Assembly (NCBI RefSeq): GCF_009184545.1
Contig: NZ_QJOW01000005.1
Location: forward strand, 1 to 64,000
Direction of reading: 5' to 3'
DNA: 64,000 nt
Origin: Halosegnis rubeus
GTDB lineage: Archaea; Halobacteriota; Halobacteria; Halobacteriales; Haloarculaceae
Of this stretch, positions 1 through 64,000 are shown piece after piece (positions within the stretch are counted from its first letter, which is position 1; each line of letters opens with the position of its first letter). A program made the translations under genes and the position numbers. The notes beneath the pieces were generated by a model, which was not told where the DNA came from, did no database searches, and saw only the letters and a list, made by a program, of their open reading frames with translations.

Positions 1-31
1 CAGCATAGAGGACCTAATAGATGCTTTCTGA
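1..31 (+). CDS. 3' end of an upstream gene, possibly brxA
   Basis: The second forward frame is open from the left edge and ends in TGA at 29-31. The last residues read SIEDLIDAF. It overlaps the start of the next gene by 11 nt, the tight packing expected inside a BREX operon. In type 1 BREX the gene before brxB is brxA, so brxA is the natural guess, but only nine residues are visible and none is diagnostic. The identity rests on gene order alone. Confidence 0.35.
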   Translation, partial: SIEDLIDAF

Positions 32-590
32 TTTTCAAGCCCGGCTCGAAGAAGTCGAGAGACTCGTCCGAGATGATAGAGATGAAGTTGGCAAGCGAGC
101 TGGGGTCCCGTTCATTGTCTTCACCTACGACCCCGGTGACGAAATCGAAGTCGATGAAGAGGTTCGAAACCTCATCGAGAAACTGGAGTATCACGACCAA
201 ACTGTCGCAGGAATCGATATGCGTGAACTGGTCTTCAGTATCCTCAAAGACCGCGGCATCTTGGAGAACGTTGCCGATCTCGAACGCCGGGACCGGGACC
301 AATTACTCGATGGTCTGAAATCGTCACTCTTGGATGGCGGCGAGATGGGACAGTTGGCCTCGGCCATCGCAGCGAAGGCAGAAGACGCTGACACGGTGAT
401 TGTCTACCGGATGGGTATCCTATACCCATTCGCCAGTGCTTCCACACTAATGGGACAATTAGAGACGAACACGCCGGAAGACACGCCCATCGTGTTCTGC
501 TATCCGGCGAAAGTCGATGACAAGAGCTTAAGATTCCTCGATGAATCTGAAGGAACATATTACCGCGCAATGGTGATCGGACATGAGTGA
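21..590 (+). CDS. brxB: BREX protein BrxB (DUF1788)
   Basis: BrxB is a small core component of BREX anti-phage systems. It is needed for defence, but its biochemistry is not settled. The 189-residue length fits the family, and the N-terminal segment PFIVFTYDPGDE resembles the conserved start of DUF1788 proteins. The acidic composition fits a haloarchaeal cytoplasmic protein. The gene overlaps brxC by 8 nt (ATGAGTGA), which suggests translational coupling, and it overlaps the gene at the left edge. Being followed directly by a BrxC ATPase and PglX makes the assignment firm. The start at 21 is the first ATG and sits within the tail of the previous gene. Confidence 0.88.
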   Translation: MLSDFQARLEEVERLVRDDRDEVGKRAGVPFIVFTYDPGDEIEVDEEVRNLIEKLEYHDQTVAGIDMRELVFSILKDRGILENVADLERRDRDQLLDGLKSSLLDGGEMGQLASAIAAKAEDADTVIVYRMGILYPFASASTLMGQLETNTPEDTPIVFCYPAKVDDKSLRFLDESEGTYYRAMVIGHE

Positions 591-3500
591 CACTACCACA
601 TCACACCAGATTCACGAGATCTTCTACCGCTCGATCAATCGAAAGATCGACCGGGTGGTCAAAGTCGATAACGACGAGCCGAGCGTCGTCAAGAAAGAAC
701 TCGAAGAGTACATTCTCACGCCACAGCTTGAACGACACTTCTCGGACGCGCTAGAGGCCGTCATCGATACGGAACACGCACAGACCGAAGATGTCGGGAT
801 GTGGGTCTCCGGATTCTTCGGCTCAGGGAAGAGCCACTATATGAAAATCCTCGGCCACATCCTCGAAAACCGCGAATTCGATGATACACACGCGGCCGAG
901 ATGTTCCGGGACCGAATCGAAGGCAATGAGATGCTCGATGGAGCAGTCTCGTCTGTCACCCAGAAGTTCGATTCCGAGGTGCTGATGTTCCAGATCGGCG
1001 CGAAAGCCGACGCATCCGGGAGCGAGTCCATCACCGAGATCATTCACCGTGAATTCAACATCTCCCGTGGGTATGCCTCGATGCCCTGGGTTGCGCAAAT
1101 GGAGCAGGAACTCGAATCCCGCGGCGTGTACGAGGAGTTCGTCGACGCGATTGAGGGGAACACCGGGAAAGACTGGACGGAAGCCCGCAAGGACGCTATG
1201 TTTGTCCGGTCTGACATGGAGACCGCATTAGTCGAGGCTACCGATGAGTTCGACGACGAGGACGATGCGGCTCGCGCAATCGACGACGTTCAGGACAACG
1301 TTCTGATCAACGCGTCCACGCTCGCCGAAGACATCGTGGACTACGTCGAACAACGGGAGACCGAGACCGGTGACAACTGTCGGTACTTCGTGTTTATCGA
1401 CGAAATTTCGCAGTTCATCGGCGACGACGGCCAACTCCTCTTGGAACTCCAGAGTATCGTCGAGGAGTTCGGGCAGAAAGGAAAAGGAAAGGTCTTCCTT
1501 GGGGTCACCTCCCAGGAGCAACTCCAGCAACTCATCCCCGGCGTCCTGGAGAAGGAGGCCGAAGAGTCGAAAGTCATCGACCGCTTCCCACACCGATTTG
1601 ACCTCACCTCCGAGAACCTCGACAAGGTCGTCCGTGACCGCGTCCTCAGCAAGAAAGGCGAATTCAGAGGCATCATAGGCGACCTGTACGACCAGCACGA
1701 AGGTATCCTTTCGGCCAGATACAAACTCGACTCCAGTCAGAGTCTGAAGCCGATTAACGAGGAGAACTTCATCGACTGTTACCCGTTCCTCCCCTACCAA
1801 CTCGACATCCTTCCGGAGATGTTCAAAGCCCTCGGAAAAGGCTCAGACGACCAACTTGCAGGGAGTGAGCGCACACTGATCGATGTCACACAGAGCGTCC
1901 TCAAAGATGAGGACCACCTCTACAACGACGAACTCGGGGCACTCGTCACGCTGGACATGATCTTCGACGAGATCAGCAACGACATCCCCAGCAGTGACGT
2001 CAAGTCGATCCGCGAGGCGCGACCGAAAGATGCCGACCCAGAAATCGCACGGCGCGTCCTCAAGTCCCTTTACCTTCTCCAACAGCTTCCATGGATTCCG
2101 AATACGGCCGACAACATTGCGACGTCACTCCAAACGGAACTCGGTCCCACACAGCAACTGGAGGGGGACGTCGAAGACACACTTGATGCGCTCGTCGACG
2201 CCGGTTACGTCGGTCGGAGCGAGGAAGGCTACCGGTTCCTCCGTGAAACCGAACGGGAGCTCGAAAACGAAATCAAGGGCATCGAAGTCGGGCCAGGTGA
2301 CATCAGGCGCTCGTCAAAGCGCTTCCTGAACGACATCCTCGACGAAACGTCCCGCGTCAACTACCAAGGTAAGACGTTCCAGGTGAACCTGAGCATCGAC
2401 GGCGAGGAAATCACATCGAAAGGCCACATCGACCTCAAAACGTACTCGCCGGTTTACCAGCGATACGAGGACCTCGACCCAGACGGGCTGAAAACGCAGA
2501 GCTTCAGCGAGGACGGCACACTGTACTGGATCGCCGATAACGAGAAACAGCACGACATCTACGAGAAGTTGAAGTCGATCTTCCAGATCAACACCGTCGT
2601 CAAAGAGAAACGGGGTGATCAGCTCAGCCAAGAGGAACAAGAAGCCTTAGGACAGAAGCAGGAGGATCTCCAGCGTCTCCGCAACGAGGTCGAACGCGAA
2701 TTCAAGCGAAGCTTCCAGCGCGGAGTCCTCATCTACAACGGTGACACCGAAGAGTTCGACACCACGAGCACCTCTCTCACCTCGCTCGTCGCCCGAAAGA
2801 CGGACAACGCCATCCCGAAGGTCTTCACCAACTTCAAGCACGGCTCAGCAACGGTCAGAGACCGACACATCGAGCAGATCTTCGGTGACCTCGGTGGCTC
2901 GTCGAACCCGTCAGTCTTCTCTGATCTGGGTGTCGTCCAGGACGGCGAGCTTATCGCGGAGGCCCGGATTTCATCCGAAGTCGAAGACGAGATTCAACGT
3001 CGTGAGAAAGCGGGTGAGTCCCGTACTGGCAGCGACCTAATCGATCACTTCGCTGAACCGCCGTACGGGTGGAGTCGTGAAGTCGTTAGGCTGGCCGCAG
3101 CGGTGCTTTTCCGAAACGGCTCGATAATTCCGACGTACAAGGAGCGAACCTACGGAACGTACACGGAAGACGGCGCACAGGAGCTGTTCACTCAAGTCAC
3201 GAAGTTCAAGTCTACCTCATTCGATGAGCGCGAAACCGTAGATATCGATACGCGAACGGACGCCAAGCAGCTCCTTGACCGCCTGTTCGATCGCAAAGTC
3301 AAATCGACGGACCAGGCCGTCGACGAAGGCATTCGAGATGAAGCCAACAACTGGGTCTCCACTACCAGCACACTCCTCTCACAGCTCCGTCGGGTCGACT
3401 TCCCGCTCGTGGACGACGTCGAGCGGTTCCAGACCCGACTAAAGAACCTGATTCAGCAACCCACGTCGGCCAAGCGCATCAAGCAGTTCGTCGAGTTTGA

Positions 3501-4230
3501 GGACGAACTCGAAGGACTCACCAAAACCACGAAAGATGTCGCTCAGTTCTGCGGTGAGAACGGCGGCGAAAACCGCTTGAAAGAATACGAGACGATCCAG
3601 CGATTCATCACAAATGAGTGGGAATCGCTCGTCGACGAGGCGGACGATCACTCTTCACTCGTCGACATCAGCGACGACGCGCGTGATGCCGCCGAGCGGG
3701 TCAAGAACACGCTGGACACCGAGGGCGTCATCAGCCAGTGGAACAACGTCAAGACCGACTATCGAGCCGCAGCAGAAGCTTTCACCGCGACCTACGAGGC
3801 GCTGTACGAGAAACGGCACGAAACGTACACAGACTCCATTGACTCGGTCAAAGCATACGCTGGCTCCGATGTCGACGATAACGATCTCGACTCGGCCCTG
3901 TCAGACCTGACGGAACGGCAGGGCGATGGCTCGGTCGATCTGGACATCTCGAACGAGGACCACATCAATCCGGATCCCTCTCTCACCCGACTTATCGAAC
4001 ACATCCAGACCGTCGACGCCTACGAGAACGGGGCGAAAACCGAAATCGACGATCTGGGCGGAGGCGGTGGCGGTGGTGGAACGATCCGGGAAAGCGTGGA
4101 CATCGACGATATCTTCGGGAGCGTTGTCGTGACTGACTCTGAAGACATCGATGCACCAATCGAGGAACTGCGGGGAGAGATCGCCGACCTTCTCGATCAA
4201 GACGGTGACGTAGAGATCCGGTTCCGATAA
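583..4230 (+). CDS. brxC: BREX P-loop ATPase BrxC
   Basis: BrxC (PglY-like) is the large ATPase of BREX, thought to power the complex that methylates host DNA and blocks phage replication. The 1215-residue product matches the family size. A Walker A motif, GFFGSGKSH, lies near residues 77-86 and a Walker B-like FVFIDEIS near 268-276. The rest is a long, acidic, helix-rich protein. A run of eight glycines (4057-4080) forms a flexible linker before a short C-terminal segment. The gene is translationally coupled to brxB. It is followed by about 190 nt before pglX that carries its own promoter-like box and small ORF, so pglX may be partly uncoupled. Confidence 0.9.
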   Translation: MSDTTTSHQIHEIFYRSINRKIDRVVKVDNDEPSVVKKELEEYILTPQLERHFSDALEAVIDTEHAQTEDVGMWVSGFFGSGKSHYMKILGHILENREFDDTHAAEMFRDRIEGNEMLDGAVSSVTQKFDSEVLMFQIGAKADASGSESITEIIHREFNISRGYASMPWVAQMEQELESRGVYEEFVDAIEGNTGKDWTEARKDAMFVRSDMETALVEATDEFDDEDDAARAIDDVQDNVLINASTLAEDIVDYVEQRETETGDNCRYFVFIDEISQFIGDDGQLLLELQSIVEEFGQKGKGKVFLGVTSQEQLQQLIPGVLEKEAEESKVIDRFPHRFDLTSENLDKVVRDRVLSKKGEFRGIIGDLYDQHEGILSARYKLDSSQSLKPINEENFIDCYPFLPYQLDILPEMFKALGKGSDDQLAGSERTLIDVTQSVLKDEDHLYNDELGALVTLDMIFDEISNDIPSSDVKSIREARPKDADPEIARRVLKSLYLLQQLPWIPNTADNIATSLQTELGPTQQLEGDVEDTLDALVDAGYVGRSEEGYRFLRETERELENEIKGIEVGPGDIRRSSKRFLNDILDETSRVNYQGKTFQVNLSIDGEEITSKGHIDLKTYSPVYQRYEDLDPDGLKTQSFSEDGTLYWIADNEKQHDIYEKLKSIFQINTVVKEKRGDQLSQEEQEALGQKQEDLQRLRNEVEREFKRSFQRGVLIYNGDTEEFDTTSTSLTSLVARKTDNAIPKVFTNFKHGSATVRDRHIEQIFGDLGGSSNPSVFSDLGVVQDGELIAEARISSEVEDEIQRREKAGESRTGSDLIDHFAEPPYGWSREVVRLAAAVLFRNGSIIPTYKERTYGTYTEDGAQELFTQVTKFKSTSFDERETVDIDTRTDAKQLLDRLFDRKVKSTDQAVDEGIRDEANNWVSTTSTLLSQLRRVDFPLVDDVERFQTRLKNLIQQPTSAKRIKQFVEFEDELEGLTKTTKDVAQFCGENGGENRLKEYETIQRFITNEWESLVDEADDHSSLVDISDDARDAAERVKNTLDTEGVISQWNNVKTDYRAAAEAFTATYEALYEKRHETYTDSIDSVKAYAGSDVDDNDLDSALSDLTERQGDGSVDLDISNEDHINPDPSLTRLIEHIQTVDAYENGAKTEIDDLGGGGGGGGTIRESVDIDDIFGSVVVTDSEDIDAPIEELRGEIADLLDQDGDVEIRFR

Positions 4231-4310
4231 TTCACTGTCCGGACTCCGACTTTTTGCTGGTGACCGTTGCGAGATTCGGCAGCCCCCGGTATAGGACGCT
4301 CTCCCACAAT

Positions 4311-4316
4311 TATAAG
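4311..4316 (+). promoter_or_regulatory. TATA box ahead of the pglX leader
   Basis: TATAAG lies in the 190-nt gap between brxC and pglX. Its centre is about 27 nt upstream of an ATG at 4341, the spacing expected when archaeal transcription starts at or next to the start codon (leaderless mRNA). This suggests an internal BREX promoter giving pglX expression independent of brxBC. It is a single-site reading; no start site is known. Confidence 0.4.
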
Positions 4317-4340
4317 ACACGCCGAATACTTGCTCGTTGT

Positions 4341-4415
4341 ATGTCATCGCGGGCGGGAATCCCGACACAGCGTACTGCTGTCCCGCCTGTTTCGCGGAAG
4401 TACGCGACCCTCTGA
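4341..4415 (+). CDS. 24-codon leader ORF before pglX
   Basis: An ATG at 4341 opens a 24-codon frame ending in TGA at 4413-4415, only 5 nt before the pglX ATG. It is preceded at the right distance by the TATA box at 4311, so it would be the first ORF on a leaderless transcript. The peptide starts MSSRAGIPTQR and is basic, unlike the acidic proteins around it. It could couple or tune PglX translation. It could also be chance: the same stretch lies inside a TTG-started extension of pglX, which I do not favour. Confidence 0.3.
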   Translation: MSSRAGIPTQRTAVPPVSRKYATL

Positions 4416-4420
4416 TATAC

Positions 4421-7400
4421 ATGTCCACGACACACGCTCAACCCGGTCTCTCGTCGGATCAGCGCTCGAATATTCGAAGCACTATCCTCAGCACGCGGCA
4501 TACGCTCGAAGACGAACTCCGACGACAGCTCGAAAAGTACGGCATCTACGAGGACAAGAAACTTCCACAGGATAAGCTGACGCATCTCTCTGCTGACGAA
4601 CTCCATACCCGCAGTAGGATAGACGCAGCTATCGAACGGGAACTCAAATCCACGGAAGGTGATCTGGAGCGGTCGATCACGAATTACGTCCGCGAAGCGA
4701 CGAAGACCTACCTCAACCGATTCGTCGCGCTGAAAACCATCGAGGTTCGCGGCCTCGTCGAGGAGACCATCACCGAGCGACCGGAGTACGGCAATCGGTC
4801 GTATATGCACCACACCGTGGCCGAAATCGCCGGCGAGCTAACCAACGCTCCAGATGACGGCTTCGGTGCCGCACTCGATCTTGCGTACCAAGAAATCGGC
4901 GCGGAGATCCGGATTATCTTCGAGGAATCTGAACATACCGCGATCGATCTTGATGCGCAGGTTCGAGAAGAAGTACTCGACGACTTGGACGCAATCGATG
5001 ACGAAGCCTGGGAGAGCGATGAGGCATTGGGCTGGGTGTACCAATACTTTGGTGAAGAAGAACGCGAAGACATCGACGAGCGCGTCGATGAAGAGAACTA
5101 CAAAATCGCTGGGACAGATATCGCCACGAAAACCCAGCTGTTCACTCCGCGGTACATCGTCGAGTGGATGGTGGATAATTCACTGGGCCGTACGTGGCTC
5201 GAAATGCAGGGTGAACGGACGAATATCGACGATGAAGATAATTGCTTCTACCTTGCCCCGCTAGAAGAGTCCCTGATTGAGCGAGAGACAAAAGCAGTCG
5301 AGGATATTACGGTGCTTGACCCTGCTTGTGGCAGTGGTCATATGTTGTTCTATGCCTTTGACATACTCTACCAGATGTATTTAGAGGAAGGTGAAGTTCT
5401 TGAGAGGCACATACCGCGAGAGATCCTTCGAAACAATCTCTATGGAGTCGATATTGATTCGGGAGCCGCGCAGATCGCTGCCCTATCCCTCTACCTAAAG
5501 GCGAAAGACCAATCGCCGGATGTCGAGATTCCACAGTTGAATATCGTCTCAGCAGACGCCGTGCTAATTAACGGGGAACGGAAAGAGGAGATACTCGAAC
5601 GTGCAGGCTCGGAATTGGAGAGAGACATTTTAGAGCAGATTTGGAACAGCTTCGGTGACATCCGTGAGTTAGGCAGTTTGGTTCAGGTCGAAGACCGCAT
5701 TGATGAAGTCCTCGATGAATACCGCGAGGAATTCGAGGCAACTGGTCAAGCACAGTTTACGAGCGGTGGCGGGCTAACCTCTCAATCGACCTTCGTTGCA
5801 GGGGGTGACGAAGAGTCCTGGGACGAGATCAAGTCGCGGTTGATGCAGAGTGTACAAGACCTCGCTAGCGAGGCACTCGAACATAATGACCCAATTGAGG
5901 AGATGTTTGCAGCGGAGGTTGGAAAGACGGTCGAACTACTCGATGTTCTGATGGGAGAATACGATACGGTCGTTAGCAATCCGCCTTATTTGCAGAGCAA
6001 AAAGATGGGGGAGACGCTGAAGGACTACATCAGGGATCACTATGAAGGTAAATACGACGTCTATGGTGCCTTCATCGAGCGCTGCCTTTCCTTCTCTTCG
6101 GAGGATGGCCACGTTAGTATGGTTACTCCGGAGAATTTCATGTTTCTCTACTACTTCCGGGGACTGCGAAAGAAGCTTCTAAATGAGAGTTACTTCGTCG
6201 AGGCTGCTCACCTTTCCAGATACGGTTTCGAACAGCAGAAAGACGCATACACAATTCCCTTCGTGCTTAGAGGATCGACTCCCTCGGAGGGAGAACCGTC
6301 TCGCTTCTATAGAATGACGCACGAACAGGAACACTACGAGAACTACGAGCGTAAAATTGCAGGCCTGCGGGAGATCGCTGAAGCCCTTCGTTCTGGAGAG
6401 GAACACGACGATGTGTATGTCTTCTCTCAAAGCAGAATAGATGATATTGGTAGGCGGCCATTCCTTTATTGGTTCGGCGAAGAGACACTAAGTTTGTTCT
6501 CTGATCATCCAAGTATTGATGATATTGGAGAAGTGAAACAGGGGCTCTCTACCGGCGACGATGACCGATTCGTTCGGAAGTCGTGGGAGGTGCCAAAACA
6601 AGAGATTGGTGATCGATACAAACGGTTCCAGAAGAGCGGAACAGACTCCGAGTACTACGATTACGCTGAAGACTACGTGGACTGGGGAGACTCAGGGAAA
6701 GATCTGCGGGATGCAGGAGCGAATCTTCGTAACGAAGACTTCTATTTTGAGGAGGGGGTTACCTTCAGAGCATTCGGGAATCATTTCGTCGGACGCAAAC
6801 AACCAGCAGATTCTATCTTTTCGCACAAGTCCCACGCAGTATTCTCAAATAAGGTATCGGACGAACTCCTCCTAGCGAATCTCAATTCGACTCTACACAG
6901 ATTCATCGGGAATGGACTCAACCCGGGCCTGAGCTTTGAGGTAGGTGACGCAAAGCGATTCCCGGTGAAAACAGATTACGAATATCCGTCTACGCTAACG
7001 GAGCTAGTTTCTACTGGAATTCAAGAGCGCAGGAAGATATCTCAGCTGACGGAGACTAGCGCAGATTTCGATGGTGAAGAACTTGCAACGCTGCTCGAAT
7101 CGAATACAATCGACCTCCAATACGCTGAGGAGGCTGCCCAAGCTCGCATCCTTACTGTTCACGGCATTTCCGATACACTCCTCTTCGATGAATACGATAT
7201 TTCACCTGAGACGCAAAAGCAGGTGTACGCCAACCTCCCAAAGAACACCTCTGAATATCCTGTGGATCGCAATACCCACGTTGAGTATCCAGATTACTTG
7301 AACCAGTATCTGGAAGTCGCTGACCTGAATGACGAACGGATTGATTCAGCAATTGAAACTCTCCGGTCATTAGACGATGTCACACTCCGCCAAGCAGCAG

Positions 7401-8140
7401 AAGAAACTGAACTCTCCCCGTTAACCGTGGCTCAACTTCGGCACGACCACGATCTCTATACCAATGATGAGCAGACGACGGCCGCAGGTCGAGTGGTTTC
7501 TCTAATAGTTGGGTCCCTGTTTGACCGCTGGGATTGCGGTAGCACGATTCCCACTCTCGATGACGAGATACTCGCTTTCGACCACTCGACTACCTCTGCC
7601 TCAAACTTATTCTCAAGGGCCATTGACAATCTGTTTCAGGAACCGGAGCGGGCAGAACGTGAACTTGAATCCGCTCTGGGTGATCGGCCGATTAATTGGT
7701 TCCGTGAGAGATTCTTCCGGCACCATCACGTCGACGAGTACAAACCGCGAGGTGAACGAAGTCCGATTTACTGGCAACTCGAAAGCCCCAACGGCGGATT
7801 CAGTTGCTTCGTCTATTATCACGAGATAGACGAGAACACGCTACCGAAGCTCCGGGGTCAGTATCTCGATCCCCGGATTGGGGAACTCGAAAACGAGCTG
7901 GAAACCCTGAATGCACAAACTAGCGGTGACAACCCAGACAAGGAGCTTCTGAACAGGAAAGAGGATGTTCAGAATGACCTCGACGATATCAGGAAGTTCC
8001 GCAATACCATCGACGAAATGATCGACGATGGCGTAACCGTCGATATCGAGAAGGGTATTTGGGAGAACATCAAGGAGTGGGACCAGTACGATGTACTAGA
8101 AACTGGTCTGCCCAAGTTGAAGTCCAGCTACACAAGATAA
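4421..8140 (+). CDS. pglX: BREX adenine-specific DNA methyltransferase PglX
   Basis: PglX is the BREX methyltransferase that marks host DNA, typically as N6-methyladenine at a non-palindromic site, separating self from phage. SAM motif I, DPACGSGHML, lies near residue 300 and the catalytic NPPY (NPPYLQSKK) near residue 519. The 1239-residue length is usual. I chose the ATG at 4421 because homologous-looking sequence (STTHAQPGLSS) begins there; a TTG at 4337 would add 28 unlikely residues. The second half, which should hold the target-recognition domain, reads visibly AT-richer than the first from about 5230 onward, compatible with recombination of the specificity region. A coiled segment with many Glu and Lys precedes the C-terminus. 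Confidence 0.92.
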   Translation: MSTTHAQPGLSSDQRSNIRSTILSTRHTLEDELRRQLEKYGIYEDKKLPQDKLTHLSADELHTRSRIDAAIERELKSTEGDLERSITNYVREATKTYLNRFVALKTIEVRGLVEETITERPEYGNRSYMHHTVAEIAGELTNAPDDGFGAALDLAYQEIGAEIRIIFEESEHTAIDLDAQVREEVLDDLDAIDDEAWESDEALGWVYQYFGEEEREDIDERVDEENYKIAGTDIATKTQLFTPRYIVEWMVDNSLGRTWLEMQGERTNIDDEDNCFYLAPLEESLIERETKAVEDITVLDPACGSGHMLFYAFDILYQMYLEEGEVLERHIPREILRNNLYGVDIDSGAAQIAALSLYLKAKDQSPDVEIPQLNIVSADAVLINGERKEEILERAGSELERDILEQIWNSFGDIRELGSLVQVEDRIDEVLDEYREEFEATGQAQFTSGGGLTSQSTFVAGGDEESWDEIKSRLMQSVQDLASEALEHNDPIEEMFAAEVGKTVELLDVLMGEYDTVVSNPPYLQSKKMGETLKDYIRDHYEGKYDVYGAFIERCLSFSSEDGHVSMVTPENFMFLYYFRGLRKKLLNESYFVEAAHLSRYGFEQQKDAYTIPFVLRGSTPSEGEPSRFYRMTHEQEHYENYERKIAGLREIAEALRSGEEHDDVYVFSQSRIDDIGRRPFLYWFGEETLSLFSDHPSIDDIGEVKQGLSTGDDDRFVRKSWEVPKQEIGDRYKRFQKSGTDSEYYDYAEDYVDWGDSGKDLRDAGANLRNEDFYFEEGVTFRAFGNHFVGRKQPADSIFSHKSHAVFSNKVSDELLLANLNSTLHRFIGNGLNPGLSFEVGDAKRFPVKTDYEYPSTLTELVSTGIQERRKISQLTETSADFDGEELATLLESNTIDLQYAEEAAQARILTVHGISDTLLFDEYDISPETQKQVYANLPKNTSEYPVDRNTHVEYPDYLNQYLEVADLNDERIDSAIETLRSLDDVTLRQAAEETELSPLTVAQLRHDHDLYTNDEQTTAAGRVVSLIVGSLFDRWDCGSTIPTLDDEILAFDHSTTSASNLFSRAIDNLFQEPERAERELESALGDRPINWFRERFFRHHHVDEYKPRGERSPIYWQLESPNGGFSCFVYYHEIDENTLPKLRGQYLDPRIGELENELETLNAQTSGDNPDKELLNRKEDVQNDLDDIRKFRNTIDEMIDDGVTVDIEKGIWENIKEWDQYDVLETGLPKLKSSYTR

Positions 8141-8171
8141 ACGAGCGACAAATACAGACAAAATAAAGTAA

Positions 8172-8690
8172 ATGACAGAAATTTTCTTAGCTCCTGCATC
8201 ACGAAGGGATAATGCGTTCGAAATCTTTGACAGAACGGCTCTCAATGGCATAGAACGAGCGACATACAGTAATCACTCTGATAACGACTGGGGGGACTCA
8301 GTCGGTATATGGGGTCTAACGTCGTCTTTCGAATCAACTTGGCAAAACGTGAATAAGGGCGACTGGATTTTATTCTATACCGATTCTGACCAATATGAGT
8401 ATGCTGCGAAAGTAGCTGAAAAAGAGCATAATCCGGATCTCGGCGATGCAATTCGTACTGATATTTTAAACTTGGAGAACAACGGAGATAGGGATTGGGA
8501 CTTCCTACTGATCTTAGAAAGTCCAATTTCCATATCGATTTCCGGCCATAAATTAGCGGAACTGCTCGATTATGGCAACTACTATCCAGTCAGGTTCATT
8601 CGAGTAACCGAAAGCCGAATGCAACATCTCAGAAAAGAATACGAGTCTGTAAACGAATTCATATATAAAATAAGAACGGACACCACATAA
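8172..8690 (+). CDS. EVE/PUA-like domain protein inside the BREX operon
   Basis: This 172-residue protein lies between pglX and pglZ, a place where type 1 BREX normally has nothing. It looks like a compact EVE/PUA-type fold: an aromatic-rich start, WGLTSSFE, then GDWILFYTDSDQYEYAAKV, and a later YYPVRFI. The G-D-x-x-x-F-Y pattern followed by a short beta strand is typical of EVE domains. Proteins of that fold often recognise modified bases or nucleotides and are common in defence islands. The gene is clearly AT-richer than its neighbours and uses codons such as ATA and TTA that they avoid, suggesting separate acquisition. A role as reader of modified DNA is an inference; fold assignment by eye is moderate. 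Confidence 0.6.
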   Translation: MTEIFLAPASRRDNAFEIFDRTALNGIERATYSNHSDNDWGDSVGIWGLTSSFESTWQNVNKGDWILFYTDSDQYEYAAKVAEKEHNPDLGDAIRTDILNLENNGDRDWDFLLILESPISISISGHKLAELLDYGNYYPVRFIRVTESRMQHLRKEYESVNEFIYKIRTDTT

Positions 8691-8773
8691 TACAGTCTGG
8701 GACCCCTGCTATCGATTACAACTGCCAAGTATCCCCGAAACAACAATCAGTCCCCGCTTGAAAAGAGAACGCA

Positions 8774-11200
8774 ATGGGAGATCTCGCGGACAGCATTATT
8801 ACGGAACTCCGGCAGAAGTTCGACCGACACCCAGTCTGGGTGTGGTACGACGCCCAAGAGAAGTACAAAGGCGTCCTCGACGAGGTCGAAGCTGCCCTCG
8901 ATGACATCACACTCGCACGCTACGACGGCAGCTACTTCGAACTGAAGCGCCGCCTCCACGAAGAGGATCCGAACTACGAGCAAGACTGGCTGTTCTACAT
9001 CCCTGAGTCCCGAAACGACGCCGAGTGGTTCCGCGACATCCACTCACTCGGACGGCAGTACCGAGTCGGTCAAGACATCGACAACACGCCCGTGACGCAG
9101 TTTCTCGTCGAGCACGACGAAGAGATACCCGATGCGTACGAGGACTGGGGACAGAACCGTGAGGTTCAGCGCTTGGCGTTCTTCTGCGTTCTCTTCGATA
9201 CCGCAGGTCCCGCGACCAATAACTGGGTTCGGACCTACCTCTCAAACCCAGAAGAGTACCGCGAGACAATCGAGGATAATGCGATGGCCGACGCTTGGGA
9301 CGCACAGCTCCGCGAGGAGTACGGTGTCACCGCGGGACTTGACCCGAAAGAGCTAGCCACCCAGCTCCTCTTCGGCGAGGTTGCCAGCCGAGCACCGACA
9401 TCCCGGTACGACGAACTGGCGGCTGACGACAGCCGCGCTGCGGCGGCGTTCTGCGATGAGTGGCAGCAGTATGCCCCTGCCGAGTTCACGCGGTACGCAC
9501 AGAAAATCGCTGAGGACTACGACCTCGCGAAGGCCGTTATCGACTCGGACCGAGTTCGCTGGGACGCGACCGCGTTCAAGGGCATCGACATGGGTCTCAT
9601 TCGGCTCGTGATGAAACGACTCGCTGACGAGACCTACGCAGATCTTCCCGAAATCGCGGCAGACCTCCAGCAGACGGTCACCGAGCGACAGGACAGCTTC
9701 TGGAACAACGAGGACCTCGTCGATTGGTCAGTCCCGACCCTGGCGGTCGAAACCCTCCAGCTCGTTGGAGCCATCGACGCCGACGAAGCCAAGACGCTCT
9801 CCTCGTCGGAACTTGCCCAGAAGTACACGAGTGACGATGGTTGGTGGCAAGTCGACGCGGCCTATCGGCAGTACATCAACGCCACGCAGAAGGCCACATT
9901 CCCCTACCCGAACGAGACCACGGTCAAGCAACGGGTCACGCAACACTATATGTCCTTCCTCCAGGGGGTGAACCGGCCACTTGCGAATATGCTGAGTGAC
10001 GACCCGACACTCGGGACACCGCAGACCTCCTTCTACGATGAGTTCGCTGACCTTGACAACGGCACCGTGATCATCATCTGTGACGGACTTCGCTACGAAC
10101 TCGCCGAAACAATCAAACAGAACCTCGGGCGACGAACTGACTTCGAGCAAAATCTGAGCGCAGTCAGCGCCGCACTGCCTTCCATTACTGAGGTCGGTAT
10201 GGCTGCACATCTACCCGGAGAACTCGGTCTTTCCCTGGAAGACGACGACCTCGTCGTGACTAGCGGTGGTGAGGAGATGACCGGGAAATCAGACCGCGTC
10301 GAACAACTCACCGCTGCGGGGTTCGAAGTGGTGGATATGGACGAGGTGAACAACATCTCGTTGGAAAGCTTGTCCGGGTCTGATCCGGTCCCCCGAGTCG
10401 TCTACTCGGGGACGATTGACAAACTCGGTGAGAGCCTCGATGACGACGCGGCCTTCAGCCAGGTCGCTTCCCACGTCGACGACGTTGAACGGACAGTCCA
10501 GCGACTGAAGCAGGCCGGGTACACTCGGTTCGTCATCACTAGCGACCACGGATTCCTCTACACGGATCGTCTATCAGACGATCTTAAAGTCGAATCTCCC
10601 GATCTCGCTCCCGTCGTCAAACGACGATTCGCAGCCGCCGACCATGATGCTCCCCTCGTCGATACGGACGAGTTCATCGAAGTCGGTTCAGATTCTCTGT
10701 CCGACCTCGGCATCAATGCCCCAGAACTCAAGCTGCTCTTCCCCCGAAGTGTCGCCTGCTTCAAGGCCCAAGGCGGGAATATGCGGTACTTCCACGGCGG
10801 GATTTCTCTCCAAGAGCTCCTCGTCCCGTGTCTCACGGTGACCACCGGTGAGATCGAAGAAAGCGCATCGATCAGCTATGACGTCACGATTCCAGACCCC
10901 ATCACGAACTCGATAATCTCTGTCGAGATCGAAGCCAAGAGCGGACAAGTAGCGTTCGACCCAGCTCCGAGACTGGAGGTCCGTGCCAATATCGACGATA
11001 TAGCGGTCGCAGACCCTGTAACGATGGAAATCTCCCCGGGAACCAATAGTGAGCGTGTCCGTCTCAAACAGGGGGCTATCTCTGGAGAGAGCTCAGTCCA
11101 GTTCGAAGTTATAGACACCGACACCCGAGAAACAATTAAGCGGAAAACTGTGGAACTCGATCTACTCTTCGGAGACGACGATATGGGATTTGACGTCTAA
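8774..11200 (+). CDS. pglZ: BREX phosphatase-fold protein PglZ
   Basis: PglZ is the signature protein of BREX and has an alkaline-phosphatase-like fold. Its exact activity in defence is unresolved, though metal-dependent nuclease or phosphatase activity has been discussed for the family. Here the metal-site strand VIIICDGLRYE is near residues 430-440 and the SDHGFLYTDR motif near 588-597, both typical of the PglZ core. The 808-residue length is in range, with a C-terminal beta-rich region after about residue 690. The start at 8774 follows an 83-nt gap after the EVE-like gene. Composition returns to the GC-rich, acidic style of brxC. Confidence 0.92.
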   Translation: MGDLADSIITELRQKFDRHPVWVWYDAQEKYKGVLDEVEAALDDITLARYDGSYFELKRRLHEEDPNYEQDWLFYIPESRNDAEWFRDIHSLGRQYRVGQDIDNTPVTQFLVEHDEEIPDAYEDWGQNREVQRLAFFCVLFDTAGPATNNWVRTYLSNPEEYRETIEDNAMADAWDAQLREEYGVTAGLDPKELATQLLFGEVASRAPTSRYDELAADDSRAAAAFCDEWQQYAPAEFTRYAQKIAEDYDLAKAVIDSDRVRWDATAFKGIDMGLIRLVMKRLADETYADLPEIAADLQQTVTERQDSFWNNEDLVDWSVPTLAVETLQLVGAIDADEAKTLSSSELAQKYTSDDGWWQVDAAYRQYINATQKATFPYPNETTVKQRVTQHYMSFLQGVNRPLANMLSDDPTLGTPQTSFYDEFADLDNGTVIIICDGLRYELAETIKQNLGRRTDFEQNLSAVSAALPSITEVGMAAHLPGELGLSLEDDDLVVTSGGEEMTGKSDRVEQLTAAGFEVVDMDEVNNISLESLSGSDPVPRVVYSGTIDKLGESLDDDAAFSQVASHVDDVERTVQRLKQAGYTRFVITSDHGFLYTDRLSDDLKVESPDLAPVVKRRFAAADHDAPLVDTDEFIEVGSDSLSDLGINAPELKLLFPRSVACFKAQGGNMRYFHGGISLQELLVPCLTVTTGEIEESASISYDVTIPDPITNSIISVEIEAKSGQVAFDPAPRLEVRANIDDIAVADPVTMEISPGTNSERVRLKQGAISGESSVQFEVIDTDTRETIKRKTVELDLLFGDDDMGFDV

Positions 11201-11324
11201 TCACAACGGATCTCACCAACTGTGTATGGGCGCGGGGCTGAGAATTGGAGATCGGTAATCCGTATCGGTATTCCACTTGGAGTGACCGACACCAATATGC
11301 CCCCGGCTCTGTTTCTCGAATATA

Positions 11325-13352
11325 ATGACTACTGAGGACGTCGATCAGAAAGCTCTCGACGTCTTTCCCGGACGCGTCGTCCGGAAGGATCTTGTTCAAG
11401 ATATCAAGTCGGGAGTGAACGTCCCCACTTATGTGCTCGAATACCTCATCGGGCAATACTGCGCTACTGACGATGAGGAATCGCTTGAGGAGGGGCTCGA
11501 AAAGGTCAAACAAATTCTGTCGAAGCACTACGTTCGCCCTGATGAGGCCGAGTATGTGAAAAGCGAAGTGCGTGAGCGAGGACGATACCGAGTCATCGAC
11601 AAAGTAACCGTCAGACTTGACGAACAGCAGGATGCCTACATCGGTTCGTTCGTCAACCTCGGACTCAACGACGTCGAAATCAACGAACATCTTGTCAGCA
11701 AGCATCCGAAGCTCCTGGGTGGTGGTGTCTGGGCCATTATTGACTTAGAATACCTTCCGGACAACGCGAACAGCCCCAAGAGCCTGTTCGGTATCGAATC
11801 GTTCAAACCGATACAGGTGTCGAACCTTGACCTCGACCAGCTGAAAGACCGTCGACGAGAGTTCACTCGGGACGAGTGGATGAACCTTCTCCTCCAGAGC
11901 GTCGGGTACGACCCTTCAGCTTTCAGTGACCGTGAAAAACTGCTCTTCCTAACTCGGTGTCTTCCTCTCGTCGAGTCTAACTACAACTACGTCGAGTTAG
12001 GACCCCGCGGAACGGGGAAGAGCTACCTATACCGTGAAATTAGCCCGCATTCGATTCTTATCTCCGGTGGAAAAACTACCGTTGCGAAGCTCTTCCTAAA
12101 CCTCAACACAGGACGAATTGGACTTGTCGGCCGCTGGGACGTCGTCGCATTTGACGAAGTTGGTGGACTCCAATTCAGCGACTCGGAAGCAGTCCAGATG
12201 TTAAAAGACTACATGGAGTCCGGGAGCTTCTCACGCGGCACTGAGGAACTCACAGCCCAAGCTTCGATGGTTTACGTCGGAAACATCGATCTGGATGTCG
12301 AAGGCGTTCTCAAGAGCTCCCATCTCTTCGAGCCGTTCCCAGAAGATATGCAGGACCTCGCCCTCATCGATCGCTTCCACTACTACCTTCCTGGTTGGGA
12401 AGTTCCGAAGATGCGCTCCGAGTTCTTTGGCGACCAGTTCGGATTTATCGTGGATTACTTCGCCGAGTTTGTCCGCGAACTTCGCAAGGAATCCTATGGT
12501 GATGCGATCAACGAGGAGTTCGCATTCGGAGACCACCTGAATCAACGAGATGAAAGGGCTGTCCGGAAGACGGTATCTGGCCTGCTCAAATTGCTCCACC
12601 CGCACGGAGAATATACGAAAGAAGAGCTCCGTGAATATCTCGAATTTGCTATGGAGGGGCGTCGTCGCGTCAAAGAACAGTTGAAGCGGATGGGTGGTAT
12701 GGAGTATCGTGCTGTCGAGTTCTCGTATCTGGACTTAGAAACGAAAGAAGAACGCTACGTTCCGGTTCCTGAGGAAGCCGATGAGGCGCTCATTCCTCCC
12801 GGCACACAGCAATCAGGTACTGTCTACACTATCGGCGAAAGCGAAGGTCGTCACGCCCCTTTCCGCATCGAAACTCAGACACTCCCAGGTTCTGGCAAGA
12901 CGAATATCTCGGGGACACCGGGGAAACAGATGAAAGAGTCGTTTGAAACTGCCTGTGACTACCTCCAGGCAAATATGCGAGAACTCCGCCGCGATGAGAC
13001 TCTCGATGAGTACAATATCAATGTTCAAGTACTGAATCCATCCGACGCCAACGAAGGCGGTGAGACAAGTGTCGGCTTGCTTGTAGGAATAGTCTCGGGC
13101 ATTCTCGATCGACCTGTCCGTCCCCAGACAGTCATCTTGGGTGCTATGAGTTTGATGGGTGAACTGGTTGCAGTAAGCTCATTAGTTGACAAGTTACAAT
13201 TGGCGGCAGATTCGGGGGCTAAGACCGTATTGTTGCCGGCCAAAAACAAAGAGGATATGGCGAAGATACCGGACGAACTTCTAGATCAGCTTCAGCTTGT
13301 ATTCTATACAGATCCACTTGACGCCGCCAGCAAAGCGATTCAGATAGACTGA
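11325..13352 (+). CDS. brxL: BREX Lon-like AAA+ protein BrxL
   Basis: BrxL is a ring-forming AAA+ protein with a Lon-like C-terminal domain, present in type 1 and type 4 BREX. It binds DNA and is needed for phage restriction. A Walker A motif, GPRGTGKSY, lies near residues 226-234, with a Walker B-like VVAFDEVGG shortly after. The C-terminal part (about 560-660) aligns by eye with the Lon protease domain: a serine in ETSVGLLVG (about residue 582) and a lysine in VDKLQLA (about 623) occupy the positions of the Lon Ser-Lys dyad. Whether it cleaves peptides is not known. The 675-residue size is normal. This is the last BREX core gene; the next gene follows after 159 nt. Confidence 0.9.
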   Translation: MTTEDVDQKALDVFPGRVVRKDLVQDIKSGVNVPTYVLEYLIGQYCATDDEESLEEGLEKVKQILSKHYVRPDEAEYVKSEVRERGRYRVIDKVTVRLDEQQDAYIGSFVNLGLNDVEINEHLVSKHPKLLGGGVWAIIDLEYLPDNANSPKSLFGIESFKPIQVSNLDLDQLKDRRREFTRDEWMNLLLQSVGYDPSAFSDREKLLFLTRCLPLVESNYNYVELGPRGTGKSYLYREISPHSILISGGKTTVAKLFLNLNTGRIGLVGRWDVVAFDEVGGLQFSDSEAVQMLKDYMESGSFSRGTEELTAQASMVYVGNIDLDVEGVLKSSHLFEPFPEDMQDLALIDRFHYYLPGWEVPKMRSEFFGDQFGFIVDYFAEFVRELRKESYGDAINEEFAFGDHLNQRDERAVRKTVSGLLKLLHPHGEYTKEELREYLEFAMEGRRRVKEQLKRMGGMEYRAVEFSYLDLETKEERYVPVPEEADEALIPPGTQQSGTVYTIGESEGRHAPFRIETQTLPGSGKTNISGTPGKQMKESFETACDYLQANMRELRRDETLDEYNINVQVLNPSDANEGGETSVGLLVGIVSGILDRPVRPQTVILGAMSLMGELVAVSSLVDKLQLAADSGAKTVLLPAKNKEDMAKIPDELLDQLQLVFYTDPLDAASKAIQID

Positions 13353-13511
13353 ACGACGCAAGAGGCGCTCTGATGCGGTGATTCGGCAAATGACGCTTGT
13401 CGATTGAGCTCTCGAATTCTTATCAAATGTCTGGGGGCTAATTATGGTACTTCAAAGCTGTCAGTCTCGCCAAGAGTGAAGTGAGACCGATATCTTGGTA
13501 GGGAGTGTTCG

Positions 13512-16500
13512 ATGGATTCAACGCTTCTCACTGGCCCGAAACACGCCCGATTGGAACGACGGGCATTTCAGCGGGCTGATGACACCGCTACCGATTCGCT
13601 GGGGAGTATTCTCTACATAACGCGAAACGACGCTCGCAGGAGTATGGTTGAGGACCGCTGGGCCGCGTCGCACGATCCCCTCCGTCTTCGTGCCGAGACG
13701 CTCGACGGGGTCGTTCGGGAGTGGTACGAGGAGCTCCACGGTCCGGTTCAACCCCTCTCCGGGCAGCTGAACCGCCGGCTGGCGGAGTACGCTCTGGACA
13801 GATCGACAGCCGAGACAGATGGCGCTCTCGCTGGCGAACCTGCCTCTGCCGCTCTCGCTGATTCGTTCAGTAGCCGCTTCTCGCTCTTCGACGACGCCGG
13901 CGTCGGTACCGCTGACGCGCTCGTAGCGGAGTTCGAGGGCTCAGACCTCGATGACCGTATCGCGAAAGCCACTGCCGACGCGTACCGACACTACCGGGAT
14001 CTCCACGGCGACTATGTCGACGAGTGGGTCTGTACCCGGGGAGAAATGTTCGACGCCGTGGCGACGGCGGAGCAGTCACTATCGGCGTTCTCTCCGGAAC
14101 CGGATGTCGTCATCCTTTCCGGGTATCACGAGTTCCGTCCTGTCGAACGCCGCCTCATCGAACGCCTCGTCGATGAACTTCCGATGATCGCACTGCTGCC
14201 GCTCCACCAAGATGGCCGGAGCGGAGTCGACGCCGTTGCGGAGGACGCCTTGGATGTCTACGAAGCACTTGACTTTGAGGCAGTAGAACTCGAGCCCGTC
14301 GACGAGTCAGGGCGGGCCTTTGGAACGATCACCGAGTCGCTCTACCGCCCGGACCCGGACACTGTCCCTGCTCCAGACACTCTGCGATGGCGTGAACTCC
14401 CGACGCCCGAGCGCGAGATTCGCTTTGTCGCTCGCGAGCTCCGGACTGAGTTGGCCAATGGTCGCGATCCCGACGACCTGGCTGTCGTCGTCCCGGGGAC
14501 CGAGGCCTATTCGGGGTACGTCGAGGACACGTTCGATACGTTCGACATCCCGCACGTCACGACCGCCGCCTCACAGCTGAACCGGACGTTCACCGGGAGC
14601 GTTGTACACGACCTCCTGAACCTCGCTGAACCGGATCCGCGGGCTGAGGACCTCACGTCCCTGTTAGCGAATCCATTGGTCGACGTCGTCGACACCGACC
14701 AAGCCAACGCCGTCACGGCAGCTGCTCGTCGGCGTGACACCGTTTCTGTGTCACCCCTGCTCGATGACGTCGACGGCGAGGCGGCGGCGGTGATCGAGCA
14801 GCTGCTGGCCACGTTAAAGACGCTCCGAACGGAGGACACCGAGGACGCAACCGAGACGCTCCGACGACTGTTGGACGACCGGTTCGACCTGGAGGGGGCG
14901 ACGGAGGACTACGCCAGCGGCGCCGAGCAAGCCGTCGAACAGCGAGCCTACGACCTCGTGGACGAAGTCCTCTCCTCGTTCGAGTCGCTGTCGGCGGTCA
15001 ATAGCGATCTCTCCCCGTTGGCACTGTTCACCCGTGCATTCGATGGTGTGCCCATTCGGGTTCCACAGCGCGCTGCTGGTGGCCACGTTGAGGTGATGGG
15101 GCTGCTCGACGCCCGGATGCGCTCGTTCGAGAAGGTGTTCCTCGTGGGACTGACGAGCGCGCACTTCCCGGTAACGCCGGAACGTCCGGCCTTTTTCGAG
15201 GAGATGACCGACGCCCACCCACGGTTCGACACCGGCGACGAGCGACTCCGGGGCCGCTATCTCTTCGCGACGCTACTCGCGAACGTCGACGAACTCACGA
15301 TCACAACACCAGAGACGGGCGACGACGAATCCGCCGTCGTCCGGTCGCCGGTCCTCGACGAACTCCAGCGCGTGACCGGCATCGACCCAGAAGACGGCGT
15401 CGACAACCGCGTAGGCTCCCGCGAAGACCTCCAGCGCCACGTCGCTGCAACGGCCGACCGGCGTGCGGCAGTAAGCCTCGCCGGCGACCGAGGTGATTTC
15501 TCCCCCGAGCAGACCAAGCGCACGGATCGGGGACTCCACTGTGCGGACAACAGGGGAACGGCTGGCCTCTCTGAACACGATGGCGTGTTAGAACCCAAGA
15601 CAGTCGATGAGGTCTACCCTCCGTCGGAACGGGAACCCTACAGCGCGAGTCGAATCGAACGATACGTCGAGTGTGGGTTCAAGTTCTACGCTGAGAAGGT
15701 GCTCGGAATCGAGGATCCCGACGACGTTGAGGTCGTCCCTACGCCCCTCGAAACCGGGTCGTACGTTCACGACGTTCTCGAACGATTTTTCGCGGATCTA
15801 CGGGACGAGACCGAGGATGGTGTCGATCTCATGGACTTCGACCGGGACGAACTGGCGACGCACCTTCGCGAGATCGCCGTCGAGGAACTCCGGGATGCCG
15901 ACTTCGAGTACGACGGTCTGTTCTACGAGCGGTGGAAAGCGGAGCTGTTCGCGGGCTTGGGTGACGGCGAGAGCACCCCTTACGAGGCCGGGAGCAAACC
16001 CCACGACGCACCGGAACAGGGATTGTTCACTACCTTCCTCGACAACGAGCTCTCGCGGGACGGCGCTGACCGACCACACTTGTTCGAGGCCCCGTTCGGC
16101 GAGGGACTTCCCGACTCGGATGCTGGGCCGTTCACAGTTGAGCGACCGGACGGCTCGACCGTCTCGATTCGGGGATACATCGACCGCGTTGACGTGAGCC
16201 AGGGTGGCGAAAAACCGACGCTCACGCTCTACGACTACAAGACTGGACGGGCACCGTATATGACGAAGACGACCGGCGGCACGAAGTTCCAGCTCCCCAT
16301 CTATCTGCTTGCTGCCGCCGAGGTCGTCGACGGTGACCTGTTCGCGGAGGGCTCGCTCTCGGCGACGTACTATCAGGTGCGACCGCCAAACGACCTCAAG
16401 GTTCCACGCGGCGTCGAATCGAAGTTCGATTCAGAGGTCGAACTCCGCCGGTTCCTGAACAAGGTCGTCCCGGAATGGTTGGGTCAGATCGACGAGGCGA

Positions 16501-16700
16501 TCGGCAACGGACGGTTCCACACGACGCTTCTGTCCGCTCGGGGTGCGAACTGCCGATACTGTGACTACCGTCGGGCGTGCGATGTCCGCCATCACCGCAA
16601 GCGGGAGTTTGTCGACGAGGTGCACGAGGACGACGCTGCGTACGTTCCCCTCCGTGTTCGCGACGACGAGGACATCGAGGCGGTGATGAGCGATGACTGA
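13512..16700 (+). CDS. AddB-like PD-(D/E)XK nuclease with Fe-S cysteines
   Basis: The product (1062 residues) resembles AddB/RexB, the partner of AddA in helicase-nuclease complexes that process DNA ends. The C-terminal third carries a PD-(D/E)XK nuclease, with YDYKTGRAP near residue 907 followed by a Q-x-x-x-Y pattern (FQLPIYLL). A cysteine near 721 (VECGFKFY) and a CRYCDYRRAC cluster near 1013-1023 match the arrangement that holds a 4Fe-4S cluster in AddB nucleases. The N-terminus, TLLTGPKHARLE, sits where AddB has a Walker A loop but lacks GKT, so the ATP site is probably inactive. The gene overlaps the AddA-like gene by 8 nt. Its position after brxL suggests a defence role, but host recombination is also possible. 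Confidence 0.75.
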   Translation: MDSTLLTGPKHARLERRAFQRADDTATDSLGSILYITRNDARRSMVEDRWAASHDPLRLRAETLDGVVREWYEELHGPVQPLSGQLNRRLAEYALDRSTAETDGALAGEPASAALADSFSSRFSLFDDAGVGTADALVAEFEGSDLDDRIAKATADAYRHYRDLHGDYVDEWVCTRGEMFDAVATAEQSLSAFSPEPDVVILSGYHEFRPVERRLIERLVDELPMIALLPLHQDGRSGVDAVAEDALDVYEALDFEAVELEPVDESGRAFGTITESLYRPDPDTVPAPDTLRWRELPTPEREIRFVARELRTELANGRDPDDLAVVVPGTEAYSGYVEDTFDTFDIPHVTTAASQLNRTFTGSVVHDLLNLAEPDPRAEDLTSLLANPLVDVVDTDQANAVTAAARRRDTVSVSPLLDDVDGEAAAVIEQLLATLKTLRTEDTEDATETLRRLLDDRFDLEGATEDYASGAEQAVEQRAYDLVDEVLSSFESLSAVNSDLSPLALFTRAFDGVPIRVPQRAAGGHVEVMGLLDARMRSFEKVFLVGLTSAHFPVTPERPAFFEEMTDAHPRFDTGDERLRGRYLFATLLANVDELTITTPETGDDESAVVRSPVLDELQRVTGIDPEDGVDNRVGSREDLQRHVAATADRRAAVSLAGDRGDFSPEQTKRTDRGLHCADNRGTAGLSEHDGVLEPKTVDEVYPPSEREPYSASRIERYVECGFKFYAEKVLGIEDPDDVEVVPTPLETGSYVHDVLERFFADLRDETEDGVDLMDFDRDELATHLREIAVEELRDADFEYDGLFYERWKAELFAGLGDGESTPYEAGSKPHDAPEQGLFTTFLDNELSRDGADRPHLFEAPFGEGLPDSDAGPFTVERPDGSTVSIRGYIDRVDVSQGGEKPTLTLYDYKTGRAPYMTKTTGGTKFQLPIYLLAAAEVVDGDLFAEGSLSATYYQVRPPNDLKVPRGVESKFDSEVELRRFLNKVVPEWLGQIDEAIGNGRFHTTLLSARGANCRYCDYRRACDVRHHRKREFVDEVHEDDAAYVPLRVRDDEDIEAVMSDD

Positions 16701-19700
16701 GGACCCCGAGGAGATTCAGCTCACGGAGGAACAGGAGGACGCGCTCGTCCAGGGCCGGAACGTCGCGATCACTGCCGGCGCCGGGACGGGGAAGACGACA
16801 ACGCTCACCGAGCGGTACGTGACCATACTGGCCCAGAACCCGTCGCTCACCCCGGAGAATATCGTCACGATCACCTTCACGCGAAAGGCCGCTGCCGAAC
16901 TGACTGAGCGCGTTCGGGAGGAGGTGTACGACAGGCTCGAGGCTGTCGACTCACCAGAGGCCTACCACCGCTGGCGAAACGTTCTCGACGATCTGGAGGA
17001 CGGCTATGTCCACACCATTCACGCGTTCTGTACCCGGCTCTTGCGAGAACGGGCCGTCGAGGCTCCGGTTCCGCTCGGCTTCGACGTGCTTGACGAAGAC
17101 GGCGCCGCGACACTCCAACGCGAAGTTGTGACGGAGTTCCTCGAACGCAACCAGGACGATGACGACGTGGAGCTCCTTGCCCAGCTCTGGAGTCGCGACC
17201 AGTTGGTCGATACACTCGCTGGATTACTCGATGAACGCCCACAGAGCGAGTCCGTCCTCGAGGCGTGGCGTGACGCCGAGGTCGACGACTACGTCGATAT
17301 CTGCTGGGAGGTCGTTTGTGATCTCGACGTCGACGACGCCCGACAGACGCTGTATGCGGACGGACTCCTTGAGCAGCTACGCACGGTTGCGGGCCGTGTC
17401 GACCGCGAGGGCGCTATCGCCGACGAAGACGGTCTTCGAGCCTACCGGACCTTCACCGAAGTCGCGACCACACTCTCGGCCGACCTGGTGGAAAGCGATC
17501 CTCGCGACTGTCAACGGGCAATCCTCGACCTCTACGAGGCCTGTGAGAAGAAGAACGGTGGCCTGTACAGCAGTTCGGGGTACGTCGTCGGTGACCGGGA
17601 CGATTGGGGTGAGTACGGTGACGTCTACGACGATCTGAAAGACGCCATCGACACGGTCATCGATGCCGTCGAACTGCACGCGGATGCGGTCGAGACGACA
17701 CCGGGGGAACTGGAAGAGAATAGCGCTCACTACGCGCTGGCTCTGATGCGGGTCTTCGATGACGTCCTCGCCGCCTACGCCGACGAGAAAGAGCGTCGCG
17801 ATACGCTCGACTTCCCCGACGTGATCGAGACCACCCTTGAGTTCTTGCGAACGAACGATGCCGTCACGGAGGGGCTACGAGAGCAGTTTGCGGCCGTGAT
17901 GGTCGACGAGTTCCAGGACACGGACCCGCGCCAGTGGGAGCTGGTCAAGCTCCTCACGGGCGTCGACGAGCAGACGGCGTCGAACGTCTTTCTGGTCGGC
18001 GACGAGAAACAGAGTATCTACGGATTCCGTGGTGCCGACGTGACGACGTTCGGGGAAGCGAGAGCGGAACTCCAGACTGTCAACGAAGCCCGTGGGGTCG
18101 ACGACGTCCCCGACAGCGATGCCGAGAGTCCGACCGCGCTCGAACTCTCCGGGAACTTCCGGACGCTGGATGAGCCGCTGTCGTTCCTGAACGAGCTCTT
18201 CGAGTACCTGTTCCAGCCGGAGGGTGACAGCCACGAACCCCACGAAGCGCCACCGCAGGAGTTGACCACACAACGCGACCGTATCGAGGACATCGAGGGA
18301 CTGACCGGGAGTGTCGAGTATCTCGCTGTCCCCGACGACGCTGACACGGCGGCAGAGCTTTTCGGCGACGACCATCCGGTCGCCGAAGGTGCGCTGGACC
18401 ACACCATCGAGGCCGAGGCGCAAGCGCTCGCTGCTCGACTGACCCACCTGTTCGACGATCCGCCGCAAGTCCAAGACCCCGACACGGGTGCTCATCGCGA
18501 CGCTACGCCGGACGACACGGCAATCCTCCTCCGCCGGCGAACCCATTTGGATCGGTATCAGCGCGCCCTTGAGGAGTACGACATCCCCTACACTGTCGTC
18601 GGTGGCGTCGGGTTCTACGATACGCCTGAGGTCCAGGCGCTCACGAACCTGCTTCGAGTACTCGGTGATCCACAGGACGACGTCTCCCTCTACGGGGTGC
18701 TTCGGTCGCCGCTGTTCGGATTCGCGGATGATCGCCTCGCACCGGCGGTCGCAGAGGCTGATTCAGTGTGGGACGCGCTCGCCGAGACGGACGATCCACA
18801 GCTCGCGGACGCGTTCGACCTCCTCACAACGTGGCGGACTCTCAGCGGCTGTGCGACGCCGTCCGAAGATGGCGTCCTCCCGTGGAACCGCCTGCTGTCC
18901 CGGGTGATCGACGACACCGGGTATCTGGCAAGTGTGAGTGCAGATGAACGCGGTCGACAGGCCGTCGCGAACGTCGAGAAGTTCCGCGACCAGGTCCGTA
19001 CTTGGAGCGAGAATGGTGTTCACACAGCTGCCGGGTTGCTCCACCGGATCGACCGCCAAGCCGAGATCGACCCTCGTGAGGGGGAGGCAGATATTCCGGG
19101 TGACGCCGAGGGCGTCCGGATTATGACGATCCATTCCGCGAAGGGACTTGAGTTCCCGATCGTCACGGTCCCCGATCTCGGGAGTGATCTCAACTTCGGT
19201 CGGTCCGTCGACGACCATGGCTACGTTCGACTCGTGGACGGAACTGATGACGCGCCGCCGGTCCCGGCGGTCGGCGGGCCGAATCCGGGCGATGCGTTCT
19301 CCATCGAGAAGACGGCCGTCCACGAGTACGCCGACCGACGGTCGCGTCCACAGGAGCGGGCGGAGTCGAAACGCCTCCTCTACGTAGCGTGTACACGAAT
19401 GCGGGATCACCTCCTTCTCTGCGGCACGCACGACATTGACGTCGACGAGTCCGATACAATCGAACTCGGCGAGCCTGCAGCCTTCGACGACGCAGACCGG
19501 TGGCGCGACTGGTTACAGCCAGCCCTCCTCGACGGAGCACTTGTCGCCGAGGCGGTTCGTGACGGACAGGCCCGTTGTGAGATAGATGGAGCCAGCTATA
19601 CTGTTCGCAGGCCGCCGCGCCCAGTAGACTGGGACACCGACGACGATGCTGTTGATTCAGCGCCGGAGATATCGATCCCCTCACCGCCGTCGTTAGCGCC

Positions 19701-20328
19701 GGCGAAACGGATCGCGGCGACGACCCTCGTGAATGCGGTGGCGGATGCGTCTCCAGACGGTCACAGTTACTCTCAGCGTGAGGAGTCGGCCGGCCTGAGT
19801 CCAACGACGTTTGGGACGGTCGTCCACCGGATCAACGAACTTCGTCCACCGAGAGACGAGTGGACCACCCTGATCCGTCGTTTGAGTCAGATGGCTGGTG
19901 AGGAGCCGACAGAATCGGACCTCCGTGATGCTGTCAACCACGCTGCTGATGCAGTCGAATTTGTTGATCAGATCGAGTCTGATACTCAGCCTCAGGAGGT
20001 TTACGACGAGTACTCTGTTGTCGCTCGAATCGATGAGTCGCGGATTGTCGGTGATATCGACCGGCTGCTCGTCACGCCAGACGCATTCCACATAATCGAC
20101 TACAAGACCAACGAGCTCTCAGCTACGACATCGGATGAGCTCGCGGAACACTATCGACCGCAGATGCTCGCGTACGCTCTCGCTCTCCTCCAACATGACC
20201 GGAATCGTGACGTACGATCATCACTCCGGTTTACTGACGAGGGGATAGAGGAGCGGTTCCATTGGGTGTCGGATCAGATGACGGAGATGGAATCTGAACT
20301 ACGCTCAATGGTGGATTTGGTGGATTAA
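16693..20328 (+). CDS. AddA-like UvrD-family helicase-nuclease
   Basis: This 1211-residue protein is a superfamily 1A helicase fused to a nuclease, as in AddA/RexA. Walker A, AGAGTGKTTT, is near residues 27-36; the Q-motif-like start (TEEQEDAL) precedes it; motif II appears as VDEFQDTDPRQW near 396-408; and motif VI-like sequence KRLLYVACTR is near 892. The C-terminus holds a PD-(D/E)XK nuclease with IIDYKTNEL near 1133-1141. It would unwind and degrade DNA from ends together with the overlapping AddB-like protein. Length and domain order are complete and no frameshift is visible. No Chi-like control can be judged from sequence. Confidence 0.82.
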   Translation: MTEDPEEIQLTEEQEDALVQGRNVAITAGAGTGKTTTLTERYVTILAQNPSLTPENIVTITFTRKAAAELTERVREEVYDRLEAVDSPEAYHRWRNVLDDLEDGYVHTIHAFCTRLLRERAVEAPVPLGFDVLDEDGAATLQREVVTEFLERNQDDDDVELLAQLWSRDQLVDTLAGLLDERPQSESVLEAWRDAEVDDYVDICWEVVCDLDVDDARQTLYADGLLEQLRTVAGRVDREGAIADEDGLRAYRTFTEVATTLSADLVESDPRDCQRAILDLYEACEKKNGGLYSSSGYVVGDRDDWGEYGDVYDDLKDAIDTVIDAVELHADAVETTPGELEENSAHYALALMRVFDDVLAAYADEKERRDTLDFPDVIETTLEFLRTNDAVTEGLREQFAAVMVDEFQDTDPRQWELVKLLTGVDEQTASNVFLVGDEKQSIYGFRGADVTTFGEARAELQTVNEARGVDDVPDSDAESPTALELSGNFRTLDEPLSFLNELFEYLFQPEGDSHEPHEAPPQELTTQRDRIEDIEGLTGSVEYLAVPDDADTAAELFGDDHPVAEGALDHTIEAEAQALAARLTHLFDDPPQVQDPDTGAHRDATPDDTAILLRRRTHLDRYQRALEEYDIPYTVVGGVGFYDTPEVQALTNLLRVLGDPQDDVSLYGVLRSPLFGFADDRLAPAVAEADSVWDALAETDDPQLADAFDLLTTWRTLSGCATPSEDGVLPWNRLLSRVIDDTGYLASVSADERGRQAVANVEKFRDQVRTWSENGVHTAAGLLHRIDRQAEIDPREGEADIPGDAEGVRIMTIHSAKGLEFPIVTVPDLGSDLNFGRSVDDHGYVRLVDGTDDAPPVPAVGGPNPGDAFSIEKTAVHEYADRRSRPQERAESKRLLYVACTRMRDHLLLCGTHDIDVDESDTIELGEPAAFDDADRWRDWLQPALLDGALVAEAVRDGQARCEIDGASYTVRRPPRPVDWDTDDDAVDSAPEISIPSPPSLAPAKRIAATTLVNAVADASPDGHSYSQREESAGLSPTTFGTVVHRINELRPPRDEWTTLIRRLSQMAGEEPTESDLRDAVNHAADAVEFVDQIESDTQPQEVYDEYSVVARIDESRIVGDIDRLLVTPDAFHIIDYKTNELSATTSDELAEHYRPQMLAYALALLQHDRNRDVRSSLRFTDEGIEERFHWVSDQMTEMESELRSMVDLVD

Positions 20329-20395
20329 GCCTCTGTTTTCGCCAATTCACCCACCTTGCGATAGGTCAGGACAAGCTCTTGGTGGCAGCCTTCGA

Positions 20396-20681
20396 GAAAC
20401 GAATAGAACGAACGAAACGAACTCAACGAGAGTATTTCGAGTAATGAATGAATTTACTGGAACGAGCCGAACCGACGCTGGAACAGAGTGCTCGGTGAAC
20501 GAAACGAGGAAAACGAGAGAAACGAACAATATGATAAAAACGAACGAAACTTCTTCAACGAGTGGAACGAACAGTTGGTTTTAACATCGTAGTAATCCTC
20601 TCACCGAGTGAAACACCCTCACCGAACGCACCGAACTAAACGACCAAAACGAACGAAACGTACATAACGAGAGAAACGAAG
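20396..20681. repeat. AACGA-type repeat array upstream of parA (candidate centromere)
   Basis: The 356-nt gap before parA holds many short units of GAAACGA, AACGAACGA and AACGAG. Dense clusters lie at 20396-20430, 20497-20527, 20536-20570 and 20646-20681. All read in the same direction on the plus strand and are often separated by one or two helical-turn-like steps or directly adjoining. Such arrays next to a ParA gene are the usual form of a plasmid partition site or parA operator. The spacing is irregular and the units degenerate, so this is not a CRISPR array. Nothing else was found in the gap. Confidence 0.6.
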
Positions 20682-20684
20682 ATA

Positions 20685-21503
20685 ATGACCGACACCAATA
20701 CCGCACGAATCACGGTGGCAAATCAGAAAGGAGGCGCGGGGAAAACAACCGACGTCATTCATACTGGCGGCGCACTCTCCGCCAGAGGCCACGACGTCCT
20801 CCTGGTCGATATCGACTATCACGGAGGGCTCACCTGCTCGCTTGGCTACAACGATCTGTATTACGACACCGACCGCACAACGCTGTTCGACGTCCTCGAC
20901 TTCGATCAGATGGAGTCGGTGAACGACATCATCGTCGAGCACGAGGAATTCGACATTCTTCCCGCCAGCGAGAAGCTCGCGAACAACAAGAACATCCAGA
21001 CGTTGCTTGAGGCGCCGAAGAGTCGCGAGCGTTTGGAGATGACTCTTGACGAACTCGAGAAGGACTACGACTACATCATCGTCGACACGCCGCCATCCCT
21101 GAACGTCCTCACCGACAACGCCCTCGTCGCGACCGGCAACGTCGTCATCCCCGTCATTCCCGAGAAGCTCAACGCCAACAGCCTCCAGATTTTCGCAAAG
21201 CAGCTGAGCTCCCTCGAACAGGCGTACGGAGACATCAACCGGCTCGCCATCGTCTGTAACCGTGTCGAGCAGAACGCTGAGCACCGCGATACCATTGAGG
21301 AGATCAAGTCGGCGTACTCCCTCCCAGTGTTCGAGATCCCGAAGCGGACCGACCTCTCTCAGTCGATTGGCGAGGGTGTGTCTGTCTTCGGCTTCGGCAA
21401 GGAGAACCAGCGCGTCGAGGATGCACGCGATCTGTTCAACGAGATTGCCGACCTGTTCGACGAGACGTTTGAGAAGACCGCACCTGAGGAGGTGGAAGCA
21501 TGA
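20685..21503 (+). CDS. parA: ParA/Soj-type partition ATPase
   Basis: ParA ATPases move plasmid copies apart by cycling on nucleoid DNA. The 272-residue protein starts TNTARITVANQKGG and has the deviant Walker A motif KGGAGKTT near residues 16-23, a motif A' strand (VLLVDIDYHGGLT) near 43-55, and the Walker B-like DYIIVDTPPS near 126-135. It lacks the N-terminal HTH of long ParA proteins, so it is the short form. The downstream gene overlaps by ATGA, a two-gene par operon. Upstream repeats are the probable DNA target. Its presence argues that the window belongs, or once belonged, to a plasmid or megaplasmid. Confidence 0.88.
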   Translation: MTDTNTARITVANQKGGAGKTTDVIHTGGALSARGHDVLLVDIDYHGGLTCSLGYNDLYYDTDRTTLFDVLDFDQMESVNDIIVEHEEFDILPASEKLANNKNIQTLLEAPKSRERLEMTLDELEKDYDYIIVDTPPSLNVLTDNALVATGNVVIPVIPEKLNANSLQIFAKQLSSLEQAYGDINRLAIVCNRVEQNAEHRDTIEEIKSAYSLPVFEIPKRTDLSQSIGEGVSVFGFGKENQRVEDARDLFNEIADLFDETFEKTAPEEVEA

Positions 21504-21907
21504 CCGACGGCTGGGGCGATGCTTCCGGCATCGAGGGCAACTACGAAGAGGAGGACGAGGAGGTCGAATCCAGCGAAACGAGTGAGGTGAGTGAAACGGT
21601 GGAAACCAGTTCATCGACCGAAACGACCGAATCGACTTCAACGAGTGAAACGAACGAAACGAGCAAAACGAAGACGAACATCAAGGACGAATGGAATGGG
21701 CGGACGATCTACATTCCCGACGATGTCCTCGACGAGATGGAGGATACCTACCTCGAGTCCCAGCTGAAGCTCCGCAAGGCGGGGCAGGACGAGTTCAAGA
21801 AGAACCGTCACTTCTACCCGCTACTCGTCCAGTTCGGTGTTGAGGCGCTCTCTGATGCGGATGCTGAGGAAATCCAGGCTCGGCTCTCGGAACTCGGCGA
21901 CGAATGA
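21500..21907 (+). CDS. Small partition accessory protein with S/T/E linker
   Basis: This 135-residue protein is coupled to parA by an ATGA overlap and probably plays the ParB-like adaptor or DNA-binding role. Residues 1-25 are acidic; residues about 25-55 form a low-complexity Ser/Thr/Glu stretch with repeating SET and NET units; residues about 60-130 look globular, with RTIYIPDDVLDEMEDTY resembling the start of a ribbon-helix-helix or short helical DNA-binding domain. No ParB nuclease-like motifs are present. The low-complexity part is encoded by the same AACGA-type repeats found upstream of parA. Function is inferred from context only. Confidence 0.6.
   Translation: MTDGWGDASGIEGNYEEEDEEVESSETSEVSETVETSSSTETTESTSTSETNETSKTKTNIKDEWNGRTIYIPDDVLDEMEDTYLESQLKLRKAGQDEFKKNRHFYPLLVQFGVEALSDADAEEIQARLSELGDE
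21574..21673. repeat. Intragenic copy of the AACGA-type repeats
   Basis: Within the parA partner gene the DNA carries GAAACGAG at 21575, GAAACGA at 21620, a dense run of AACGAG/GAAACGAAC units at 21640-21663 and AAAACGAAG at 21665-21673. These are the same units and orientation as upstream of parA. They are read in one frame as Ser-Glu-Thr-like triplets, so they serve as coding sequence and may also be binding sites. Chance from an SETSET-type linker is possible, because GAA and ACG are favoured codons here. Confidence 0.5.
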
Positions 21908-22112
21908 CCTTGCGCAGAGCGAGGCTCGGCAGTAGTTGAGACTGGCTCTCTCAATGCATACGGGATGGAACCGATCTGAGCAGTCTGTCGAAGACGATGG
22001 GTTGGACGGTGAAACGGAACTGCTGTTTCCCATGGTTCCAGATTCACAGAGTCGTTTATTTTCCAGTGACATAACCGAAGGAGTCATTCGGATTCGGACA
22101 CAGAAGGACCGC

Positions 22113-23744
22113 ATGGATAGCGATGAGAGATTGAGCTCACAGACAACTCCCGAACTGGAGGATGTCTCATCGCTCGACCGGCTTCCGCTGCACTCAACTG
22201 ATCTGTTGACGCTGCTTGACCCGTCAGGCGTCGTGCTGTACGAGAGTCCATCTATCGAGCGCCTCTACGGGTACGATCAGGAGGAACTGGTCGGGGAGCA
22301 GGTTGCCGAGTACTTCCATCCCGAGGATCGAGACCGGGTCGTCGAAGCGTTCGCTGCAATCGTCTCCGACGACGGCAACCACGTCGAAACCGTCGAATAC
22401 CGCCACGAGATGGCAGACGGTTCTTACAAGTGGATCGAAACTACCGGCTCTTCGAACCCGACGCCTGACGGACATTATGTCATCAACTCTCGGGACATCT
22501 CCGAGCGAAAGCAGCGAGAGCAGCAACTCCAGCAGACTCGTAAACAGGTCCAATCCGAACGCGACGGAAAAGAGGCCATTCGCCAGCTCCTTCTGGAAAC
22601 CTCGACAGACCGGGAGATCGCCGCGAGCGTCTGTCGATTGCTCGTCGAGGACTATGGGTACGAGGCGGGCTGGGTCGTCCGAAAGCAAGCACGGGACGGC
22701 GACGACCCGCGTCCGGTGATGGTCGCCGATCACGGCTCGGACCGGGGGTTCCGGGGACCGGACGCGGCCGGCAGTATCGACACGGCGACACGCCGGACGC
22801 TCGCCACGGACGCTCCCGTGACGGTCACGACGGGCTCGGACGAGGAGCCGGACATCGTCGCCCGGCTGGAGCGGTGTGGGCTGTCCTCGGTCCGGTCGGT
22901 GCCCCTGGACCACGAGGGCCTGTCCTACGGCGCGCTCACCGTGGTCCGGACGGATTCCGGAAGTGACGTGGCCCAGCAGTTGGTCGATGAGGTGGCGGTC
23001 GCGATCGCGTTCAAACAGCAGGTCCACCGTCAGCAGGAGGCTCTCGCCAGCGAGACAGTCACGGAGCTCACGCTCCGATATACGGGTGAACACGTCTTGA
23101 CAGCCCTGTTGGCGGCGCTGGCTGCCGACGAACGCGAGGAGACCAACGACGGCGACAGGCCGGAAGTAGTCGTTGAGGAACTACAGAGCGGTGGTGACTC
23201 AGGTGTCACGTTTCTGCTCAAAACTGCGGACGCAGACGCGGAGACACTCCGATCGACCGCAGCGGGACTCCCGTCGGTTCAGGCGGCGACCGTTGTTACG
23301 GCGTCGGAGACAATAGCGGTCGTGTTGATGCGCACCGACGGACAGTCAATACGGAGACTCGTGGGCGGGCACGGCGAAGTCCTGCGCTCGATTATCACCT
23401 ATGACGGTTGTTTGGATCTGACTGTGGAATTCCCGCGTCGGACCGACATTGGTGCTATCGTCGACACTGTGGAAGACCACTGGCCGGGGGCCAGTATGTA
23501 CGCCTGTACCGAGCGGCCTGTCGATGATGAACATCCGAGCGCGTTCGGCAGGCTGACGATCAAACAGGAAGACGCACTCCGGGCGGCCTCGCTGGCGGGC
23601 TTTTTCGAGCGCCCACAGGAGGCCAGCGCCGAGGACGTGGCCGAGACGCTCGGCTGCTCGGCCTCGACCTTCCTCCATCACCTGCGCAACGCCGAACTGG
23701 CCGTTTTCAAGGACGCCTTCTCTCACGACGGGCGAGTCGACTGA
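22113..23744 (+). CDS. PAS/GAF sensor with HTH_10 domain (bacterio-opsin activator type)
   Basis: The product is a haloarchaeal one-component or relay-type regulator. A PAS domain spans about residues 20-130 with the expected YGYDQEELVGEQVAEYFHPE and PDGHYVINSRDISERK segments. A short coiled coil and a GAF-like region follow to about 320, then a Bat-type domain, and a C-terminal HTH_10 (about 475-540) with EDVAETLGCSASTFLHHL as the recognition region. I placed the start at the ATG 22113; an in-frame frame opens from 21936 but its first 59 residues look non-coding. No transmembrane helix is evident, so it senses inside the cell. Its nearest target could be the large surface protein downstream. 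Confidence 0.82.
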   Translation: MDSDERLSSQTTPELEDVSSLDRLPLHSTDLLTLLDPSGVVLYESPSIERLYGYDQEELVGEQVAEYFHPEDRDRVVEAFAAIVSDDGNHVETVEYRHEMADGSYKWIETTGSSNPTPDGHYVINSRDISERKQREQQLQQTRKQVQSERDGKEAIRQLLLETSTDREIAASVCRLLVEDYGYEAGWVVRKQARDGDDPRPVMVADHGSDRGFRGPDAAGSIDTATRRTLATDAPVTVTTGSDEEPDIVARLERCGLSSVRSVPLDHEGLSYGALTVVRTDSGSDVAQQLVDEVAVAIAFKQQVHRQQEALASETVTELTLRYTGEHVLTALLAALAADEREETNDGDRPEVVVEELQSGGDSGVTFLLKTADADAETLRSTAAGLPSVQAATVVTASETIAVVLMRTDGQSIRRLVGGHGEVLRSIITYDGCLDLTVEFPRRTDIGAIVDTVEDHWPGASMYACTERPVDDEHPSAFGRLTIKQEDALRAASLAGFFERPQEASAEDVAETLGCSASTFLHHLRNAELAVFKDAFSHDGRVD

Positions 23745-24021
23745 TCCGACGGCGCGTGGCTATCTGTTCTGACTAGTTGCCTCGTTGTCACTGTTGCGTA
23801 TATTTGTAAGCCAATTTTACACCAGCATGATGCGTACCGAAGATCGATATGTATTCGCTTCTATGCCTCTGTGGGCGTCGGTCGGTGGGTTCGGGCGCGG
23901 TCAGTTCCGCTGGCGGCCGGTACCGACCGACGGCGGCCGTCGGTGACAGACTACAGTCTCGTGTCGTCGGTCTCGTGACCGCACCAGCGGGTAGCGCGAG
24001 CGGCCGGGCAGTGAGACGGCA

Positions 24022-27000
24022 GTGGTTCTGGCGGTGGTTGGCATAACGCGCACGGCGAGTCGACTGGCTGCGGTATATCTTGTCACAATCGTGGGGCTCG
24101 CGATGCTGGCGACCAGTGGTGGCTTTGTCGGGACCGCTACGGCCGCGGCAGGCAATACGGCCCCGGACTGTGGCACAATCAGTTACACGACCAACAGTTC
24201 GGGCTGGCATGAGGTTACTAACGTCAGCCAGTTACAGTGTATCAATCAAAACCATAGCGATGCGACCAGTCGGTCGGACGCCCTGAGTAAAAGATACGTC
24301 CAGACCAGGGATATCGATGCCACCGGAACGAATAACTGGAATACTCGCAGCAGTTTCACCGACACGTTCTCTGTCTTTTCTGCCCCAAAGCCCGTCGAAC
24401 TTTCTTACGCACCAATCGACAGTAGTTCGGTGACAGTCACTGATACGGCTGACGGCACCTCGCTTAGCTTCAATGTGGTCGATGCGGATTCGGGGGCCAT
24501 TGACCTCACCGAAAAACCGGATGGCGATGTAACGGTCTCCTACGATACGCAGAGTCCGCGAACGCTCGGGTTCGAACCGATCGGAAACCGTACCGACGAC
24601 TTCACCGGCGCGTTCGACGGAAGCAGCCACACGATATCGAATCTGTTCATCAATCGGCCCGGCCATGATCAGATTGGCTTGTTCGGTAATGTCTATGGGG
24701 TCACGATTACGAACGTCGGTCTCACGAGCGTCGATATCACTGGCAACGAAGATACCGGCGGGGTCGCTGGCGAAGTCGGTGAAAGTAGTTCGCAGGTCAG
24801 TCACTCATTCGTGACCGGCGACATCTCGGCTGACGGCAGTGCCGGTGGTGTCGTTGGAACAGTGACTCGGGGAACGCTCGAAGATTCATATGCAAACGTC
24901 ACCGTTACATCTCCGGGTAACTACGTCGGTGGGGTCGTCGGGTTCGTAAACGTGGGGACGGTGCAGCGGACGTACGCCACAGGGGCGGTGTCGGGTCTCA
25001 ACTCCGGCGGCGTCTCGGGGTATATATCGGGCTCCGGAACGGTCCAGAACTCCTACTGGGACAAAGGAACGACTGACCAGGGGAGCGTTATCGGAAAGGA
25101 CAACGGCGGAACCACCTCGGGACTCACGGGCTACGGGTCCACGAGTGACACCACTCCAGCCCCGGAGATGCAGGGGTCAAGCGCCTCCTCGAACATGGGG
25201 AATCTCGATTTCACCAGCACATGGGAAACAGTCGAAAACGGCGACGCCGACGCCACCGGAGACGGCTACCCGATTCTGCAGTCCGCCAACGGACAGGCAC
25301 AACTGGAAGCCCAGGACGCGTACGCCTACGCCGGCGGTGACGGCTCCACGGACAATCCCTACGAAATCGCGAACTGGTATCACCTCAACAACACCCGAGA
25401 GAACCTCGACGCGGAGTTCATCCTGACCGCCGGCCTCGATTCGAACACCGCTGGCTACGACGACGTGGCGAGTTCGTCAGCCAACGGTGGCAACGGCTTC
25501 GATCCCATCGGCGACGACAGCTCGCGGTTCACAGGCACGTTCAACGGCACCGGACACACGATTTCGAACCTCTCCATCGACCGAGGGTGGGCTTTTGATG
25601 TTGGACTGTTCGGGTACGTCAACGGTGGCACTATCGAGAACGTCGGCGTCGAGAACGCCGACATCACCGGTAAGGAACGAGTGGGAGGCCTCGTCGGGAA
25701 GAACTTCGGCACAGTCAGCAACTCCTACGCGACCGGCACCGTCTACGGAGACAAGGAAGTGGGCGGCCTCGTCGGGTTCAATTTCGGCAACACGACTGCG
25801 TCCTACGCGACCAGCGATGTCTCCGGGACGGGCAACGACGTGGGCGGCCTCGTCGGGTCCAACGTTGGCAACACGAGTGGGTCCTACGCGACCGGCAATG
25901 TCTCCGGAACCGGAATCAAAAACGTGGGGGGCCTCGCCGGGGTCAGCGAAGGGGAGATCACGGAGTCGAACGCGACCGGCACCATCTCTGGAAACAATCT
26001 CGTCGGTGGCCTCGTCGGAGTGAACACCGGCACGGTCACCGAGTCGTACGCGACCGGCAACGTCTCCGGAACCGGCGACGTCGTGGGCGGCCTTGTCGCA
26101 CGAAACTTCGGGGCAACAGTCACCAAGTCGTACGCGACTGGGTCCGTCACTGGGACCAAAGGCGTTGGAGGTCTCGTCGGCATAAACAGCGGCATAAGTA
26201 GCGCAAAAGTCTCGGAGTCGTACGCGGCCGGCTCCGTCACTGGGACCGACGACGTGGGTGGTCTCGTCGGAGTGAACAATCGCACAGTCAGCGACAGCTA
26301 CTGGGACACGGCGAGGACCAACCAGTCCGACGGCGTCGGGAGAGATGACGGCGGCACCGCCACCAACATGGTCGGCCTCACGACTGCGGAGATGACCGGG
26401 GACCGCGCGGCGGGGAACATGGGACCGTTTGACTTCTCCAGCACCTGGCAGACGACCGGAGACGACGGCTCCGTCGAGGGCTACGGCGTCTTCTACCCGA
26501 CGCTACAGAACAACACTCAGCAGCCCGCACCCAGTGCCACACTCTACGCTGGCGGTGACGGCTCCGCAAGCACTCCCTACGAAATCGCGAACTGGTACCA
26601 CCTCGACAACGTCCGCCAGAATCTCGGGTCGGAGTTCGTCCTGACCGCCGACCTCGATTCGAACACCGCTGGCTACGACGACGTGGCGAGTTCGTCAGCC
26701 AACGGCGGTAATGGCTTCGACCCCATCGGCGACGACAGCTCGCGATTCACAGGCACGTTCAACGGCACCGGGCGCACGATTTCGAACCTTTTCATCGACC
26801 GGAGCGTTTACGTCGGACTGTTCGGGTACGTGGACGGTGGCCGTGTCGAGAACGTCGGCGTCGTGGACGCCGATATCAGCGTAACCATTCGGTGGATGGG
26901 CGGCCTCGTCGGGTACAACGACCAAGGCACGGTGAGCGGTTCATACGCGACTGGGCATGTATCCGGCGGGACAAATGACGGAAATCACGTGGGCGGCCTC

Positions 27001-30000
27001 GTTGGGGAGAACAACGGAGGCACGGTCACCGAGTCGCACGCAGCCAGTTCCGTCGGCGGACTCGTTTGGATTGGCGGCCTCGTCGGGACAAACGATGGCG
27101 GCTTGATCACCGAGTCGTACGCGACCGGCGATGTATCCAGCGGCTCTGGTGCGGGCGGTCTCGTCGGGAAAAACAGCGGCACTGTCACTGAGTCTTACGC
27201 AACGGGCGATGCCTCCGGAGTCATCACCGTTGTAGGTGGCCTCGCCGGACAAAACAGCGGCACAGTCAACGAGTCGTACGCGACCGGCGATGTCGAAGCA
27301 GCCGCCATCGTGGGCGGCCTCGTCGGGCGTATCAAGAGCGGCACAGTCAGCGGCTCGTACGCGACTGGCGATGTCACCGGAGACAACGACCGCGCTGGTG
27401 GCTTCGCCGGAGAGAAAAACGGTGGCACGATCACCGACGGCTACTGGGACGACGAGGCGGCGACGGTCACGGAAGGTGGCAGCACAGTCGACAACCAGGG
27501 TGTCAGTGACGGTGGGGGTGACGTGATCGCGCTCACGACAACCGAGATGCAACGCTTCGCCCCGCTCGCCAACATGGACGGGTTCTCCTTCGAGAGCCCC
27601 GAGACGTGGCTCGTCACGAGCGGCTACCCCGCCCTGGCCTGGGAGTCAGTCACCGAACTCACCGTCGACACTGTCGAGGCGAGCGACCAGACCGTCGCCG
27701 AGAACAAATCGGGAACGATCAACGTAACCGCAAAGGAGGGCGGGGTCAACGCCGGTGAGGGCGTCACCATCGAAGTCCTCGACAACGACAGCCTCGACGG
27801 CTTCGCGACCGGCGACACGACGGTCACCGATGCCAACGGAAAAGCCACCTTCAGCTTCGACGAACCGGACGACGGCAGCTACGAACCCGAGTTCGCGTGG
27901 GCCGACGATACGACTGTCTCGGCAACGCCGACCGTCACCATCGACACGACTGCGCCGACTATCGACAGCGCCAGAAGGGTCGACGACACCACCATCGACG
28001 TGGATTTCTCCGACGGTGGAGCCGGGATCGAGAAGAACAGTATCAGCTCGGGGGACTTCTCGCTCGATTCCGGCTCTATTTCGACTATCGACACCAGCGG
28101 CGTCACCGACGGCGGAACCGGAACCCAGACGGTGACGATCAACCTCAACTCAGCGGTCGACAGCGACACGGTGACGGTGAGCCTCCAGTCCGATGGCATC
28201 GACGACATAGCTCGCAACACGCAGACGAGCGGGTCGGCTGACGCCTCGAATATGGACGGCGTCGCACCCACCTTCGACAGCGTCTCGAAAACCGACGACA
28301 CAACCATCACCGCCACCATCGCCGATGGTGCCAACGTCGACGAATCCAGTATTGCCAGATCCGACTTCTCACTGAGCACTGGCTCGATTTCCTCTATCTC
28401 GACGACTGAGAACGGTGCAAACACCGACGTGACGCTGAACCTGGACTCAGCGGTCGGTGTCAACACCGTCGACGTCTCCATCGCTGGTTCCATCGCCGAC
28501 ACGAGCGGCAATGTCCTGTCGTCCGCCACCAAAACCGTCCTTAGCATGGACGGCGTCGTGCCCTCGATTTCCGGCAGTTCGCTGGCGTCCGATAATGGCC
28601 ACGTCGACGTGACGTTCAGCGAGGGCGTCTTCCAGAGCGACAGCAGTAGCGCGCTGACGGCCGGCGACCTGACAGCGACGGTCACACAGAACGGCGGAAC
28701 AGTCTCGTCGGCGTCCGTCTCCAGTCTCACGAAGACCGACGGCTCGGCGCTGGCCGGTGGCGAGACGACGATTCGCGCCCAGCTCTCGCTGACCGGGACG
28801 CCAGCCGACGGGGTCGAATCCGTCGCCATCCAGCCCATAGACGGCAGTTCCGTCGGTGACGACGACACGAACCTGATGGCTGGCAGCGACACCACGGGAT
28901 CGATCACGCTGAACGACCGGACCCCTCCGTCGCTGTCGGATGACTCTGGGGGTACCGACGAGGAGACGAGCGGCGAGATCGTCGCGGACCTGACGAGCAA
29001 CGACAACGATCAGGGGGCGCTGAGCGTGACCAAAGTCAAGGGCAACGCCGCGAACGTCGGGAGTCCGACCGCCGGCGACAGCGGCGGGCTGTTCACGATC
29101 GCCAGCGACGGGACAGTGAGTTTCGATCCGAACGGTGAGTTTGAGTCCGAGTCGGATGCTGACTCCAGCACGACACAGATCACCGTTATCATCTCCGACG
29201 CAGCCGGGAACACGAACACCCAGACCGTCACAGCGAGGATAAACGGCGTCAACGACCCACCGGCGTTCGACATGGCGTCGCCGTCACTGTCCGTGAGTCA
29301 GGACGCCTCAGCCACGAGTATCGACGAGAAACTCAGCGTGACTGACCCCGACGACGAGGAGACAGTGACGTGGACCGTCTTGAGTAAACCCAGTCATGGA
29401 TCACTCTCGGGGCTCCCGGCTAGCGAGCCAACCGGCACAGACTCGGTTACACCCAGCGGCTTGACCTACGAACCCGACCGTGACTACGCCGGCAGCGACA
29501 GTTTCGACATCCAAGTCAGCGACCCCAACGGCGGGACGGATACTGTAACCGTGAGCGTGATCACTTCACAGGTCAACGACGCACCGACGGCCATCAGCCT
29601 GACCAGCACCAACGTTACCCAGTCCAGCGGCACCAACGCAGTAGTCGGGAGACTTTCGGCCGCGGACGTTGACGATAGCAGCCATACGTTCTCGCTGGTC
29701 AGCGGGGGCGGTGATGGTGACAATGCCGAATTCAACGTCGACAGCGGCGACCTGCGTGCGGACGACGCCGGCTCGCTCGCTGAAGGGGACTATGACGTTC
29801 GCCTCGAAGCCGACGACGGCAGTGGTGGCACGTACGAGAAAGCAGTCACGATCAGCGTGACCGACGATATCGCGCCTACCATCACGTCGAGTACGCCGGC
29901 CGACGACGCCACTGGTGTCAGCGAGACCACCGACATCACGATCACGTTCAGTGAGGATGTCGTCTTTGGGTCGGGATCAGTTATCTTGCGGGAGGACGAC

Positions 30001-31689
30001 GGCGGCTTCAGCAACTCGGAGACGTTCGACGTGAGCACTGATACCGGGGGCGGCGACGGAACGGTCTCGATCTCCGGACGCAACCTGACGATCACTCCCA
30101 CAAGCGAGTTTACCTCAAGTACGGAGTATGCCGTCCAAATTGACGCGGGAACACTCACCGACACGGCCGCGTCGCCGAACGACTTCGGCGGCATCGGTGA
30201 CAATGCTACCGTGAACTTCACGACGACCGACTCGATGCCACCGACCGCAAGCGTCGGCCCGGATGCGACCGTCGGCGAGGGAGAATCGGTGAGTTTCGAC
30301 GGGACCGGCTCGACCGACAACGTCGGGATTGTCAGCCACGACTGGGACTTCGACGACGGTGACACGGCCATCGGCGCAACAACCACACACACGTTCGACA
30401 ACGCTGGTACCTATGAGGTGGAATTGACCGTCGCCGACGCCCTAAACAACGAGGCAACTGCTATCCGGACGATCACTGTCGAATCGACTGGCGGCGGTGG
30501 TGACGACAGTAGTGGTGGGAGTAGCGCTCCCGCCGACACTGATGACGGCCAGCCTTCCGCGGACGAGGACACCACCCACGTCGTCACCGGAACCCGCTCG
30601 GACGACGGCACAGCCTCGTTCAACGTGGCCGACTCCGGTGGGTATGGGTCCATCACGCTTGACCTCCGCGGGACCGCCACGGATGACTCTCAGTCTGCGG
30701 CCGGGAGTGACGGCAATGATGCGGACGATGGCGTGGATACGGACACAGTCGTGGTCGACCGCCTGTCGATCACCCCGACGGAGAGTGCTACCCGCGAGTT
30801 CGAACTGTCGGTGCGGACGTGGTCAGCCGACAGCATAGAACCCGGAAACGAGACCGACGACGCCGGGACAGTTGTGACGGCACCCGCCAACCAGGGGAGA
30901 GCAAACTATAGCAGCCGCACGGACACGCGAGCGTTTCTCAATATAACCGGGTCAGTACCCGTGGGCTACGTTGAGGTGACCCACACGAACCCAGACACAG
31001 ACATTGAGAACGTCACGTTCCGGTTCCGGATCCAGAAAGCCTACTTAGATGAGAGGGATGTCGCCCCGAGTGCTGTTGCGCTCTATCGCAACGAAACCGA
31101 CGGAATAGTCCGTCTTCCAACTGAAAATGTCGGTTCGAACGGCAGTTACTACGTCTTCGAGTCGGTATCACCGGGCCTCTCGCTGTTCGCTATCGGCTCC
31201 AGCGGCCCGACGTTCGTCATCGAGCGTGCCAGCGGCCCAGCGGACACGATTACCGTCCCCGAGCCGGTCACTGTCGACGCGACAGTCCGTAATCTCGGCA
31301 GGGCGGCTGGGGCCTACACTGCCGAGTTGCAATCTAACGGAACGGTCGTTGCCGCCAGAGAAGTCGAACTTGCCCCGAATTCGACGCGGACTGTGTCGCT
31401 CTCGTTCACGCCAGCGGATCCTGGCGAGTACACGCTCACGGTCGGCACAGTTGTAGCTGGGACGGTCTTGGTTCAGTCAGATGAGGCTCTGAACGCGTCG
31501 ACACCAGCCCCAACAGAGCAAGCGAACCCGCAACAGACCCCAGGGACCACAAGAGAATCGACCCAGCCAGCAGGTGACAACGAGGACACGGAATCGGCCA
31601 CCGACGCGAGTGGGCCCGGGTTCGGCGTCGCTGTGGCGTTCGGTGTACTCTTGATGGTGGTCATCGTCTTAGCTCGGCGGCAGTCGTAA
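24022..31689 (+). CDS. Giant GLUG-repeat surface protein with PGF-CTERM anchor
   Basis: A 2555-residue exported adhesin-like protein. A signal peptide covers about residues 1-42 (hydrophobic core ending TATAAAG). Residues about 180-1180 hold many GLUG-type units (GGLVG-x-N-x-G, S-YATG-V-G). After that come Ig-like or bacterial-type beta domains, a cadherin-like stretch, an SbsA-type Ig-like domain (TPADDATGVSETT, about 1955), a PKD domain (about 2070-2155), a PGF-pre-PGF region and a CARDB-like segment. The C-terminus has a Thr/Ser-rich stalk, then PGFGVAVAFGVLL and ARRQS, the PGF-CTERM signal cut by archaeosortase A and lipid-anchored. The start at 24022 is GTG. It probably mediates adhesion or surface contact. 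Confidence 0.85.
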   Translation: MVLAVVGITRTASRLAAVYLVTIVGLAMLATSGGFVGTATAAAGNTAPDCGTISYTTNSSGWHEVTNVSQLQCINQNHSDATSRSDALSKRYVQTRDIDATGTNNWNTRSSFTDTFSVFSAPKPVELSYAPIDSSSVTVTDTADGTSLSFNVVDADSGAIDLTEKPDGDVTVSYDTQSPRTLGFEPIGNRTDDFTGAFDGSSHTISNLFINRPGHDQIGLFGNVYGVTITNVGLTSVDITGNEDTGGVAGEVGESSSQVSHSFVTGDISADGSAGGVVGTVTRGTLEDSYANVTVTSPGNYVGGVVGFVNVGTVQRTYATGAVSGLNSGGVSGYISGSGTVQNSYWDKGTTDQGSVIGKDNGGTTSGLTGYGSTSDTTPAPEMQGSSASSNMGNLDFTSTWETVENGDADATGDGYPILQSANGQAQLEAQDAYAYAGGDGSTDNPYEIANWYHLNNTRENLDAEFILTAGLDSNTAGYDDVASSSANGGNGFDPIGDDSSRFTGTFNGTGHTISNLSIDRGWAFDVGLFGYVNGGTIENVGVENADITGKERVGGLVGKNFGTVSNSYATGTVYGDKEVGGLVGFNFGNTTASYATSDVSGTGNDVGGLVGSNVGNTSGSYATGNVSGTGIKNVGGLAGVSEGEITESNATGTISGNNLVGGLVGVNTGTVTESYATGNVSGTGDVVGGLVARNFGATVTKSYATGSVTGTKGVGGLVGINSGISSAKVSESYAAGSVTGTDDVGGLVGVNNRTVSDSYWDTARTNQSDGVGRDDGGTATNMVGLTTAEMTGDRAAGNMGPFDFSSTWQTTGDDGSVEGYGVFYPTLQNNTQQPAPSATLYAGGDGSASTPYEIANWYHLDNVRQNLGSEFVLTADLDSNTAGYDDVASSSANGGNGFDPIGDDSSRFTGTFNGTGRTISNLFIDRSVYVGLFGYVDGGRVENVGVVDADISVTIRWMGGLVGYNDQGTVSGSYATGHVSGGTNDGNHVGGLVGENNGGTVTESHAASSVGGLVWIGGLVGTNDGGLITESYATGDVSSGSGAGGLVGKNSGTVTESYATGDASGVITVVGGLAGQNSGTVNESYATGDVEAAAIVGGLVGRIKSGTVSGSYATGDVTGDNDRAGGFAGEKNGGTITDGYWDDEAATVTEGGSTVDNQGVSDGGGDVIALTTTEMQRFAPLANMDGFSFESPETWLVTSGYPALAWESVTELTVDTVEASDQTVAENKSGTINVTAKEGGVNAGEGVTIEVLDNDSLDGFATGDTTVTDANGKATFSFDEPDDGSYEPEFAWADDTTVSATPTVTIDTTAPTIDSARRVDDTTIDVDFSDGGAGIEKNSISSGDFSLDSGSISTIDTSGVTDGGTGTQTVTINLNSAVDSDTVTVSLQSDGIDDIARNTQTSGSADASNMDGVAPTFDSVSKTDDTTITATIADGANVDESSIARSDFSLSTGSISSISTTENGANTDVTLNLDSAVGVNTVDVSIAGSIADTSGNVLSSATKTVLSMDGVVPSISGSSLASDNGHVDVTFSEGVFQSDSSSALTAGDLTATVTQNGGTVSSASVSSLTKTDGSALAGGETTIRAQLSLTGTPADGVESVAIQPIDGSSVGDDDTNLMAGSDTTGSITLNDRTPPSLSDDSGGTDEETSGEIVADLTSNDNDQGALSVTKVKGNAANVGSPTAGDSGGLFTIASDGTVSFDPNGEFESESDADSSTTQITVIISDAAGNTNTQTVTARINGVNDPPAFDMASPSLSVSQDASATSIDEKLSVTDPDDEETVTWTVLSKPSHGSLSGLPASEPTGTDSVTPSGLTYEPDRDYAGSDSFDIQVSDPNGGTDTVTVSVITSQVNDAPTAISLTSTNVTQSSGTNAVVGRLSAADVDDSSHTFSLVSGGGDGDNAEFNVDSGDLRADDAGSLAEGDYDVRLEADDGSGGTYEKAVTISVTDDIAPTITSSTPADDATGVSETTDITITFSEDVVFGSGSVILREDDGGFSNSETFDVSTDTGGGDGTVSISGRNLTITPTSEFTSSTEYAVQIDAGTLTDTAASPNDFGGIGDNATVNFTTTDSMPPTASVGPDATVGEGESVSFDGTGSTDNVGIVSHDWDFDDGDTAIGATTTHTFDNAGTYEVELTVADALNNEATAIRTITVESTGGGGDDSSGGSSAPADTDDGQPSADEDTTHVVTGTRSDDGTASFNVADSGGYGSITLDLRGTATDDSQSAAGSDGNDADDGVDTDTVVVDRLSITPTESATREFELSVRTWSADSIEPGNETDDAGTVVTAPANQGRANYSSRTDTRAFLNITGSVPVGYVEVTHTNPDTDIENVTFRFRIQKAYLDERDVAPSAVALYRNETDGIVRLPTENVGSNGSYYVFESVSPGLSLFAIGSSGPTFVIERASGPADTITVPEPVTVDATVRNLGRAAGAYTAELQSNGTVVAAREVELAPNSTRTVSLSFTPADPGEYTLTVGTVVAGTVLVQSDEALNASTPAPTEQANPQQTPGTTRESTQPAGDNEDTESATDASGPGFGVAVAFGVLLMVVIVLARRQS
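25435..25584 (+). repeat. GLUG module repeat, copy A
   Basis: This 150-nt stretch in the surface-protein gene is nearly identical to 26652-26801, 1217 nt downstream, with about nine differences counted by eye. The protein text around DLDSNTAGYDDVASSSANGG is shared exactly, whereas other GLUG units have diverged strongly. It marks the start of one large GLUG module. Confidence 0.75.
26652..26801 (+). repeat. GLUG module repeat, copy B
   Basis: Second copy of the module start found at 25435-25584. It follows a YAGGDG-x-x-x-x-PYEIANWYHL lead-in that is also shared by both modules. Most differences are synonymous (third-position) changes, which suggests a fairly recent duplication or gene conversion under protein-level constraint. 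Confidence 0.75.
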
Positions 31690-31754
31690 CGCTGCCTCCC
31701 CGCTATGTCGCGAAGAAGACGCGTTTTTGAGCGAGTCGTGTTCTGCGTCTCGTA

Positions 31755-33431
31755 GTGACTGCAACTCGTGAGTCTCGCCGGAGTGTCTTCCGACAGATTG
31801 CCCGCCGACCACACGCTGATTGGCCAGTATACGATGCGACGCCGCTGTACGAGCAAAGCTCGCTCAACGGGCTGGAGTCAGATGTTCGGATGGTCTCACA
31901 AACCTGGTTCAAACACGACCGCCACGAGTCGGTCGAGAACTTCGTCTGCGCACTTCCGCTGGCGTATTTCGAATTCCACGCTCACGACCGCTACGCGGGG
32001 CCAACTCGCTACGAGATGGACACGCTCTTTCGTGTGTTCTTGCTGAAGGAACTCCACGGGTGGGAGCACGAAACAGCGCTGATCGAGTATCTCGAGTGTC
32101 GCCCGGCACTCCGCGAGCAGTTAGGCTTGGAGAGTCTACCGAACCAGTCGACGCTATGGCGCAGTTGGCACGAACGGTTCACTGCCGAGCTTCGTGGTAC
32201 AGTCGAGACAGCTGCGCGGACCATACTTGTTAAAGCCCAGAACGCAGATGTCGCCGTTCCGCGCGAACCAGAACGGCACCTCCCATCTCACGGTGACGAA
32301 GAGGACGAATCAGATCTGGACGAGCAAGCTGTCCTTGACGAAGCGGCAACGGTTACGGAGCACGTCAGTCACGTCGTCTTCCCGGCGTTCTCACTGGATC
32401 GAGGTGAAGGCTGTGAGATTCACGAGAACGCCTACTGGGACTTACAGACGTATCTCGGACTTCGCGAAAATCTGGCTGCCAACGAAGGCGCTCGCAGCTT
32501 CACCTACGAGTCGACTCGAAAGCGGACACCGTTGGGTCACGCCCATCGAGAACAGGTGCGTGACCTCTCCATCGCGGAGATCCGCGAGATGTACCGACAG
32601 GCCGTCAACAGGCTCCTGAGCGAAGTCGCGGAGACAGAGGAGTTCTTCCGAGCCGGGATCGTCGCCATCGATATCACCGAGGCCGATCCCTTCACCGGTG
32701 ACAGGACGGGCCACGAGGACGAAATAATCGGGACGAAAGAGAAGACTGACGAGTACGCCTATCAGTGGGCAACCGTCCAGTTAGTTGGCAATGCAGTGCC
32801 GATTGTGCTAGACGCACGGCCAGTTCGGAAAGGTGAGTCTCGCTTGGAAATCGTTGAGGACCTCTTGGATTCAGCCGAGGAGTTGGTTCACGTCGATAAC
32901 GTTCTGATGGACCGGGAGTTCGACAGCCAGCACGTCTTAGAGATGCTCAGCCAGCGTGGCCTGTCGTACGTCGTTCCCAAGCGGATGCAGACCAGCGAGA
33001 AAGCACAAGCAAAGCGGTTGTTCCAACGAGATCGGGATCGATACGAGACCGACCGGAAGCTCCACCTCGGCAAGAACGAGTGGCACGAGACGACGCTAAT
33101 CTACCGACGGAAAGAGGATTCCGAGCACGACGATCACCGGCAGTATTCGGTGTTCATGACGAATTGCGGGAGCGGACACCTCACGGAGTACGGCTACCGC
33201 TGGGAGATCGAGAGTGGGTACAGGTCGATCAAACGGTTCATGGCGGCGACGACGTCGAAGGACTTTGGACTTCGCTTCTTCTACTTCGTGTTTGCGTGTC
33301 TCCTGTACTCGATCTGGCGAGCTGTCGATTTGCTCGTGCAGGTAGAGTTGACCGGTGAATACCAGCATTCACCGATCGTGACGGCCGATAATACGCTGAC
33401 GCTGTTGAAGAAAGAGACCGGAATCGGGTAG
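31755..33431 (+). CDS. DDE transposase, IS4-like superfamily
   Basis: A 558-residue transposase. Acidic catalytic positions can be placed at the aspartate of IVAIDITEAD (about 306), the aspartate of NVLMDREFDS (about 386) and the glutamate of YRWEIESGYRSIKRF (about 483); the last matches the Y-x-x-x-E-x-x-Y-R-x-x-K style signature of IS4-like enzymes. A His-rich and acidic insertion follows the N-terminal region (about 170-240). The start at 31755 is GTG and lies only 65 nt after the surface protein. I could not find convincing terminal inverted repeats, so element ends are not given. The reading frame is intact. Confidence 0.75.
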   Translation: MTATRESRRSVFRQIARRPHADWPVYDATPLYEQSSLNGLESDVRMVSQTWFKHDRHESVENFVCALPLAYFEFHAHDRYAGPTRYEMDTLFRVFLLKELHGWEHETALIEYLECRPALREQLGLESLPNQSTLWRSWHERFTAELRGTVETAARTILVKAQNADVAVPREPERHLPSHGDEEDESDLDEQAVLDEAATVTEHVSHVVFPAFSLDRGEGCEIHENAYWDLQTYLGLRENLAANEGARSFTYESTRKRTPLGHAHREQVRDLSIAEIREMYRQAVNRLLSEVAETEEFFRAGIVAIDITEADPFTGDRTGHEDEIIGTKEKTDEYAYQWATVQLVGNAVPIVLDARPVRKGESRLEIVEDLLDSAEELVHVDNVLMDREFDSQHVLEMLSQRGLSYVVPKRMQTSEKAQAKRLFQRDRDRYETDRKLHLGKNEWHETTLIYRRKEDSEHDDHRQYSVFMTNCGSGHLTEYGYRWEIESGYRSIKRFMAATTSKDFGLRFFYFVFACLLYSIWRAVDLLVQVELTGEYQHSPIVTADNTLTLLKKETGIG

Positions 33432-33635
33432 GAAAGCCCTCAGTCTGGATTCGTGTGGCGTCTGAGTGGCAACACTGCCGGAAGTCGCCGAAATCCGGCC
33501 ATGATATTGGAAATTCAATAAGAACGATTGTTTGGAGAGCAATCTGAAGCGGTTTCCGCTCGTCGATTCGGTCGGACCACGCATCACAGGCCCGCTAAAC
33601 CCGCTGTAGTCTCAACTTCCCAGGCTCGGAATTTT

Positions 33636-33656
33636 GTATAGCGATATACGATATAC
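33636..33656. promoter_or_regulatory. TATA-like tandem and inverted repeat upstream of integrase unit
   Basis: An AT-rich patch in otherwise GC-rich sequence. GATATAC occurs twice in tandem (33643-33649, 33650-33656), and GTATA/TATAC form an inverted repeat around GCGA (33636-33649). It lies about 60-80 nt before the 57-codon ORF that leads into the integrase gene. It could be a promoter with an operator, or part of a recombination site. No direct repeat elsewhere in the window matches it. Confidence 0.35.
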
Positions 33657-33714
33657 ATTCTACTGTATTACGGATTTCCGGTACTAAGAGACTCTAGACC
33701 TCCGAATTCTCCCG

Positions 33715-33888
33715 ATGAGCCGAATACAACAAGTGGTCCTGATTATGCTCGTAATCACGACCACTTTGAAGTACCCCGCCGCCGTCGGTGAAGCACGAAT
33801 GCTGCAACCGCCTCACGACGGCGCTTCCCCCGGGGTAGAGGCACCGAGACCGGGCCCGCAGGACGGTGGAGGGCCGGTGAATGCCTGA
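33715..33888 (+). CDS. 57-residue small protein coupled to the integrase
   Basis: An ATG at 33715 opens a 57-codon frame whose stop overlaps the integrase start (ATGCCTGA, 8 nt shared), the classic geometry of translational coupling. The protein begins MSRIQQVVLIMLVITTTL, a hydrophobic stretch of one membrane-span length, followed by a Pro/Gly-rich tail. It might be a small membrane or regulatory peptide, or simply a leader ORF. I recognise no family. The frame on the other strand through this area is a shadow. Confidence 0.4.
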   Translation: MSRIQQVVLIMLVITTTLKYPAAVGEARMLQPPHDGASPGVEAPRPGPQDGGGPVNA

Positions 33889-35116
33889 CCGAGCGCTTTC
33901 GACGCCGCTCGACGACAGCTACGAGCGCTACCTCCAAGACAAGGGGAAAGGCCGCGGCGGCGACGGTGGGAACTATCGACGTAACGCTGCACGCGAGCTC
34001 GAACGGTTCGCCGAGTGGGCCGCCGGCGACCGCGGCGCCGACGACTGGACCGGGATCGTCCCCGACGACGTCGACCGGGAGCCGACCTTCGACGATCTCG
34101 ACGAACGCGTGTTCCGGGAGTATGCCCGGCATCTCGGTGGAGATCGGGGACTCAAGCAGAACACGGTACAAACCTATTACCGCTATATCTCTGCGTGGTG
34201 TGGCTGGTGCGTCAACGAGGGATATCTTGAGGCCCACTACGCGCAGCGAGCGAGTGCGATGGCGCCGCTGCCGGAGGACGACGGTCGCAAGCCCGGCGAC
34301 CAGCAGGCCTGGACGTCCGAACAGCGCCACGCCCTCACCCGTCACGTCGACGAACGGGCCCGCGACGCCGTCGAGGCGTACACGACACTCCCGGAGGATA
34401 CTGATCCCCTCGACAAGCAGCGAGCACGCTACGCGGCGTTGAAGGCGGCTCGTGACCGGGCGCTGGTGTTTGTCCTCGCGTACACCGCCGTCCGCGTTGG
34501 CGAACTCCTCCGCGATCCGAACGACCCGCGCCGGCGCGGCGTCCGCTGGGAGGACCTCTCCGTCGACGACGGGAGTATGGACGTCTACCGGAAGAAACAG
34601 CAATGGGATGCCGCGAGCCTTCCCGATCCGGTGATCTCGCCGTTGCGAAGCTATCGCCAGTTGATGGACCCACCAACGGAGCGCTGGCCGGTGTTTCCGA
34701 CGTTCGACCAACGGACGCTCGCAGGGCTCGTCCGGGAAAACCTCGCCGAACGAGGGGAACGCCCAGAAGCAATCATTGAACGCCGTGCGGAGTACGCTCG
34801 CGACCTGCTGCTGGCGCTCGATGTGGACATTCGGCCGCCGTCGATCACGACGGACGGCGCACGGTCGATTCTCCAACGACTCTCGGAGGCCGCGGAGATC
34901 GACATCGACCATCCGAAACACGATTATCTTGCTCCGCACGGTGGCCGTCGTGGCATGGGCGAGGTTCTGGTCCGGGCATTCGGATATACTGTGGCGGCCC
35001 GATATCTCGATAATTCTGAGGAGATGGTTCGTGAGCGGTACTCGCATATCGAGGCTGGTGAGTTAGGTGATGTCGCTACTGAGGCCCTTGAGGAGATCGA
35101 TAGTGTACCGCAGTAA
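33881..35116 (+). CDS. Tyrosine recombinase / phage-type integrase
   Basis: A 411-residue site-specific recombinase. Residues about 10-130 form a SAM-like DNA-binding N-terminal domain. The catalytic domain carries Arg205 in AYTAVRVGELL, the H-x-x-R box (His353, Arg356) in HGGRRGMGE, and the nucleophile Tyr387 in RERYSHIEA, so the R-H-R-Y set is visible. Such enzymes integrate or resolve plasmids and proviruses in haloarchaea. No tRNA gene or clear att duplication is visible nearby. Together with the transposase and parA it marks a mobile replicon or a junction between replicon segments. Confidence 0.85.
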   Translation: MPDRALSTPLDDSYERYLQDKGKGRGGDGGNYRRNAARELERFAEWAAGDRGADDWTGIVPDDVDREPTFDDLDERVFREYARHLGGDRGLKQNTVQTYYRYISAWCGWCVNEGYLEAHYAQRASAMAPLPEDDGRKPGDQQAWTSEQRHALTRHVDERARDAVEAYTTLPEDTDPLDKQRARYAALKAARDRALVFVLAYTAVRVGELLRDPNDPRRRGVRWEDLSVDDGSMDVYRKKQQWDAASLPDPVISPLRSYRQLMDPPTERWPVFPTFDQRTLAGLVRENLAERGERPEAIIERRAEYARDLLLALDVDIRPPSITTDGARSILQRLSEAAEIDIDHPKHDYLAPHGGRRGMGEVLVRAFGYTVAARYLDNSEEMVRERYSHIEAGELGDVATEALEEIDSVPQ

Positions 35117-35149
35117 CTTATTTCGAGTGAGAGGGGTAGACCGTCGCGT

Positions 35150-35803
35150 TCACACCGCGTCGACGGTGAACAGCGAGTCGTCGCTGAGGACGACCTGTAC
35201 CCGGCGGTGCCAGGCGTCAGCGAAAGCCTCTCGTTGCTGGTCAGTTGCCGATTCGTCGAGAATCCCTTGGAGGTTCCCGATTGCGGGTCCACCGTCAGGA
35301 ACGTCGCTGACGTGGTAGGTCACTTCGACGGTCTCGTCCGTGTCGGTTCGCCGGAACCGGAACGTCGGGTCCGCCGTGTCCGGGTCGAACGCGTCGAAGC
35401 GCAGGAGGTCGCGGCGGCCGCCATAGCCGCCGGCGAGCCCGCTGAATCCGTCATCGCCGGTCGCGCCAGTCACGTACGAGATGATGCGGCTCATCACGCC
35501 GTACGCGGCATCGTCCTGCGGGCCGGCCGTCTGGACCTCGATTTCGCTCCGGACTGGATAGTCGTCGGGATACAGGGCGTCGAGCCCGAGCTGGACGATC
35601 CGATAGGCACCCGAGGCTGTCGGACAGGAGTGTCCGGCTTCTTTCACCGCGTCCCGGTAGGTGACGACGAACGGCTCGCCCGGTTTGAGGACGCCGAGGG
35701 CCTCCGCGACGGGGTCGCGGATTTCGATCGGGTCGGCGTCGTAGTCGACCTGCCAATTGGTTCTCGTCTGGGTCGTGTCAGTCGCAGTCGAATTCGATGT
35801 CAT
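35150..35803 (-). CDS. FmdE-like protein
   Basis: This 217-residue protein resembles the FmdE family, named for a subunit-like protein of formylmethanofuran dehydrogenase but found widely without that enzyme. The segment GHSCPTASGAYRIVQLGLD matches the family's metal-binding G-H-x-C-P start of a helix, and DDYPVRSEIEVQT follows as the expected strand. No Zn-ribbon tail is evident. It is the last gene of an operon with the P1B-ATPase (28-nt gap) and the stand-alone HMA protein, so it may bind or hand over metal. Methanogenic function is unlikely in this context. Confidence 0.65.
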   Translation of the reverse strand: MTSNSTATDTTQTRTNWQVDYDADPIEIRDPVAEALGVLKPGEPFVVTYRDAVKEAGHSCPTASGAYRIVQLGLDALYPDDYPVRSEIEVQTAGPQDDAAYGVMSRIISYVTGATGDDGFSGLAGGYGGRRDLLRFDAFDPDTADPTFRFRRTDTDETVEVTYHVSDVPDGGPAIGNLQGILDESATDQQREAFADAWHRRVQVVLSDDSLFTVDAV

Positions 35804-35831
35804 GAGTTGTGGTTGTGATCGTGTCTCGTGG

Positions 35832-37751
35832 TCAGTAGCGGAGCAGTCGCATCCCGTTGAGGATGACGAGGAGGACGCTGGCCTCGTGGACCAGCATTCC
35901 CGACGCGAGGGTGACGTAGCTGGTGAGCACGCCCGCGAGGAGGACGGTCACGGTCAGCACCGCGAGCCCGACGTTCTCGAGGACGTTCCAGCGCGTCGCC
36001 TTGCTGAGTTTGACCGCGTACGGGATGCGTTCGAGGTCGTCGGCCATCAACGCCATGTCAGCCGTTTCGATAGCGGTGTCCGTTCCCGCAGCACCCATCG
36101 CGATGCCGACATCGGCAGTGGCCAGCGATGGCGCGTCGTTGATGCCGTCGCCGACCATCGCGACGACGTGGCCGTCGGCCTGGTAGCCCTCGATGACGGA
36201 CTGCTTGTCCTCGGGGAGGAGTTCGGCACGGTACTCGTCGATACCGACCTCCTCGGCAACGGCAGCGGCCGTCCGCTCGTTGTCGCCGGTGAGCATCACC
36301 GTCTCGATGCCAGCGTCTTGGAGCGCCGCGACGACCCCAGGAGCGGCCTCCCGGAGCTCGTCCCGCATCGCAATCGCGCCGATGATGTCCCCGTCCCGAA
36401 CGACGTGGACGACTGTCTCGCCGCGCCCCTCACGCTCGCGGACGTAGTCGGCGACCCGATCGGGGACATCGACGTCGCGGTCGTCCAGCAGCGCGCGGTT
36501 GCCGACGACGACTTCCTGGCCATCGGCATGGGCGATGACGCCCTTGCCGGCGACCACGTCGAAGTCGTCGGGATCGGGGACCGACCTGCGCCCCACGTCC
36601 GTATCGTCCGCTTGGGCGACCGTCGCTCCACCGTCCGTCGCAGCCGTCTGGCGTTCGCGGGCCATGTCGACGATGGCGTCCGCGAGGTGGTGTTCGCTCT
36701 TCTTCTCGGCGGTCGCTGCGAGCGAGAGGACGTCGGCGGCGGCGACGCCGAACCCCTCGATACCGGAGACGGTGGTCTCGCCCTTCGTGAGCGTCCCCGT
36801 CTTGTCGAAGGCGACGAGATCGATCTTGCCGGCGCGTTCGAGGTGTTCGCCGCCCTTCATCAGCACGCCCGACCGGGCGGCGTTACCGATGGCCGAGACG
36901 ATGCTGACCGGTGGCCCGATGACCAGCGCGCCCGGACAGCCGATGACCAGCAGCGTCAGCGACAGGATCGCGTTCTGCGTGACCGCGTACGCGCCGATAG
37001 CCAGGGCAATGACGGCCGGCGTGTAGTACTTCGCGAACCGGTCGATGAGACTCTCCGTGGGCGACTGAGCCTCCTGGGCCTCCTCGACGCGACGGATGAT
37101 CCGTTCGAGAGTCGTATCCGATCCCGCTCCCGTCGTCCGGATTTCTAGCGCGCCCTCCTGGTTGACCGTCCCGGCGTACACCTCGTCGCTGTCGGCCTTG
37201 TGGACGGGCGCGCTCTCGCCGGTGACCGGCGCCTGGTTGACTGCGCTCTCGCCGTCGACGACGGTTCCGTCGACCGGGATCTTCCCGCCCGGCTTTACGA
37301 CGACGACTTCGCCCTCTTCGACATCGCGGGCGGAGACCTTTTGGAGTGTCCCGTCGCGACGGACGGTCGCCGTGTCGGGCGTCATCTCCAGTAGCTCCTG
37401 AAGTGCCGTCCGGGTCTTCCGCATCGTCCGGCCTTCGAGGTAGCTGCCAAGGCTGAACAGGAAGACGACGGCGGCGGCTTCCCAGTACTCCCCGATGACG
37501 ATAGCACCGATGGCGGCCAGCGTCACCAGCGTCTTGATGCCGAGCGTCCGGTTGGTGACCTCGTGGTAAGCGGTCTTGGCGATGTCGTAGCCACCCACGA
37601 CCGTCGCGAGGACGAGGATGGCGGCGCTTGCCATCTCGAAACTCGTGAGGTAGCCGAGACTCCAGCCACCGCCGTACAGCAGGCCGCTTGTCGCCGTGAC
37701 GATGGCCTTCCGGTGGTTCCGGTAGTACTGCGTGATCGATTGTTTGTTCAT
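35832..37751 (-). CDS. Heavy-metal P1B-type ATPase with CPG motif
   Basis: A 639-residue metal-translocating P-type ATPase. The phosphorylation site DKTGTLTKGE is near residue 313, the TGES actuator motif is near 179, and GDGINDAPSL lies late in the P domain. The transmembrane metal-binding helix reads VIGCPGALVIGPP (Cys near 271): CPG rather than the CPC of copper and zinc pumps. The protein has no N-terminal HMA domain; a separate HMA protein is encoded 4 nt upstream. The substrate is therefore uncertain; Zn, Cd or another soft metal is plausible. It is co-transcribed with HMA and FmdE-like genes, with a winged-helix regulator divergent. Confidence 0.85.
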   Translation of the reverse strand: MNKQSITQYYRNHRKAIVTATSGLLYGGGWSLGYLTSFEMASAAILVLATVVGGYDIAKTAYHEVTNRTLGIKTLVTLAAIGAIVIGEYWEAAAVVFLFSLGSYLEGRTMRKTRTALQELLEMTPDTATVRRDGTLQKVSARDVEEGEVVVVKPGGKIPVDGTVVDGESAVNQAPVTGESAPVHKADSDEVYAGTVNQEGALEIRTTGAGSDTTLERIIRRVEEAQEAQSPTESLIDRFAKYYTPAVIALAIGAYAVTQNAILSLTLLVIGCPGALVIGPPVSIVSAIGNAARSGVLMKGGEHLERAGKIDLVAFDKTGTLTKGETTVSGIEGFGVAAADVLSLAATAEKKSEHHLADAIVDMARERQTAATDGGATVAQADDTDVGRRSVPDPDDFDVVAGKGVIAHADGQEVVVGNRALLDDRDVDVPDRVADYVREREGRGETVVHVVRDGDIIGAIAMRDELREAAPGVVAALQDAGIETVMLTGDNERTAAAVAEEVGIDEYRAELLPEDKQSVIEGYQADGHVVAMVGDGINDAPSLATADVGIAMGAAGTDTAIETADMALMADDLERIPYAVKLSKATRWNVLENVGLAVLTVTVLLAGVLTSYVTLASGMLVHEASVLLVILNGMRLLRY

Positions 37752-37755
37752 AGTG

Positions 37756-37971
37756 TTAGGCGGGCTGGGGAGTGTACCCCTGGTTTTCGATGGTCTCTGC
37801 GAAGGCGTCGGGGTCAGCGACGCTGTCGTCGTACTCGATCTCGACGCGGCCGGTCGCGTAGTGGACTTCGACGTGCTGGACGCCGTCGACGTTCGACAGG
37901 GCGCGTTCGACGGTACTCGCGCAGGTCGGGCAGTCGAAGTCGAGGACGCGGAATTGGGTTGTGTCGCTCAT
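37756..37971 (-). CDS. Stand-alone heavy-metal-associated (HMA) protein
   Basis: A 71-residue ferredoxin-fold metallochaperone. The metal loop is LDFDCPTCASTVERAL: Cys-Pro-Thr-Cys with Asp before it instead of the usual Met, which hints at a divalent rather than Cu(I) preference. The rest, including NVDGVQHVEVHYATGRVEIEY, follows the canonical beta-alpha-beta-beta-alpha-beta pattern. It stands 4 nt upstream of a P1B-ATPase that lacks its own HMA domain, so it probably delivers metal to that pump. Confidence 0.85.
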   Translation of the reverse strand: MSDTTQFRVLDFDCPTCASTVERALSNVDGVQHVEVHYATGRVEIEYDDSVADPDAFAETIENQGYTPQPA

Positions 37972-38000
37972 TACAGTTTGAGATAGTGCCCGTACCTCAA

Positions 38001-38010
38001 TAAGTATTTT
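38001..38010 (-). promoter_or_regulatory. TATA-like element for the HMA-ATPase operon
   Basis: Read on the minus strand the sequence is AAAATACTTA, about 30-39 nt upstream of the HMA start codon at 37971. It lies in a 201-nt AT-rich divergent region shared with the winged-helix regulator on the plus strand, a natural place for autoregulated metal control. The exact box is a visual guess. Confidence 0.35.
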
Positions 38011-38172
38011 TTATATGATATGTTTGAATTCGGATACGAGTCGTTGGAACAGTCAAACGGGTCGTCTAGGGCTTTCGCTATCGCGGGTCCATCCTGTACT
38101 GGATACCTCGACAGACACCTACCCGACTCCTGCCCCGCTACCTTTTCCCGCGTGCTCGCGCTCAGTCCTCGT

Positions 38173-38697
38173 ATGAGTGATTCCGATACCGACCACCGTC
38201 TCGACGACATCGCGGTGCGAGACACTCGGATTTCGGACGCCATCGACGAGCCGATGCGGGCGATGGTCCTCGACATTCTGTCCGAGGAAGCCCTAACTGC
38301 GACCGAGGTCCACGAACGCCTCGACGATCGCGGCATCGACCGGACGGAGAACACGGTCCGCCATCACATCAACGAGCTCCGGGATGCGGGCCTCGTCGAC
38401 GTCGTTCGCTTCGAGGAGGGGCGTGGTGGGACGACGAAGTACTACCACGCGAACACGATCGTCCTCTCGTACTCACTACCAGATTCGGCCGACGCCGCCG
38501 TCGAGGAGATGATCGACGCTGCCCAGCCCCAGATCACGGACGCGCTCACTACGCTCACCGACGAGTACGACGACGCTATTGAGGAGATCGTCGAGGATAT
38601 GCAGCCCTGCGAGCACTGCCAGACCCAGAAGTACGAGACGTACGTTCTTCTGACCGTCCTGCGACGTGCGTTCGTTCGCGCCCACAGAAATTCCTGA
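38173..38697 (+). CDS. ArsR-type winged-helix metal-responsive regulator
   Basis: The 174-residue protein has an N-terminal winged helix (about 18-90) with LTATEVHERLDDRGIDR and TENTVRHHINELRDAGLV as helix-turn-helix and recognition helix, then a helical region and a C-terminal CEHCQTQKYE motif (about 153) that could ligate metal. I chose the ATG at 38173; the frame is open from 38020 but the first 51 codons look non-coding. It is divergent from the HMA-ATPase-FmdE operon and probably represses it until metal binds. Family assignment is by winged-helix pattern; ligand is unknown. Confidence 0.75.
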   Translation: MSDSDTDHRLDDIAVRDTRISDAIDEPMRAMVLDILSEEALTATEVHERLDDRGIDRTENTVRHHINELRDAGLVDVVRFEEGRGGTTKYYHANTIVLSYSLPDSADAAVEEMIDAAQPQITDALTTLTDEYDDAIEEIVEDMQPCEHCQTQKYETYVLLTVLRRAFVRAHRNS

Positions 38698-38726
38698 GGG
38701 GGAACCACCCCTACGCTGGCAGGGTC

Positions 38727-40193
38727 TTAGAAGGAGAACCGATCACGCGCGGATTGCATCGCGAGGCGAGTCAGGAGTCGCGCAGGGCCACGCTTTGGGA
38801 GGTCCCGTACAGTCTCGATGCTGGTCGGCGGTTCACTACCACCAATGTCTAACTCCCAGCCTGTCTCGTCCATGAAGCGTTCGACAGCCTGATTTACTCG
38901 CTGTCGCACGTCGTCCGAGTCCATTGTCTCGGGCACACCATTCCGGAGGACGACGTCGCCGTCAACGATCACTGTCTCGACGTCGGCCGGGACCGCGTTG
39001 TTCACGACGTGTGCGGGAACGTTGGTCAGTGGCGTGAACTTCGGTTTGTCGACGTCGAGGAGGATAATATCCGCGCGCTTTCCCGCTTCGATACTGCCGA
39101 TCTCGTCGCCCATCCCCAGCGCGCGTGCGCCCTCGATAGTGAGCATTCGTATCAGTTCCATCGAGTCGAACTGCCCGGCTGAACGCTTGAGATTTGCCGC
39201 CAGCCGAGCTTGCCGCGCTTCACCGAACATGCTGTACGAGTCGTGCCAGTAGTGGTCGTCAATCCCTACTCCGACGTCGACGCCGGCGGCTCGAAGCTCG
39301 GGAACGGGCGTCCACTGCGTCTCCCCGTCCGGATTCCAGTAACAGAAGACGGACGGGCAGTGCGCAACAGCCGCGTCCGCCTCGGCGGTTCGCTGGATGT
39401 CCTCTTCGTCGCCGAGGCGGAAGTGAGCAGCGACCAGTCGGTCGTCCAGGAGTCCAACGTCGTCGAGCAATCCTACCGAGTCCTCGCCACCGTTCGCTCG
39501 TGCCATCGTGTTACTCTCCTCGAGTTCGAGCAAGTGCGTGTGGACGAGCAGGTCCGGATACTCTGCGGCGAGGGATGCGGTCCGTTCCCACAGCTGCCGG
39601 GTACACGACCAGTCGTCGTGCGGGCAGATCGTCGCCCTGATTCGGCCGTCGTACGTGTCGTGGTACGTTTCGACGAACTCGCGAGCACGGGAGAACTGCT
39701 GATCGACTGGTTGGTCCCAGAAGAGGTCCGAGATCGCCGGGCCGAAAAATCCGCGGAGCCCTGCTTCCCCGAACGCCTCTGCACCTGCGGCAGGCCGTGC
39801 GTCCATCGAGTTCACGGTCGTGACACCGCCCAAGAGGAAATTGAGCGCTGCGAGCTCGACGCCTGCCTCGACGAGGTACTCGAATTCGCCGTTCCCTAAT
39901 CTGTTAAACAAGGCCGTCCCACTCCCAAGCATCTCCGTCAGCTCGAGTTCGCTAAACGCACCGATGAGCGGTGTCATCTCCAAGTGCGTGTGGGCGTTCA
40001 CCAACCCCGGCATCACCAGTTTCCCGTTCCCGTCGATAACGGTGGACGCTTCTAATTCTCCGTCTCCTGCACGTGATGGTCGGACTTCTTCGATACAGCC
40101 ATCGGTGATGCATACTGTGCCGCGCTCGTACAGGCGGTTCCGCTCGTCGGCTGTGAGAACGAGTGCATCATGGATTGCCAGATCGACAGCCAT
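38727..40193 (-). CDS. Amidohydrolase (SsnA / TrzN-like deaminase family)
   Basis: A 488-residue metal-dependent amidohydrolase of the COG0402 type, which includes cytosine and S-adenosylhomocysteine deaminases and chlorohydrolases. The metal-binding VNAHTHLEM lies near residues 65-73, with further ligands likely in VHTHLLELEE, VAAHFRLG and GVGIDDHYWHDSYSM. The closing GSIEAGKRADIILLD strand is typical. The substrate cannot be read from sequence. It is not obviously tied to metal resistance; the 328-nt region to the divergent permease separates the two units. Start at 40193 is the first ATG. Confidence 0.75.
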   Translation of the reverse strand: MAVDLAIHDALVLTADERNRLYERGTVCITDGCIEEVRPSRAGDGELEASTVIDGNGKLVMPGLVNAHTHLEMTPLIGAFSELELTEMLGSGTALFNRLGNGEFEYLVEAGVELAALNFLLGGVTTVNSMDARPAAGAEAFGEAGLRGFFGPAISDLFWDQPVDQQFSRAREFVETYHDTYDGRIRATICPHDDWSCTRQLWERTASLAAEYPDLLVHTHLLELEESNTMARANGGEDSVGLLDDVGLLDDRLVAAHFRLGDEEDIQRTAEADAAVAHCPSVFCYWNPDGETQWTPVPELRAAGVDVGVGIDDHYWHDSYSMFGEARQARLAANLKRSAGQFDSMELIRMLTIEGARALGMGDEIGSIEAGKRADIILLDVDKPKFTPLTNVPAHVVNNAVPADVETVIVDGDVVLRNGVPETMDSDDVRQRVNQAVERFMDETGWELDIGGSEPPTSIETVRDLPKRGPARLLTRLAMQSARDRFSF

Positions 40194-40341
40194 CGTAAAT
40201 TAGGAAGTGGATGTGACAGTTACCGTACTGGACAACCGAGCAGGCCGGCGAAGGCTGTTCTTCCAGGTGGTGTTCCCCTCATTTGGGATATCATCGGTCT
40301 CTACTGGTCCCATTAGCCTCTAATACGTCGGCGTGATTTAA

Positions 40342-40364
40342 TCAGATTCCCCTTTTGAATCTGA
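40342..40364. promoter_or_regulatory. 8-bp inverted repeat in divergent region
   Basis: TCAGATTC (40342-40349) and GAATCTGA (40357-40364) form a perfect inverted repeat around a 7-nt spacer, CCCTTTT. It lies in the 328-nt gap between the amidohydrolase and permease genes, which point away from each other, so an operator is more likely than a terminator. The rest of the gap holds a smaller palindrome and a TATA-like box; no gene was found. Confidence 0.45.
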
Positions 40365-40416
40365 AGTCGGATTCCGTGGAGCTTGTGGAGGTTTGCAATG
40401 TTTTCCCCTCTTCACG

Positions 40417-40429
40417 ATAGATCATCTAT
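40417..40429. promoter_or_regulatory. 6-bp palindrome in divergent region
   Basis: ATAGAT and ATCTAT flank a single C. The site lies about 50 nt upstream of the TATA-like box for the permease cluster, a place where a haloarchaeal activator would bind. It is short enough to be chance. Confidence 0.3.
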
Positions 40430-40472
40430 GGCCGACGGTTACGATGCCATAGTACTGATACCCTCATAGGCA

Positions 40473-40480
40473 GTATATTC
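40473..40480 (+). promoter_or_regulatory. TATA-like box for the permease cluster
   Basis: GTATATTC, about 42-49 nt before the permease ATG at 40522. That would give a transcript with a leader of roughly 15-20 nt. It is the best candidate in the gap. Confidence 0.35.
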
Positions 40481-40521
40481 TAATCAAAACCGCAATAGAT
40501 GATCCCTACAATGATACACCT

Positions 40522-41916
40522 ATGCAGGCGACGATAATCGACGGAGTTCTTGAATCCCTTCGTATCGGTGTCGGATTTCTCTGGACGGCGGCGTGGGCGA
40601 TCATCATGGGCCTCACGATTACGAGTCTCGTCCAGGTCTACGTCTCGAAGGAGCGGATGGCACAGGTGCTGGGTGAGGGCGATCTAACTGGACTTACCAA
40701 GGCGACTGTGTTCGGAGCAGCAAGCAGTGGCTGTAGTTTCGGCGCCGTCGCCATCGGGAAGGGCCTGTTCAAGAAGGGGGCGCACGCGGTGAACTTCCTC
40801 GCGTTCATGTTCGCGTCGACGAACCTCATCGTCGAACTAGGGCTGATGATTCTCATCCTGCTTGGCTGGGAGTTCCTCGTCGCGGAACTGCTCGGCGGCC
40901 TGATTCTCATCGCCGTCATGGCCGCCATCGTCCACCTCACGCTTCCCGAAAACCTGTTTAACGAAGTCCGCGAGAAGCTCAACGAGCGCGACCGCCAGGC
41001 GGGCGTCACGGAAGATCCCACCTGCGGGATGGAGGGGAAAGACGAGTACACGCTCACGACCGACGGCGGTGAGACGCTCAAATTCTGCTCGGAGGGCTGT
41101 ATGGAGACCTATCGCCAGGAGACGTCGAGTAGCGGCGGGTGGCGTGACGAGTTGCTGTCGTGGGGTGGCTGGTACAAGGTCGGGAATCAGTACCGCAAGG
41201 AGTGGTCGATGATCTGGAAAGACATCGTCGCCGGCTTCCTTATTTCTGGGTTCGTCATCGTCTTCGTCCCGCAGTGGGTGTGGAACACGCTGTTCATTCA
41301 GGGCGACGGCCTGCTCGTGACTGCCGAGAACGCCGTCATGGGCGTCATCATCGCCGTCCTCAGTTTCGTCGGCAGTATGGGCAACGTCCCGTTCGCCGTC
41401 GCGCTCTGGGGTGGTGGCGTCAGCTTCGCCGGGATCATCGCGTTCGTCTACGCCGACCTCATCACCGTGCCCGTCCTGAACGTCTACCGGAAGTACTACG
41501 GCTGGAAGGTGATGCTGTACATCCTCGGCGTCTTCTTCGTCACGATGGCGTTCACCGGCTTCCTCATGGAGCTGCTGTTCGACGCGCTGGGTATCGTTCC
41601 AGATCTGGCGGGCGGCGAGACGGCGACTGAACAGACGTACTTCGAGCTCAACTACACGTTCTACCTCAATATTATCGCCTTTGCGCTCTCCGGGTTCCTT
41701 CTGTATGTCTACCGGCGGGGACTCGGCGCACCAGGTCAGTATCGAGATCCGGTGTGCGGGATGCGAACCGACGATGAGGGCCCGAGTGCGTCCCACGATG
41801 GGACGACGTACTATTTTTGCTCAAAGAAATGCAAGCGTACGTTCGAAGAAGAACCAACGGAATTTACTAATCAAAGCCCGCAAATATCGAGCCACGATCA
41901 CGATCATGACCACTGA
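40522..41916 (+). CDS. COG0701-type permease with two YHS domains
   Basis: A 464-residue membrane protein of the DUF318/ArsP-like permease family. Hydrophobic helices fill residues about 10-150 and 225-425. The conserved GAASSGCSFGAVAIGKGLF lies near 62-80 and SFVGSMGNVPFAVALWGGG later, the paired half-repeats of this family. Between the halves sits a YHS domain (DPTCGMEGKDE ... FCSEGCMETY, about 167-205), and a second (DPVCGM ... FCSKKCKRTFEEE) near 411-450 before a tail HDHDHDH. YHS domains bind metals, so the protein probably moves or senses a soft metal such as copper or mercury. It opens the plus-strand metal cluster. Confidence 0.82.
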   Translation: MQATIIDGVLESLRIGVGFLWTAAWAIIMGLTITSLVQVYVSKERMAQVLGEGDLTGLTKATVFGAASSGCSFGAVAIGKGLFKKGAHAVNFLAFMFASTNLIVELGLMILILLGWEFLVAELLGGLILIAVMAAIVHLTLPENLFNEVREKLNERDRQAGVTEDPTCGMEGKDEYTLTTDGGETLKFCSEGCMETYRQETSSSGGWRDELLSWGGWYKVGNQYRKEWSMIWKDIVAGFLISGFVIVFVPQWVWNTLFIQGDGLLVTAENAVMGVIIAVLSFVGSMGNVPFAVALWGGGVSFAGIIAFVYADLITVPVLNVYRKYYGWKVMLYILGVFFVTMAFTGFLMELLFDALGIVPDLAGGETATEQTYFELNYTFYLNIIAFALSGFLLYVYRRGLGAPGQYRDPVCGMRTDDEGPSASHDGTTYYFCSKKCKRTFEEEPTEFTNQSPQISSHDHDHDH

Positions 41917-42041
41917 TGATCGCACTGTGGTTCATCCGCTGTGATGGGGTTCATCATCACAGTTTCAATCCGCAATTGTCACACCTACTGCGCTCAAATA
42001 GACGGTATGAATAGTCAAATCCCGCAACTCGGGGCTGTCAT

Positions 42042-42641
42042 ATGAATCGCCGTCGAGCAGATACTGTCGTCGGTGTGCTTCTCGGGTTCGTTCTCCTGGC
42101 CGGCGGGGTACTCAGTTGGCGGGCCTATCAACAGCGTCGGGCTATCGAGCAATCGATGGGGTCAATGATGGGTTCATCTATGGGAACGATGCACGGCCCA
42201 GACCCCCTCTGGTACGTGGTTGGAACCCTGCTGGTTGCTGGCGTTATCGGTGGCGTCTATTACGTGGTCCGGGGAGAACTCACCGATCCAGAAGTGGCCG
42301 ACACAACGGTGCCTGTCGATCCTGCACAGACATCGGCGGCAACAGCTACGTCGATGGATGATGACGCTGCACCGGCGACGTCTATCAATCCTGAATCGGA
42401 CCCCCAAGCACGCGTTCTCGATCTCTTACCGGATGATGAACGACGCGTCCTCGAACCCGTCCTGAACTCCCCCGGAATCACGCAGATTGAACTTCGGGAT
42501 CGATCTGAGTTCTCGAAGAGTAAAGTAAGCCAGACCGTGAGTTCACTCGAGGAGCGAGGTCTGCTGTATCGGGAACGACAGGGTCGGACCTATCGTGTGT
42601 ATCCGAGTGATGACCTTCGGCAGCAACAACCGGGAAAATAG
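42042..42641 (+). CDS. Membrane-anchored winged-helix protein with Met-rich loop
   Basis: The 199-residue protein has two membrane helices (about 8-26 and 57-77) joined by a short loop carrying SMGSMMGSSMGTMHG (about 38-52), a linker, and a cytoplasmic winged helix (about 125-190) with ITQIELRDRSEFSKSKVSQTV as helix-turn-helix. If both termini are inside, the Met-rich loop faces outward. This is the build of a one-component membrane sensor-regulator, the loop binding Cu(I) or Ag(I). The cluster downstream has related Gly-Met motifs. Function is inference; topology is clear. Confidence 0.65.
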   Translation: MNRRRADTVVGVLLGFVLLAGGVLSWRAYQQRRAIEQSMGSMMGSSMGTMHGPDPLWYVVGTLLVAGVIGGVYYVVRGELTDPEVADTTVPVDPAQTSAATATSMDDDAAPATSINPESDPQARVLDLLPDDERRVLEPVLNSPGITQIELRDRSEFSKSKVSQTVSSLEERGLLYRERQGRTYRVYPSDDLRQQQPGK

Positions 42642-42809
42642 TCGCTATCTATCGGGCGCTCTCCCTCTCGAATTCCGTAGGTATGAACGGTCTCCCTCGA
42701 GCAAAACGGTTAGAAGATGTTATAGACGTTCTCGAACGTTCTCCTGTATGGATTCACACCCATGTCGATAACTCCCGAGCAGGCCTACGAGTAACCGAGG
42801 AGAGAGACA

Positions 42810-43130
42810 ATGACCAACTTCAAACTCGGCCGGTGGCTGCTCGTGGCGCTCGCGATTGTCGGACTCGCGTTCGCCGCACCGGCAGTCAGCGCACACGACA
42901 ACGCAACGACCGCTGACGACGCGCCTACGGACAATGCCACCGCAGATGAATGGGCCACTTGGATGGAGGCACAGATGACCGAACACATGGGCCCGGGTAG
43001 CGTCGAGTGGATGGAGTCGCACATGGGTGTGACCGTCGACGAGATGGCCCAGGACATGGCTGACGGGGAATACCACGACGGGGCTGACGACGGCTACAAC
43101 GGCGGGATGTACGGGCAGGGCCACTGCTGA
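42810..43130 (+). CDS. Exported Met/His-rich small protein
   Basis: A 106-residue protein with a signal peptide (residues 1-28, cut after VSA) and an acidic mature part rich in Met, His and Trp (DEWATWMEAQMTEHMG, EWMESHMGVTVDEMAQDM). The tail NGGMYGQGHC adds a Gly-Met motif and a single Cys. No enzyme fold is apparent. The composition fits an extracytoplasmic metal-binding protein, probably for copper. It lies 168 nt after the membrane HTH gene and 57 nt before a TM-SHOCT gene on the same strand. I know no family name. Confidence 0.6.
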   Translation: MTNFKLGRWLLVALAIVGLAFAAPAVSAHDNATTADDAPTDNATADEWATWMEAQMTEHMGPGSVEWMESHMGVTVDEMAQDMADGEYHDGADDGYNGGMYGQGHC

Positions 43131-43187
43131 CGGCTCTGGCCGTTTCGATCGCTCCAATCGAACACCACAACTCACCAACGCAAGATA

Positions 43188-43541
43188 ATGACGCAACTCA
43201 CCACTCACATCGGACGCACTGCTCGGCGACTCGCGATCCTCGCCGTCCCGCTGCTAGTTGCGGCGACTGGACCGGCTGTTGCCCACGGTAGTGGGAGCTA
43301 CGGCGGCGGCATGATGGGGGGCGGCTGGGGCCTCTTCGGTGGAGCGATGGGGCTCTGGGGGTTCCTCTGGATGGGGCTCCTCATCGCCGTTCCGCTCTAC
43401 ATTGTCTATGCGCTCCTCAATCGAGGCTCCGGTGGGAACGAAGAGCAGTCGCTGTCGGTTCTCCGTGAGCGCTACGCCCGCGGAGAGCTCTCGGATGACG
43501 AATTCGATCGGCGGCGAGAACAGCTCGAACGCACCGGATGA
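43188..43541 (+). CDS. TM-SHOCT protein with Gly-Met motif (first)
   Basis: A 117-residue protein. A cleavable or uncleaved signal helix covers about 12-32, followed by HGSGSYGGGMMGGGWG (about 33-48), a membrane helix (about 52-76) and a C-terminal SHOCT domain (about 87-115, VLRERYARGELSDDEFDRRR). SHOCT is a short helical tail that mediates oligomerisation. The outward Gly-Met stretch resembles Cu(I)-binding sequence. A sister gene at 44057 encodes a protein of the same length and build, with a DUF302 gene between them. Confidence 0.65.
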   Translation: MTQLTTHIGRTARRLAILAVPLLVAATGPAVAHGSGSYGGGMMGGGWGLFGGAMGLWGFLWMGLLIAVPLYIVYALLNRGSGGNEEQSLSVLRERYARGELSDDEFDRRREQLERTG

Positions 43542-43636
43542 CTGGAGCAGCTGCTGTTCCAGCCGATACATCATATTCCCAACGGCCGCCGTTGCGGCAC
43601 CCAACCGTTAACCCCGTAGACGGGGTATGATACTTC

Positions 43637-44053
43637 ATGGAATACACAATACAGACTTCAGTCACCGGTGAGTTCGACGACGTCGTCGACACGACGATTG
43701 CGGCGCTCAAAGACGAAGGATTCGGCGTCCTCTGTGACATCGACGTCCAAGCGACGCTCGAGGAGAAACTCGGCGAGGAGTTTCGACAGTACTGCATCCT
43801 CGGTGCGTGCAACCCGGGGCTGGCACACGAGGGCCTGAACGAAGAGATCGAACTCGGCGCACTCCTCCCGTGTAACGTCATTGTCTACGAAACCGACGGC
43901 GGCGAGGTCATGGTGAGTGCCGTCGACCCACAACAGCTCGTCGGCATCGCCGACAACGAGGCACTCGACTCGATCGCGAACGAGGTCCACGACCGGTTCG
44001 AACGCGTTCTCGCCAGCGTCGCGGACGAACTCGAATCATCGACCGAGATCTGA
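43637..44053 (+). CDS. DUF302 domain protein
   Basis: A 138-residue soluble protein of the DUF302 family (COG3439). It opens with YTIQTSVTGEFDDVVDTTIAALKDEGFGVL and has the later CNVIVYETDGGEVMVSAVDP typical of the family. Here residues YCILGACNPGLA carry two cysteines where the family has a conserved N-P turn. DUF302 proteins are of unknown biochemical role but often lie beside metal or thiol-stress genes. Only 3 nt separate it from the next gene, so the two are surely co-transcribed. The start is the ATG at 43637. Confidence 0.8.
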   Translation: MEYTIQTSVTGEFDDVVDTTIAALKDEGFGVLCDIDVQATLEEKLGEEFRQYCILGACNPGLAHEGLNEEIELGALLPCNVIVYETDGGEVMVSAVDPQQLVGIADNEALDSIANEVHDRFERVLASVADELESSTEI

Positions 44054-44056
44054 ACC

Positions 44057-44410
44057 ATGACATCATCAAACCAACTCGACACCACAACCATCGTCCTCCT
44101 CATCCTCGGGGCGATCATCGTCCTCCCCTTGCTCACGATGGGGATGGGATTCGGCGGGATGATGGGATACGGTGGAATGATGGGTGGATACGGGACGACC
44201 AGCGGCTGGTGGCCACTCGTCGGGATGCTCGTCCAGCTGGTCTTCCTCCTCCTCCTGCTCGGTGGCGGATATCTCGTCTTCCGTCGCGTGACGGCATCGC
44301 AGTCGTCGCGGAATCCCGCAATGGAGGAGCTGCGTATGGCATACGCCCGCGGAGATCTCACCGAGGAAGAGTTCGAGGCGCGTCGGAACAAGCTCGAACG
44401 CTCGGAGTGA
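44057..44410 (+). CDS. TM-SHOCT protein with Gly-Met motif (second)
   Basis: Also 117 residues: membrane helix (about 10-29), a Gly-Met loop GMGFGGMMGYGGMMGGYG (about 29-46), a second helix (about 52-74) and a SHOCT tail (about 89-115, LRMAYARGDLTEEEFEARR). With both ends inside, the Gly-Met loop faces out, as in the HTH gene at 42042. The protein overlaps in design with its sister at 43188, pointing to duplication with divergence. It lies 3 nt after the DUF302 gene. Likely a membrane-anchored metal-binding or scaffold subunit. Confidence 0.65.
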   Translation: MTSSNQLDTTTIVLLILGAIIVLPLLTMGMGFGGMMGYGGMMGGYGTTSGWWPLVGMLVQLVFLLLLLGGGYLVFRRVTASQSSRNPAMEELRMAYARGDLTEEEFEARRNKLERSE

Positions 44411-44533
44411 CGGTCCGACCACCAACCTCCGGCGTTACTCACGTCCGGCCCCTTGGAATCCGAAATCTGTGACCCTCACAGCTTTCGGATGTGAATAGAA
44501 GTGTGCTAAAAGCATAAGACCATACTAGCTACT

Positions 44534-44842
44534 ATGACGGAAGTTATCCTGTTCACACAGGAGACTTGTGGAGCGTGCGCAACGCAGCGAGAGAAAAACG
44601 AGGGTATCGAAGATGCGTATCCGGATGTCGAGTTCCGGGAGGTCGACATCCAGACCGATCTGGAGACGGCCGAGGAGTACGGTGTCCGAAAGACGCCAAC
44701 GACGCTCGTGTATGCAAACGGGGAACAGACGGCCGAGTTCATCGGCATCGTCGACCGGGACGAATTGGAGGCTGCCATCGAGAGCGCCGGCCAGCAATCG
44801 CCCGGACTCACGAACCGGCTCGCCAGCATCATCCGTGGATAA
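44534..44842 (+). CDS. Thioredoxin / glutaredoxin-like protein
   Basis: A 102-residue thioredoxin fold. The active site is QETCGACATQRE (CGAC near residues 12-15), and the cis-proline loop is VRKTPTTLVYANGEQ. The strand order fits a small thioredoxin. No signal peptide is present, so it acts in the cytoplasm, perhaps reducing thiols exposed to copper. A TATA-like CTAAAAG lies about 25 nt before the ATG, suggesting its own leaderless promoter. The cupredoxin gene follows 19 nt later. Confidence 0.8.
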   Translation: MTEVILFTQETCGACATQREKNEGIEDAYPDVEFREVDIQTDLETAEEYGVRKTPTTLVYANGEQTAEFIGIVDRDELEAAIESAGQQSPGLTNRLASIIRG

Positions 44843-44861
44843 CAGAAGCCAACCAGCTACA

Positions 44862-45608
44862 ATGACAGACTACAGTAGACGCCAGTTCCTGGGAGCGCTC
44901 GGTGCTGGCACAGTCGCGAGTGCGGGATTCACCCAACCAGTCGCCGCACAGGAGACGCCCGTCGTGAAGATGGGCAACAACTACTTCGACCCGATCGGGC
45001 TCCACGTCGAACCTGGCACGACCGTCCGCTTCGAGATAGCAGCCGGAGCTCACTCGGCGACGGCCTATCCGGACCGCGTTCCCGCCGACGCCACCGCCTT
45101 CGACAGCGGGACCATCTCGCAGGGGAGCTTCGAGCACACGTTCGAGGTGCCCGGAACGTACGACTACTACTGCATCCCTCACAAGACGGTCGGCATGGTC
45201 GGTCGCATCGTCGTTGGTAGCCCTGGCGGTCCAGCTGAAGACAGCCCGATCCCGGACGGCGAGGTCCCAGACAGCGAAACGATCGTCCAGAACGGCGCCG
45301 TTGCCGTCGGCTCGGACGTCGACGGCAGTGGGAGTACCGATGGCGGAATGATGGGTCCAGGGATGATGCACGGCCGGAACGGTGGATGGTTCGGTGGGCT
45401 GCCGTTCGTCGGCGGGGCACTCGGGATGCTGGGGCTGGTCGGCGGCTTCCTCTACTGGGCAATGGGTCGAGGCGATGCACCTCCAGAGAGTGACGATTCC
45501 GCTATGGAAACCCTCCAACGTCGTTACGCACGAGGCGAGATCGACGAAGAAGAGTTCCAGAAGCGTCGTGAACGGTTGGAGACTGGGAGTGAAGATCCAT
45601 CTCGGTAA
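44862..45608 (+). CDS. Tat-exported cupredoxin fused to TM-SHOCT tail
   Basis: A 248-residue halocyanin-like protein. A Tat signal (RRQFLGALGAG, residues 6-16) leads to a plastocyanin-type domain (about 33-120) with all type 1 copper ligands: His64 in GAHSATAYP, Cys104, His107 and Met112 in YYCIPHKTVGMVG. Then come a Gly/Ser linker with GGMMGPGMMHG (161-171), a membrane helix (about 178-201) and a SHOCT domain (about 215-241, RRYARGEIDEEEFQKRR). The start is the ATG at 44862; the same frame is open from 44568 but overlaps the thioredoxin gene. The fusion of cupredoxin, Gly-Met motif and SHOCT is unusual and ties the cluster to copper. Confidence 0.8.
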   Translation: MTDYSRRQFLGALGAGTVASAGFTQPVAAQETPVVKMGNNYFDPIGLHVEPGTTVRFEIAAGAHSATAYPDRVPADATAFDSGTISQGSFEHTFEVPGTYDYYCIPHKTVGMVGRIVVGSPGGPAEDSPIPDGEVPDSETIVQNGAVAVGSDVDGSGSTDGGMMGPGMMHGRNGGWFGGLPFVGGALGMLGLVGGFLYWAMGRGDAPPESDDSAMETLQRRYARGEIDEEEFQKRRERLETGSEDPSR

Positions 45609-45892
45609 GGCGCGGTGTCGTCGCCATTTCTACACGCCCGAGGTCCCTCGCTCAGGAGTCCTTCGAAGACCTGTTCCTACGCCGCGGCACTTCTCCGCGG
45701 AACGTAAGCCGCACTCATCGGTGCCCAGAGAACGAGGGACACAGCAGCAACCAGAGTCCACCGAACCGTTTGCCCGATCAGACGGTCGTAGTGAAATCCG
45801 AGTCAAACTATCCAATTGAGCGAAGCTGGATATAGTGCTGTTTGGGTCTTCTCCCCTACAGTTACCGGAGTAAGTAGTCTACTGGCCTGATC

Positions 45893-46645
45893 TTACTTCT
45901 CCTGTGTAATTCGGTAGTAGACGCCGATTGTGAGGACAGCTACGAGGAGGAGGTATCCAGTAGCCCACACCAATGAGAGAGTCGTATCTACGTCCGTTGT
46001 GAGTCCGGTATCGACCATCACACGGACGGGCCAATAGCCGGGGAGTAGTTTCATCCACCATTCGGGCTCGGACTGGATGAACAGCGGATCCTGGAAGAGT
46101 CCGATATCGAGCATCGGGAGAATCAGCATTAGCCACATCCCGGCTAGGCGGTCGAAAACGGCCCCGACGAGCATCCCGATGAGACCATACGTGACCGAGA
46201 CGACGAGCATCGCTGCGACGAACCACCAGAGATGCTCAGGCTGGAAATCGACGAGCATCACGCCGACTGAGACGCCGGTAACGATGAGAGTGATTGCTGC
46301 GAGGACCCCAAACCGGGCAGTGATTACCTGTCGTGCACGATAGCCGGCGACTGCCAGACGACCGTCTGTGTCTTTGGCTTCTCGCATCAGGAACAACCCG
46401 GCGAGTCCCGCGATGAGGGCGCTCGTAATCGGCGTCATAATCACGCCGTGGACCTCAGGCATCCCTCGCATGACCGTCACCGTCTCACCGTCGACGAGCG
46501 TCCGAACCGGCATCTCGACGTCCTGGGTGACTGCGAACGCCAACGTGATGAACGAGACCGGTAGGACGACCAGTAGAGCGACGAGGACGTAGTTTCGCGC
46601 CTGTTCTTTGATGCCGATTGTGAACGCCGTTGTCGTACGACTCAT
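45893..46645 (-). CDS. ABC-2 type transporter permease (second)
   Basis: A 250-residue membrane protein with six predicted helices, the size and style of an ABC-2 permease half. It starts MSRTTTAFTIGIKEQ, reading ATGA overlap with the stop of the other permease, so an upstream ATG three codons earlier is not needed. It forms an exporter with the adjacent permease and ATPase. Substrate is unknown; the setting between metal genes suggests a role in metal or thiol stress. Transcribed last in its operon. Confidence 0.8.
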   Translation of the reverse strand: MSRTTTAFTIGIKEQARNYVLVALLVVLPVSFITLAFAVTQDVEMPVRTLVDGETVTVMRGMPEVHGVIMTPITSALIAGLAGLFLMREAKDTDGRLAVAGYRARQVITARFGVLAAITLIVTGVSVGVMLVDFQPEHLWWFVAAMLVVSVTYGLIGMLVGAVFDRLAGMWLMLILPMLDIGLFQDPLFIQSEPEWWMKLLPGYWPVRVMVDTGLTTDVDTTLSLVWATGYLLLVAVLTIGVYYRITQEK

Positions 46646-47379
46646 GCGGACCACCCACCACTGGTGCGCATCGTCACTCCGAACACTGCGGTGACGAGTA
46701 CAAGCAGGACTAGCAGGTATCCGGCGACGAAGCCGAGATCACCCGTCGTATATGTGCCTTGGAACATCGCCTCCTGAAGGAGTTCCTTTGGATGATAGAG
46801 CGGGAAGTATTCCACGAACTCGGGAACGTCGGCGGCCAGCGGACTGTCGCCACTGAGGAACGCATCCATCATTGCAAGGAACACCACGACGAGCGAGCCT
46901 TCGAACAGTCGTGGAAGGAGCGCCCCGACGAGTGCGCCAAGAAACGCATAGACGAGGCCGGCAAGTACGAGGAATACGAACGTCAGGACAGGGGCTCCCG
47001 GTGAAATCGTCAGCCAGAGAACGCCGTAGTTTACGGCAGCCACGACAACGGTCACTCCTCCGAGCGCCGCTAATCGAGTCGCAAGCAGTGTTCGGGGTGG
47101 ATAGCCTGTCTGAACGAGTCGCCGATCGGCTGCACGCGCACTAATCATCTGCGCGAGTCCCATCAGGCCGGCAATGATGGCGACCCCGAATATCGCTCCG
47201 AGAAGGCGACCTAGCTCGATCGGAATCGCCTCGACCGTCGGCATACTTGGTAACCCAGCCATTGCTTGTCCCCAGCCTTCGATAACGACAATCGGAAGGA
47301 GAAGTGCTAGGACAACATTCAGGGGGGTTCTGAGGAAGGTGGAGACGTTCGCCCGAATCCCCGTCCAAACCCTATTCAT
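46642..47379 (-). CDS. ABC-2 type transporter permease (first)
   Basis: A 245-residue permease with six helices. It begins MNRVWTGIRANVSTFLRTP, the cytoplasmic lead-in common in ABC-2 permeases, and contains PLYHPKELLQEAMF, an extracytoplasmic loop typical of NosY-like permeases. I chose the ATG at 47379 because it overlaps the ATPase stop by 8 nt (ATGAATAG). It pairs with the following permease gene as a heterodimeric channel. Confidence 0.8.
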   Translation of the reverse strand: MNRVWTGIRANVSTFLRTPLNVVLALLLPIVVIEGWGQAMAGLPSMPTVEAIPIELGRLLGAIFGVAIIAGLMGLAQMISARAADRRLVQTGYPPRTLLATRLAALGGVTVVVAAVNYGVLWLTISPGAPVLTFVFLVLAGLVYAFLGALVGALLPRLFEGSLVVVFLAMMDAFLSGDSPLAADVPEFVEYFPLYHPKELLQEAMFQGTYTTGDLGFVAGYLLVLLVLVTAVFGVTMRTSGGWSA

Positions 47380-48103
47380 CGGTCTCTTCCCCCCGTTCAC
47401 TGGCCGTTGCATCAGTCTCGCCTTCCTGGTCAGTCACGTCGTAGACCTGTCCGTCACGAACCTCATAGATGCGGTCGAGACGACTTTGCTCTTCGATCAG
47501 GTGTGAAATCATCGTGACAGCTGTTCCGTCGGCAGCGAGTTCCTCGGCGAGATCCCAGAACGTGAGATACGTTTCCCAGTCGAATCCAGTGTAGGGCTCG
47601 TCCAGCATGAGGACGTCCGGATCGTGCATCAGGGCGATACTGAGATTGATTTTCTGCCGGTTTCCACCACTGAGTTGGTCGATTCGGTAGTCAAGGTACT
47701 GCTCGAAATCGAGTTTCGACGCCAAGCGGTGTTTGGCCTCGTCGATTTCTTCGGCGGTCATTCCGTATCCGGAACCGAACAGTCGGAACGTCTCTCCGAC
47801 CGTCAAGCGGTCGTAAAGCAGTGGTTCCTGTGGACACCAGCCAACGGTTCCCGTCCGTTCGACTGTTCCGGAATCCTGTTCGAGGACACCGACGAGGATG
47901 TTCATGAGCGTGGATTTGCCCGACCCGTTCGCGCCGACGATCCCGACGATTTCCCCCGTCCGAATTTCGAGATCGGCATCGGTGAGGACGGTCACTGACC
48001 GCGTAAATGGAAAACTCGATCCGTACGTTTTTTCAATCTCATTAGCACGGACGAGTACCTTGTTGCTTGTAGCTTCTCCTTTGGTGGTTGTGGACGCTTC
48101 CAT
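47372..48103 (-). CDS. ABC transporter ATP-binding protein
   Basis: A 243-residue ATPase. Walker A is GANGSGKSTLMN, the signature motif LSGGNRQKINLS, Walker B VLMLDEPYTGFD and the H-loop MISHLIEE, all intact. The Q-loop is CPQEPLL. It powers the two ABC-2 permeases in the same operon. The ATG at 48103 is preferred over a GTG four codons upstream. The Lrp-TRASH regulator gene lies 108 nt upstream on the same strand. Confidence 0.88.
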   Translation of the reverse strand: MEASTTTKGEATSNKVLVRANEIEKTYGSSFPFTRSVTVLTDADLEIRTGEIVGIVGANGSGKSTLMNILVGVLEQDSGTVERTGTVGWCPQEPLLYDRLTVGETFRLFGSGYGMTAEEIDEAKHRLASKLDFEQYLDYRIDQLSGGNRQKINLSIALMHDPDVLMLDEPYTGFDWETYLTFWDLAEELAADGTAVTMISHLIEEQSRLDRIYEVRDGQVYDVTDQEGETDATASERGEETDE

Positions 48104-48211
48104 AGGTGTATACACACGCTTCTAATTCACTGCGATTACTGTTTCAAATCAAAACTATTTGCAGCAAACTCGTAAGCAATCAGGAATTGAGTATACAGCT
48201 AATGCTAGACT

Positions 48212-48814
48212 CTAAGCATCAGATTTCTCTTGACTTTCTGTATACTGTTCCCTATACGTTGTTTCACAGTTCTCACTGCAAAACTGCTGGAGTGAACCAC
48301 CGACACGGGTGGCTAGTCCGTCTTCACCGACAGTGGTTCCGCAATTTGCACATTTGAGTGCGGATTCAGTCCCCTCGGCATACGCTGATTGAGCAGCGTT
48401 CGACAGCAGTTGTACGTCGTATCGCCGCACGTCAGTCAGTGGTAGATATTGCTGCGCCCAGTTTCCGACTGTATTCCGCGGCGGCGTCGCAACAGCTACG
48501 ATTTCGCCCTCCGCAGTTGTGAATACGTGTTCTACGGCTGGGGTCTCGAGGATCGATTCTCGAAGAGAATCCGTCTTTCCGAGCTCAGGCTGGAGGCGTA
48601 CCATGACGTGTATCCGGTTTTCGTACTGTGTGAGGTCGAGATCAACGGTGAATCGACGAATGACATCTTCTTGCTCCAACTGACGGACGCGTGCTGAAAC
48701 GGACGGGGGTGAAAGATTTACAGCCTCAGCAATAGTGCTGTAGGGTCGTCTCGCGTTCTCCGCTAAAAGACGGAGGATTTCGCGATCCGTGTCGTCAAGT
48801 TCTGGTTGGGTCAT
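48212..48814 (-). CDS. Lrp/AsnC-type regulator with TRASH metal-binding tail
   Basis: A 200-residue regulator. The N-terminal helix-turn-helix (about 8-60, STIAEAVNLSPPSVSARVRQLE) and the ligand-type middle domain match Lrp/AsnC proteins. The C-terminus (about 150-195) is a TRASH domain, with CANCGTT, FCSENCETTY as the cysteine ligands. TRASH-bearing Lrp proteins in archaea are linked to copper sensing. It probably controls the ABC-2 operon downstream and perhaps the small YHS gene upstream. A similar protein at 59183 sits next to copA. Confidence 0.85.
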   Translation of the reverse strand: MTQPELDDTDREILRLLAENARRPYSTIAEAVNLSPPSVSARVRQLEQEDVIRRFTVDLDLTQYENRIHVMVRLQPELGKTDSLRESILETPAVEHVFTTAEGEIVAVATPPRNTVGNWAQQYLPLTDVRRYDVQLLSNAAQSAYAEGTESALKCANCGTTVGEDGLATRVGGSLQQFCSENCETTYREQYTESQEKSDA

Positions 48815-48873
48815 CGAAAGGCGGAATGGGGGTGGGTGTGGGGGAGCTACGACGCAGGTGTGGGGTGTGACGG

Positions 48874-49014
48874 TTAGACGTACTCCTCCGGTGTCGAGGT
48901 GAACGTCTCCTTGCAGCCCTCGGCACAGAAGTAGTACGTCTGACCGTCGTACTCAGCTGTGGCCGCCGGATCACTTTCATCGACGTCCATTCCACAGACT
49001 GGATCAGTTGCCAT
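48874..49014 (-). CDS. 46-residue YHS-domain protein
   Basis: A complete minimal YHS domain. It opens MATDPVCGMDVDESDP and closes with TYYFCAEGCKETF, giving Cys7, Cys30 and Cys34 as probable metal ligands. It is the same core that is fused twice to the permease at 40522. The gene lies 59 nt upstream of the Lrp-TRASH gene on the same strand, so they probably form one unit. A soluble metal chaperone is the likely role. The ATG at 49014 is clear, with no alternative start. Confidence 0.85.
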   Translation of the reverse strand: MATDPVCGMDVDESDPAATAEYDGQTYYFCAEGCKETFTSTPEEYV

Positions 49015-49204
49015 TCGGTTTCACCCCACATCAATGGTACGAGGGCCTGAATCAAGCAATTTGTTCTTAGCAATCCAAAGTCGGGATACATAGCGATTTG
49101 AGCCGTGCTGCACGGTTTGGCTTTTCTGACTCCACAATCAACGGTTAGTACCTCACAATCCCGAACTATCGTTCGAGTATACCAACGGATTCCTATCTGT
49201 GTCC

Positions 49205-49212
49205 TATATAAA
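49205..49212 (+). promoter_or_regulatory. TATA box ahead of a 12-codon ORF
   Basis: TATATAAA, one of the clearest archaeal TATA boxes in the window, centred about 32 nt before the ATG at 49241. It lies in the 349-nt gap between the YHS gene and the methyltransferase gene, where no larger plus-strand gene exists. It implies a short transcript from this gap. Confidence 0.5.
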
Positions 49213-49240
49213 TACTGGAGTCTGAACCAATTCTAAACCT

Positions 49241-49279
49241 ATGGGTCACGATCCACCACACGACAATCACGAGCAGTGA
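49241..49279 (+). CDS. 12-codon His-rich ORF
   Basis: ATG to TGA encodes MGHDPPHDNHEQ, with three His, three Asp and one Glu, a composition suited to metal binding. The start lies at the near-leaderless position downstream of the TATA box. A single-base deletion near the stop would extend the frame by about 17 codons to 49328 (through DPTGPSKFVDAQ), so it may be a decayed longer gene. It may also be a regulatory transcript without a functional peptide. Confidence in a real product is low. Confidence 0.3.
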   Translation: MGHDPPHDNHEQ

Positions 49280-49293
49280 AGACCCCACAGGTC

Positions 49294-49311
49294 CATCCAA
49301 ATTCGTGGATG
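49294..49311 (+). other. Short hairpin after the His-rich ORF
   Basis: CATCCA and TGGATG form a perfect 6-bp stem around the loop AATTCG, 15 nt after the ORF stop. It could end or protect the short transcript. Archaeal terminators usually rely on T tracts, which are weak here. The remainder of the gap, 49312-49363, shows nothing. Confidence 0.3.
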
Positions 49312-49363
49312 CTCAAGCGTCGACGTGACGATCCGATTCTTTCTTGCGCCGTGCAAGTAGCAG

Positions 49364-50245
49364 TCAAGTAGTCTCTAGTTCCGCAACGAAGATAACGTGT
49401 CGCAGGAACGGCAGCGCGTGGTGAGCCTTCCGTACCTGCTCAGTAATCGCTGGGGGATCGAGATCATACGCTCCTAACAGTCGTTCAATGAGAGCCCGGA
49501 GCGGGCTCGTGAGTAGCTGGAGGTACAGCGTCGTCCACTTTCGGAAGCGTCCGACGCTGTGTTTCGTGATATCTTCGACCGCTTTGAGCTCAAAGCTCGT
49601 CTCGTCGAGAGCAGCTTTGTATCCTTCAACAGTACCCAAGGACGGCATATCCCACGCATCCGCAAATGAATCGACCAATCTCCGTTCCGTTTCAGTCACG
49701 TCTGACTGCATCACGAGATCGGAGACTACGAGAACCCCCTCGGGTTCGAGGGTATCTGCGACTGTAGCGAAAACGCGATTCCGCTCGGGGAGGTATACGA
49801 GTGCGTCGATGGCTGTACACGCGGTAAACGAGTCCCTGGTAAACGGGAGTTGTGTCGCGTCACCGATGATGAACTCGGAATCGAGGTGCTTACCCCGTGC
49901 GTTCTCGGTTGCCATCTGGATGTTGTACGGAACGAGGTCGACACCAGTGACGTTGAAGCCGAACTGATAGGCGAGGTGGAGGGCTGGACCCCCCCGACCG
50001 CAGCCGACATCGAGGAGGCGCACTCCGTCGGTTGTGGGTAGATGCGACGCGACCCTTGAGCCGACTTCCGTGACGAGGCGACGTTGACTCGAACCGGCTA
50101 TATGTGGCTGGTACCACTCCGAGTAGCCGAGATTGAGGAACTCGTCAGTATCGAACAGGAGGTCGAACGCCCGCCAGATATCGGCTCGCTCGCCGCGGTA
50201 AGAAAACTGGTCGGTGATTCGGTGGCGGAGAGTACTCTGATCCAT
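49364..50245 (-). CDS. Class I SAM-dependent methyltransferase
   Basis: A 293-residue methyltransferase. Motif I is LLDVGCGRGGPALHLA (about 77-92), followed by the acidic VTGVDLV, and later FTACTAIDALVYLP and EGVLVVSDLV, a small-molecule methyltransferase pattern in the UbiE/cyclopropane-type group. The N-terminal LNLGYSEW is reminiscent of sarcosine and related enzymes. I chose the ATG at 50245 (MDQSTLRHR); the frame extends 24 codons upstream into the previous gene. It is the last gene of the DUF411 operon, so a metal or metalloid substrate is possible but unproven. Confidence 0.75.
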   Translation of the reverse strand: MDQSTLRHRITDQFSYRGERADIWRAFDLLFDTDEFLNLGYSEWYQPHIAGSSQRRLVTEVGSRVASHLPTTDGVRLLDVGCGRGGPALHLAYQFGFNVTGVDLVPYNIQMATENARGKHLDSEFIIGDATQLPFTRDSFTACTAIDALVYLPERNRVFATVADTLEPEGVLVVSDLVMQSDVTETERRLVDSFADAWDMPSLGTVEGYKAALDETSFELKAVEDITKHSVGRFRKWTTLYLQLLTSPLRALIERLLGAYDLDPPAITEQVRKAHHALPFLRHVIFVAELETT

Positions 50246-50252
50246 CGGCCAC

Positions 50253-50624
50253 CTACTCGAGTTCGGAAACCTCCGAATAGCAGTACTCGGATTCGTCGCA
50301 GTACGCGAGGTCGGCACACCCGCGAGGACGCTGGTAGTCGATTCCCTTGTGCCGTCGGAGATACGTCACGTATCCGTCGTCGACGCGGTCCAGGATGTCG
50401 TGACAGATCCACTTCTCCCTAACCCACGTAGTGCCCAGATTTCGGTACGGACACAGGAAGATCGTCCGTTCGACCGAATCAACCTGTGGCGTCTCGACGA
50501 TCCGGACACCGACAAGGCGATAGGCGATGCGAAGACGGGTAACGACCGATTCTGGCGTATTCGCGCCGAGGAAAAGGACGTATGCAAGCACGTATCCGAG
50601 ATCGTGGAGGAGTCGTCGAATCAT
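50253..50624 (-). CDS. Cys-rich protein of unknown function
   Basis: A 123-residue protein I do not recognise. The first 20 residues are hydrophobic (LGYVLAYVLFLGA), possibly one membrane helix. The C-terminal half has five cysteines (FLCPYRN, KWICHDI, GCADLAYCDESEYCYSE) that could bind a metal or an Fe-S cluster. It lies 52 nt after the DUF411 gene and 7 nt before the methyltransferase, so the three are one operon. Start at 50624 is the first ATG. Confidence 0.6.
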   Translation of the reverse strand: MIRRLLHDLGYVLAYVLFLGANTPESVVTRLRIAYRLVGVRIVETPQVDSVERTIFLCPYRNLGTTWVREKWICHDILDRVDDGYVTYLRRHKGIDYQRPRGCADLAYCDESEYCYSEVSELE

Positions 50625-50676
50625 TGTTTAGGGTGTCGACTGCCGTCCCAAAGTATCTTGACCAGGTGTTTTCTGT

Positions 50677-51201
50677 TCAGATTTCGGTGTACACGTCACC
50701 TGTCTTTCCGCCGCCGAGTTTGTAGACGGTGAATGTGTCGGACTTCGTCCCGCCCATCCCCGGCGATCCAGCCGGCATCCCGGGCAACGCGATGCCGTCA
50801 ATCGCCGGCTCTTCCTCGAGCATCGTCGCGATAACCTCGGCAGGAACATGTCCTTCGACGACGTACTCGTCGAGGACGAGTGTGTGACAGCTCTGTAGAT
50901 CCGATGGAATACCGTGTTGGCGCTTGAGATCCGTCACGTCCTCGGTTTCGGTTTCCCCGAGCGTCGTGTCGAGCTGTTCCCGCAGGTACGACGCATATTT
51001 TCCACAACAGCTACAGCCTGGTGAACTGTATTGTTGGGCGTTCGTCACCGCTAGCGTTCCCTCGATATCCCACTCATCCCCACTCGATGACCCCAAACAA
51101 CCGGCGGTTCCGAGTGCGACTGTCGTCGCACCGACCCGTAGTAGTTCGCGACGAGTTACGGCCCGTTCCATATGCTCGTCACTTGGCTCGGAAGTATTCA
51201 A
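50677..51201 (-). CDS. DUF411 copper-type Tat lipoprotein
   Basis: A 174-residue protein of the DUF411 family, often called CopG-like and found in metal-resistance operons. A Tat signal (TRRELLRVGATT) ends in a lipobox, TAGC near residue 34, so the protein is lipid-anchored outside the cell. The conserved YSSPGCSCCGKYASYL gives three cysteines at the N-terminal edge of the fold, and SCHTLVLDEYVVEGHVP follows as expected. It probably binds Cu or another soft metal extracytoplasmically. Alternative ATG at 51171 is possible. First gene of a three-gene operon. Confidence 0.82.
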   Translation of the reverse strand: MNTSEPSDEHMERAVTRRELLRVGATTVALGTAGCLGSSSGDEWDIEGTLAVTNAQQYSSPGCSCCGKYASYLREQLDTTLGETETEDVTDLKRQHGIPSDLQSCHTLVLDEYVVEGHVPAEVIATMLEEEPAIDGIALPGMPAGSPGMGGTKSDTFTVYKLGGGKTGDVYTEI

Positions 51202-51319
51202 TTGTACGTCGACCTTTCCTGTGTATTGAGAACGGATTCAAGCACGACGGGGAAGGTGACTTTCAGTTCTGAGGAGGAAACCCCAAAGGTCAGAGTCCCG
51301 TATTCGTCTCTATGTGGCG

Positions 51320-51361
51320 ACCCTCATCGGTCGAGGGTGCTGCCGTGACGGTTTTCCGTCA
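51320..51361 (+). other. Two adjacent hairpins in a 426-nt gap
   Basis: ACCCTC/GAGGGT (51320-51325 and 51333-51338, 7-nt loop) and TGACGG/CCGTCA (51346-51351 and 51356-51361, TTTT loop) are perfect 6-bp stems lying 7 nt apart. The gap 51202-51627 between the DUF411 and UspA genes has no convincing gene; the frames there have unnatural composition. The hairpins could belong to a small RNA or leader, or be decayed mobile-element sequence. Confidence 0.3.
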
Positions 51362-51627
51362 ACGAGCATATCGGCCTTAAATTGCGCCCAACATGACCCA
51401 GAGCATGACTCGTCGCACCGACTCCGACACTTCACTCCTCGAAACTGTGGGAAATACGCTCTCGTCGAACTGATGCGACTCCAAACGACGTCTCCACTCT
51501 TTTCGAAATAGACGTGCTATAGCGAGTTACTTGCGATAAAAGCCTCAAGTCACCACCCCAGAGACTGTTCTCCCGGTTTCGATTCTTAACAGAAAGCACG
51601 GTAAATCGTCGTTACGTATAGATATGT

Positions 51628-52626
51628 ATGAACTCCCCCAGCCATCTAGAAGTTCGAGAAGGTGCGGACATCAACCTGTACAACCAGATCCTCATTCCAC
51701 TCTACGGAGCTGATATAAGGGACTCAGTGGTCCAATATGGCCTATCACTTGCAGAAACGTATGATGCGGCTCTCCACGTGTTATATATTCAAGATGAGGA
51801 ACGCACGGAGGTGGAATCCGATCAAGTCACTAAACAAGAGGAATGGGACGCAGCAGCGGTAATTGAACCCGTGGTGGATCAGGCCCACTCGCTCGGACTC
51901 AATGTGATACCAGCAGTGGATAGTGGGCACTCTCCAGGTGTTATTCGGGAATACGCTGAGGAGAATGATATCGATTTGCTTGTCCACCAGAAACCTACAC
52001 AGACTAGATTAGCACGAATTCTCCGGAGAGACGTCTCCAGCCACATCATTCAAAATATCTCTCTTCCTGTCTTGACGATACCTGATATGGATCCCTCTGA
52101 TCCGGTAGGAGAGTTATCTACTAGTCAGTTCACAGATATTCTCGTGCCTACGGATGGATACGACGAGGCATCTGTGGCCTTCAAACATGGGCTACAAATT
52201 GCTAAACGGTATGATGCAACCCTACATGGACTTTTTATCATTTCCGAACAGTCCTATTCGAGTCGGCCTGGATTCACGTGGGAAGAGGTCACTGACTCTT
52301 GGGAACAGCGGGGAACTCGGCTCTTGGAGGACATTACGGAGAAGGCAGCGACCTTGGACGTTCCTGTCCGAACTACGTTGAGCTTTGGTCAACCTCAGCA
52401 GGAGATTCTCAAATACACTGAGGTGACTGACATCGACCTTGTTACAATGGGGACACGAGGATTGACTGGCATTCGTCGGCTATTACAGGGAAGCGTCGCA
52501 GCTCAAGTGATCGAGGAAGCAGATTACCCCGTTCTAACGATTAACCGAAGGACAGCTGAATTGAAAAAACACCCGTACACCTTTCTTCGAAAGACAAACC
52601 AGAATCGGAAGTCAAGGCTATATTGA
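51628..52626 (+). CDS. Tandem universal stress protein (UspA)
   Basis: A 332-residue protein with two UspA domains, about 20-155 and 168-310. The second has the ATP-binding pattern GTRGLTGIRRLLQGSVAAQV and ends YPVLTINR; the first has degenerate loop residues, GHSPGVIREYAEE and RILRRDVSSHI, so only one domain may bind nucleotide. UspA proteins act in stress tolerance and often beside transporters. It is a single-gene unit, AT-richer than its neighbours and followed by AT-rich non-coding DNA up to 52890. Start at 51628 is ATG. Confidence 0.85.
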   Translation: MNSPSHLEVREGADINLYNQILIPLYGADIRDSVVQYGLSLAETYDAALHVLYIQDEERTEVESDQVTKQEEWDAAAVIEPVVDQAHSLGLNVIPAVDSGHSPGVIREYAEENDIDLLVHQKPTQTRLARILRRDVSSHIIQNISLPVLTIPDMDPSDPVGELSTSQFTDILVPTDGYDEASVAFKHGLQIAKRYDATLHGLFIISEQSYSSRPGFTWEEVTDSWEQRGTRLLEDITEKAATLDVPVRTTLSFGQPQQEILKYTEVTDIDLVTMGTRGLTGIRRLLQGSVAAQVIEEADYPVLTINRRTAELKKHPYTFLRKTNQNRKSRLY

Positions 52627-52890
52627 AATATTATTTGTAATATACTAATTTCAGTCTTAAATTCGGAAATTCTAATTGCGTATTAATCCCCGTTTCTTCT
52701 ACCAAACCAAAGAGTGTTAAGTTCGTTCTGCTGAATAAAGCGCGCGTACTGACCAGAAGGAAAACCAAGAAACGACAGGGCTACTCCTAAAAATCGTGTT
52801 TGTCTTCACGTTTAGGTGCATCAGATGGACGTTAGTGCGAGCAACGCGAAAAGTTAACTGGCAAATGGCTCCACGGACTGAGTTGTTGAA

Positions 52891-53178
52891 CTAGTCGTCC
52901 ATGCCGGATGGGGTTTGGCCCGTAGTCGATCCCGACGGTGCCGACCCTGCGGCAAACTTGTAAACGGCGACGAGTCCCCAAATCACCAAGCCGAGCAGGA
53001 TGATGCCCGCCCTAATGTCGATGGGGACCACTGCAGCGTGTTCGATTGCTCCCTCGCTATCGACTGGGTGCCCGGCTCCCAGTAGCATGTCGAGCAGGCC
53101 GATCACGACGACGCCCAAGACAACCAGGCCACCGCCGACGTACATGGCGATTTGGTCTGCCGTTGATAAGTCACTCAT
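52891..53178 (-). CDS. Small two-helix membrane protein
   Basis: A 95-residue protein with two hydrophobic helices (about 9-32 and 55-75) and a Gly/Ser/Thr-rich tail. It is encoded 6 nt after the DoxX gene and is probably its partner subunit. I recognise no named family; haloarchaeal proteins of this kind are annotated as hypothetical. Confidence 0.6.
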   Translation of the reverse strand: MSDLSTADQIAMYVGGGLVVLGVVVIGLLDMLLGAGHPVDSEGAIEHAAVVPIDIRAGIILLGLVIWGLVAVYKFAAGSAPSGSTTGQTPSGMDD

Positions 53179-53184
53179 TGGTAG

Positions 53185-53718
53185 TCACCCGAGGAGTTTC
53201 CGTAATCGCGTGTTCTCGAACAGTTCCATCTCACGCAGGCGGTTATCGACTGCCAGGACGCCGCCCGCTCCAAGTGCCACAATGGTTCCGAAGACCATGA
53301 TCCCAAGGAGTTCACCCGTGACCATACCGTTGGCCCAGCCGCCACCGTAGCCGTTGATGAAGTAGAAGAACAGCATCATGAAGGCACCAAAGAAGGCGGC
53401 GGTCCTCGTGAGGACACCGAGTATCAGCCCGAGACCGATGGCGGTTTGCCCAAGCGGTACCGCCACGTTGACGAACGCCAACAGGATGCCGTCGCTGAAC
53501 GGCGTGACGAAGGGGGCGAGAATCGTGCCCTGAGCGGCTCCGCCGACGAACCAGCTGGCGTCGAAGGGCCACGCCCAGATTTTGTCAAGGCCAGCGTGGA
53601 GCATCCACCACCCGGCGGTCAGCCGGAGCAGCAGGATCCAATACGACAACCAGGCTCCCGAGACCGAGAACGACGTCTCGGTTCCGAGAAAATTCGTACG
53701 GATGGATTGAGTTGACAT
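53185..53718 (-). CDS. DoxX-family membrane protein
   Basis: A 177-residue protein with four membrane helices. The conserved RLTAGWWMLHAGLDKIWAW near 37-55 and PLGQTAIGLGLILGVLTR near 105-122 are DoxX signatures. DoxX proteins are linked to thiosulfate:quinone oxidoreductase in Acidianus and to redox homeostasis elsewhere. I chose the ATG at 53718 over a GTG four codons earlier. It heads a two-gene unit with the small membrane protein after it. Confidence 0.82.
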   Translation of the reverse strand: MSTQSIRTNFLGTETSFSVSGAWLSYWILLLRLTAGWWMLHAGLDKIWAWPFDASWFVGGAAQGTILAPFVTPFSDGILLAFVNVAVPLGQTAIGLGLILGVLTRTAAFFGAFMMLFFYFINGYGGGWANGMVTGELLGIMVFGTIVALGAGGVLAVDNRLREMELFENTRLRKLLG

Positions 53719-53833
53719 GGCATACTTCACCTCACGGCTGATTTTGTCAGATGTAGTAAAAAAGATTGATGGTGTTCGTGATTTCTAAGAGTCGGGGCTC
53801 ATTTCAGGAACGCGGATATCCGAGGTGAGTTGG

Positions 53834-53974
53834 ATGATTCTCAAGAAGGAATTCGGTCACCCTCTACGGACTGATTGTGTGCTGGGGCGTGTAAGCGGGA
53901 ACACTGATGAAGCCGAGCCCACCGAATTCTGGATCTCGGAAAATTCGCTTGAGGGACTCCATTTGCTGATTTAA
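53834..53974 (+). CDS. Possible 46-residue protein
   Basis: The 319-nt gap between the DoxX gene and the geranylgeranyl reductase contains one frame worth noting. An ATG at 53834 (or GTG at 53825) opens 46 codons to TAA at 53972, with a natural-looking mix of acidic and hydrophobic residues (starting MILKKEFGHPLRTD). No promoter or RBS stands out and I recognise no family. It may be a fragment of a lost gene. Nothing else was seen in the gap. Confidence 0.3.
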   Translation: MILKKEFGHPLRTDCVLGRVSGNTDEAEPTEFWISENSLEGLHLLI

Positions 53975-54037
53975 TCCTCTGTACTTACCGATCCTCCCAG
54001 TAGCTAACAGATTCTGAGAATTTAACTCGAGCGGATG

Positions 54038-55213
54038 TCAATTAATCAACTCCCATTGGTTAGTCATTCCTCCATAGACACGGTTTAAAACTCGTCGTCT
54101 CGAGAAAATACGGGCAAACAAAACAGGGTGGCGGAGGAGACGCAGTAGAACTGTACTCGGAGACCGGTCAACGTCTTCAATATCGATCCCGGCAGCGGCA
54201 CGAATTGCTGCTCCCAGAACCTTGGGATTACGAGTTTCAAGAAAGTATCTCACAACTGTGGCGAAAATGTACTCCGTTTTCATCCTCTGATATAAACTGT
54301 CAGGAAAATTGTGTAATTGGCCGCTGTTAGCCAACTCTGCGGCCAAGAATCCCGATTCAACGGCCTGTGAGATCCCCTTTCCGGTGAGTCGGTTTGCGAT
54401 ACCTGCAGCATCACCCACCCGTACGACGGAATGCTCCGGTAGATAGGTTCTGTCGGGATCAAGGCTTGGTCCCTCGGGAATGATTGCGACGTTCGTCCGT
54501 TCCTGCGACGGGACTGGCCACCCATTCCGCTTACAGGCTTCCCTCAATGCCTTCATATAATCACTAGGCCGGTCACTGACCGTCCAGCCGATACCAACGT
54601 TGGCTCGTTGCGATGTCTTCGGGAATGCCCACGAGTACCCTGTATAGTTCTCCAGAATTATCCGGCTGTTCGGGTACAACTCGGTGAAGTCCCCTTCGAC
54701 ATCACTGTTAAGCGCTACCATATATCCTGAATACTCGTTGGTTGTTCCGAGCGCTTTACTAGAGAGTGATGGCTGACCGGTTGCATCAACGACGAGATCA
54801 TACTCATCGGTGAACTCGTGGAAATCTGTCCGTGTGATAGACTGGTTTTCGTGGATGTCAACACCCTTCTCTGAGAGTTGTTCTGCCCAGGACTGCTCAA
54901 CGACATTTCGGTCCGTTATATATGTATCCGCAGCAGGAAAGGTGCCGGCTCCAGTGCGGTGGCGATCGGCGTCGATTCCGTCATACACCTCCACTTCCAT
55001 CGCTGGCAGCGGATTGAGAAAGCCGTTCTCTACAGTCGGCTCGAGTGGGATCTTCGATACCGCTGTCATCGCTTCTCCGCAATTAACGCGTTTGCTATCG
55101 TAGGACTGCCGCTCATATAGTTCGACGACGAATCCAGCGTCGTCGAATCCAGCAGCTGCTGCAAGCCCGGCCATCCCTCCACCTATTACCGCAATTTTGG
55201 ACGTTCGTGTCAT
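54038..55213 (-). CDS. Geranylgeranyl reductase family FAD oxidoreductase
   Basis: A 391-residue flavoprotein. The FAD-binding start is KIAVIGGGMAGLAAAAGF (about 5-22), followed by NCGEAM near 43, the conserved Cys-Gly-Glu found in the family, and later VGDAAGIANRLTGKGISQA near 277, the second FAD contact. Members reduce the isoprenoid chains of archaeal lipids or of quinones. Start is the ATG at 55213; the frame opens 20 codons earlier but the extra residues look non-coding. It is the last gene of a run that begins with copA. Confidence 0.8.
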   Translation of the reverse strand: MTRTSKIAVIGGGMAGLAAAAGFDDAGFVVELYERQSYDSKRVNCGEAMTAVSKIPLEPTVENGFLNPLPAMEVEVYDGIDADRHRTGAGTFPAADTYITDRNVVEQSWAEQLSEKGVDIHENQSITRTDFHEFTDEYDLVVDATGQPSLSSKALGTTNEYSGYMVALNSDVEGDFTELYPNSRIILENYTGYSWAFPKTSQRANVGIGWTVSDRPSDYMKALREACKRNGWPVPSQERTNVAIIPEGPSLDPDRTYLPEHSVVRVGDAAGIANRLTGKGISQAVESGFLAAELANSGQLHNFPDSLYQRMKTEYIFATVVRYFLETRNPKVLGAAIRAAAGIDIEDVDRSPSTVLLRLLRHPVLFARIFSRRRVLNRVYGGMTNQWELIN

Positions 55214-55241
55214 CGGTTTTTGCCAATCTTTGAGGCCATCG

Positions 55242-56243
55242 TTAAGCTCCCAACAGCATCCGAAGTGACCCACGAACGCCCATCGGGAGTCCGATCGCTC
55301 CGATGAAGAACGTCATAAGCCACCACCACGTGTGATTCATCTCCTCTTTCGCATCGGCGAGATACCACACGATGCCGACAGTCACGACGAGTTTCAGCAC
55401 GAACGTCGATCCGGAGAATCCAGTCGCCTGGTACACGAGATTCGTCACGACCAGCTTTGGGGAGTAGCCGAGGAACGTCACACCGATGAGATTCTGCGCA
55501 GCGTCCCACAACTGGCCGAAAACGGCCAGCAGAATTAGCGGGTGTCGAAGGTGTGTGATATTGACGAAACTCGCGCCCCAGTAGTAGAGTGCGGTTACGC
55601 CGAGCGCTATCCCCGTCGTCGCGACAGGAACCCATAGGCGGAGTGGGGTCGATGTCGAGAGGCCGTGCCAAACAGCCCACCAGACGGCCCCGACAGCCCA
55701 CACCGACCCGACGAGCCCGACTGTTAGCGGGATAGATCCGATATTTTGGTCACGCAAGAGTGCACCGACACCGAGCGCGAGGATGGTGACAGCGGTGACG
55801 ACGATGTAAATCGATGGCGTGATGAACCACACCGCGTAGTCCCCGAGCAGCCCGAGATCCTCGAGGGCGCGCATCGCCCCACCTGCGATGATGATCGGAG
55901 CGAACCCGTAGGCCAGTCGTGCGTCGAACGTGACGTCGAGTTGGTCGAGATACGCACGTAGTCCGGGGAGGCTGTATACGACTGCCGCGAGGTAGATTAC
56001 CGTGTTCACCGCGTTGTAGCCCTGGACAGCACGAACCCCCTCGTGCGTGACTGGCTGACCGGCCGCATCGGCGACGACTGGTCCCCAGAGATACTGCCAG
56101 ATGAACCGGTCGTAGACCAACGTCGGAAACACGAGGATGCCCCCACCGAGGAGGACGAGCGGGGCCAGCAGGTACAGCGCCCACCACTCGCGTGAGCCGG
56201 TCTCCGGAAGGACAGTCTCGACGCGGCGGGTGACAGTACTCAC
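55242..56243 (-). CDS. DUF63 membrane protein
   Basis: A 333-residue integral membrane protein with about eight helices, matching the DUF63 family common in haloarchaea and unknown in function. The segments YNAVNTVIYLAAVVY and GGAMRALEDLGLLG are typical. I placed the start at the GTG 56243, whose GTGA overlaps the stop of the upstream HTH gene; the ATG 16 codons earlier would lie inside that gene. The role beside copA is unknown. Confidence 0.75.
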   Translation of the reverse strand: MSTVTRRVETVLPETGSREWWALYLLAPLVLLGGGILVFPTLVYDRFIWQYLWGPVVADAAGQPVTHEGVRAVQGYNAVNTVIYLAAVVYSLPGLRAYLDQLDVTFDARLAYGFAPIIIAGGAMRALEDLGLLGDYAVWFITPSIYIVVTAVTILALGVGALLRDQNIGSIPLTVGLVGSVWAVGAVWWAVWHGLSTSTPLRLWVPVATTGIALGVTALYYWGASFVNITHLRHPLILLAVFGQLWDAAQNLIGVTFLGYSPKLVVTNLVYQATGFSGSTFVLKLVVTVGIVWYLADAKEEMNHTWWWLMTFFIGAIGLPMGVRGSLRMLLGA

Positions 56244-56464
56244 GACCCGTTCACCTCCAATCGCCACGTCGTGCTTTTCGAGCGCCCCCACTGTTCGAGT
56301 GAAACGATTGTGAGTTCGTCCTGGAGCTGGCTGAGATACTGCGCGACTGCCTTGGGAGATCCGTCGAGGTCGCTGGCAATCTCGCGAGCCCGGAGGTATG
56401 TCGGTTCGCTACTGGCTGTCTCGACGAGGTACCTTCGAACCGTGTGCCGGGAAATATTCGACAT
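56240..56464 (-). CDS. Small winged-helix-like protein
   Basis: A 74-residue protein starting MSNISRHTVRRYLVE. It has a helix-turn-helix-like centre, ASDLDGSPKAVAQYLSQL, and ends with a short strand, WGRSKSTTWRLEV, a layout seen in many small haloarchaeal HTH proteins (DUF7123-like). The frame is open far upstream but only this ATG gives natural sequence. It lies 17 nt after copA and overlaps DUF63 by GTGA. It could adjust expression of this operon. Confidence 0.65.
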   Translation of the reverse strand: MSNISRHTVRRYLVETASSEPTYLRAREIASDLDGSPKAVAQYLSQLQDELTIVSLEQWGRSKSTTWRLEVNGS

Positions 56465-56481
56465 TGATCTAGAGGTGACGG

Positions 56482-59088
56482 TTAGCGAAGAAATCCGAAG
56501 AGCTTGTAGTCGTGATCGGGGGTGTACCGCCGGAACAGGAGACTGTTCGTCAGCACCGACACCGACGAGAACGCCATTGCTGCTGCAGCGAGCACGGGCT
56601 GGAGGAGGCCGAGCGACGCTAACGGAATCATCGCCGTGTTGTAACCGAGCGCCCACACGAGGTTCTGTTTGATCTTCTGGAGTGTCGCGTCTGAGATTCG
56701 GATCGCCTTTACCACGTCGAGCGGGTCGTCTCGCATCAGCGTGACGTCTGCAGCTTCGATGGCGACGTCGGTGCCGGAGCCGATTGCTGTCCCGACGTGT
56801 GCGACCGCGAGTGCCGGAGCGTCGTTGACGCCGTCACCGACCATCATCGCCTGCCGGCCCTCGTCTTGAATACTGTCGACCGCGTTGGACTTGTCCTCAG
56901 GAAGGACTCCTGCGCGGACGTTCTTCGGGTCGATACCCACCTGTTTAGCGACCGCACGGGCAGTTCGCTCGTTGTCGCCCGTAATCATCATCACGTCAAC
57001 TCCCCGCTCTTGGAGTGCTGTGACAGCCTGCTTGGAGCTTTCCTTCACTGTGTCGGCGTCGGCGACCACACCCACGAGCTCCCCCTCGTAGGCGACCAGC
57101 ATCGCCGTCTTCCCCTCGTTCTCGAGGCGTTCCATCGTCTCCTCAGCGGGAGAGGGGTCGATCCCGTTGTCCCGCAGCAGCTTGCGGTTGCCGACCAGCA
57201 CCTCGCTGTCACCAATGACTGCTTTGATCCCGTGGCCCGGAACGTTCTCGAAGTCGTCAGGCTCAGTCACGTCCAGGCCGCGTTCTTCGGCCCCTTCGAC
57301 GATTGCACGGGCGAGCGGGTGTTCGCTGCCGCTTTCAGCTATCGCCGCCAGTCGAAGCACATCATCCTCTGAGAGGCGCTCACGGGTGCTGAGCTGTCCA
57401 CCATCTGGGGTCGGCTCGCCACCGTCAGTCACCACATTTCCATCGCTATCAAAGACGACCACGTCGGTGAGTTCCATTTCACCCTCCGTGAGGGTGCCCG
57501 TCTTGTCGAAGACGACCGTGTCGACGTCTTTTGCGCGTTCGAGGATGTCACCGCCCTTGAACAGGACGCCGTTCTGGGCACCAATCGTCGTCCCGACCAT
57601 CGTCGCTGCGGGCGTCGCCAGCCCCAGCGCACAGGGACAGGCGATGAGGATCGAGGACGCGAAGACAATTATCGCGAACTCGAAGACTGAAACGGTCCCA
57701 CCGACCGGGGCCGGGCCGCCAGCAACCTGACCCCACAGCGGGAGCCAGTCGACGAAGCCAGCGAGAGCCTCGGGGAACAGGAACCAGACGACACCCCAGA
57801 GAAGGGCGTTCGCGATGACCGCAGGCACGAAGTACGCGGAGATGCGGTCGGCGAGATTCTGGATGTCGGGCTGGCGCGACTGGGCCTCCTTGACTGTCTG
57901 GACGATCTGTTGGAGGGCCGTGTCTTCTCCAACCTTCGTCGCCTCCACGACAAGGACGCCGTTCTCGTTAATCGTCGAGCCGACGACCTCATCGCCCTCC
58001 TCTTTCTCGACAGGCACAGATTCGCCAGTGACCATTGACTCGTCGACGGCAGACTGACCGTCGACAACGACACCGTCTGTGGGAATCTTCTCACCTGGAC
58101 GAATTTTCATCCGGTCACCAGTTGTGACCTCTTCGAGTGGAACTTCTTCTTCACTGCCGTCCTCGCGGACAATGGTCGCCGTTTCGGCTTCCATTTCGAG
58201 GAGCTTTCGGAGGGCCTCACCCGCTTGGCCCTTCGACCGAGCTTCGAGATAGTTACCCAACGTGATGAACACGAGGATGAGGGCTGCCGTGTCGAAATAA
58301 AGTCCACCTGCAATGAGTTCAGCAAGGACTGCCACAGAGTATAGATAGGCCGTTGTTGAACCGATCGCAATCAGCACGTCCATATTGGCGCGGCCGTTCT
58401 TCACGATCGCCTTGTACGAGTTCTTATAGAACGGCCAGCCGAGGATCGCCTGTACCGGCGTGGCGAGGAGGAACTCAACCCAGCCAAGTTCCACACCGAA
58501 GACGGCTTCAGGGACGATCGCGCCACCGAGCAGATAATTGTCGATGAGGAAGAAGAGCAACGGTGCCGATAACACTGCCCCAAAGAGGGTCAACCTGAGT
58601 TGTTTCCGAGTTTCGGCTTGACGGGCGGCATCTCGTGCGTCCTGGCCCGACTCTTCGTCGGCACCATCTTCGCGGACGGGCGAGTAGCCAGCCTCCTCGA
58701 TAGCATCGTACAGCGCACCAATAGATACTTCCGCAGGATTGTAGGTGACCTGTGCTTCGTCGGTTGCGTAATTGACCTCCGCATTAACGACGCCCGGAAT
58801 ATTTTCAAGAGCGGTTTGGTTGGTCTCGGCGCAGTTGGCACAGGTCATATCGGAGATGGCAATCGTTACCGTCTCAGAGACTGCGCCGTACCCGGCCTCG
58901 TCGATCGCGTCGTAGATTTCTTTGAGCGATACCTCTTCAGGGTCGTAGGTGACGGAACCCTCGTCGGTGGCGAAGTTCGCATCCGCCTCCGATACCCCGT
59001 CGAGCGATTCGAGAGTGTCCTGGATCGTCGCCGAACAGTTGGCGCAGGACATTCCCGTGATATCAAGATGGATTGTTTGGCTTGTCAT
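56482..59088 (-). CDS. copA: Copper-exporting P1B-type ATPase CopA
   Basis: An 868-residue Cu(I) exporter. Two N-terminal HMA domains carry GMSCANC (about 12-18) and DMTCANC (about 79-85). Transmembrane motif [14 protein letters not shown] has CPC near residue 483, the mark of Cu(I)/Ag(I) pumps. [10 protein letters not shown] lies near 527, VTGES near 361 and [10 protein letters not shown] in the P domain; the N-domain His of SEHPLARA is present. Everything needed looks intact. It is preceded on the same strand by an Lrp-TRASH regulator gene and flanked by a divergent copZ. Co-transcription with the HTH, DUF63 and reductase genes is likely. Confidence 0.93.
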
Positions 59089-59182
59089 GCTTGTTCTACT
59101 ATACGGGGTCTAGGTTTAGGCGATTTGCTGCTTCGAGAGGTGGGTTTTCGACCGCGGGAAAATTTAGATTCCAAAGAGCGCG

Positions 59183-59773
59183 TTATGCTCCCTCTTCGAG
59201 TCGCTGATACCTGTCTTCGAACCGTGCAAGACAAGATGGACAACAGAAGTGATAGATCTCACCATCGATTCGCGTCGTCTCACCCTCATTATCGACGGTA
59301 TTGTTACATTCGGCACAGGTGAGCGCAAATTCGACGCCATCGACGGACGGCGTCCATTCGATCTCGTCGATTAGTGTGACGGTGTAACCCGCTACATCGA
59401 CCTCGTTGAAGAGTCCATCTACCCACTGACGAACGTTCTGGGCTTCGACACGAGCATAGAACCAAAGATCCCCTTCTGCGGTCGTGAAGACGTGTTCAAC
59501 GCCATCGGATTCCCGAACTTGATTGCGGGCGGTCTCCAGCGATGCTGAGCCGATTTCGGCTTGAATAAATACCGGAACACCAGCCCGGAGATGAGCTCGG
59601 TTGACGTCAATCGTGAAGTTGTTAATGATGCCAGCTTCCTGTAATCGCTTGACCCGGTCGGAAACGGCCGGCCCCGACAGACCGACCTCCTCGCCGATAT
59701 CGCTGAACGGGCGGCGGGCGTCATCAGCGAGTAACGAGAGGATTTCCAGGTCGGTTTCATCTAGATTGCGCAT
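59183..59773 (-). CDS. Lrp/AsnC-type regulator with TRASH tail, next to copA
   Basis: A 196-residue regulator built like the one at 48212: Lrp-type helix-turn-helix (about 5-55, DIGEEVGLSGPAVSDRVKRL), an Lrp ligand-like domain, and a TRASH tail (about 140-190) with CAECNNT and FCCPSCLARF. The second cysteine group is CC-x-x-C. I chose the ATG 59773 (MRNLDETDLEIL), nine codons inside the longest frame. It lies 94 nt upstream of copA and faces copZ across 128 nt, so it is the probable copper sensor of both. Confidence 0.85.
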   Translation of the reverse strand: MRNLDETDLEILSLLADDARRPFSDIGEEVGLSGPAVSDRVKRLQEAGIINNFTIDVNRAHLRAGVPVFIQAEIGSASLETARNQVRESDGVEHVFTTAEGDLWFYARVEAQNVRQWVDGLFNEVDVAGYTVTLIDEIEWTPSVDGVEFALTCAECNNTVDNEGETTRIDGEIYHFCCPSCLARFEDRYQRLEEGA

Positions 59774-59826
59774 ACGACCGCTTCGTCTCGCAGGATACAT
59801 TATTGTTGTCCACTATTCACCTTCGA

Positions 59827-59837
59827 AATCGGCGATT
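59827..59837. promoter_or_regulatory. Short palindrome between Lrp-TRASH and copZ genes
   Basis: AATCG and CGATT flank a single G in the 128-nt divergent region. It is in the right place for an operator of the copper regulator, but 5-bp arms are weak evidence. Confidence 0.25.
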
Positions 59838-59901
59838 CTAGGCTGCGATAACATTGGATTCCAAGCAGAAAACCACATAGAATACTCGCCCCTATCTACG
59901 A

Positions 59902-60105
59902 ATGGATATGACTCAGACAATCACCGTCGAAGGAATGACCTGTGAACATTGCGAGCAGACGGTCGAAGAAGCACTCGAAGAAGTTGAGGGGGTTACTTCC
60001 GCAACTGCGGATCGCAACTCAGAATCCGCGACAGTCGAAGGGTCCGCTGAACGGGATGAACTCGTGACTGTGGTCGAAGACGCTGGATACGATGCCTCCG
60101 CGTAA
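59902..60105 (+). CDS. copZ: Copper chaperone CopZ
   Basis: A 67-residue HMA-fold metallochaperone. The metal site is VEGMTCEHCEQTVEEAL (CEHC near residues 14-17), with Met before the first Cys as in Cu(I) chaperones. It would carry Cu(I) to CopA in the cytoplasm. The gene is divergent from the Lrp-TRASH regulator. A second in-frame ATG two codons on is possible. The aconitase gene follows after 71 nt on the same strand, so the two may share a transcript. Confidence 0.9.
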   Translation: MDMTQTITVEGMTCEHCEQTVEEALEEVEGVTSATADRNSESATVEGSAERDELVTVVEDAGYDASA

Positions 60106-60176
60106 CAAATCCCGATTCTCGTCGAATCGGATTCGGGGAGGGATTGATACGACTGCCAATCCCAGGTGTAGATACT

Positions 60177-62960
60177 ATGACTGATACACTTCCGTTCGAT
60201 GCCGTCCGCGAGCTCGACGTCGGCGGGACGACGTACAAGATGGCCGATCTTCGAGCACTCGAAGAACAGGGACTCTGTGACCTCGACACGCTCCCGGTGA
60301 GCATCCGTATTCTGCTTGAGTCGGTGCTCCGGAACGCCGACGGCGAAGCTGTTACTGCGGCGGACGTCAAGAATGCTGCTGGCTGGGAGCCAGACGTACC
60401 GGACGCGGAGGTTCCGTTCTCTCCATCACGAGTCGTCCTACAGGACCTCACTGGTGTGCCCGCAGTCGTCGACCTGGCGGCCCTTCGATCCGAAGTCGAC
60501 CGAAAAGATCGAGACCCAACCCTGGTCGAACCGGAGATTCCTATTGATCTCGTGATCGACCACAGCGTCCAGGTCGACTACTTCGACTCCGAAGACGCCT
60601 ACGAGAAGAACGTCGAACTGGAGTACGAGCGCAATGCCGAGCGGTATCGCGCGATCAAGTGGGCCCAGAACGCCTTCGAGAACTTCAACGTCGTCCCGCC
60701 GGGTACCGGCATCGTCCACCAGGTGAATCTCGAGCATCTGGGCCGGGTCGTCCACGCCCGCGAGCAAGACGGCGAGAACTGGCTCCTGCCGGACACGCTC
60801 GTCGGCACGGACAGCCACACCCCGATGATCGGTGGCATCGGTGTGGTCGGTTGGGGCGTCGGCGGCATCGAAGCGGAAGCGGCGATGCTCGGCCAGCCGG
60901 TTACGATGAAACTCCCCGAGGTCGTTGGCGTCCGTCTCGAAGGCGAATTACCCGAAGGCGCGACGGCGACGGATCTCGTGCTCCACATTACCGAACGGCT
61001 CCGCGAGGTCGGCGTCGTCGACCGGTTCGTGGAGTTCTTCGGTCCTGGTGTGGAGAACCTCACAGTCCCCGACCGGGCCACGATCGCCAATATGGCGCCC
61101 GAACAGGGTTCGACGATCAGCATGTTCCCGGTCGACGAGCAGACGCTCGAATATCTCGAACTCACCGGACGGGATCCCGACCACATCAACCTCGTCCGCG
61201 AGTATCTCGAAGCGCAAGGGCTGTTCGGAGAACAGGAACCGGAATACACCGAGGTGGTCGAGTTCGATCTCTCGACAGTCGAACCGAGCCTGGCCGGACA
61301 CAAGCGGCCACAGGATCGGATTCCGATGGGGGACGTGAAACAGAGCTTCCGGGGACTTCTCCACGGGGAGTTCGAAGACGACCTCGATGATGTCGACGAA
61401 GACGCCCTACAGCGGTGGCTCGGCGAAGGTGGTGCAGCTGATGCGGAGACCGACGGCGGCGTTCAGGTCGAACCCGAATCGGAACTGCACCCGTTAACCA
61501 AACGCGTCGAGGTCGACCTCGACGGTGAGACAGTGGAAATTGGACACGGAGACGTCCTCGTCAGCGCCATCACGAGCTGTACGAACACTTCGAACCCGTC
61601 GGTGATGATCGCTGCTGGTCTGCTTGCCCAGAACGCCGTCGAGAAAGGTTTAGATGTCCCGCCGTACGTCAAGACGAGTCTCGCACCCGGCAGTCGTGTC
61701 GTCACGCAGTACCTCGAGGAATCGGGCCTGCTTCCGTATCTCGAAGAGCTCGGGTACGCGGTCGTCGGCTACGGCTGTACCACTTGTATCGGGAACGCCG
61801 GACCACTTCCTGATCCCATCGATCAAGCGATCGACGACCACGACCTCTGGACGACGAGCGTCCTCTCCGGGAATCGGAACTTCGAGGCGCGTATTCACCC
61901 GAAGATCCGCGCGAACTACCTCGCGAGCCCGCCGCTCGTCGTCGCCTACGGCCTCGCAGGGCGGATGGACGTCGACCTCGAGAACGAGCCGCTAGGCACC
62001 GACGAGGAGGGGGAATCGGTGTATCTGGCGGACATCTGGCCCGACGCAGCGGACGTGCAGGCAGCAATCCACGAGAACGTCTCTCCTGAGATGTTCGAGG
62101 AGAAGTATGCCTCTGTGTTCGAGGGTGACGAGCGGTGGGCTGCTCTCGACGCGCCCACAGGTGACGTCTACGAGTGGGACGACAACTCGACATACATCCG
62201 AGAGCCGCCGTTCTTCCAGGACTTCCCCCTCGAAAAACCCGGCGTCGCCGATATTGAGGATGCACGCTGCCTGCTGACACTCGGCGATACCGTTACGACC
62301 GACCACATCAGCCCTGCTGGCCCCTTCGGATCTGACCTCCCTGCCGGCCAGTGGCTGCTCGATAACGGCGTTGAGCCGCACGAGTTCAACACCTACGGCG
62401 CGCGCCGGGGCAACCACGAGGTGATGATGCGGGGAACGTTCGCCAATGTCCGCATCGAGAACGAGATGCTCGACGATGTCGAGGGTGGCTATACGATCCA
62501 CCACCCAACCGACGAGCAGACGACCGTGTTCGAAGCCAGCCAGCGCTACCGCGAGGAGGGAGTCCCGCTCGTCGTGATGGCAGGCGAAGAGTTCGGTACC
62601 GGCTCCAGCCGGGACTGGGCGGCGAAAGGAACGGACCTACTCGGTGTTCGCGCAACCATCGCCGAGAGTTACGAGCGCATCTACCGCGACAACCTCGTCG
62701 GCATGGGTGTGCTCCCCCTGCAGTTCGATGATGGCGACTCGTGGGAATCTCTCGGTCTGGATGGGTCTGAGATCTTCACGATCCACGGCCTCGATGACGG
62801 GCTCGATGTGATGGACGAACTGACCGTTATCGCCGAGCGCGCGGACGGGTCGACTGTCGAGTTCCCGGTCACAGCACAGGTCGGCACGCCGGCCGCCGTG
62901 ACCTATATCGAACACGGCGGCATCCTCCACTACGTCCTTAGACGGCTCCTCATGCGATAA
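60177..62960 (+). CDS. acnA: Aconitate hydratase (AcnA type)
   Basis: A 927-residue aconitase interconverting citrate and isocitrate in the TCA cycle. The 4Fe-4S ligands appear as ISSCTNTSNP-like SAITSCTNTSNPSV near residue 460 and YGCTTCIGNAGPL near 525. The swivel domain (about 700-915) holds AGEEFGTGSSRDWAAKG. The start is the ATG at 60177; a frame 11 codons longer has no support. Aconitase clusters are a known target of copper, so an enzyme gene beside copZ is functionally sensible. It could be a second copy of a chromosomal gene. Confidence 0.9.
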   Translation: MTDTLPFDAVRELDVGGTTYKMADLRALEEQGLCDLDTLPVSIRILLESVLRNADGEAVTAADVKNAAGWEPDVPDAEVPFSPSRVVLQDLTGVPAVVDLAALRSEVDRKDRDPTLVEPEIPIDLVIDHSVQVDYFDSEDAYEKNVELEYERNAERYRAIKWAQNAFENFNVVPPGTGIVHQVNLEHLGRVVHAREQDGENWLLPDTLVGTDSHTPMIGGIGVVGWGVGGIEAEAAMLGQPVTMKLPEVVGVRLEGELPEGATATDLVLHITERLREVGVVDRFVEFFGPGVENLTVPDRATIANMAPEQGSTISMFPVDEQTLEYLELTGRDPDHINLVREYLEAQGLFGEQEPEYTEVVEFDLSTVEPSLAGHKRPQDRIPMGDVKQSFRGLLHGEFEDDLDDVDEDALQRWLGEGGAADAETDGGVQVEPESELHPLTKRVEVDLDGETVEIGHGDVLVSAITSCTNTSNPSVMIAAGLLAQNAVEKGLDVPPYVKTSLAPGSRVVTQYLEESGLLPYLEELGYAVVGYGCTTCIGNAGPLPDPIDQAIDDHDLWTTSVLSGNRNFEARIHPKIRANYLASPPLVVAYGLAGRMDVDLENEPLGTDEEGESVYLADIWPDAADVQAAIHENVSPEMFEEKYASVFEGDERWAALDAPTGDVYEWDDNSTYIREPPFFQDFPLEKPGVADIEDARCLLTLGDTVTTDHISPAGPFGSDLPAGQWLLDNGVEPHEFNTYGARRGNHEVMMRGTFANVRIENEMLDDVEGGYTIHHPTDEQTTVFEASQRYREEGVPLVVMAGEEFGTGSSRDWAAKGTDLLGVRATIAESYERIYRDNLVGMGVLPLQFDDGDSWESLGLDGSEIFTIHGLDDGLDVMDELTVIAERADGSTVEFPVTAQVGTPAAVTYIEHGGILHYVLRRLLMR

Positions 62961-63028
62961 TCTCTCTCAACTGACTCTATTTCTGGAAGCACAAGCAACA
63001 CGAAAAACTTTGAGTCCAAATTAGCGTT

Positions 63029-63529
63029 TCAATCGTGCGTAGACTCTGTTCGGATGATGCCCGCTACGTTATCCATCTGAGCTGAAACGTGTGCGCTCTC
63101 ACCAGCAACATGCGTAATTAAATCGTCCAGAGTGATCATCCCGATAACGCTCCCGTCTTCAACAACCGGGACGTGTCGAGCACCCGCTTCGTTCATTTGT
63201 CTCAGGACTTTTGGAATCTCAGCATCTGCTGGCACAGTAAGTGGGTCACGCGTCATCACGTCAGCAGCTCGTACGTCGTCTCCACTCGTCTCGGCTGTGA
63301 GCACACTTAACTCGCTTTCCTCGGTGAGCAGGTTAGCAATCAGGTCTCGATCGGTGATGATACCAGAGATCTGATCGGATTCTTCGACGACCACGTACCT
63401 GGCACACCGCGATTGGGAGATCATCGTGTGAGCGATCTCGGCAACCGTGGCGTCAGGCGTGACACGGGCGACCGACTCGTCAGCAATCCGCCCAATGTCC
63501 ATCCGGAGGTCAGTTGGTCTGGTACCCAT
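63029..63529 (-). CDS. CBS-pair domain protein
   Basis: A 166-residue protein with two CBS domains, about 10-70 and 85-150. GIITDRDLIANLL and VIGMITLDDLITHV are the typical ends of each. CBS pairs bind adenosyl nucleotides and act as sensors. The C-terminal part, HVAGESAHVSAQ, is free of other domains. A start nine codons later (63502) is also possible. It is convergent with the aconitase gene. Confidence 0.82.
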   Translation of the reverse strand: MGTRPTDLRMDIGRIADESVARVTPDATVAEIAHTMISQSRCARYVVVEESDQISGIITDRDLIANLLTEESELSVLTAETSGDDVRAADVMTRDPLTVPADAEIPKVLRQMNEAGARHVPVVEDGSVIGMITLDDLITHVAGESAHVSAQMDNVAGIIRTESTHD

Positions 63530-63747
63530 GCTAATCAGTACGATTCATAACAGGAAATAGCTTAGCATCAGCTGGTCGTCATAGAAATCCCCGGCTCTGT
63601 TGAAATCCTCAGTATTTGATAGTTTTGTACCCTCAATCGATCAGTACAGGTAATGCAGGTATCGATCCAGATGTGAGAGCGATCGAGACCCAAATACGGG
63701 TTTGAGCGTTCCTCACGACATTATGAACTGGAAACCTCTTTCCCCAC

Positions 63748-64000
63748 GTGAACCGACGGACGTACCTTGCATCTGTATGTGCTGCTGGCGTCGCCGCAAC
63801 AGCAGGATGTAGTACAATTTCGGGTAGCAAAACACTCTCTGAACCGACTGTAAATACGGAATCTAGCGGGAGGAAGGCTCTCATTTTCACAGAGAACGAC
63901 GAGGAGGTCGGTCACTTAAGTGTCGATGGAAGCGTGACATCCGGACGTATCGATCTATCGACCGAGATATGGCACCGGGGCGGGACGAACGTGGAATCGA
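63748..64000 (+). CDS. Start of a lipoprotein gene, cut by the window end
   Basis: A GTG at 63748 opens a frame with no stop to the edge. The product begins with NRRTYLASVCAAGVAATAGC: twin arginines, a hydrophobic core and the lipobox TAGC with the lipidated Cys near residue 21. The mature part starts with Ser/Thr-rich sequence. It is an exported lipoprotein of unknown function; only 84 codons are visible. Confidence 0.55.
   Translation, partial: MNRRTYLASVCAAGVAATAGCSTISGSKTLSEPTVNTESSGRKALIFTENDEEVGHLSVDGSVTSGRIDLSTEIWHRGGTNVES

What the first reader, a model, noticed from the sequence alone, without database searches (positions are those of the whole stretch)
1..20328. Type 1-order BREX with two add-ons in a haloarchaeon
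Seen: brxB, brxC, pglX, pglZ and brxL in type 1 order, all intact, plus an EVE-like gene inside and an AddB/AddA-like pair after. Known: BREX blocks phage replication without cutting; RecBCD/AddAB-type enzymes degrade linear DNA. Inference: the add-ons give the locus a reader and a destroyer, so this may be a composite defence system rather than plain BREX.
Basis: partly seen in the sequence, partly recalled or inferred. Interest (0 to 1): 0.8.

Follow-up and report, generated by a model that had tools for sequence, protein, structure and literature searches.

The report
BREX plasmid locus with plug-in nuclease
A salt-loving archaeon carries, on a plasmid, a nearly standard BREX antivirus system with two detachable extras, a predicted DNA-mark reader and an AddAB-type DNA shredder; the shredder turns out to sit beside BREX and other methylation-based defences again and again across haloarchaea, which suggests a reusable disposal module.

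Summary
brxB, brxC, pglX, an EVE-like gene, pglZ, brxL, addB and addA are intact and in the stated order. The contig is circular (127-bp end overlap), so the operon really begins across its edge with brxE and brxA: a type-1-like BREX on a 168-kb plasmid. The "composite system" reading is only partly supported. The two extras are independent plug-ins. EVE occurs in 3 and AddAB in 6 of 23 related haloarchaeal BREX loci; both occur in 2, and one of those AddBs carries an insertion sequence. EVE occupies a cargo slot that elsewhere holds a TATA-binding protein, an SMC-like ATPase or nothing. AddAB carries its own conserved leader. Yet AddAB's place is not random. In 394 Halobacteria genomes, 21 of 96 AddB loci lie within 25 kb of a PglZ (0.7 expected), scattered over the AddB tree. 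Others adjoin type I or IIG restriction, DISARM-, Lamassu- or DUF499-type systems; many precede a plasmid partition locus. Best reading: haloarchaea, where AddAB is accessory, pair modification-based defences with a mobile DNA-degrading module, while the EVE protein reads a modified base. Function is inferred, not shown. I found no prior description of this link.

The parts
1..127 (.). Contig end repeat: the first 127 bases equal the last 127 bases of the 168,359-base contig, so the contig is circular. brxE (C1:166716-167441) and brxA (C1:167451-168263) lie just upstream across the join.
21..590 (+). brxB, 189 aa
   Evidence: PF08747 60.9 bits, PADLOC BrxB 3.6e-24
583..4230 (+). brxC, 1215 aa, Walker A GFFGSGKS at residue 77
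   Evidence: NF033441 886.6 bits against cut-off 400
4337..8140 (+). pglX adenine methyltransferase, 1267 aa as an open frame (relatives suggest a start near 4505), NPPY motif intact
   Evidence: NF033452 709 bits against cut-off 500
8172..8690 (+). EVE/YTH-like stand-alone reader, 172 aa, in the pglX-pglZ cargo slot
   Evidence: profile match to T. gammatolerans McrB N-domain 6P0F, E 3.4e-7; relatives fused to McrB AAA_5 and HNH
8774..11200 (+). pglZ, 808 aa
   Evidence: PF08665 77 bits; BREX-1 TIGR02687 172.7 bits, below its cut-off of 270
11325..13352 (+). brxL, 675 aa, full length with Lon-like C-terminal domain
   Evidence: TIGR02653 910.8 bits, PF13337, PF20442, PF05362
13449..13511 (+). 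Conserved AddAB leader of about 60 nt, shared by AddAB modules in all contexts; core CAAGAGTGAAGT at 13471-13482, possible short hairpin 13464-13487
13512..16700 (+). addB-like, 1062 aa: no Walker A, C-terminal nuclease (GYID 888, DYKT 908), Fe-S cysteines 721, 1014, 1017, 1023
   Evidence: PF12705 123 bits; motifs kept in 62 of 62 relatives with that region
16693..20328 (+). addA-like, 1211 aa: UvrD helicase plus RecB-type nuclease
   Evidence: PF00580, PF13361, PF12705; TIGR02784 358 bits, best PDB match AddA 3U44; motifs kept in relatives
20397..20691 (.). Array of 9-nt repeats (AAACGAACG-like), possible plasmid centromere
20685..21503 (+). parA, 272 aa
   Evidence: PF13614 123 bits
21500..21907 (+). 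135-aa partner of parA, conserved with it

Best explanation
A plasmid-borne, type-1-like BREX system (brxE-A-B-C-pglX-cargo-pglZ-brxL) marks self DNA with PglX and blocks unmarked viral DNA through the BrxB/C/PglZ/BrxL machinery. Two independent plug-in modules are attached. (1) AddAB: a self-contained, mobile helicase-nuclease pair that sits directly beside modification-based defence systems. It most likely loads on the ends or breaks that those systems and viral replication create, and degrades the invading DNA, as RecBCD/AddAB does from the chromosome in bacteria. Shown: anatomy, intact motifs, non-random linkage, own leader. Inferred: substrate and antiviral role. (2) EVE: a stand-alone reader domain sitting right after an adenine methyltransferase gene, probably exchanged together with pglX; it most likely senses a modified base and so modulates or redirects the methyltransferase/BREX complex. 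Shown: family and position. Inferred: ligand and effect.
For: BREX anatomy. AddAB linkage: 21 of 96 AddB loci within 25 kb of PglZ among 46 same-genome pairs; 0.7 expected if placed uniformly, 3.1 if confined to 0.8 Mb, 6.2 if confined to 0.4 Mb of accessory DNA. BREX linkage changes at least 19 times on a 64-row AddB tree. Defence-type genes within 8 kb upstream of addB in 30 of 64 loci, against 3 of 61 downstream (shorter stretch) and 1 of 32 control segments. Named RefSeq cases: Halobacterium salinarum R1 PHS3 and Halobacterium sp. BOL4-2 (BREX-5), Haloplanus rallus (DUF499 and methyltransferases), Halorarius halobius (PglZ, BrxA, methyltransferase). Other partners: type I and IIG restriction, DISARM-like, Lamassu-like and PLD-helicase proteins. 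Catalytic motifs kept; sharp module border and own leader. EVE. All five close EVE copies in the sample lie next to an adenine methyltransferase gene, and PglX and slot cargo sort together on the PglX tree. The same genome's contig C2 has a second AddAB beside DUF1156/DUF499 genes and another EVE-like gene.
Against: No functional data. Most AddB loci (75 of 96) have no PglZ within 25 kb. parA follows addA in 20 of 46 loci, equally with and without BREX, so shared plasmid neighbourhoods contribute. In G017 AddB is broken by an insertion sequence while BREX is intact. The EVE structure model is poor (mean pLDDT 46) and the fold match is not significant.
Confidence: 0.5

Rival explanations
1. Shared hotspot: AddAB and defence systems both accumulate next to plasmid partition loci and in defence islands, and have no mechanistic link. 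The pair is plasmid cargo or backbone.
For: Close AddB copies are found on many named haloarchaeal plasmids (46 plasmid records). A 9-nt repeat array and parA lie directly after addA here, and parA lies within 5 kb in 20 of 46 loci. AddAB has its own leader.
Against: BREX linkage also occurs without parA (9 of 16 linked loci), including megabase contigs in G017 and G240. Defence genes lie mainly on the 5' side (30 of 64 against 3 of 61). The excess persists under a null confined to 0.4 Mb of accessory DNA (P 2e-6).
Confidence: 0.32
2. AddAB repairs collateral damage: it processes breaks that PglZ or restriction enzymes make in the host or plasmid, protecting the carrier rather than attacking viruses.
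For: AddAB/RecBCD enzymes are repair enzymes in bacteria (established knowledge). The partners are mostly systems able to damage self DNA.
Against: Three quarters of haloarchaea, including most BREX-1 carriers, do without it. It is broken in G017 with BREX kept.
Confidence: 0.12
3. A fixed three-part composite system (BREX, EVE reader, AddAB destroyer).
For: G000 and G017 have all three; G000 contig C2 shows a second neighbourhood with methyltransferases, an EVE-like gene and AddAB.
Against: The two extras occur apart in most loci; co-occurrence p about 0.13.
Confidence: 0.06

Closest known systems
BREX type 1 (brxA-brxB-brxC-pglX-pglZ-brxL)
   Same: Same six core genes and order; BrxC, PglX and BrxL pass their curated BREX models.
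   Different: Adds brxE, described as exclusive to type 6 (PMC12839542); PglZ is below every curated BREX-1 cut-off; cargo gene between pglX and pglZ; AddAB after brxL.
AddAB helicase-nuclease
   Same: AddA with UvrD helicase and nuclease; AddB with nuclease and Fe-S cysteines and no Walker A; genes adjacent.
   Different: Below the bacterial equivalog cut-offs (358 against 861, 60 against 487); accessory, often plasmid-borne, and beside defence genes rather than housekeeping.
EVE/YTH modified-base readers, e.g. T. gammatolerans McrB N-terminal domain; EVE linked to archaeal DUF499 systems and to type I R-M (PMC7641849)
   Same: Profile match E 3.4e-7; relatives fused to McrB and HNH.
   Different: Stand-alone and inside a BREX operon; PMC7641849 does not mention BREX.
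BREX auxiliary nucleases (PMC12839542)
   Same: Nucleases recruited immediately beside BREX cores as backup effectors.
   Different: That survey lists PD-(D/E)XK, HNH, OLD/TOPRIM, HEPN, PIN and Schlafen; the words AddA, AddB, RecB and UvrD do not occur in its main text.

Membership tests
BREX type 1 | brxA, brxB, brxC, pglX, pglZ, brxL all present in that order | tested here: met
   brxA across the circular join
BREX type 1 | PglX passes the BREX-1 model | tested here: met
   709 bits against 500
BREX type 1 | PglZ passes a BREX-1 model | tested here: not met
   TIGR02687 172.7 against 270; NF033450 120 against 400. A subfamily cut-off, not the gene-order definition; hence 'type-1-like'.
BREX type 1 | Blocks virus replication and methylates a non-palindromic site | not testable with these tools
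   no virus or methylome data
BREX type 6 | brxE plus helicase/brxD components and type-6 PglX/PglZ | tested here: not met
   brxE present (RefSeq annotation of an orthologue), but no helicase within the operon, and PglX and PglZ below type-6 cut-offs
AddAB | AddA: SF1A helicase motifs plus C-terminal RecB-type nuclease | tested here: met
AddAB | AddB: inactivated helicase-like part plus Fe-S nuclease | tested here: met
   no Walker A; C721, C1014, C1017, C1023 and GYID/DYKT kept
AddAB | Passes curated AddA/AddB equivalog cut-offs | tested here: not met
   358 against 861 and 60 against 487; hence 'AddAB-like'
AddAB | DNA-end resection and Chi response | not testable with these tools
   needs biochemistry
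EVE/YTH reader | Sequence relation to a solved EVE/YTH domain | tested here: met
   6P0F E 3.4e-7, 6UT5 6.8e-6
EVE/YTH reader | PUA-like fold | tested here: inconclusive
   model pLDDT 46; best fold matches again 6P0G and 6P0F but E 0.014
EVE/YTH reader | Binds a modified base | not testable with these tools
   needs binding assay

The most novel reading that the evidence does not exclude
AddAB is a general, mobile DNA-disposal module of haloarchaeal plasmids that plugs in beside many modification-based defences (BREX-1, BREX-5, DUF499, DISARM-like, type I and IIG R-M) and supplies the RecBCD-like degradation step that most haloarchaea otherwise lack.
Probability: 0.42. Interest if true: 0.7.

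Novelty: new variant of a known kind. Interest (0 to 1): 0.52.

Why it matters
How BREX stops viruses, and whether it needs a partner nuclease, is still debated. Bacteria tend to hide that question because most carry RecBCD or AddAB as housekeeping enzymes. In haloarchaea AddAB is optional and travels beside defence loci, so BREX with and without it can be compared directly in otherwise similar systems. Recurrent pairing with unrelated methylation-based systems would define a shared downstream module and would predict antiviral function for dozens of 'UvrD / PD-(D/E)XK nuclease' gene pairs annotated on haloarchaeal plasmids.

Tried and rejected
A fixed BREX-EVE-AddAB unit: rejected as the general rule, because the add-ons assort separately. 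AddAB as housekeeping: rejected, found in 89 of 394 genomes. AddAB as a BREX operon gene: unlikely, given its own leader and sharp border. parA hitchhiking as the sole cause: not enough. AlphaFold model of EVE from four sequences: too poor to use. A viral-contig scan with the EVE alignment could not run because the profile had no conserved stretch. phmmer of AddB against the PDB gave no hit. The genome-wide scan for EVE found only four loci. A possible hairpin in the AddAB leader has only modest support (71% paired against 32-48% when slid).
Full report
What is there. The window is bases 1-64,000 of contig C1 of a 2.66-Mb haloarchaeal genome in 12 contigs. ORF and family searches confirm brxB, brxC, pglX, a 172-aa gene, pglZ, brxL, an AddB-like and an AddA-like gene at 21-20,328, all intact and on the + strand. 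The contig's last 127 bases repeat its first 127, so it is a circular replicon of about 168 kb. brxA (PF08849) and a gene annotated as 'BrxE family' in the Haloarcula halophila orthologue lie at its far end and run straight into brxB. The operon is therefore brxE-brxA-brxB-brxC-pglX-EVE-pglZ-brxL on a plasmid. G+C rises from about 0.54 in BREX to 0.63 in AddAB.

How the BREX part compares. BrxL of this clade (E <= 1e-20) is in 24 of 394 sampled Halobacteria genomes. I read the surroundings of 23 loci. In the closer loci the core genes are mostly 80-98% identical across several families, a sign of transfer between lineages, while PglX varies from 46 to 88%. Between pglX and pglZ is a cargo slot: EVE in 3 loci, a TATA-binding protein (PF00352) in at least 6, an SMC/OLD-like ATPase of 833 aa in 2, a 353-aa protein in 3, or nothing. 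On the PglX tree the cargo sorts with pglX and not with pglZ or brxC, so pglX and its cargo probably move as a cassette. After brxL stands an HRAMP-like cassette in about 10 loci (RAMP-like proteins, an exonuclease and an HNH protein by sequence inspection) and AddAB in 6.

The EVE gene. No curated family model hits it. A profile of 23 relatives matches the N-terminal domain of T. gammatolerans McrB at E 3.4e-7 and EVE/UPF0310 PH1033 at 0.019. Distant relatives are N-terminal domains of McrB-type ATPases and of HNH nucleases. PMC7641849 describes the T. gammatolerans domain as a YTH reader of m6A in DNA, while the 6P0G title says m5C, so the ligand is open. All five close copies in the sample (G000, G017, G338, G216, G299) lie next to an adenine methyltransferase gene, two of them in non-BREX systems followed by a TATA-binding protein. 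That supports 'a reader next to a writer'.

The AddAB pair. AddA has helicase and nuclease motifs; AddB lacks Walker A and keeps its nuclease motif and four Fe-S cysteines. The catalytic residues are invariant across the 55 AddA and 62 AddB relatives that cover them. AddB-like genes occur in 89 of 394 genomes, so AddAB is accessory in haloarchaea. PglZ occurs in 85 of the 394 genomes. Of 96 AddB loci, 21 lie within 25 kb of a PglZ and 15 within 8 kb, 13 of the 15 with PglZ upstream on the same strand. Uniform placement predicts 0.7; confining both to 0.8 or 0.4 Mb of accessory DNA predicts 3.1 or 6.2. BREX linkage is spread over the AddB tree with at least 19 changes, so it arose or was lost many times. 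Defence-type genes lie within 8 kb upstream of addB in 30 of 64 loci, against 3 of 61 downstream and 1 of 32 control segments; the downstream stretch was shorter and the motif test misses several system types. Direct annotation shows BREX-5 in Halobacterium, a DUF499/methyltransferase system in Haloplanus rallus and a PglZ/BrxA/methyltransferase locus in Halorarius. PADLOC shows type I and IIG restriction, DISARM-like, Lamassu-like and PLD-helicase neighbours.

Module or operon member? The 50-60 bases before addB, with a core CAAGAGTGAAGT, are conserved whatever lies upstream in the group above about 60% identity, and homology stops sharply at their left edge except among the BREX-1 copies. 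AddAB thus appears to carry its own control region. Downstream, a 9-nt repeat array and parA follow; parA lies within 5 kb in 20 of 46 loci, equally with or without BREX. Plasmid neighbourhood therefore contributes but does not explain the BREX link, which also occurs without parA.

Mechanism. Known for bacteria: PglX marks self DNA, PglZ can nick DNA, and BREX blocks replication (PMC12839542). Inferred here: AddAB degrades DNA ends arising from BREX action, other restriction or viral replication. A 2026 preprint on Druantia III and Zorya II reports synergy that depends on RecBCD (PMC13192584, section title), a precedent for a DNA-processing enzyme shared between defences. Whether AddAB acts on viral DNA, on self damage or on neither is not shown.

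Verdict. The proposed three-part composite is not a conserved unit. What is conserved is a set of plug-ins, of which AddAB has a statistically clear and repeated link to BREX and other modification-based defences. The text searches found no prior report of this link, but they cover open-licence papers only.

Noticed in passing
pglX-pglZ slot of related loci (G240, G159, G272, G370, G387, G343); also near AddAB in G015, G251, G107: TATA-binding protein genes are embedded in haloarchaeal BREX operons and sit beside other defence systems and EVE genes; a dedicated transcription factor for defence loci is possible.
   Followed up: partly
downstream of brxL in about 10 loci, e.g. L047-L048 (Halobellus captivus) and L203: A cassette resembling HRAMP (RAMP-like proteins, exonuclease, HNH with HTH) takes the place that AddAB has here.
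   Followed up: partly
G000 contig C2:47770-70000 (L083, L182): A second AddAB pair (35% identical) in the same genome beside DUF1156 methyltransferases, a DUF499 protein and another EVE-like gene.
   Followed up: partly
NZ_CP119561.1 (Haloarcula halophila), about 27-50 kb and 325-346 kb: Two near-identical BREX-AddAB-parA copies on one plasmid, each with different split genes: decay or sequencing error.
   Followed up: no
window 13464-13487: Short inverted repeat in the AddAB leader with modest covariation; could be an operator or an RNA hairpin.
   Followed up: partly
window 20397-20691: Array of 9-nt repeats between addA and parA, possibly a partition centromere.
   Followed up: partly
PglX tree, G343 against G240/G272: G343 has divergent BrxC and PglZ (57-58% to the window's) but a PglX and TBP cargo close to other lineages: cassette exchange of specificity gene plus cargo.
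   Followed up: partly
G017 between brxC and pglX (L029:7867-8862): A NucS-like endonuclease gene in a second variable slot of the BREX operon.
   Followed up: no
window 35835-59088: The same plasmid carries two P-type metal ATPases and a metal-related gene cluster.
   Followed up: no
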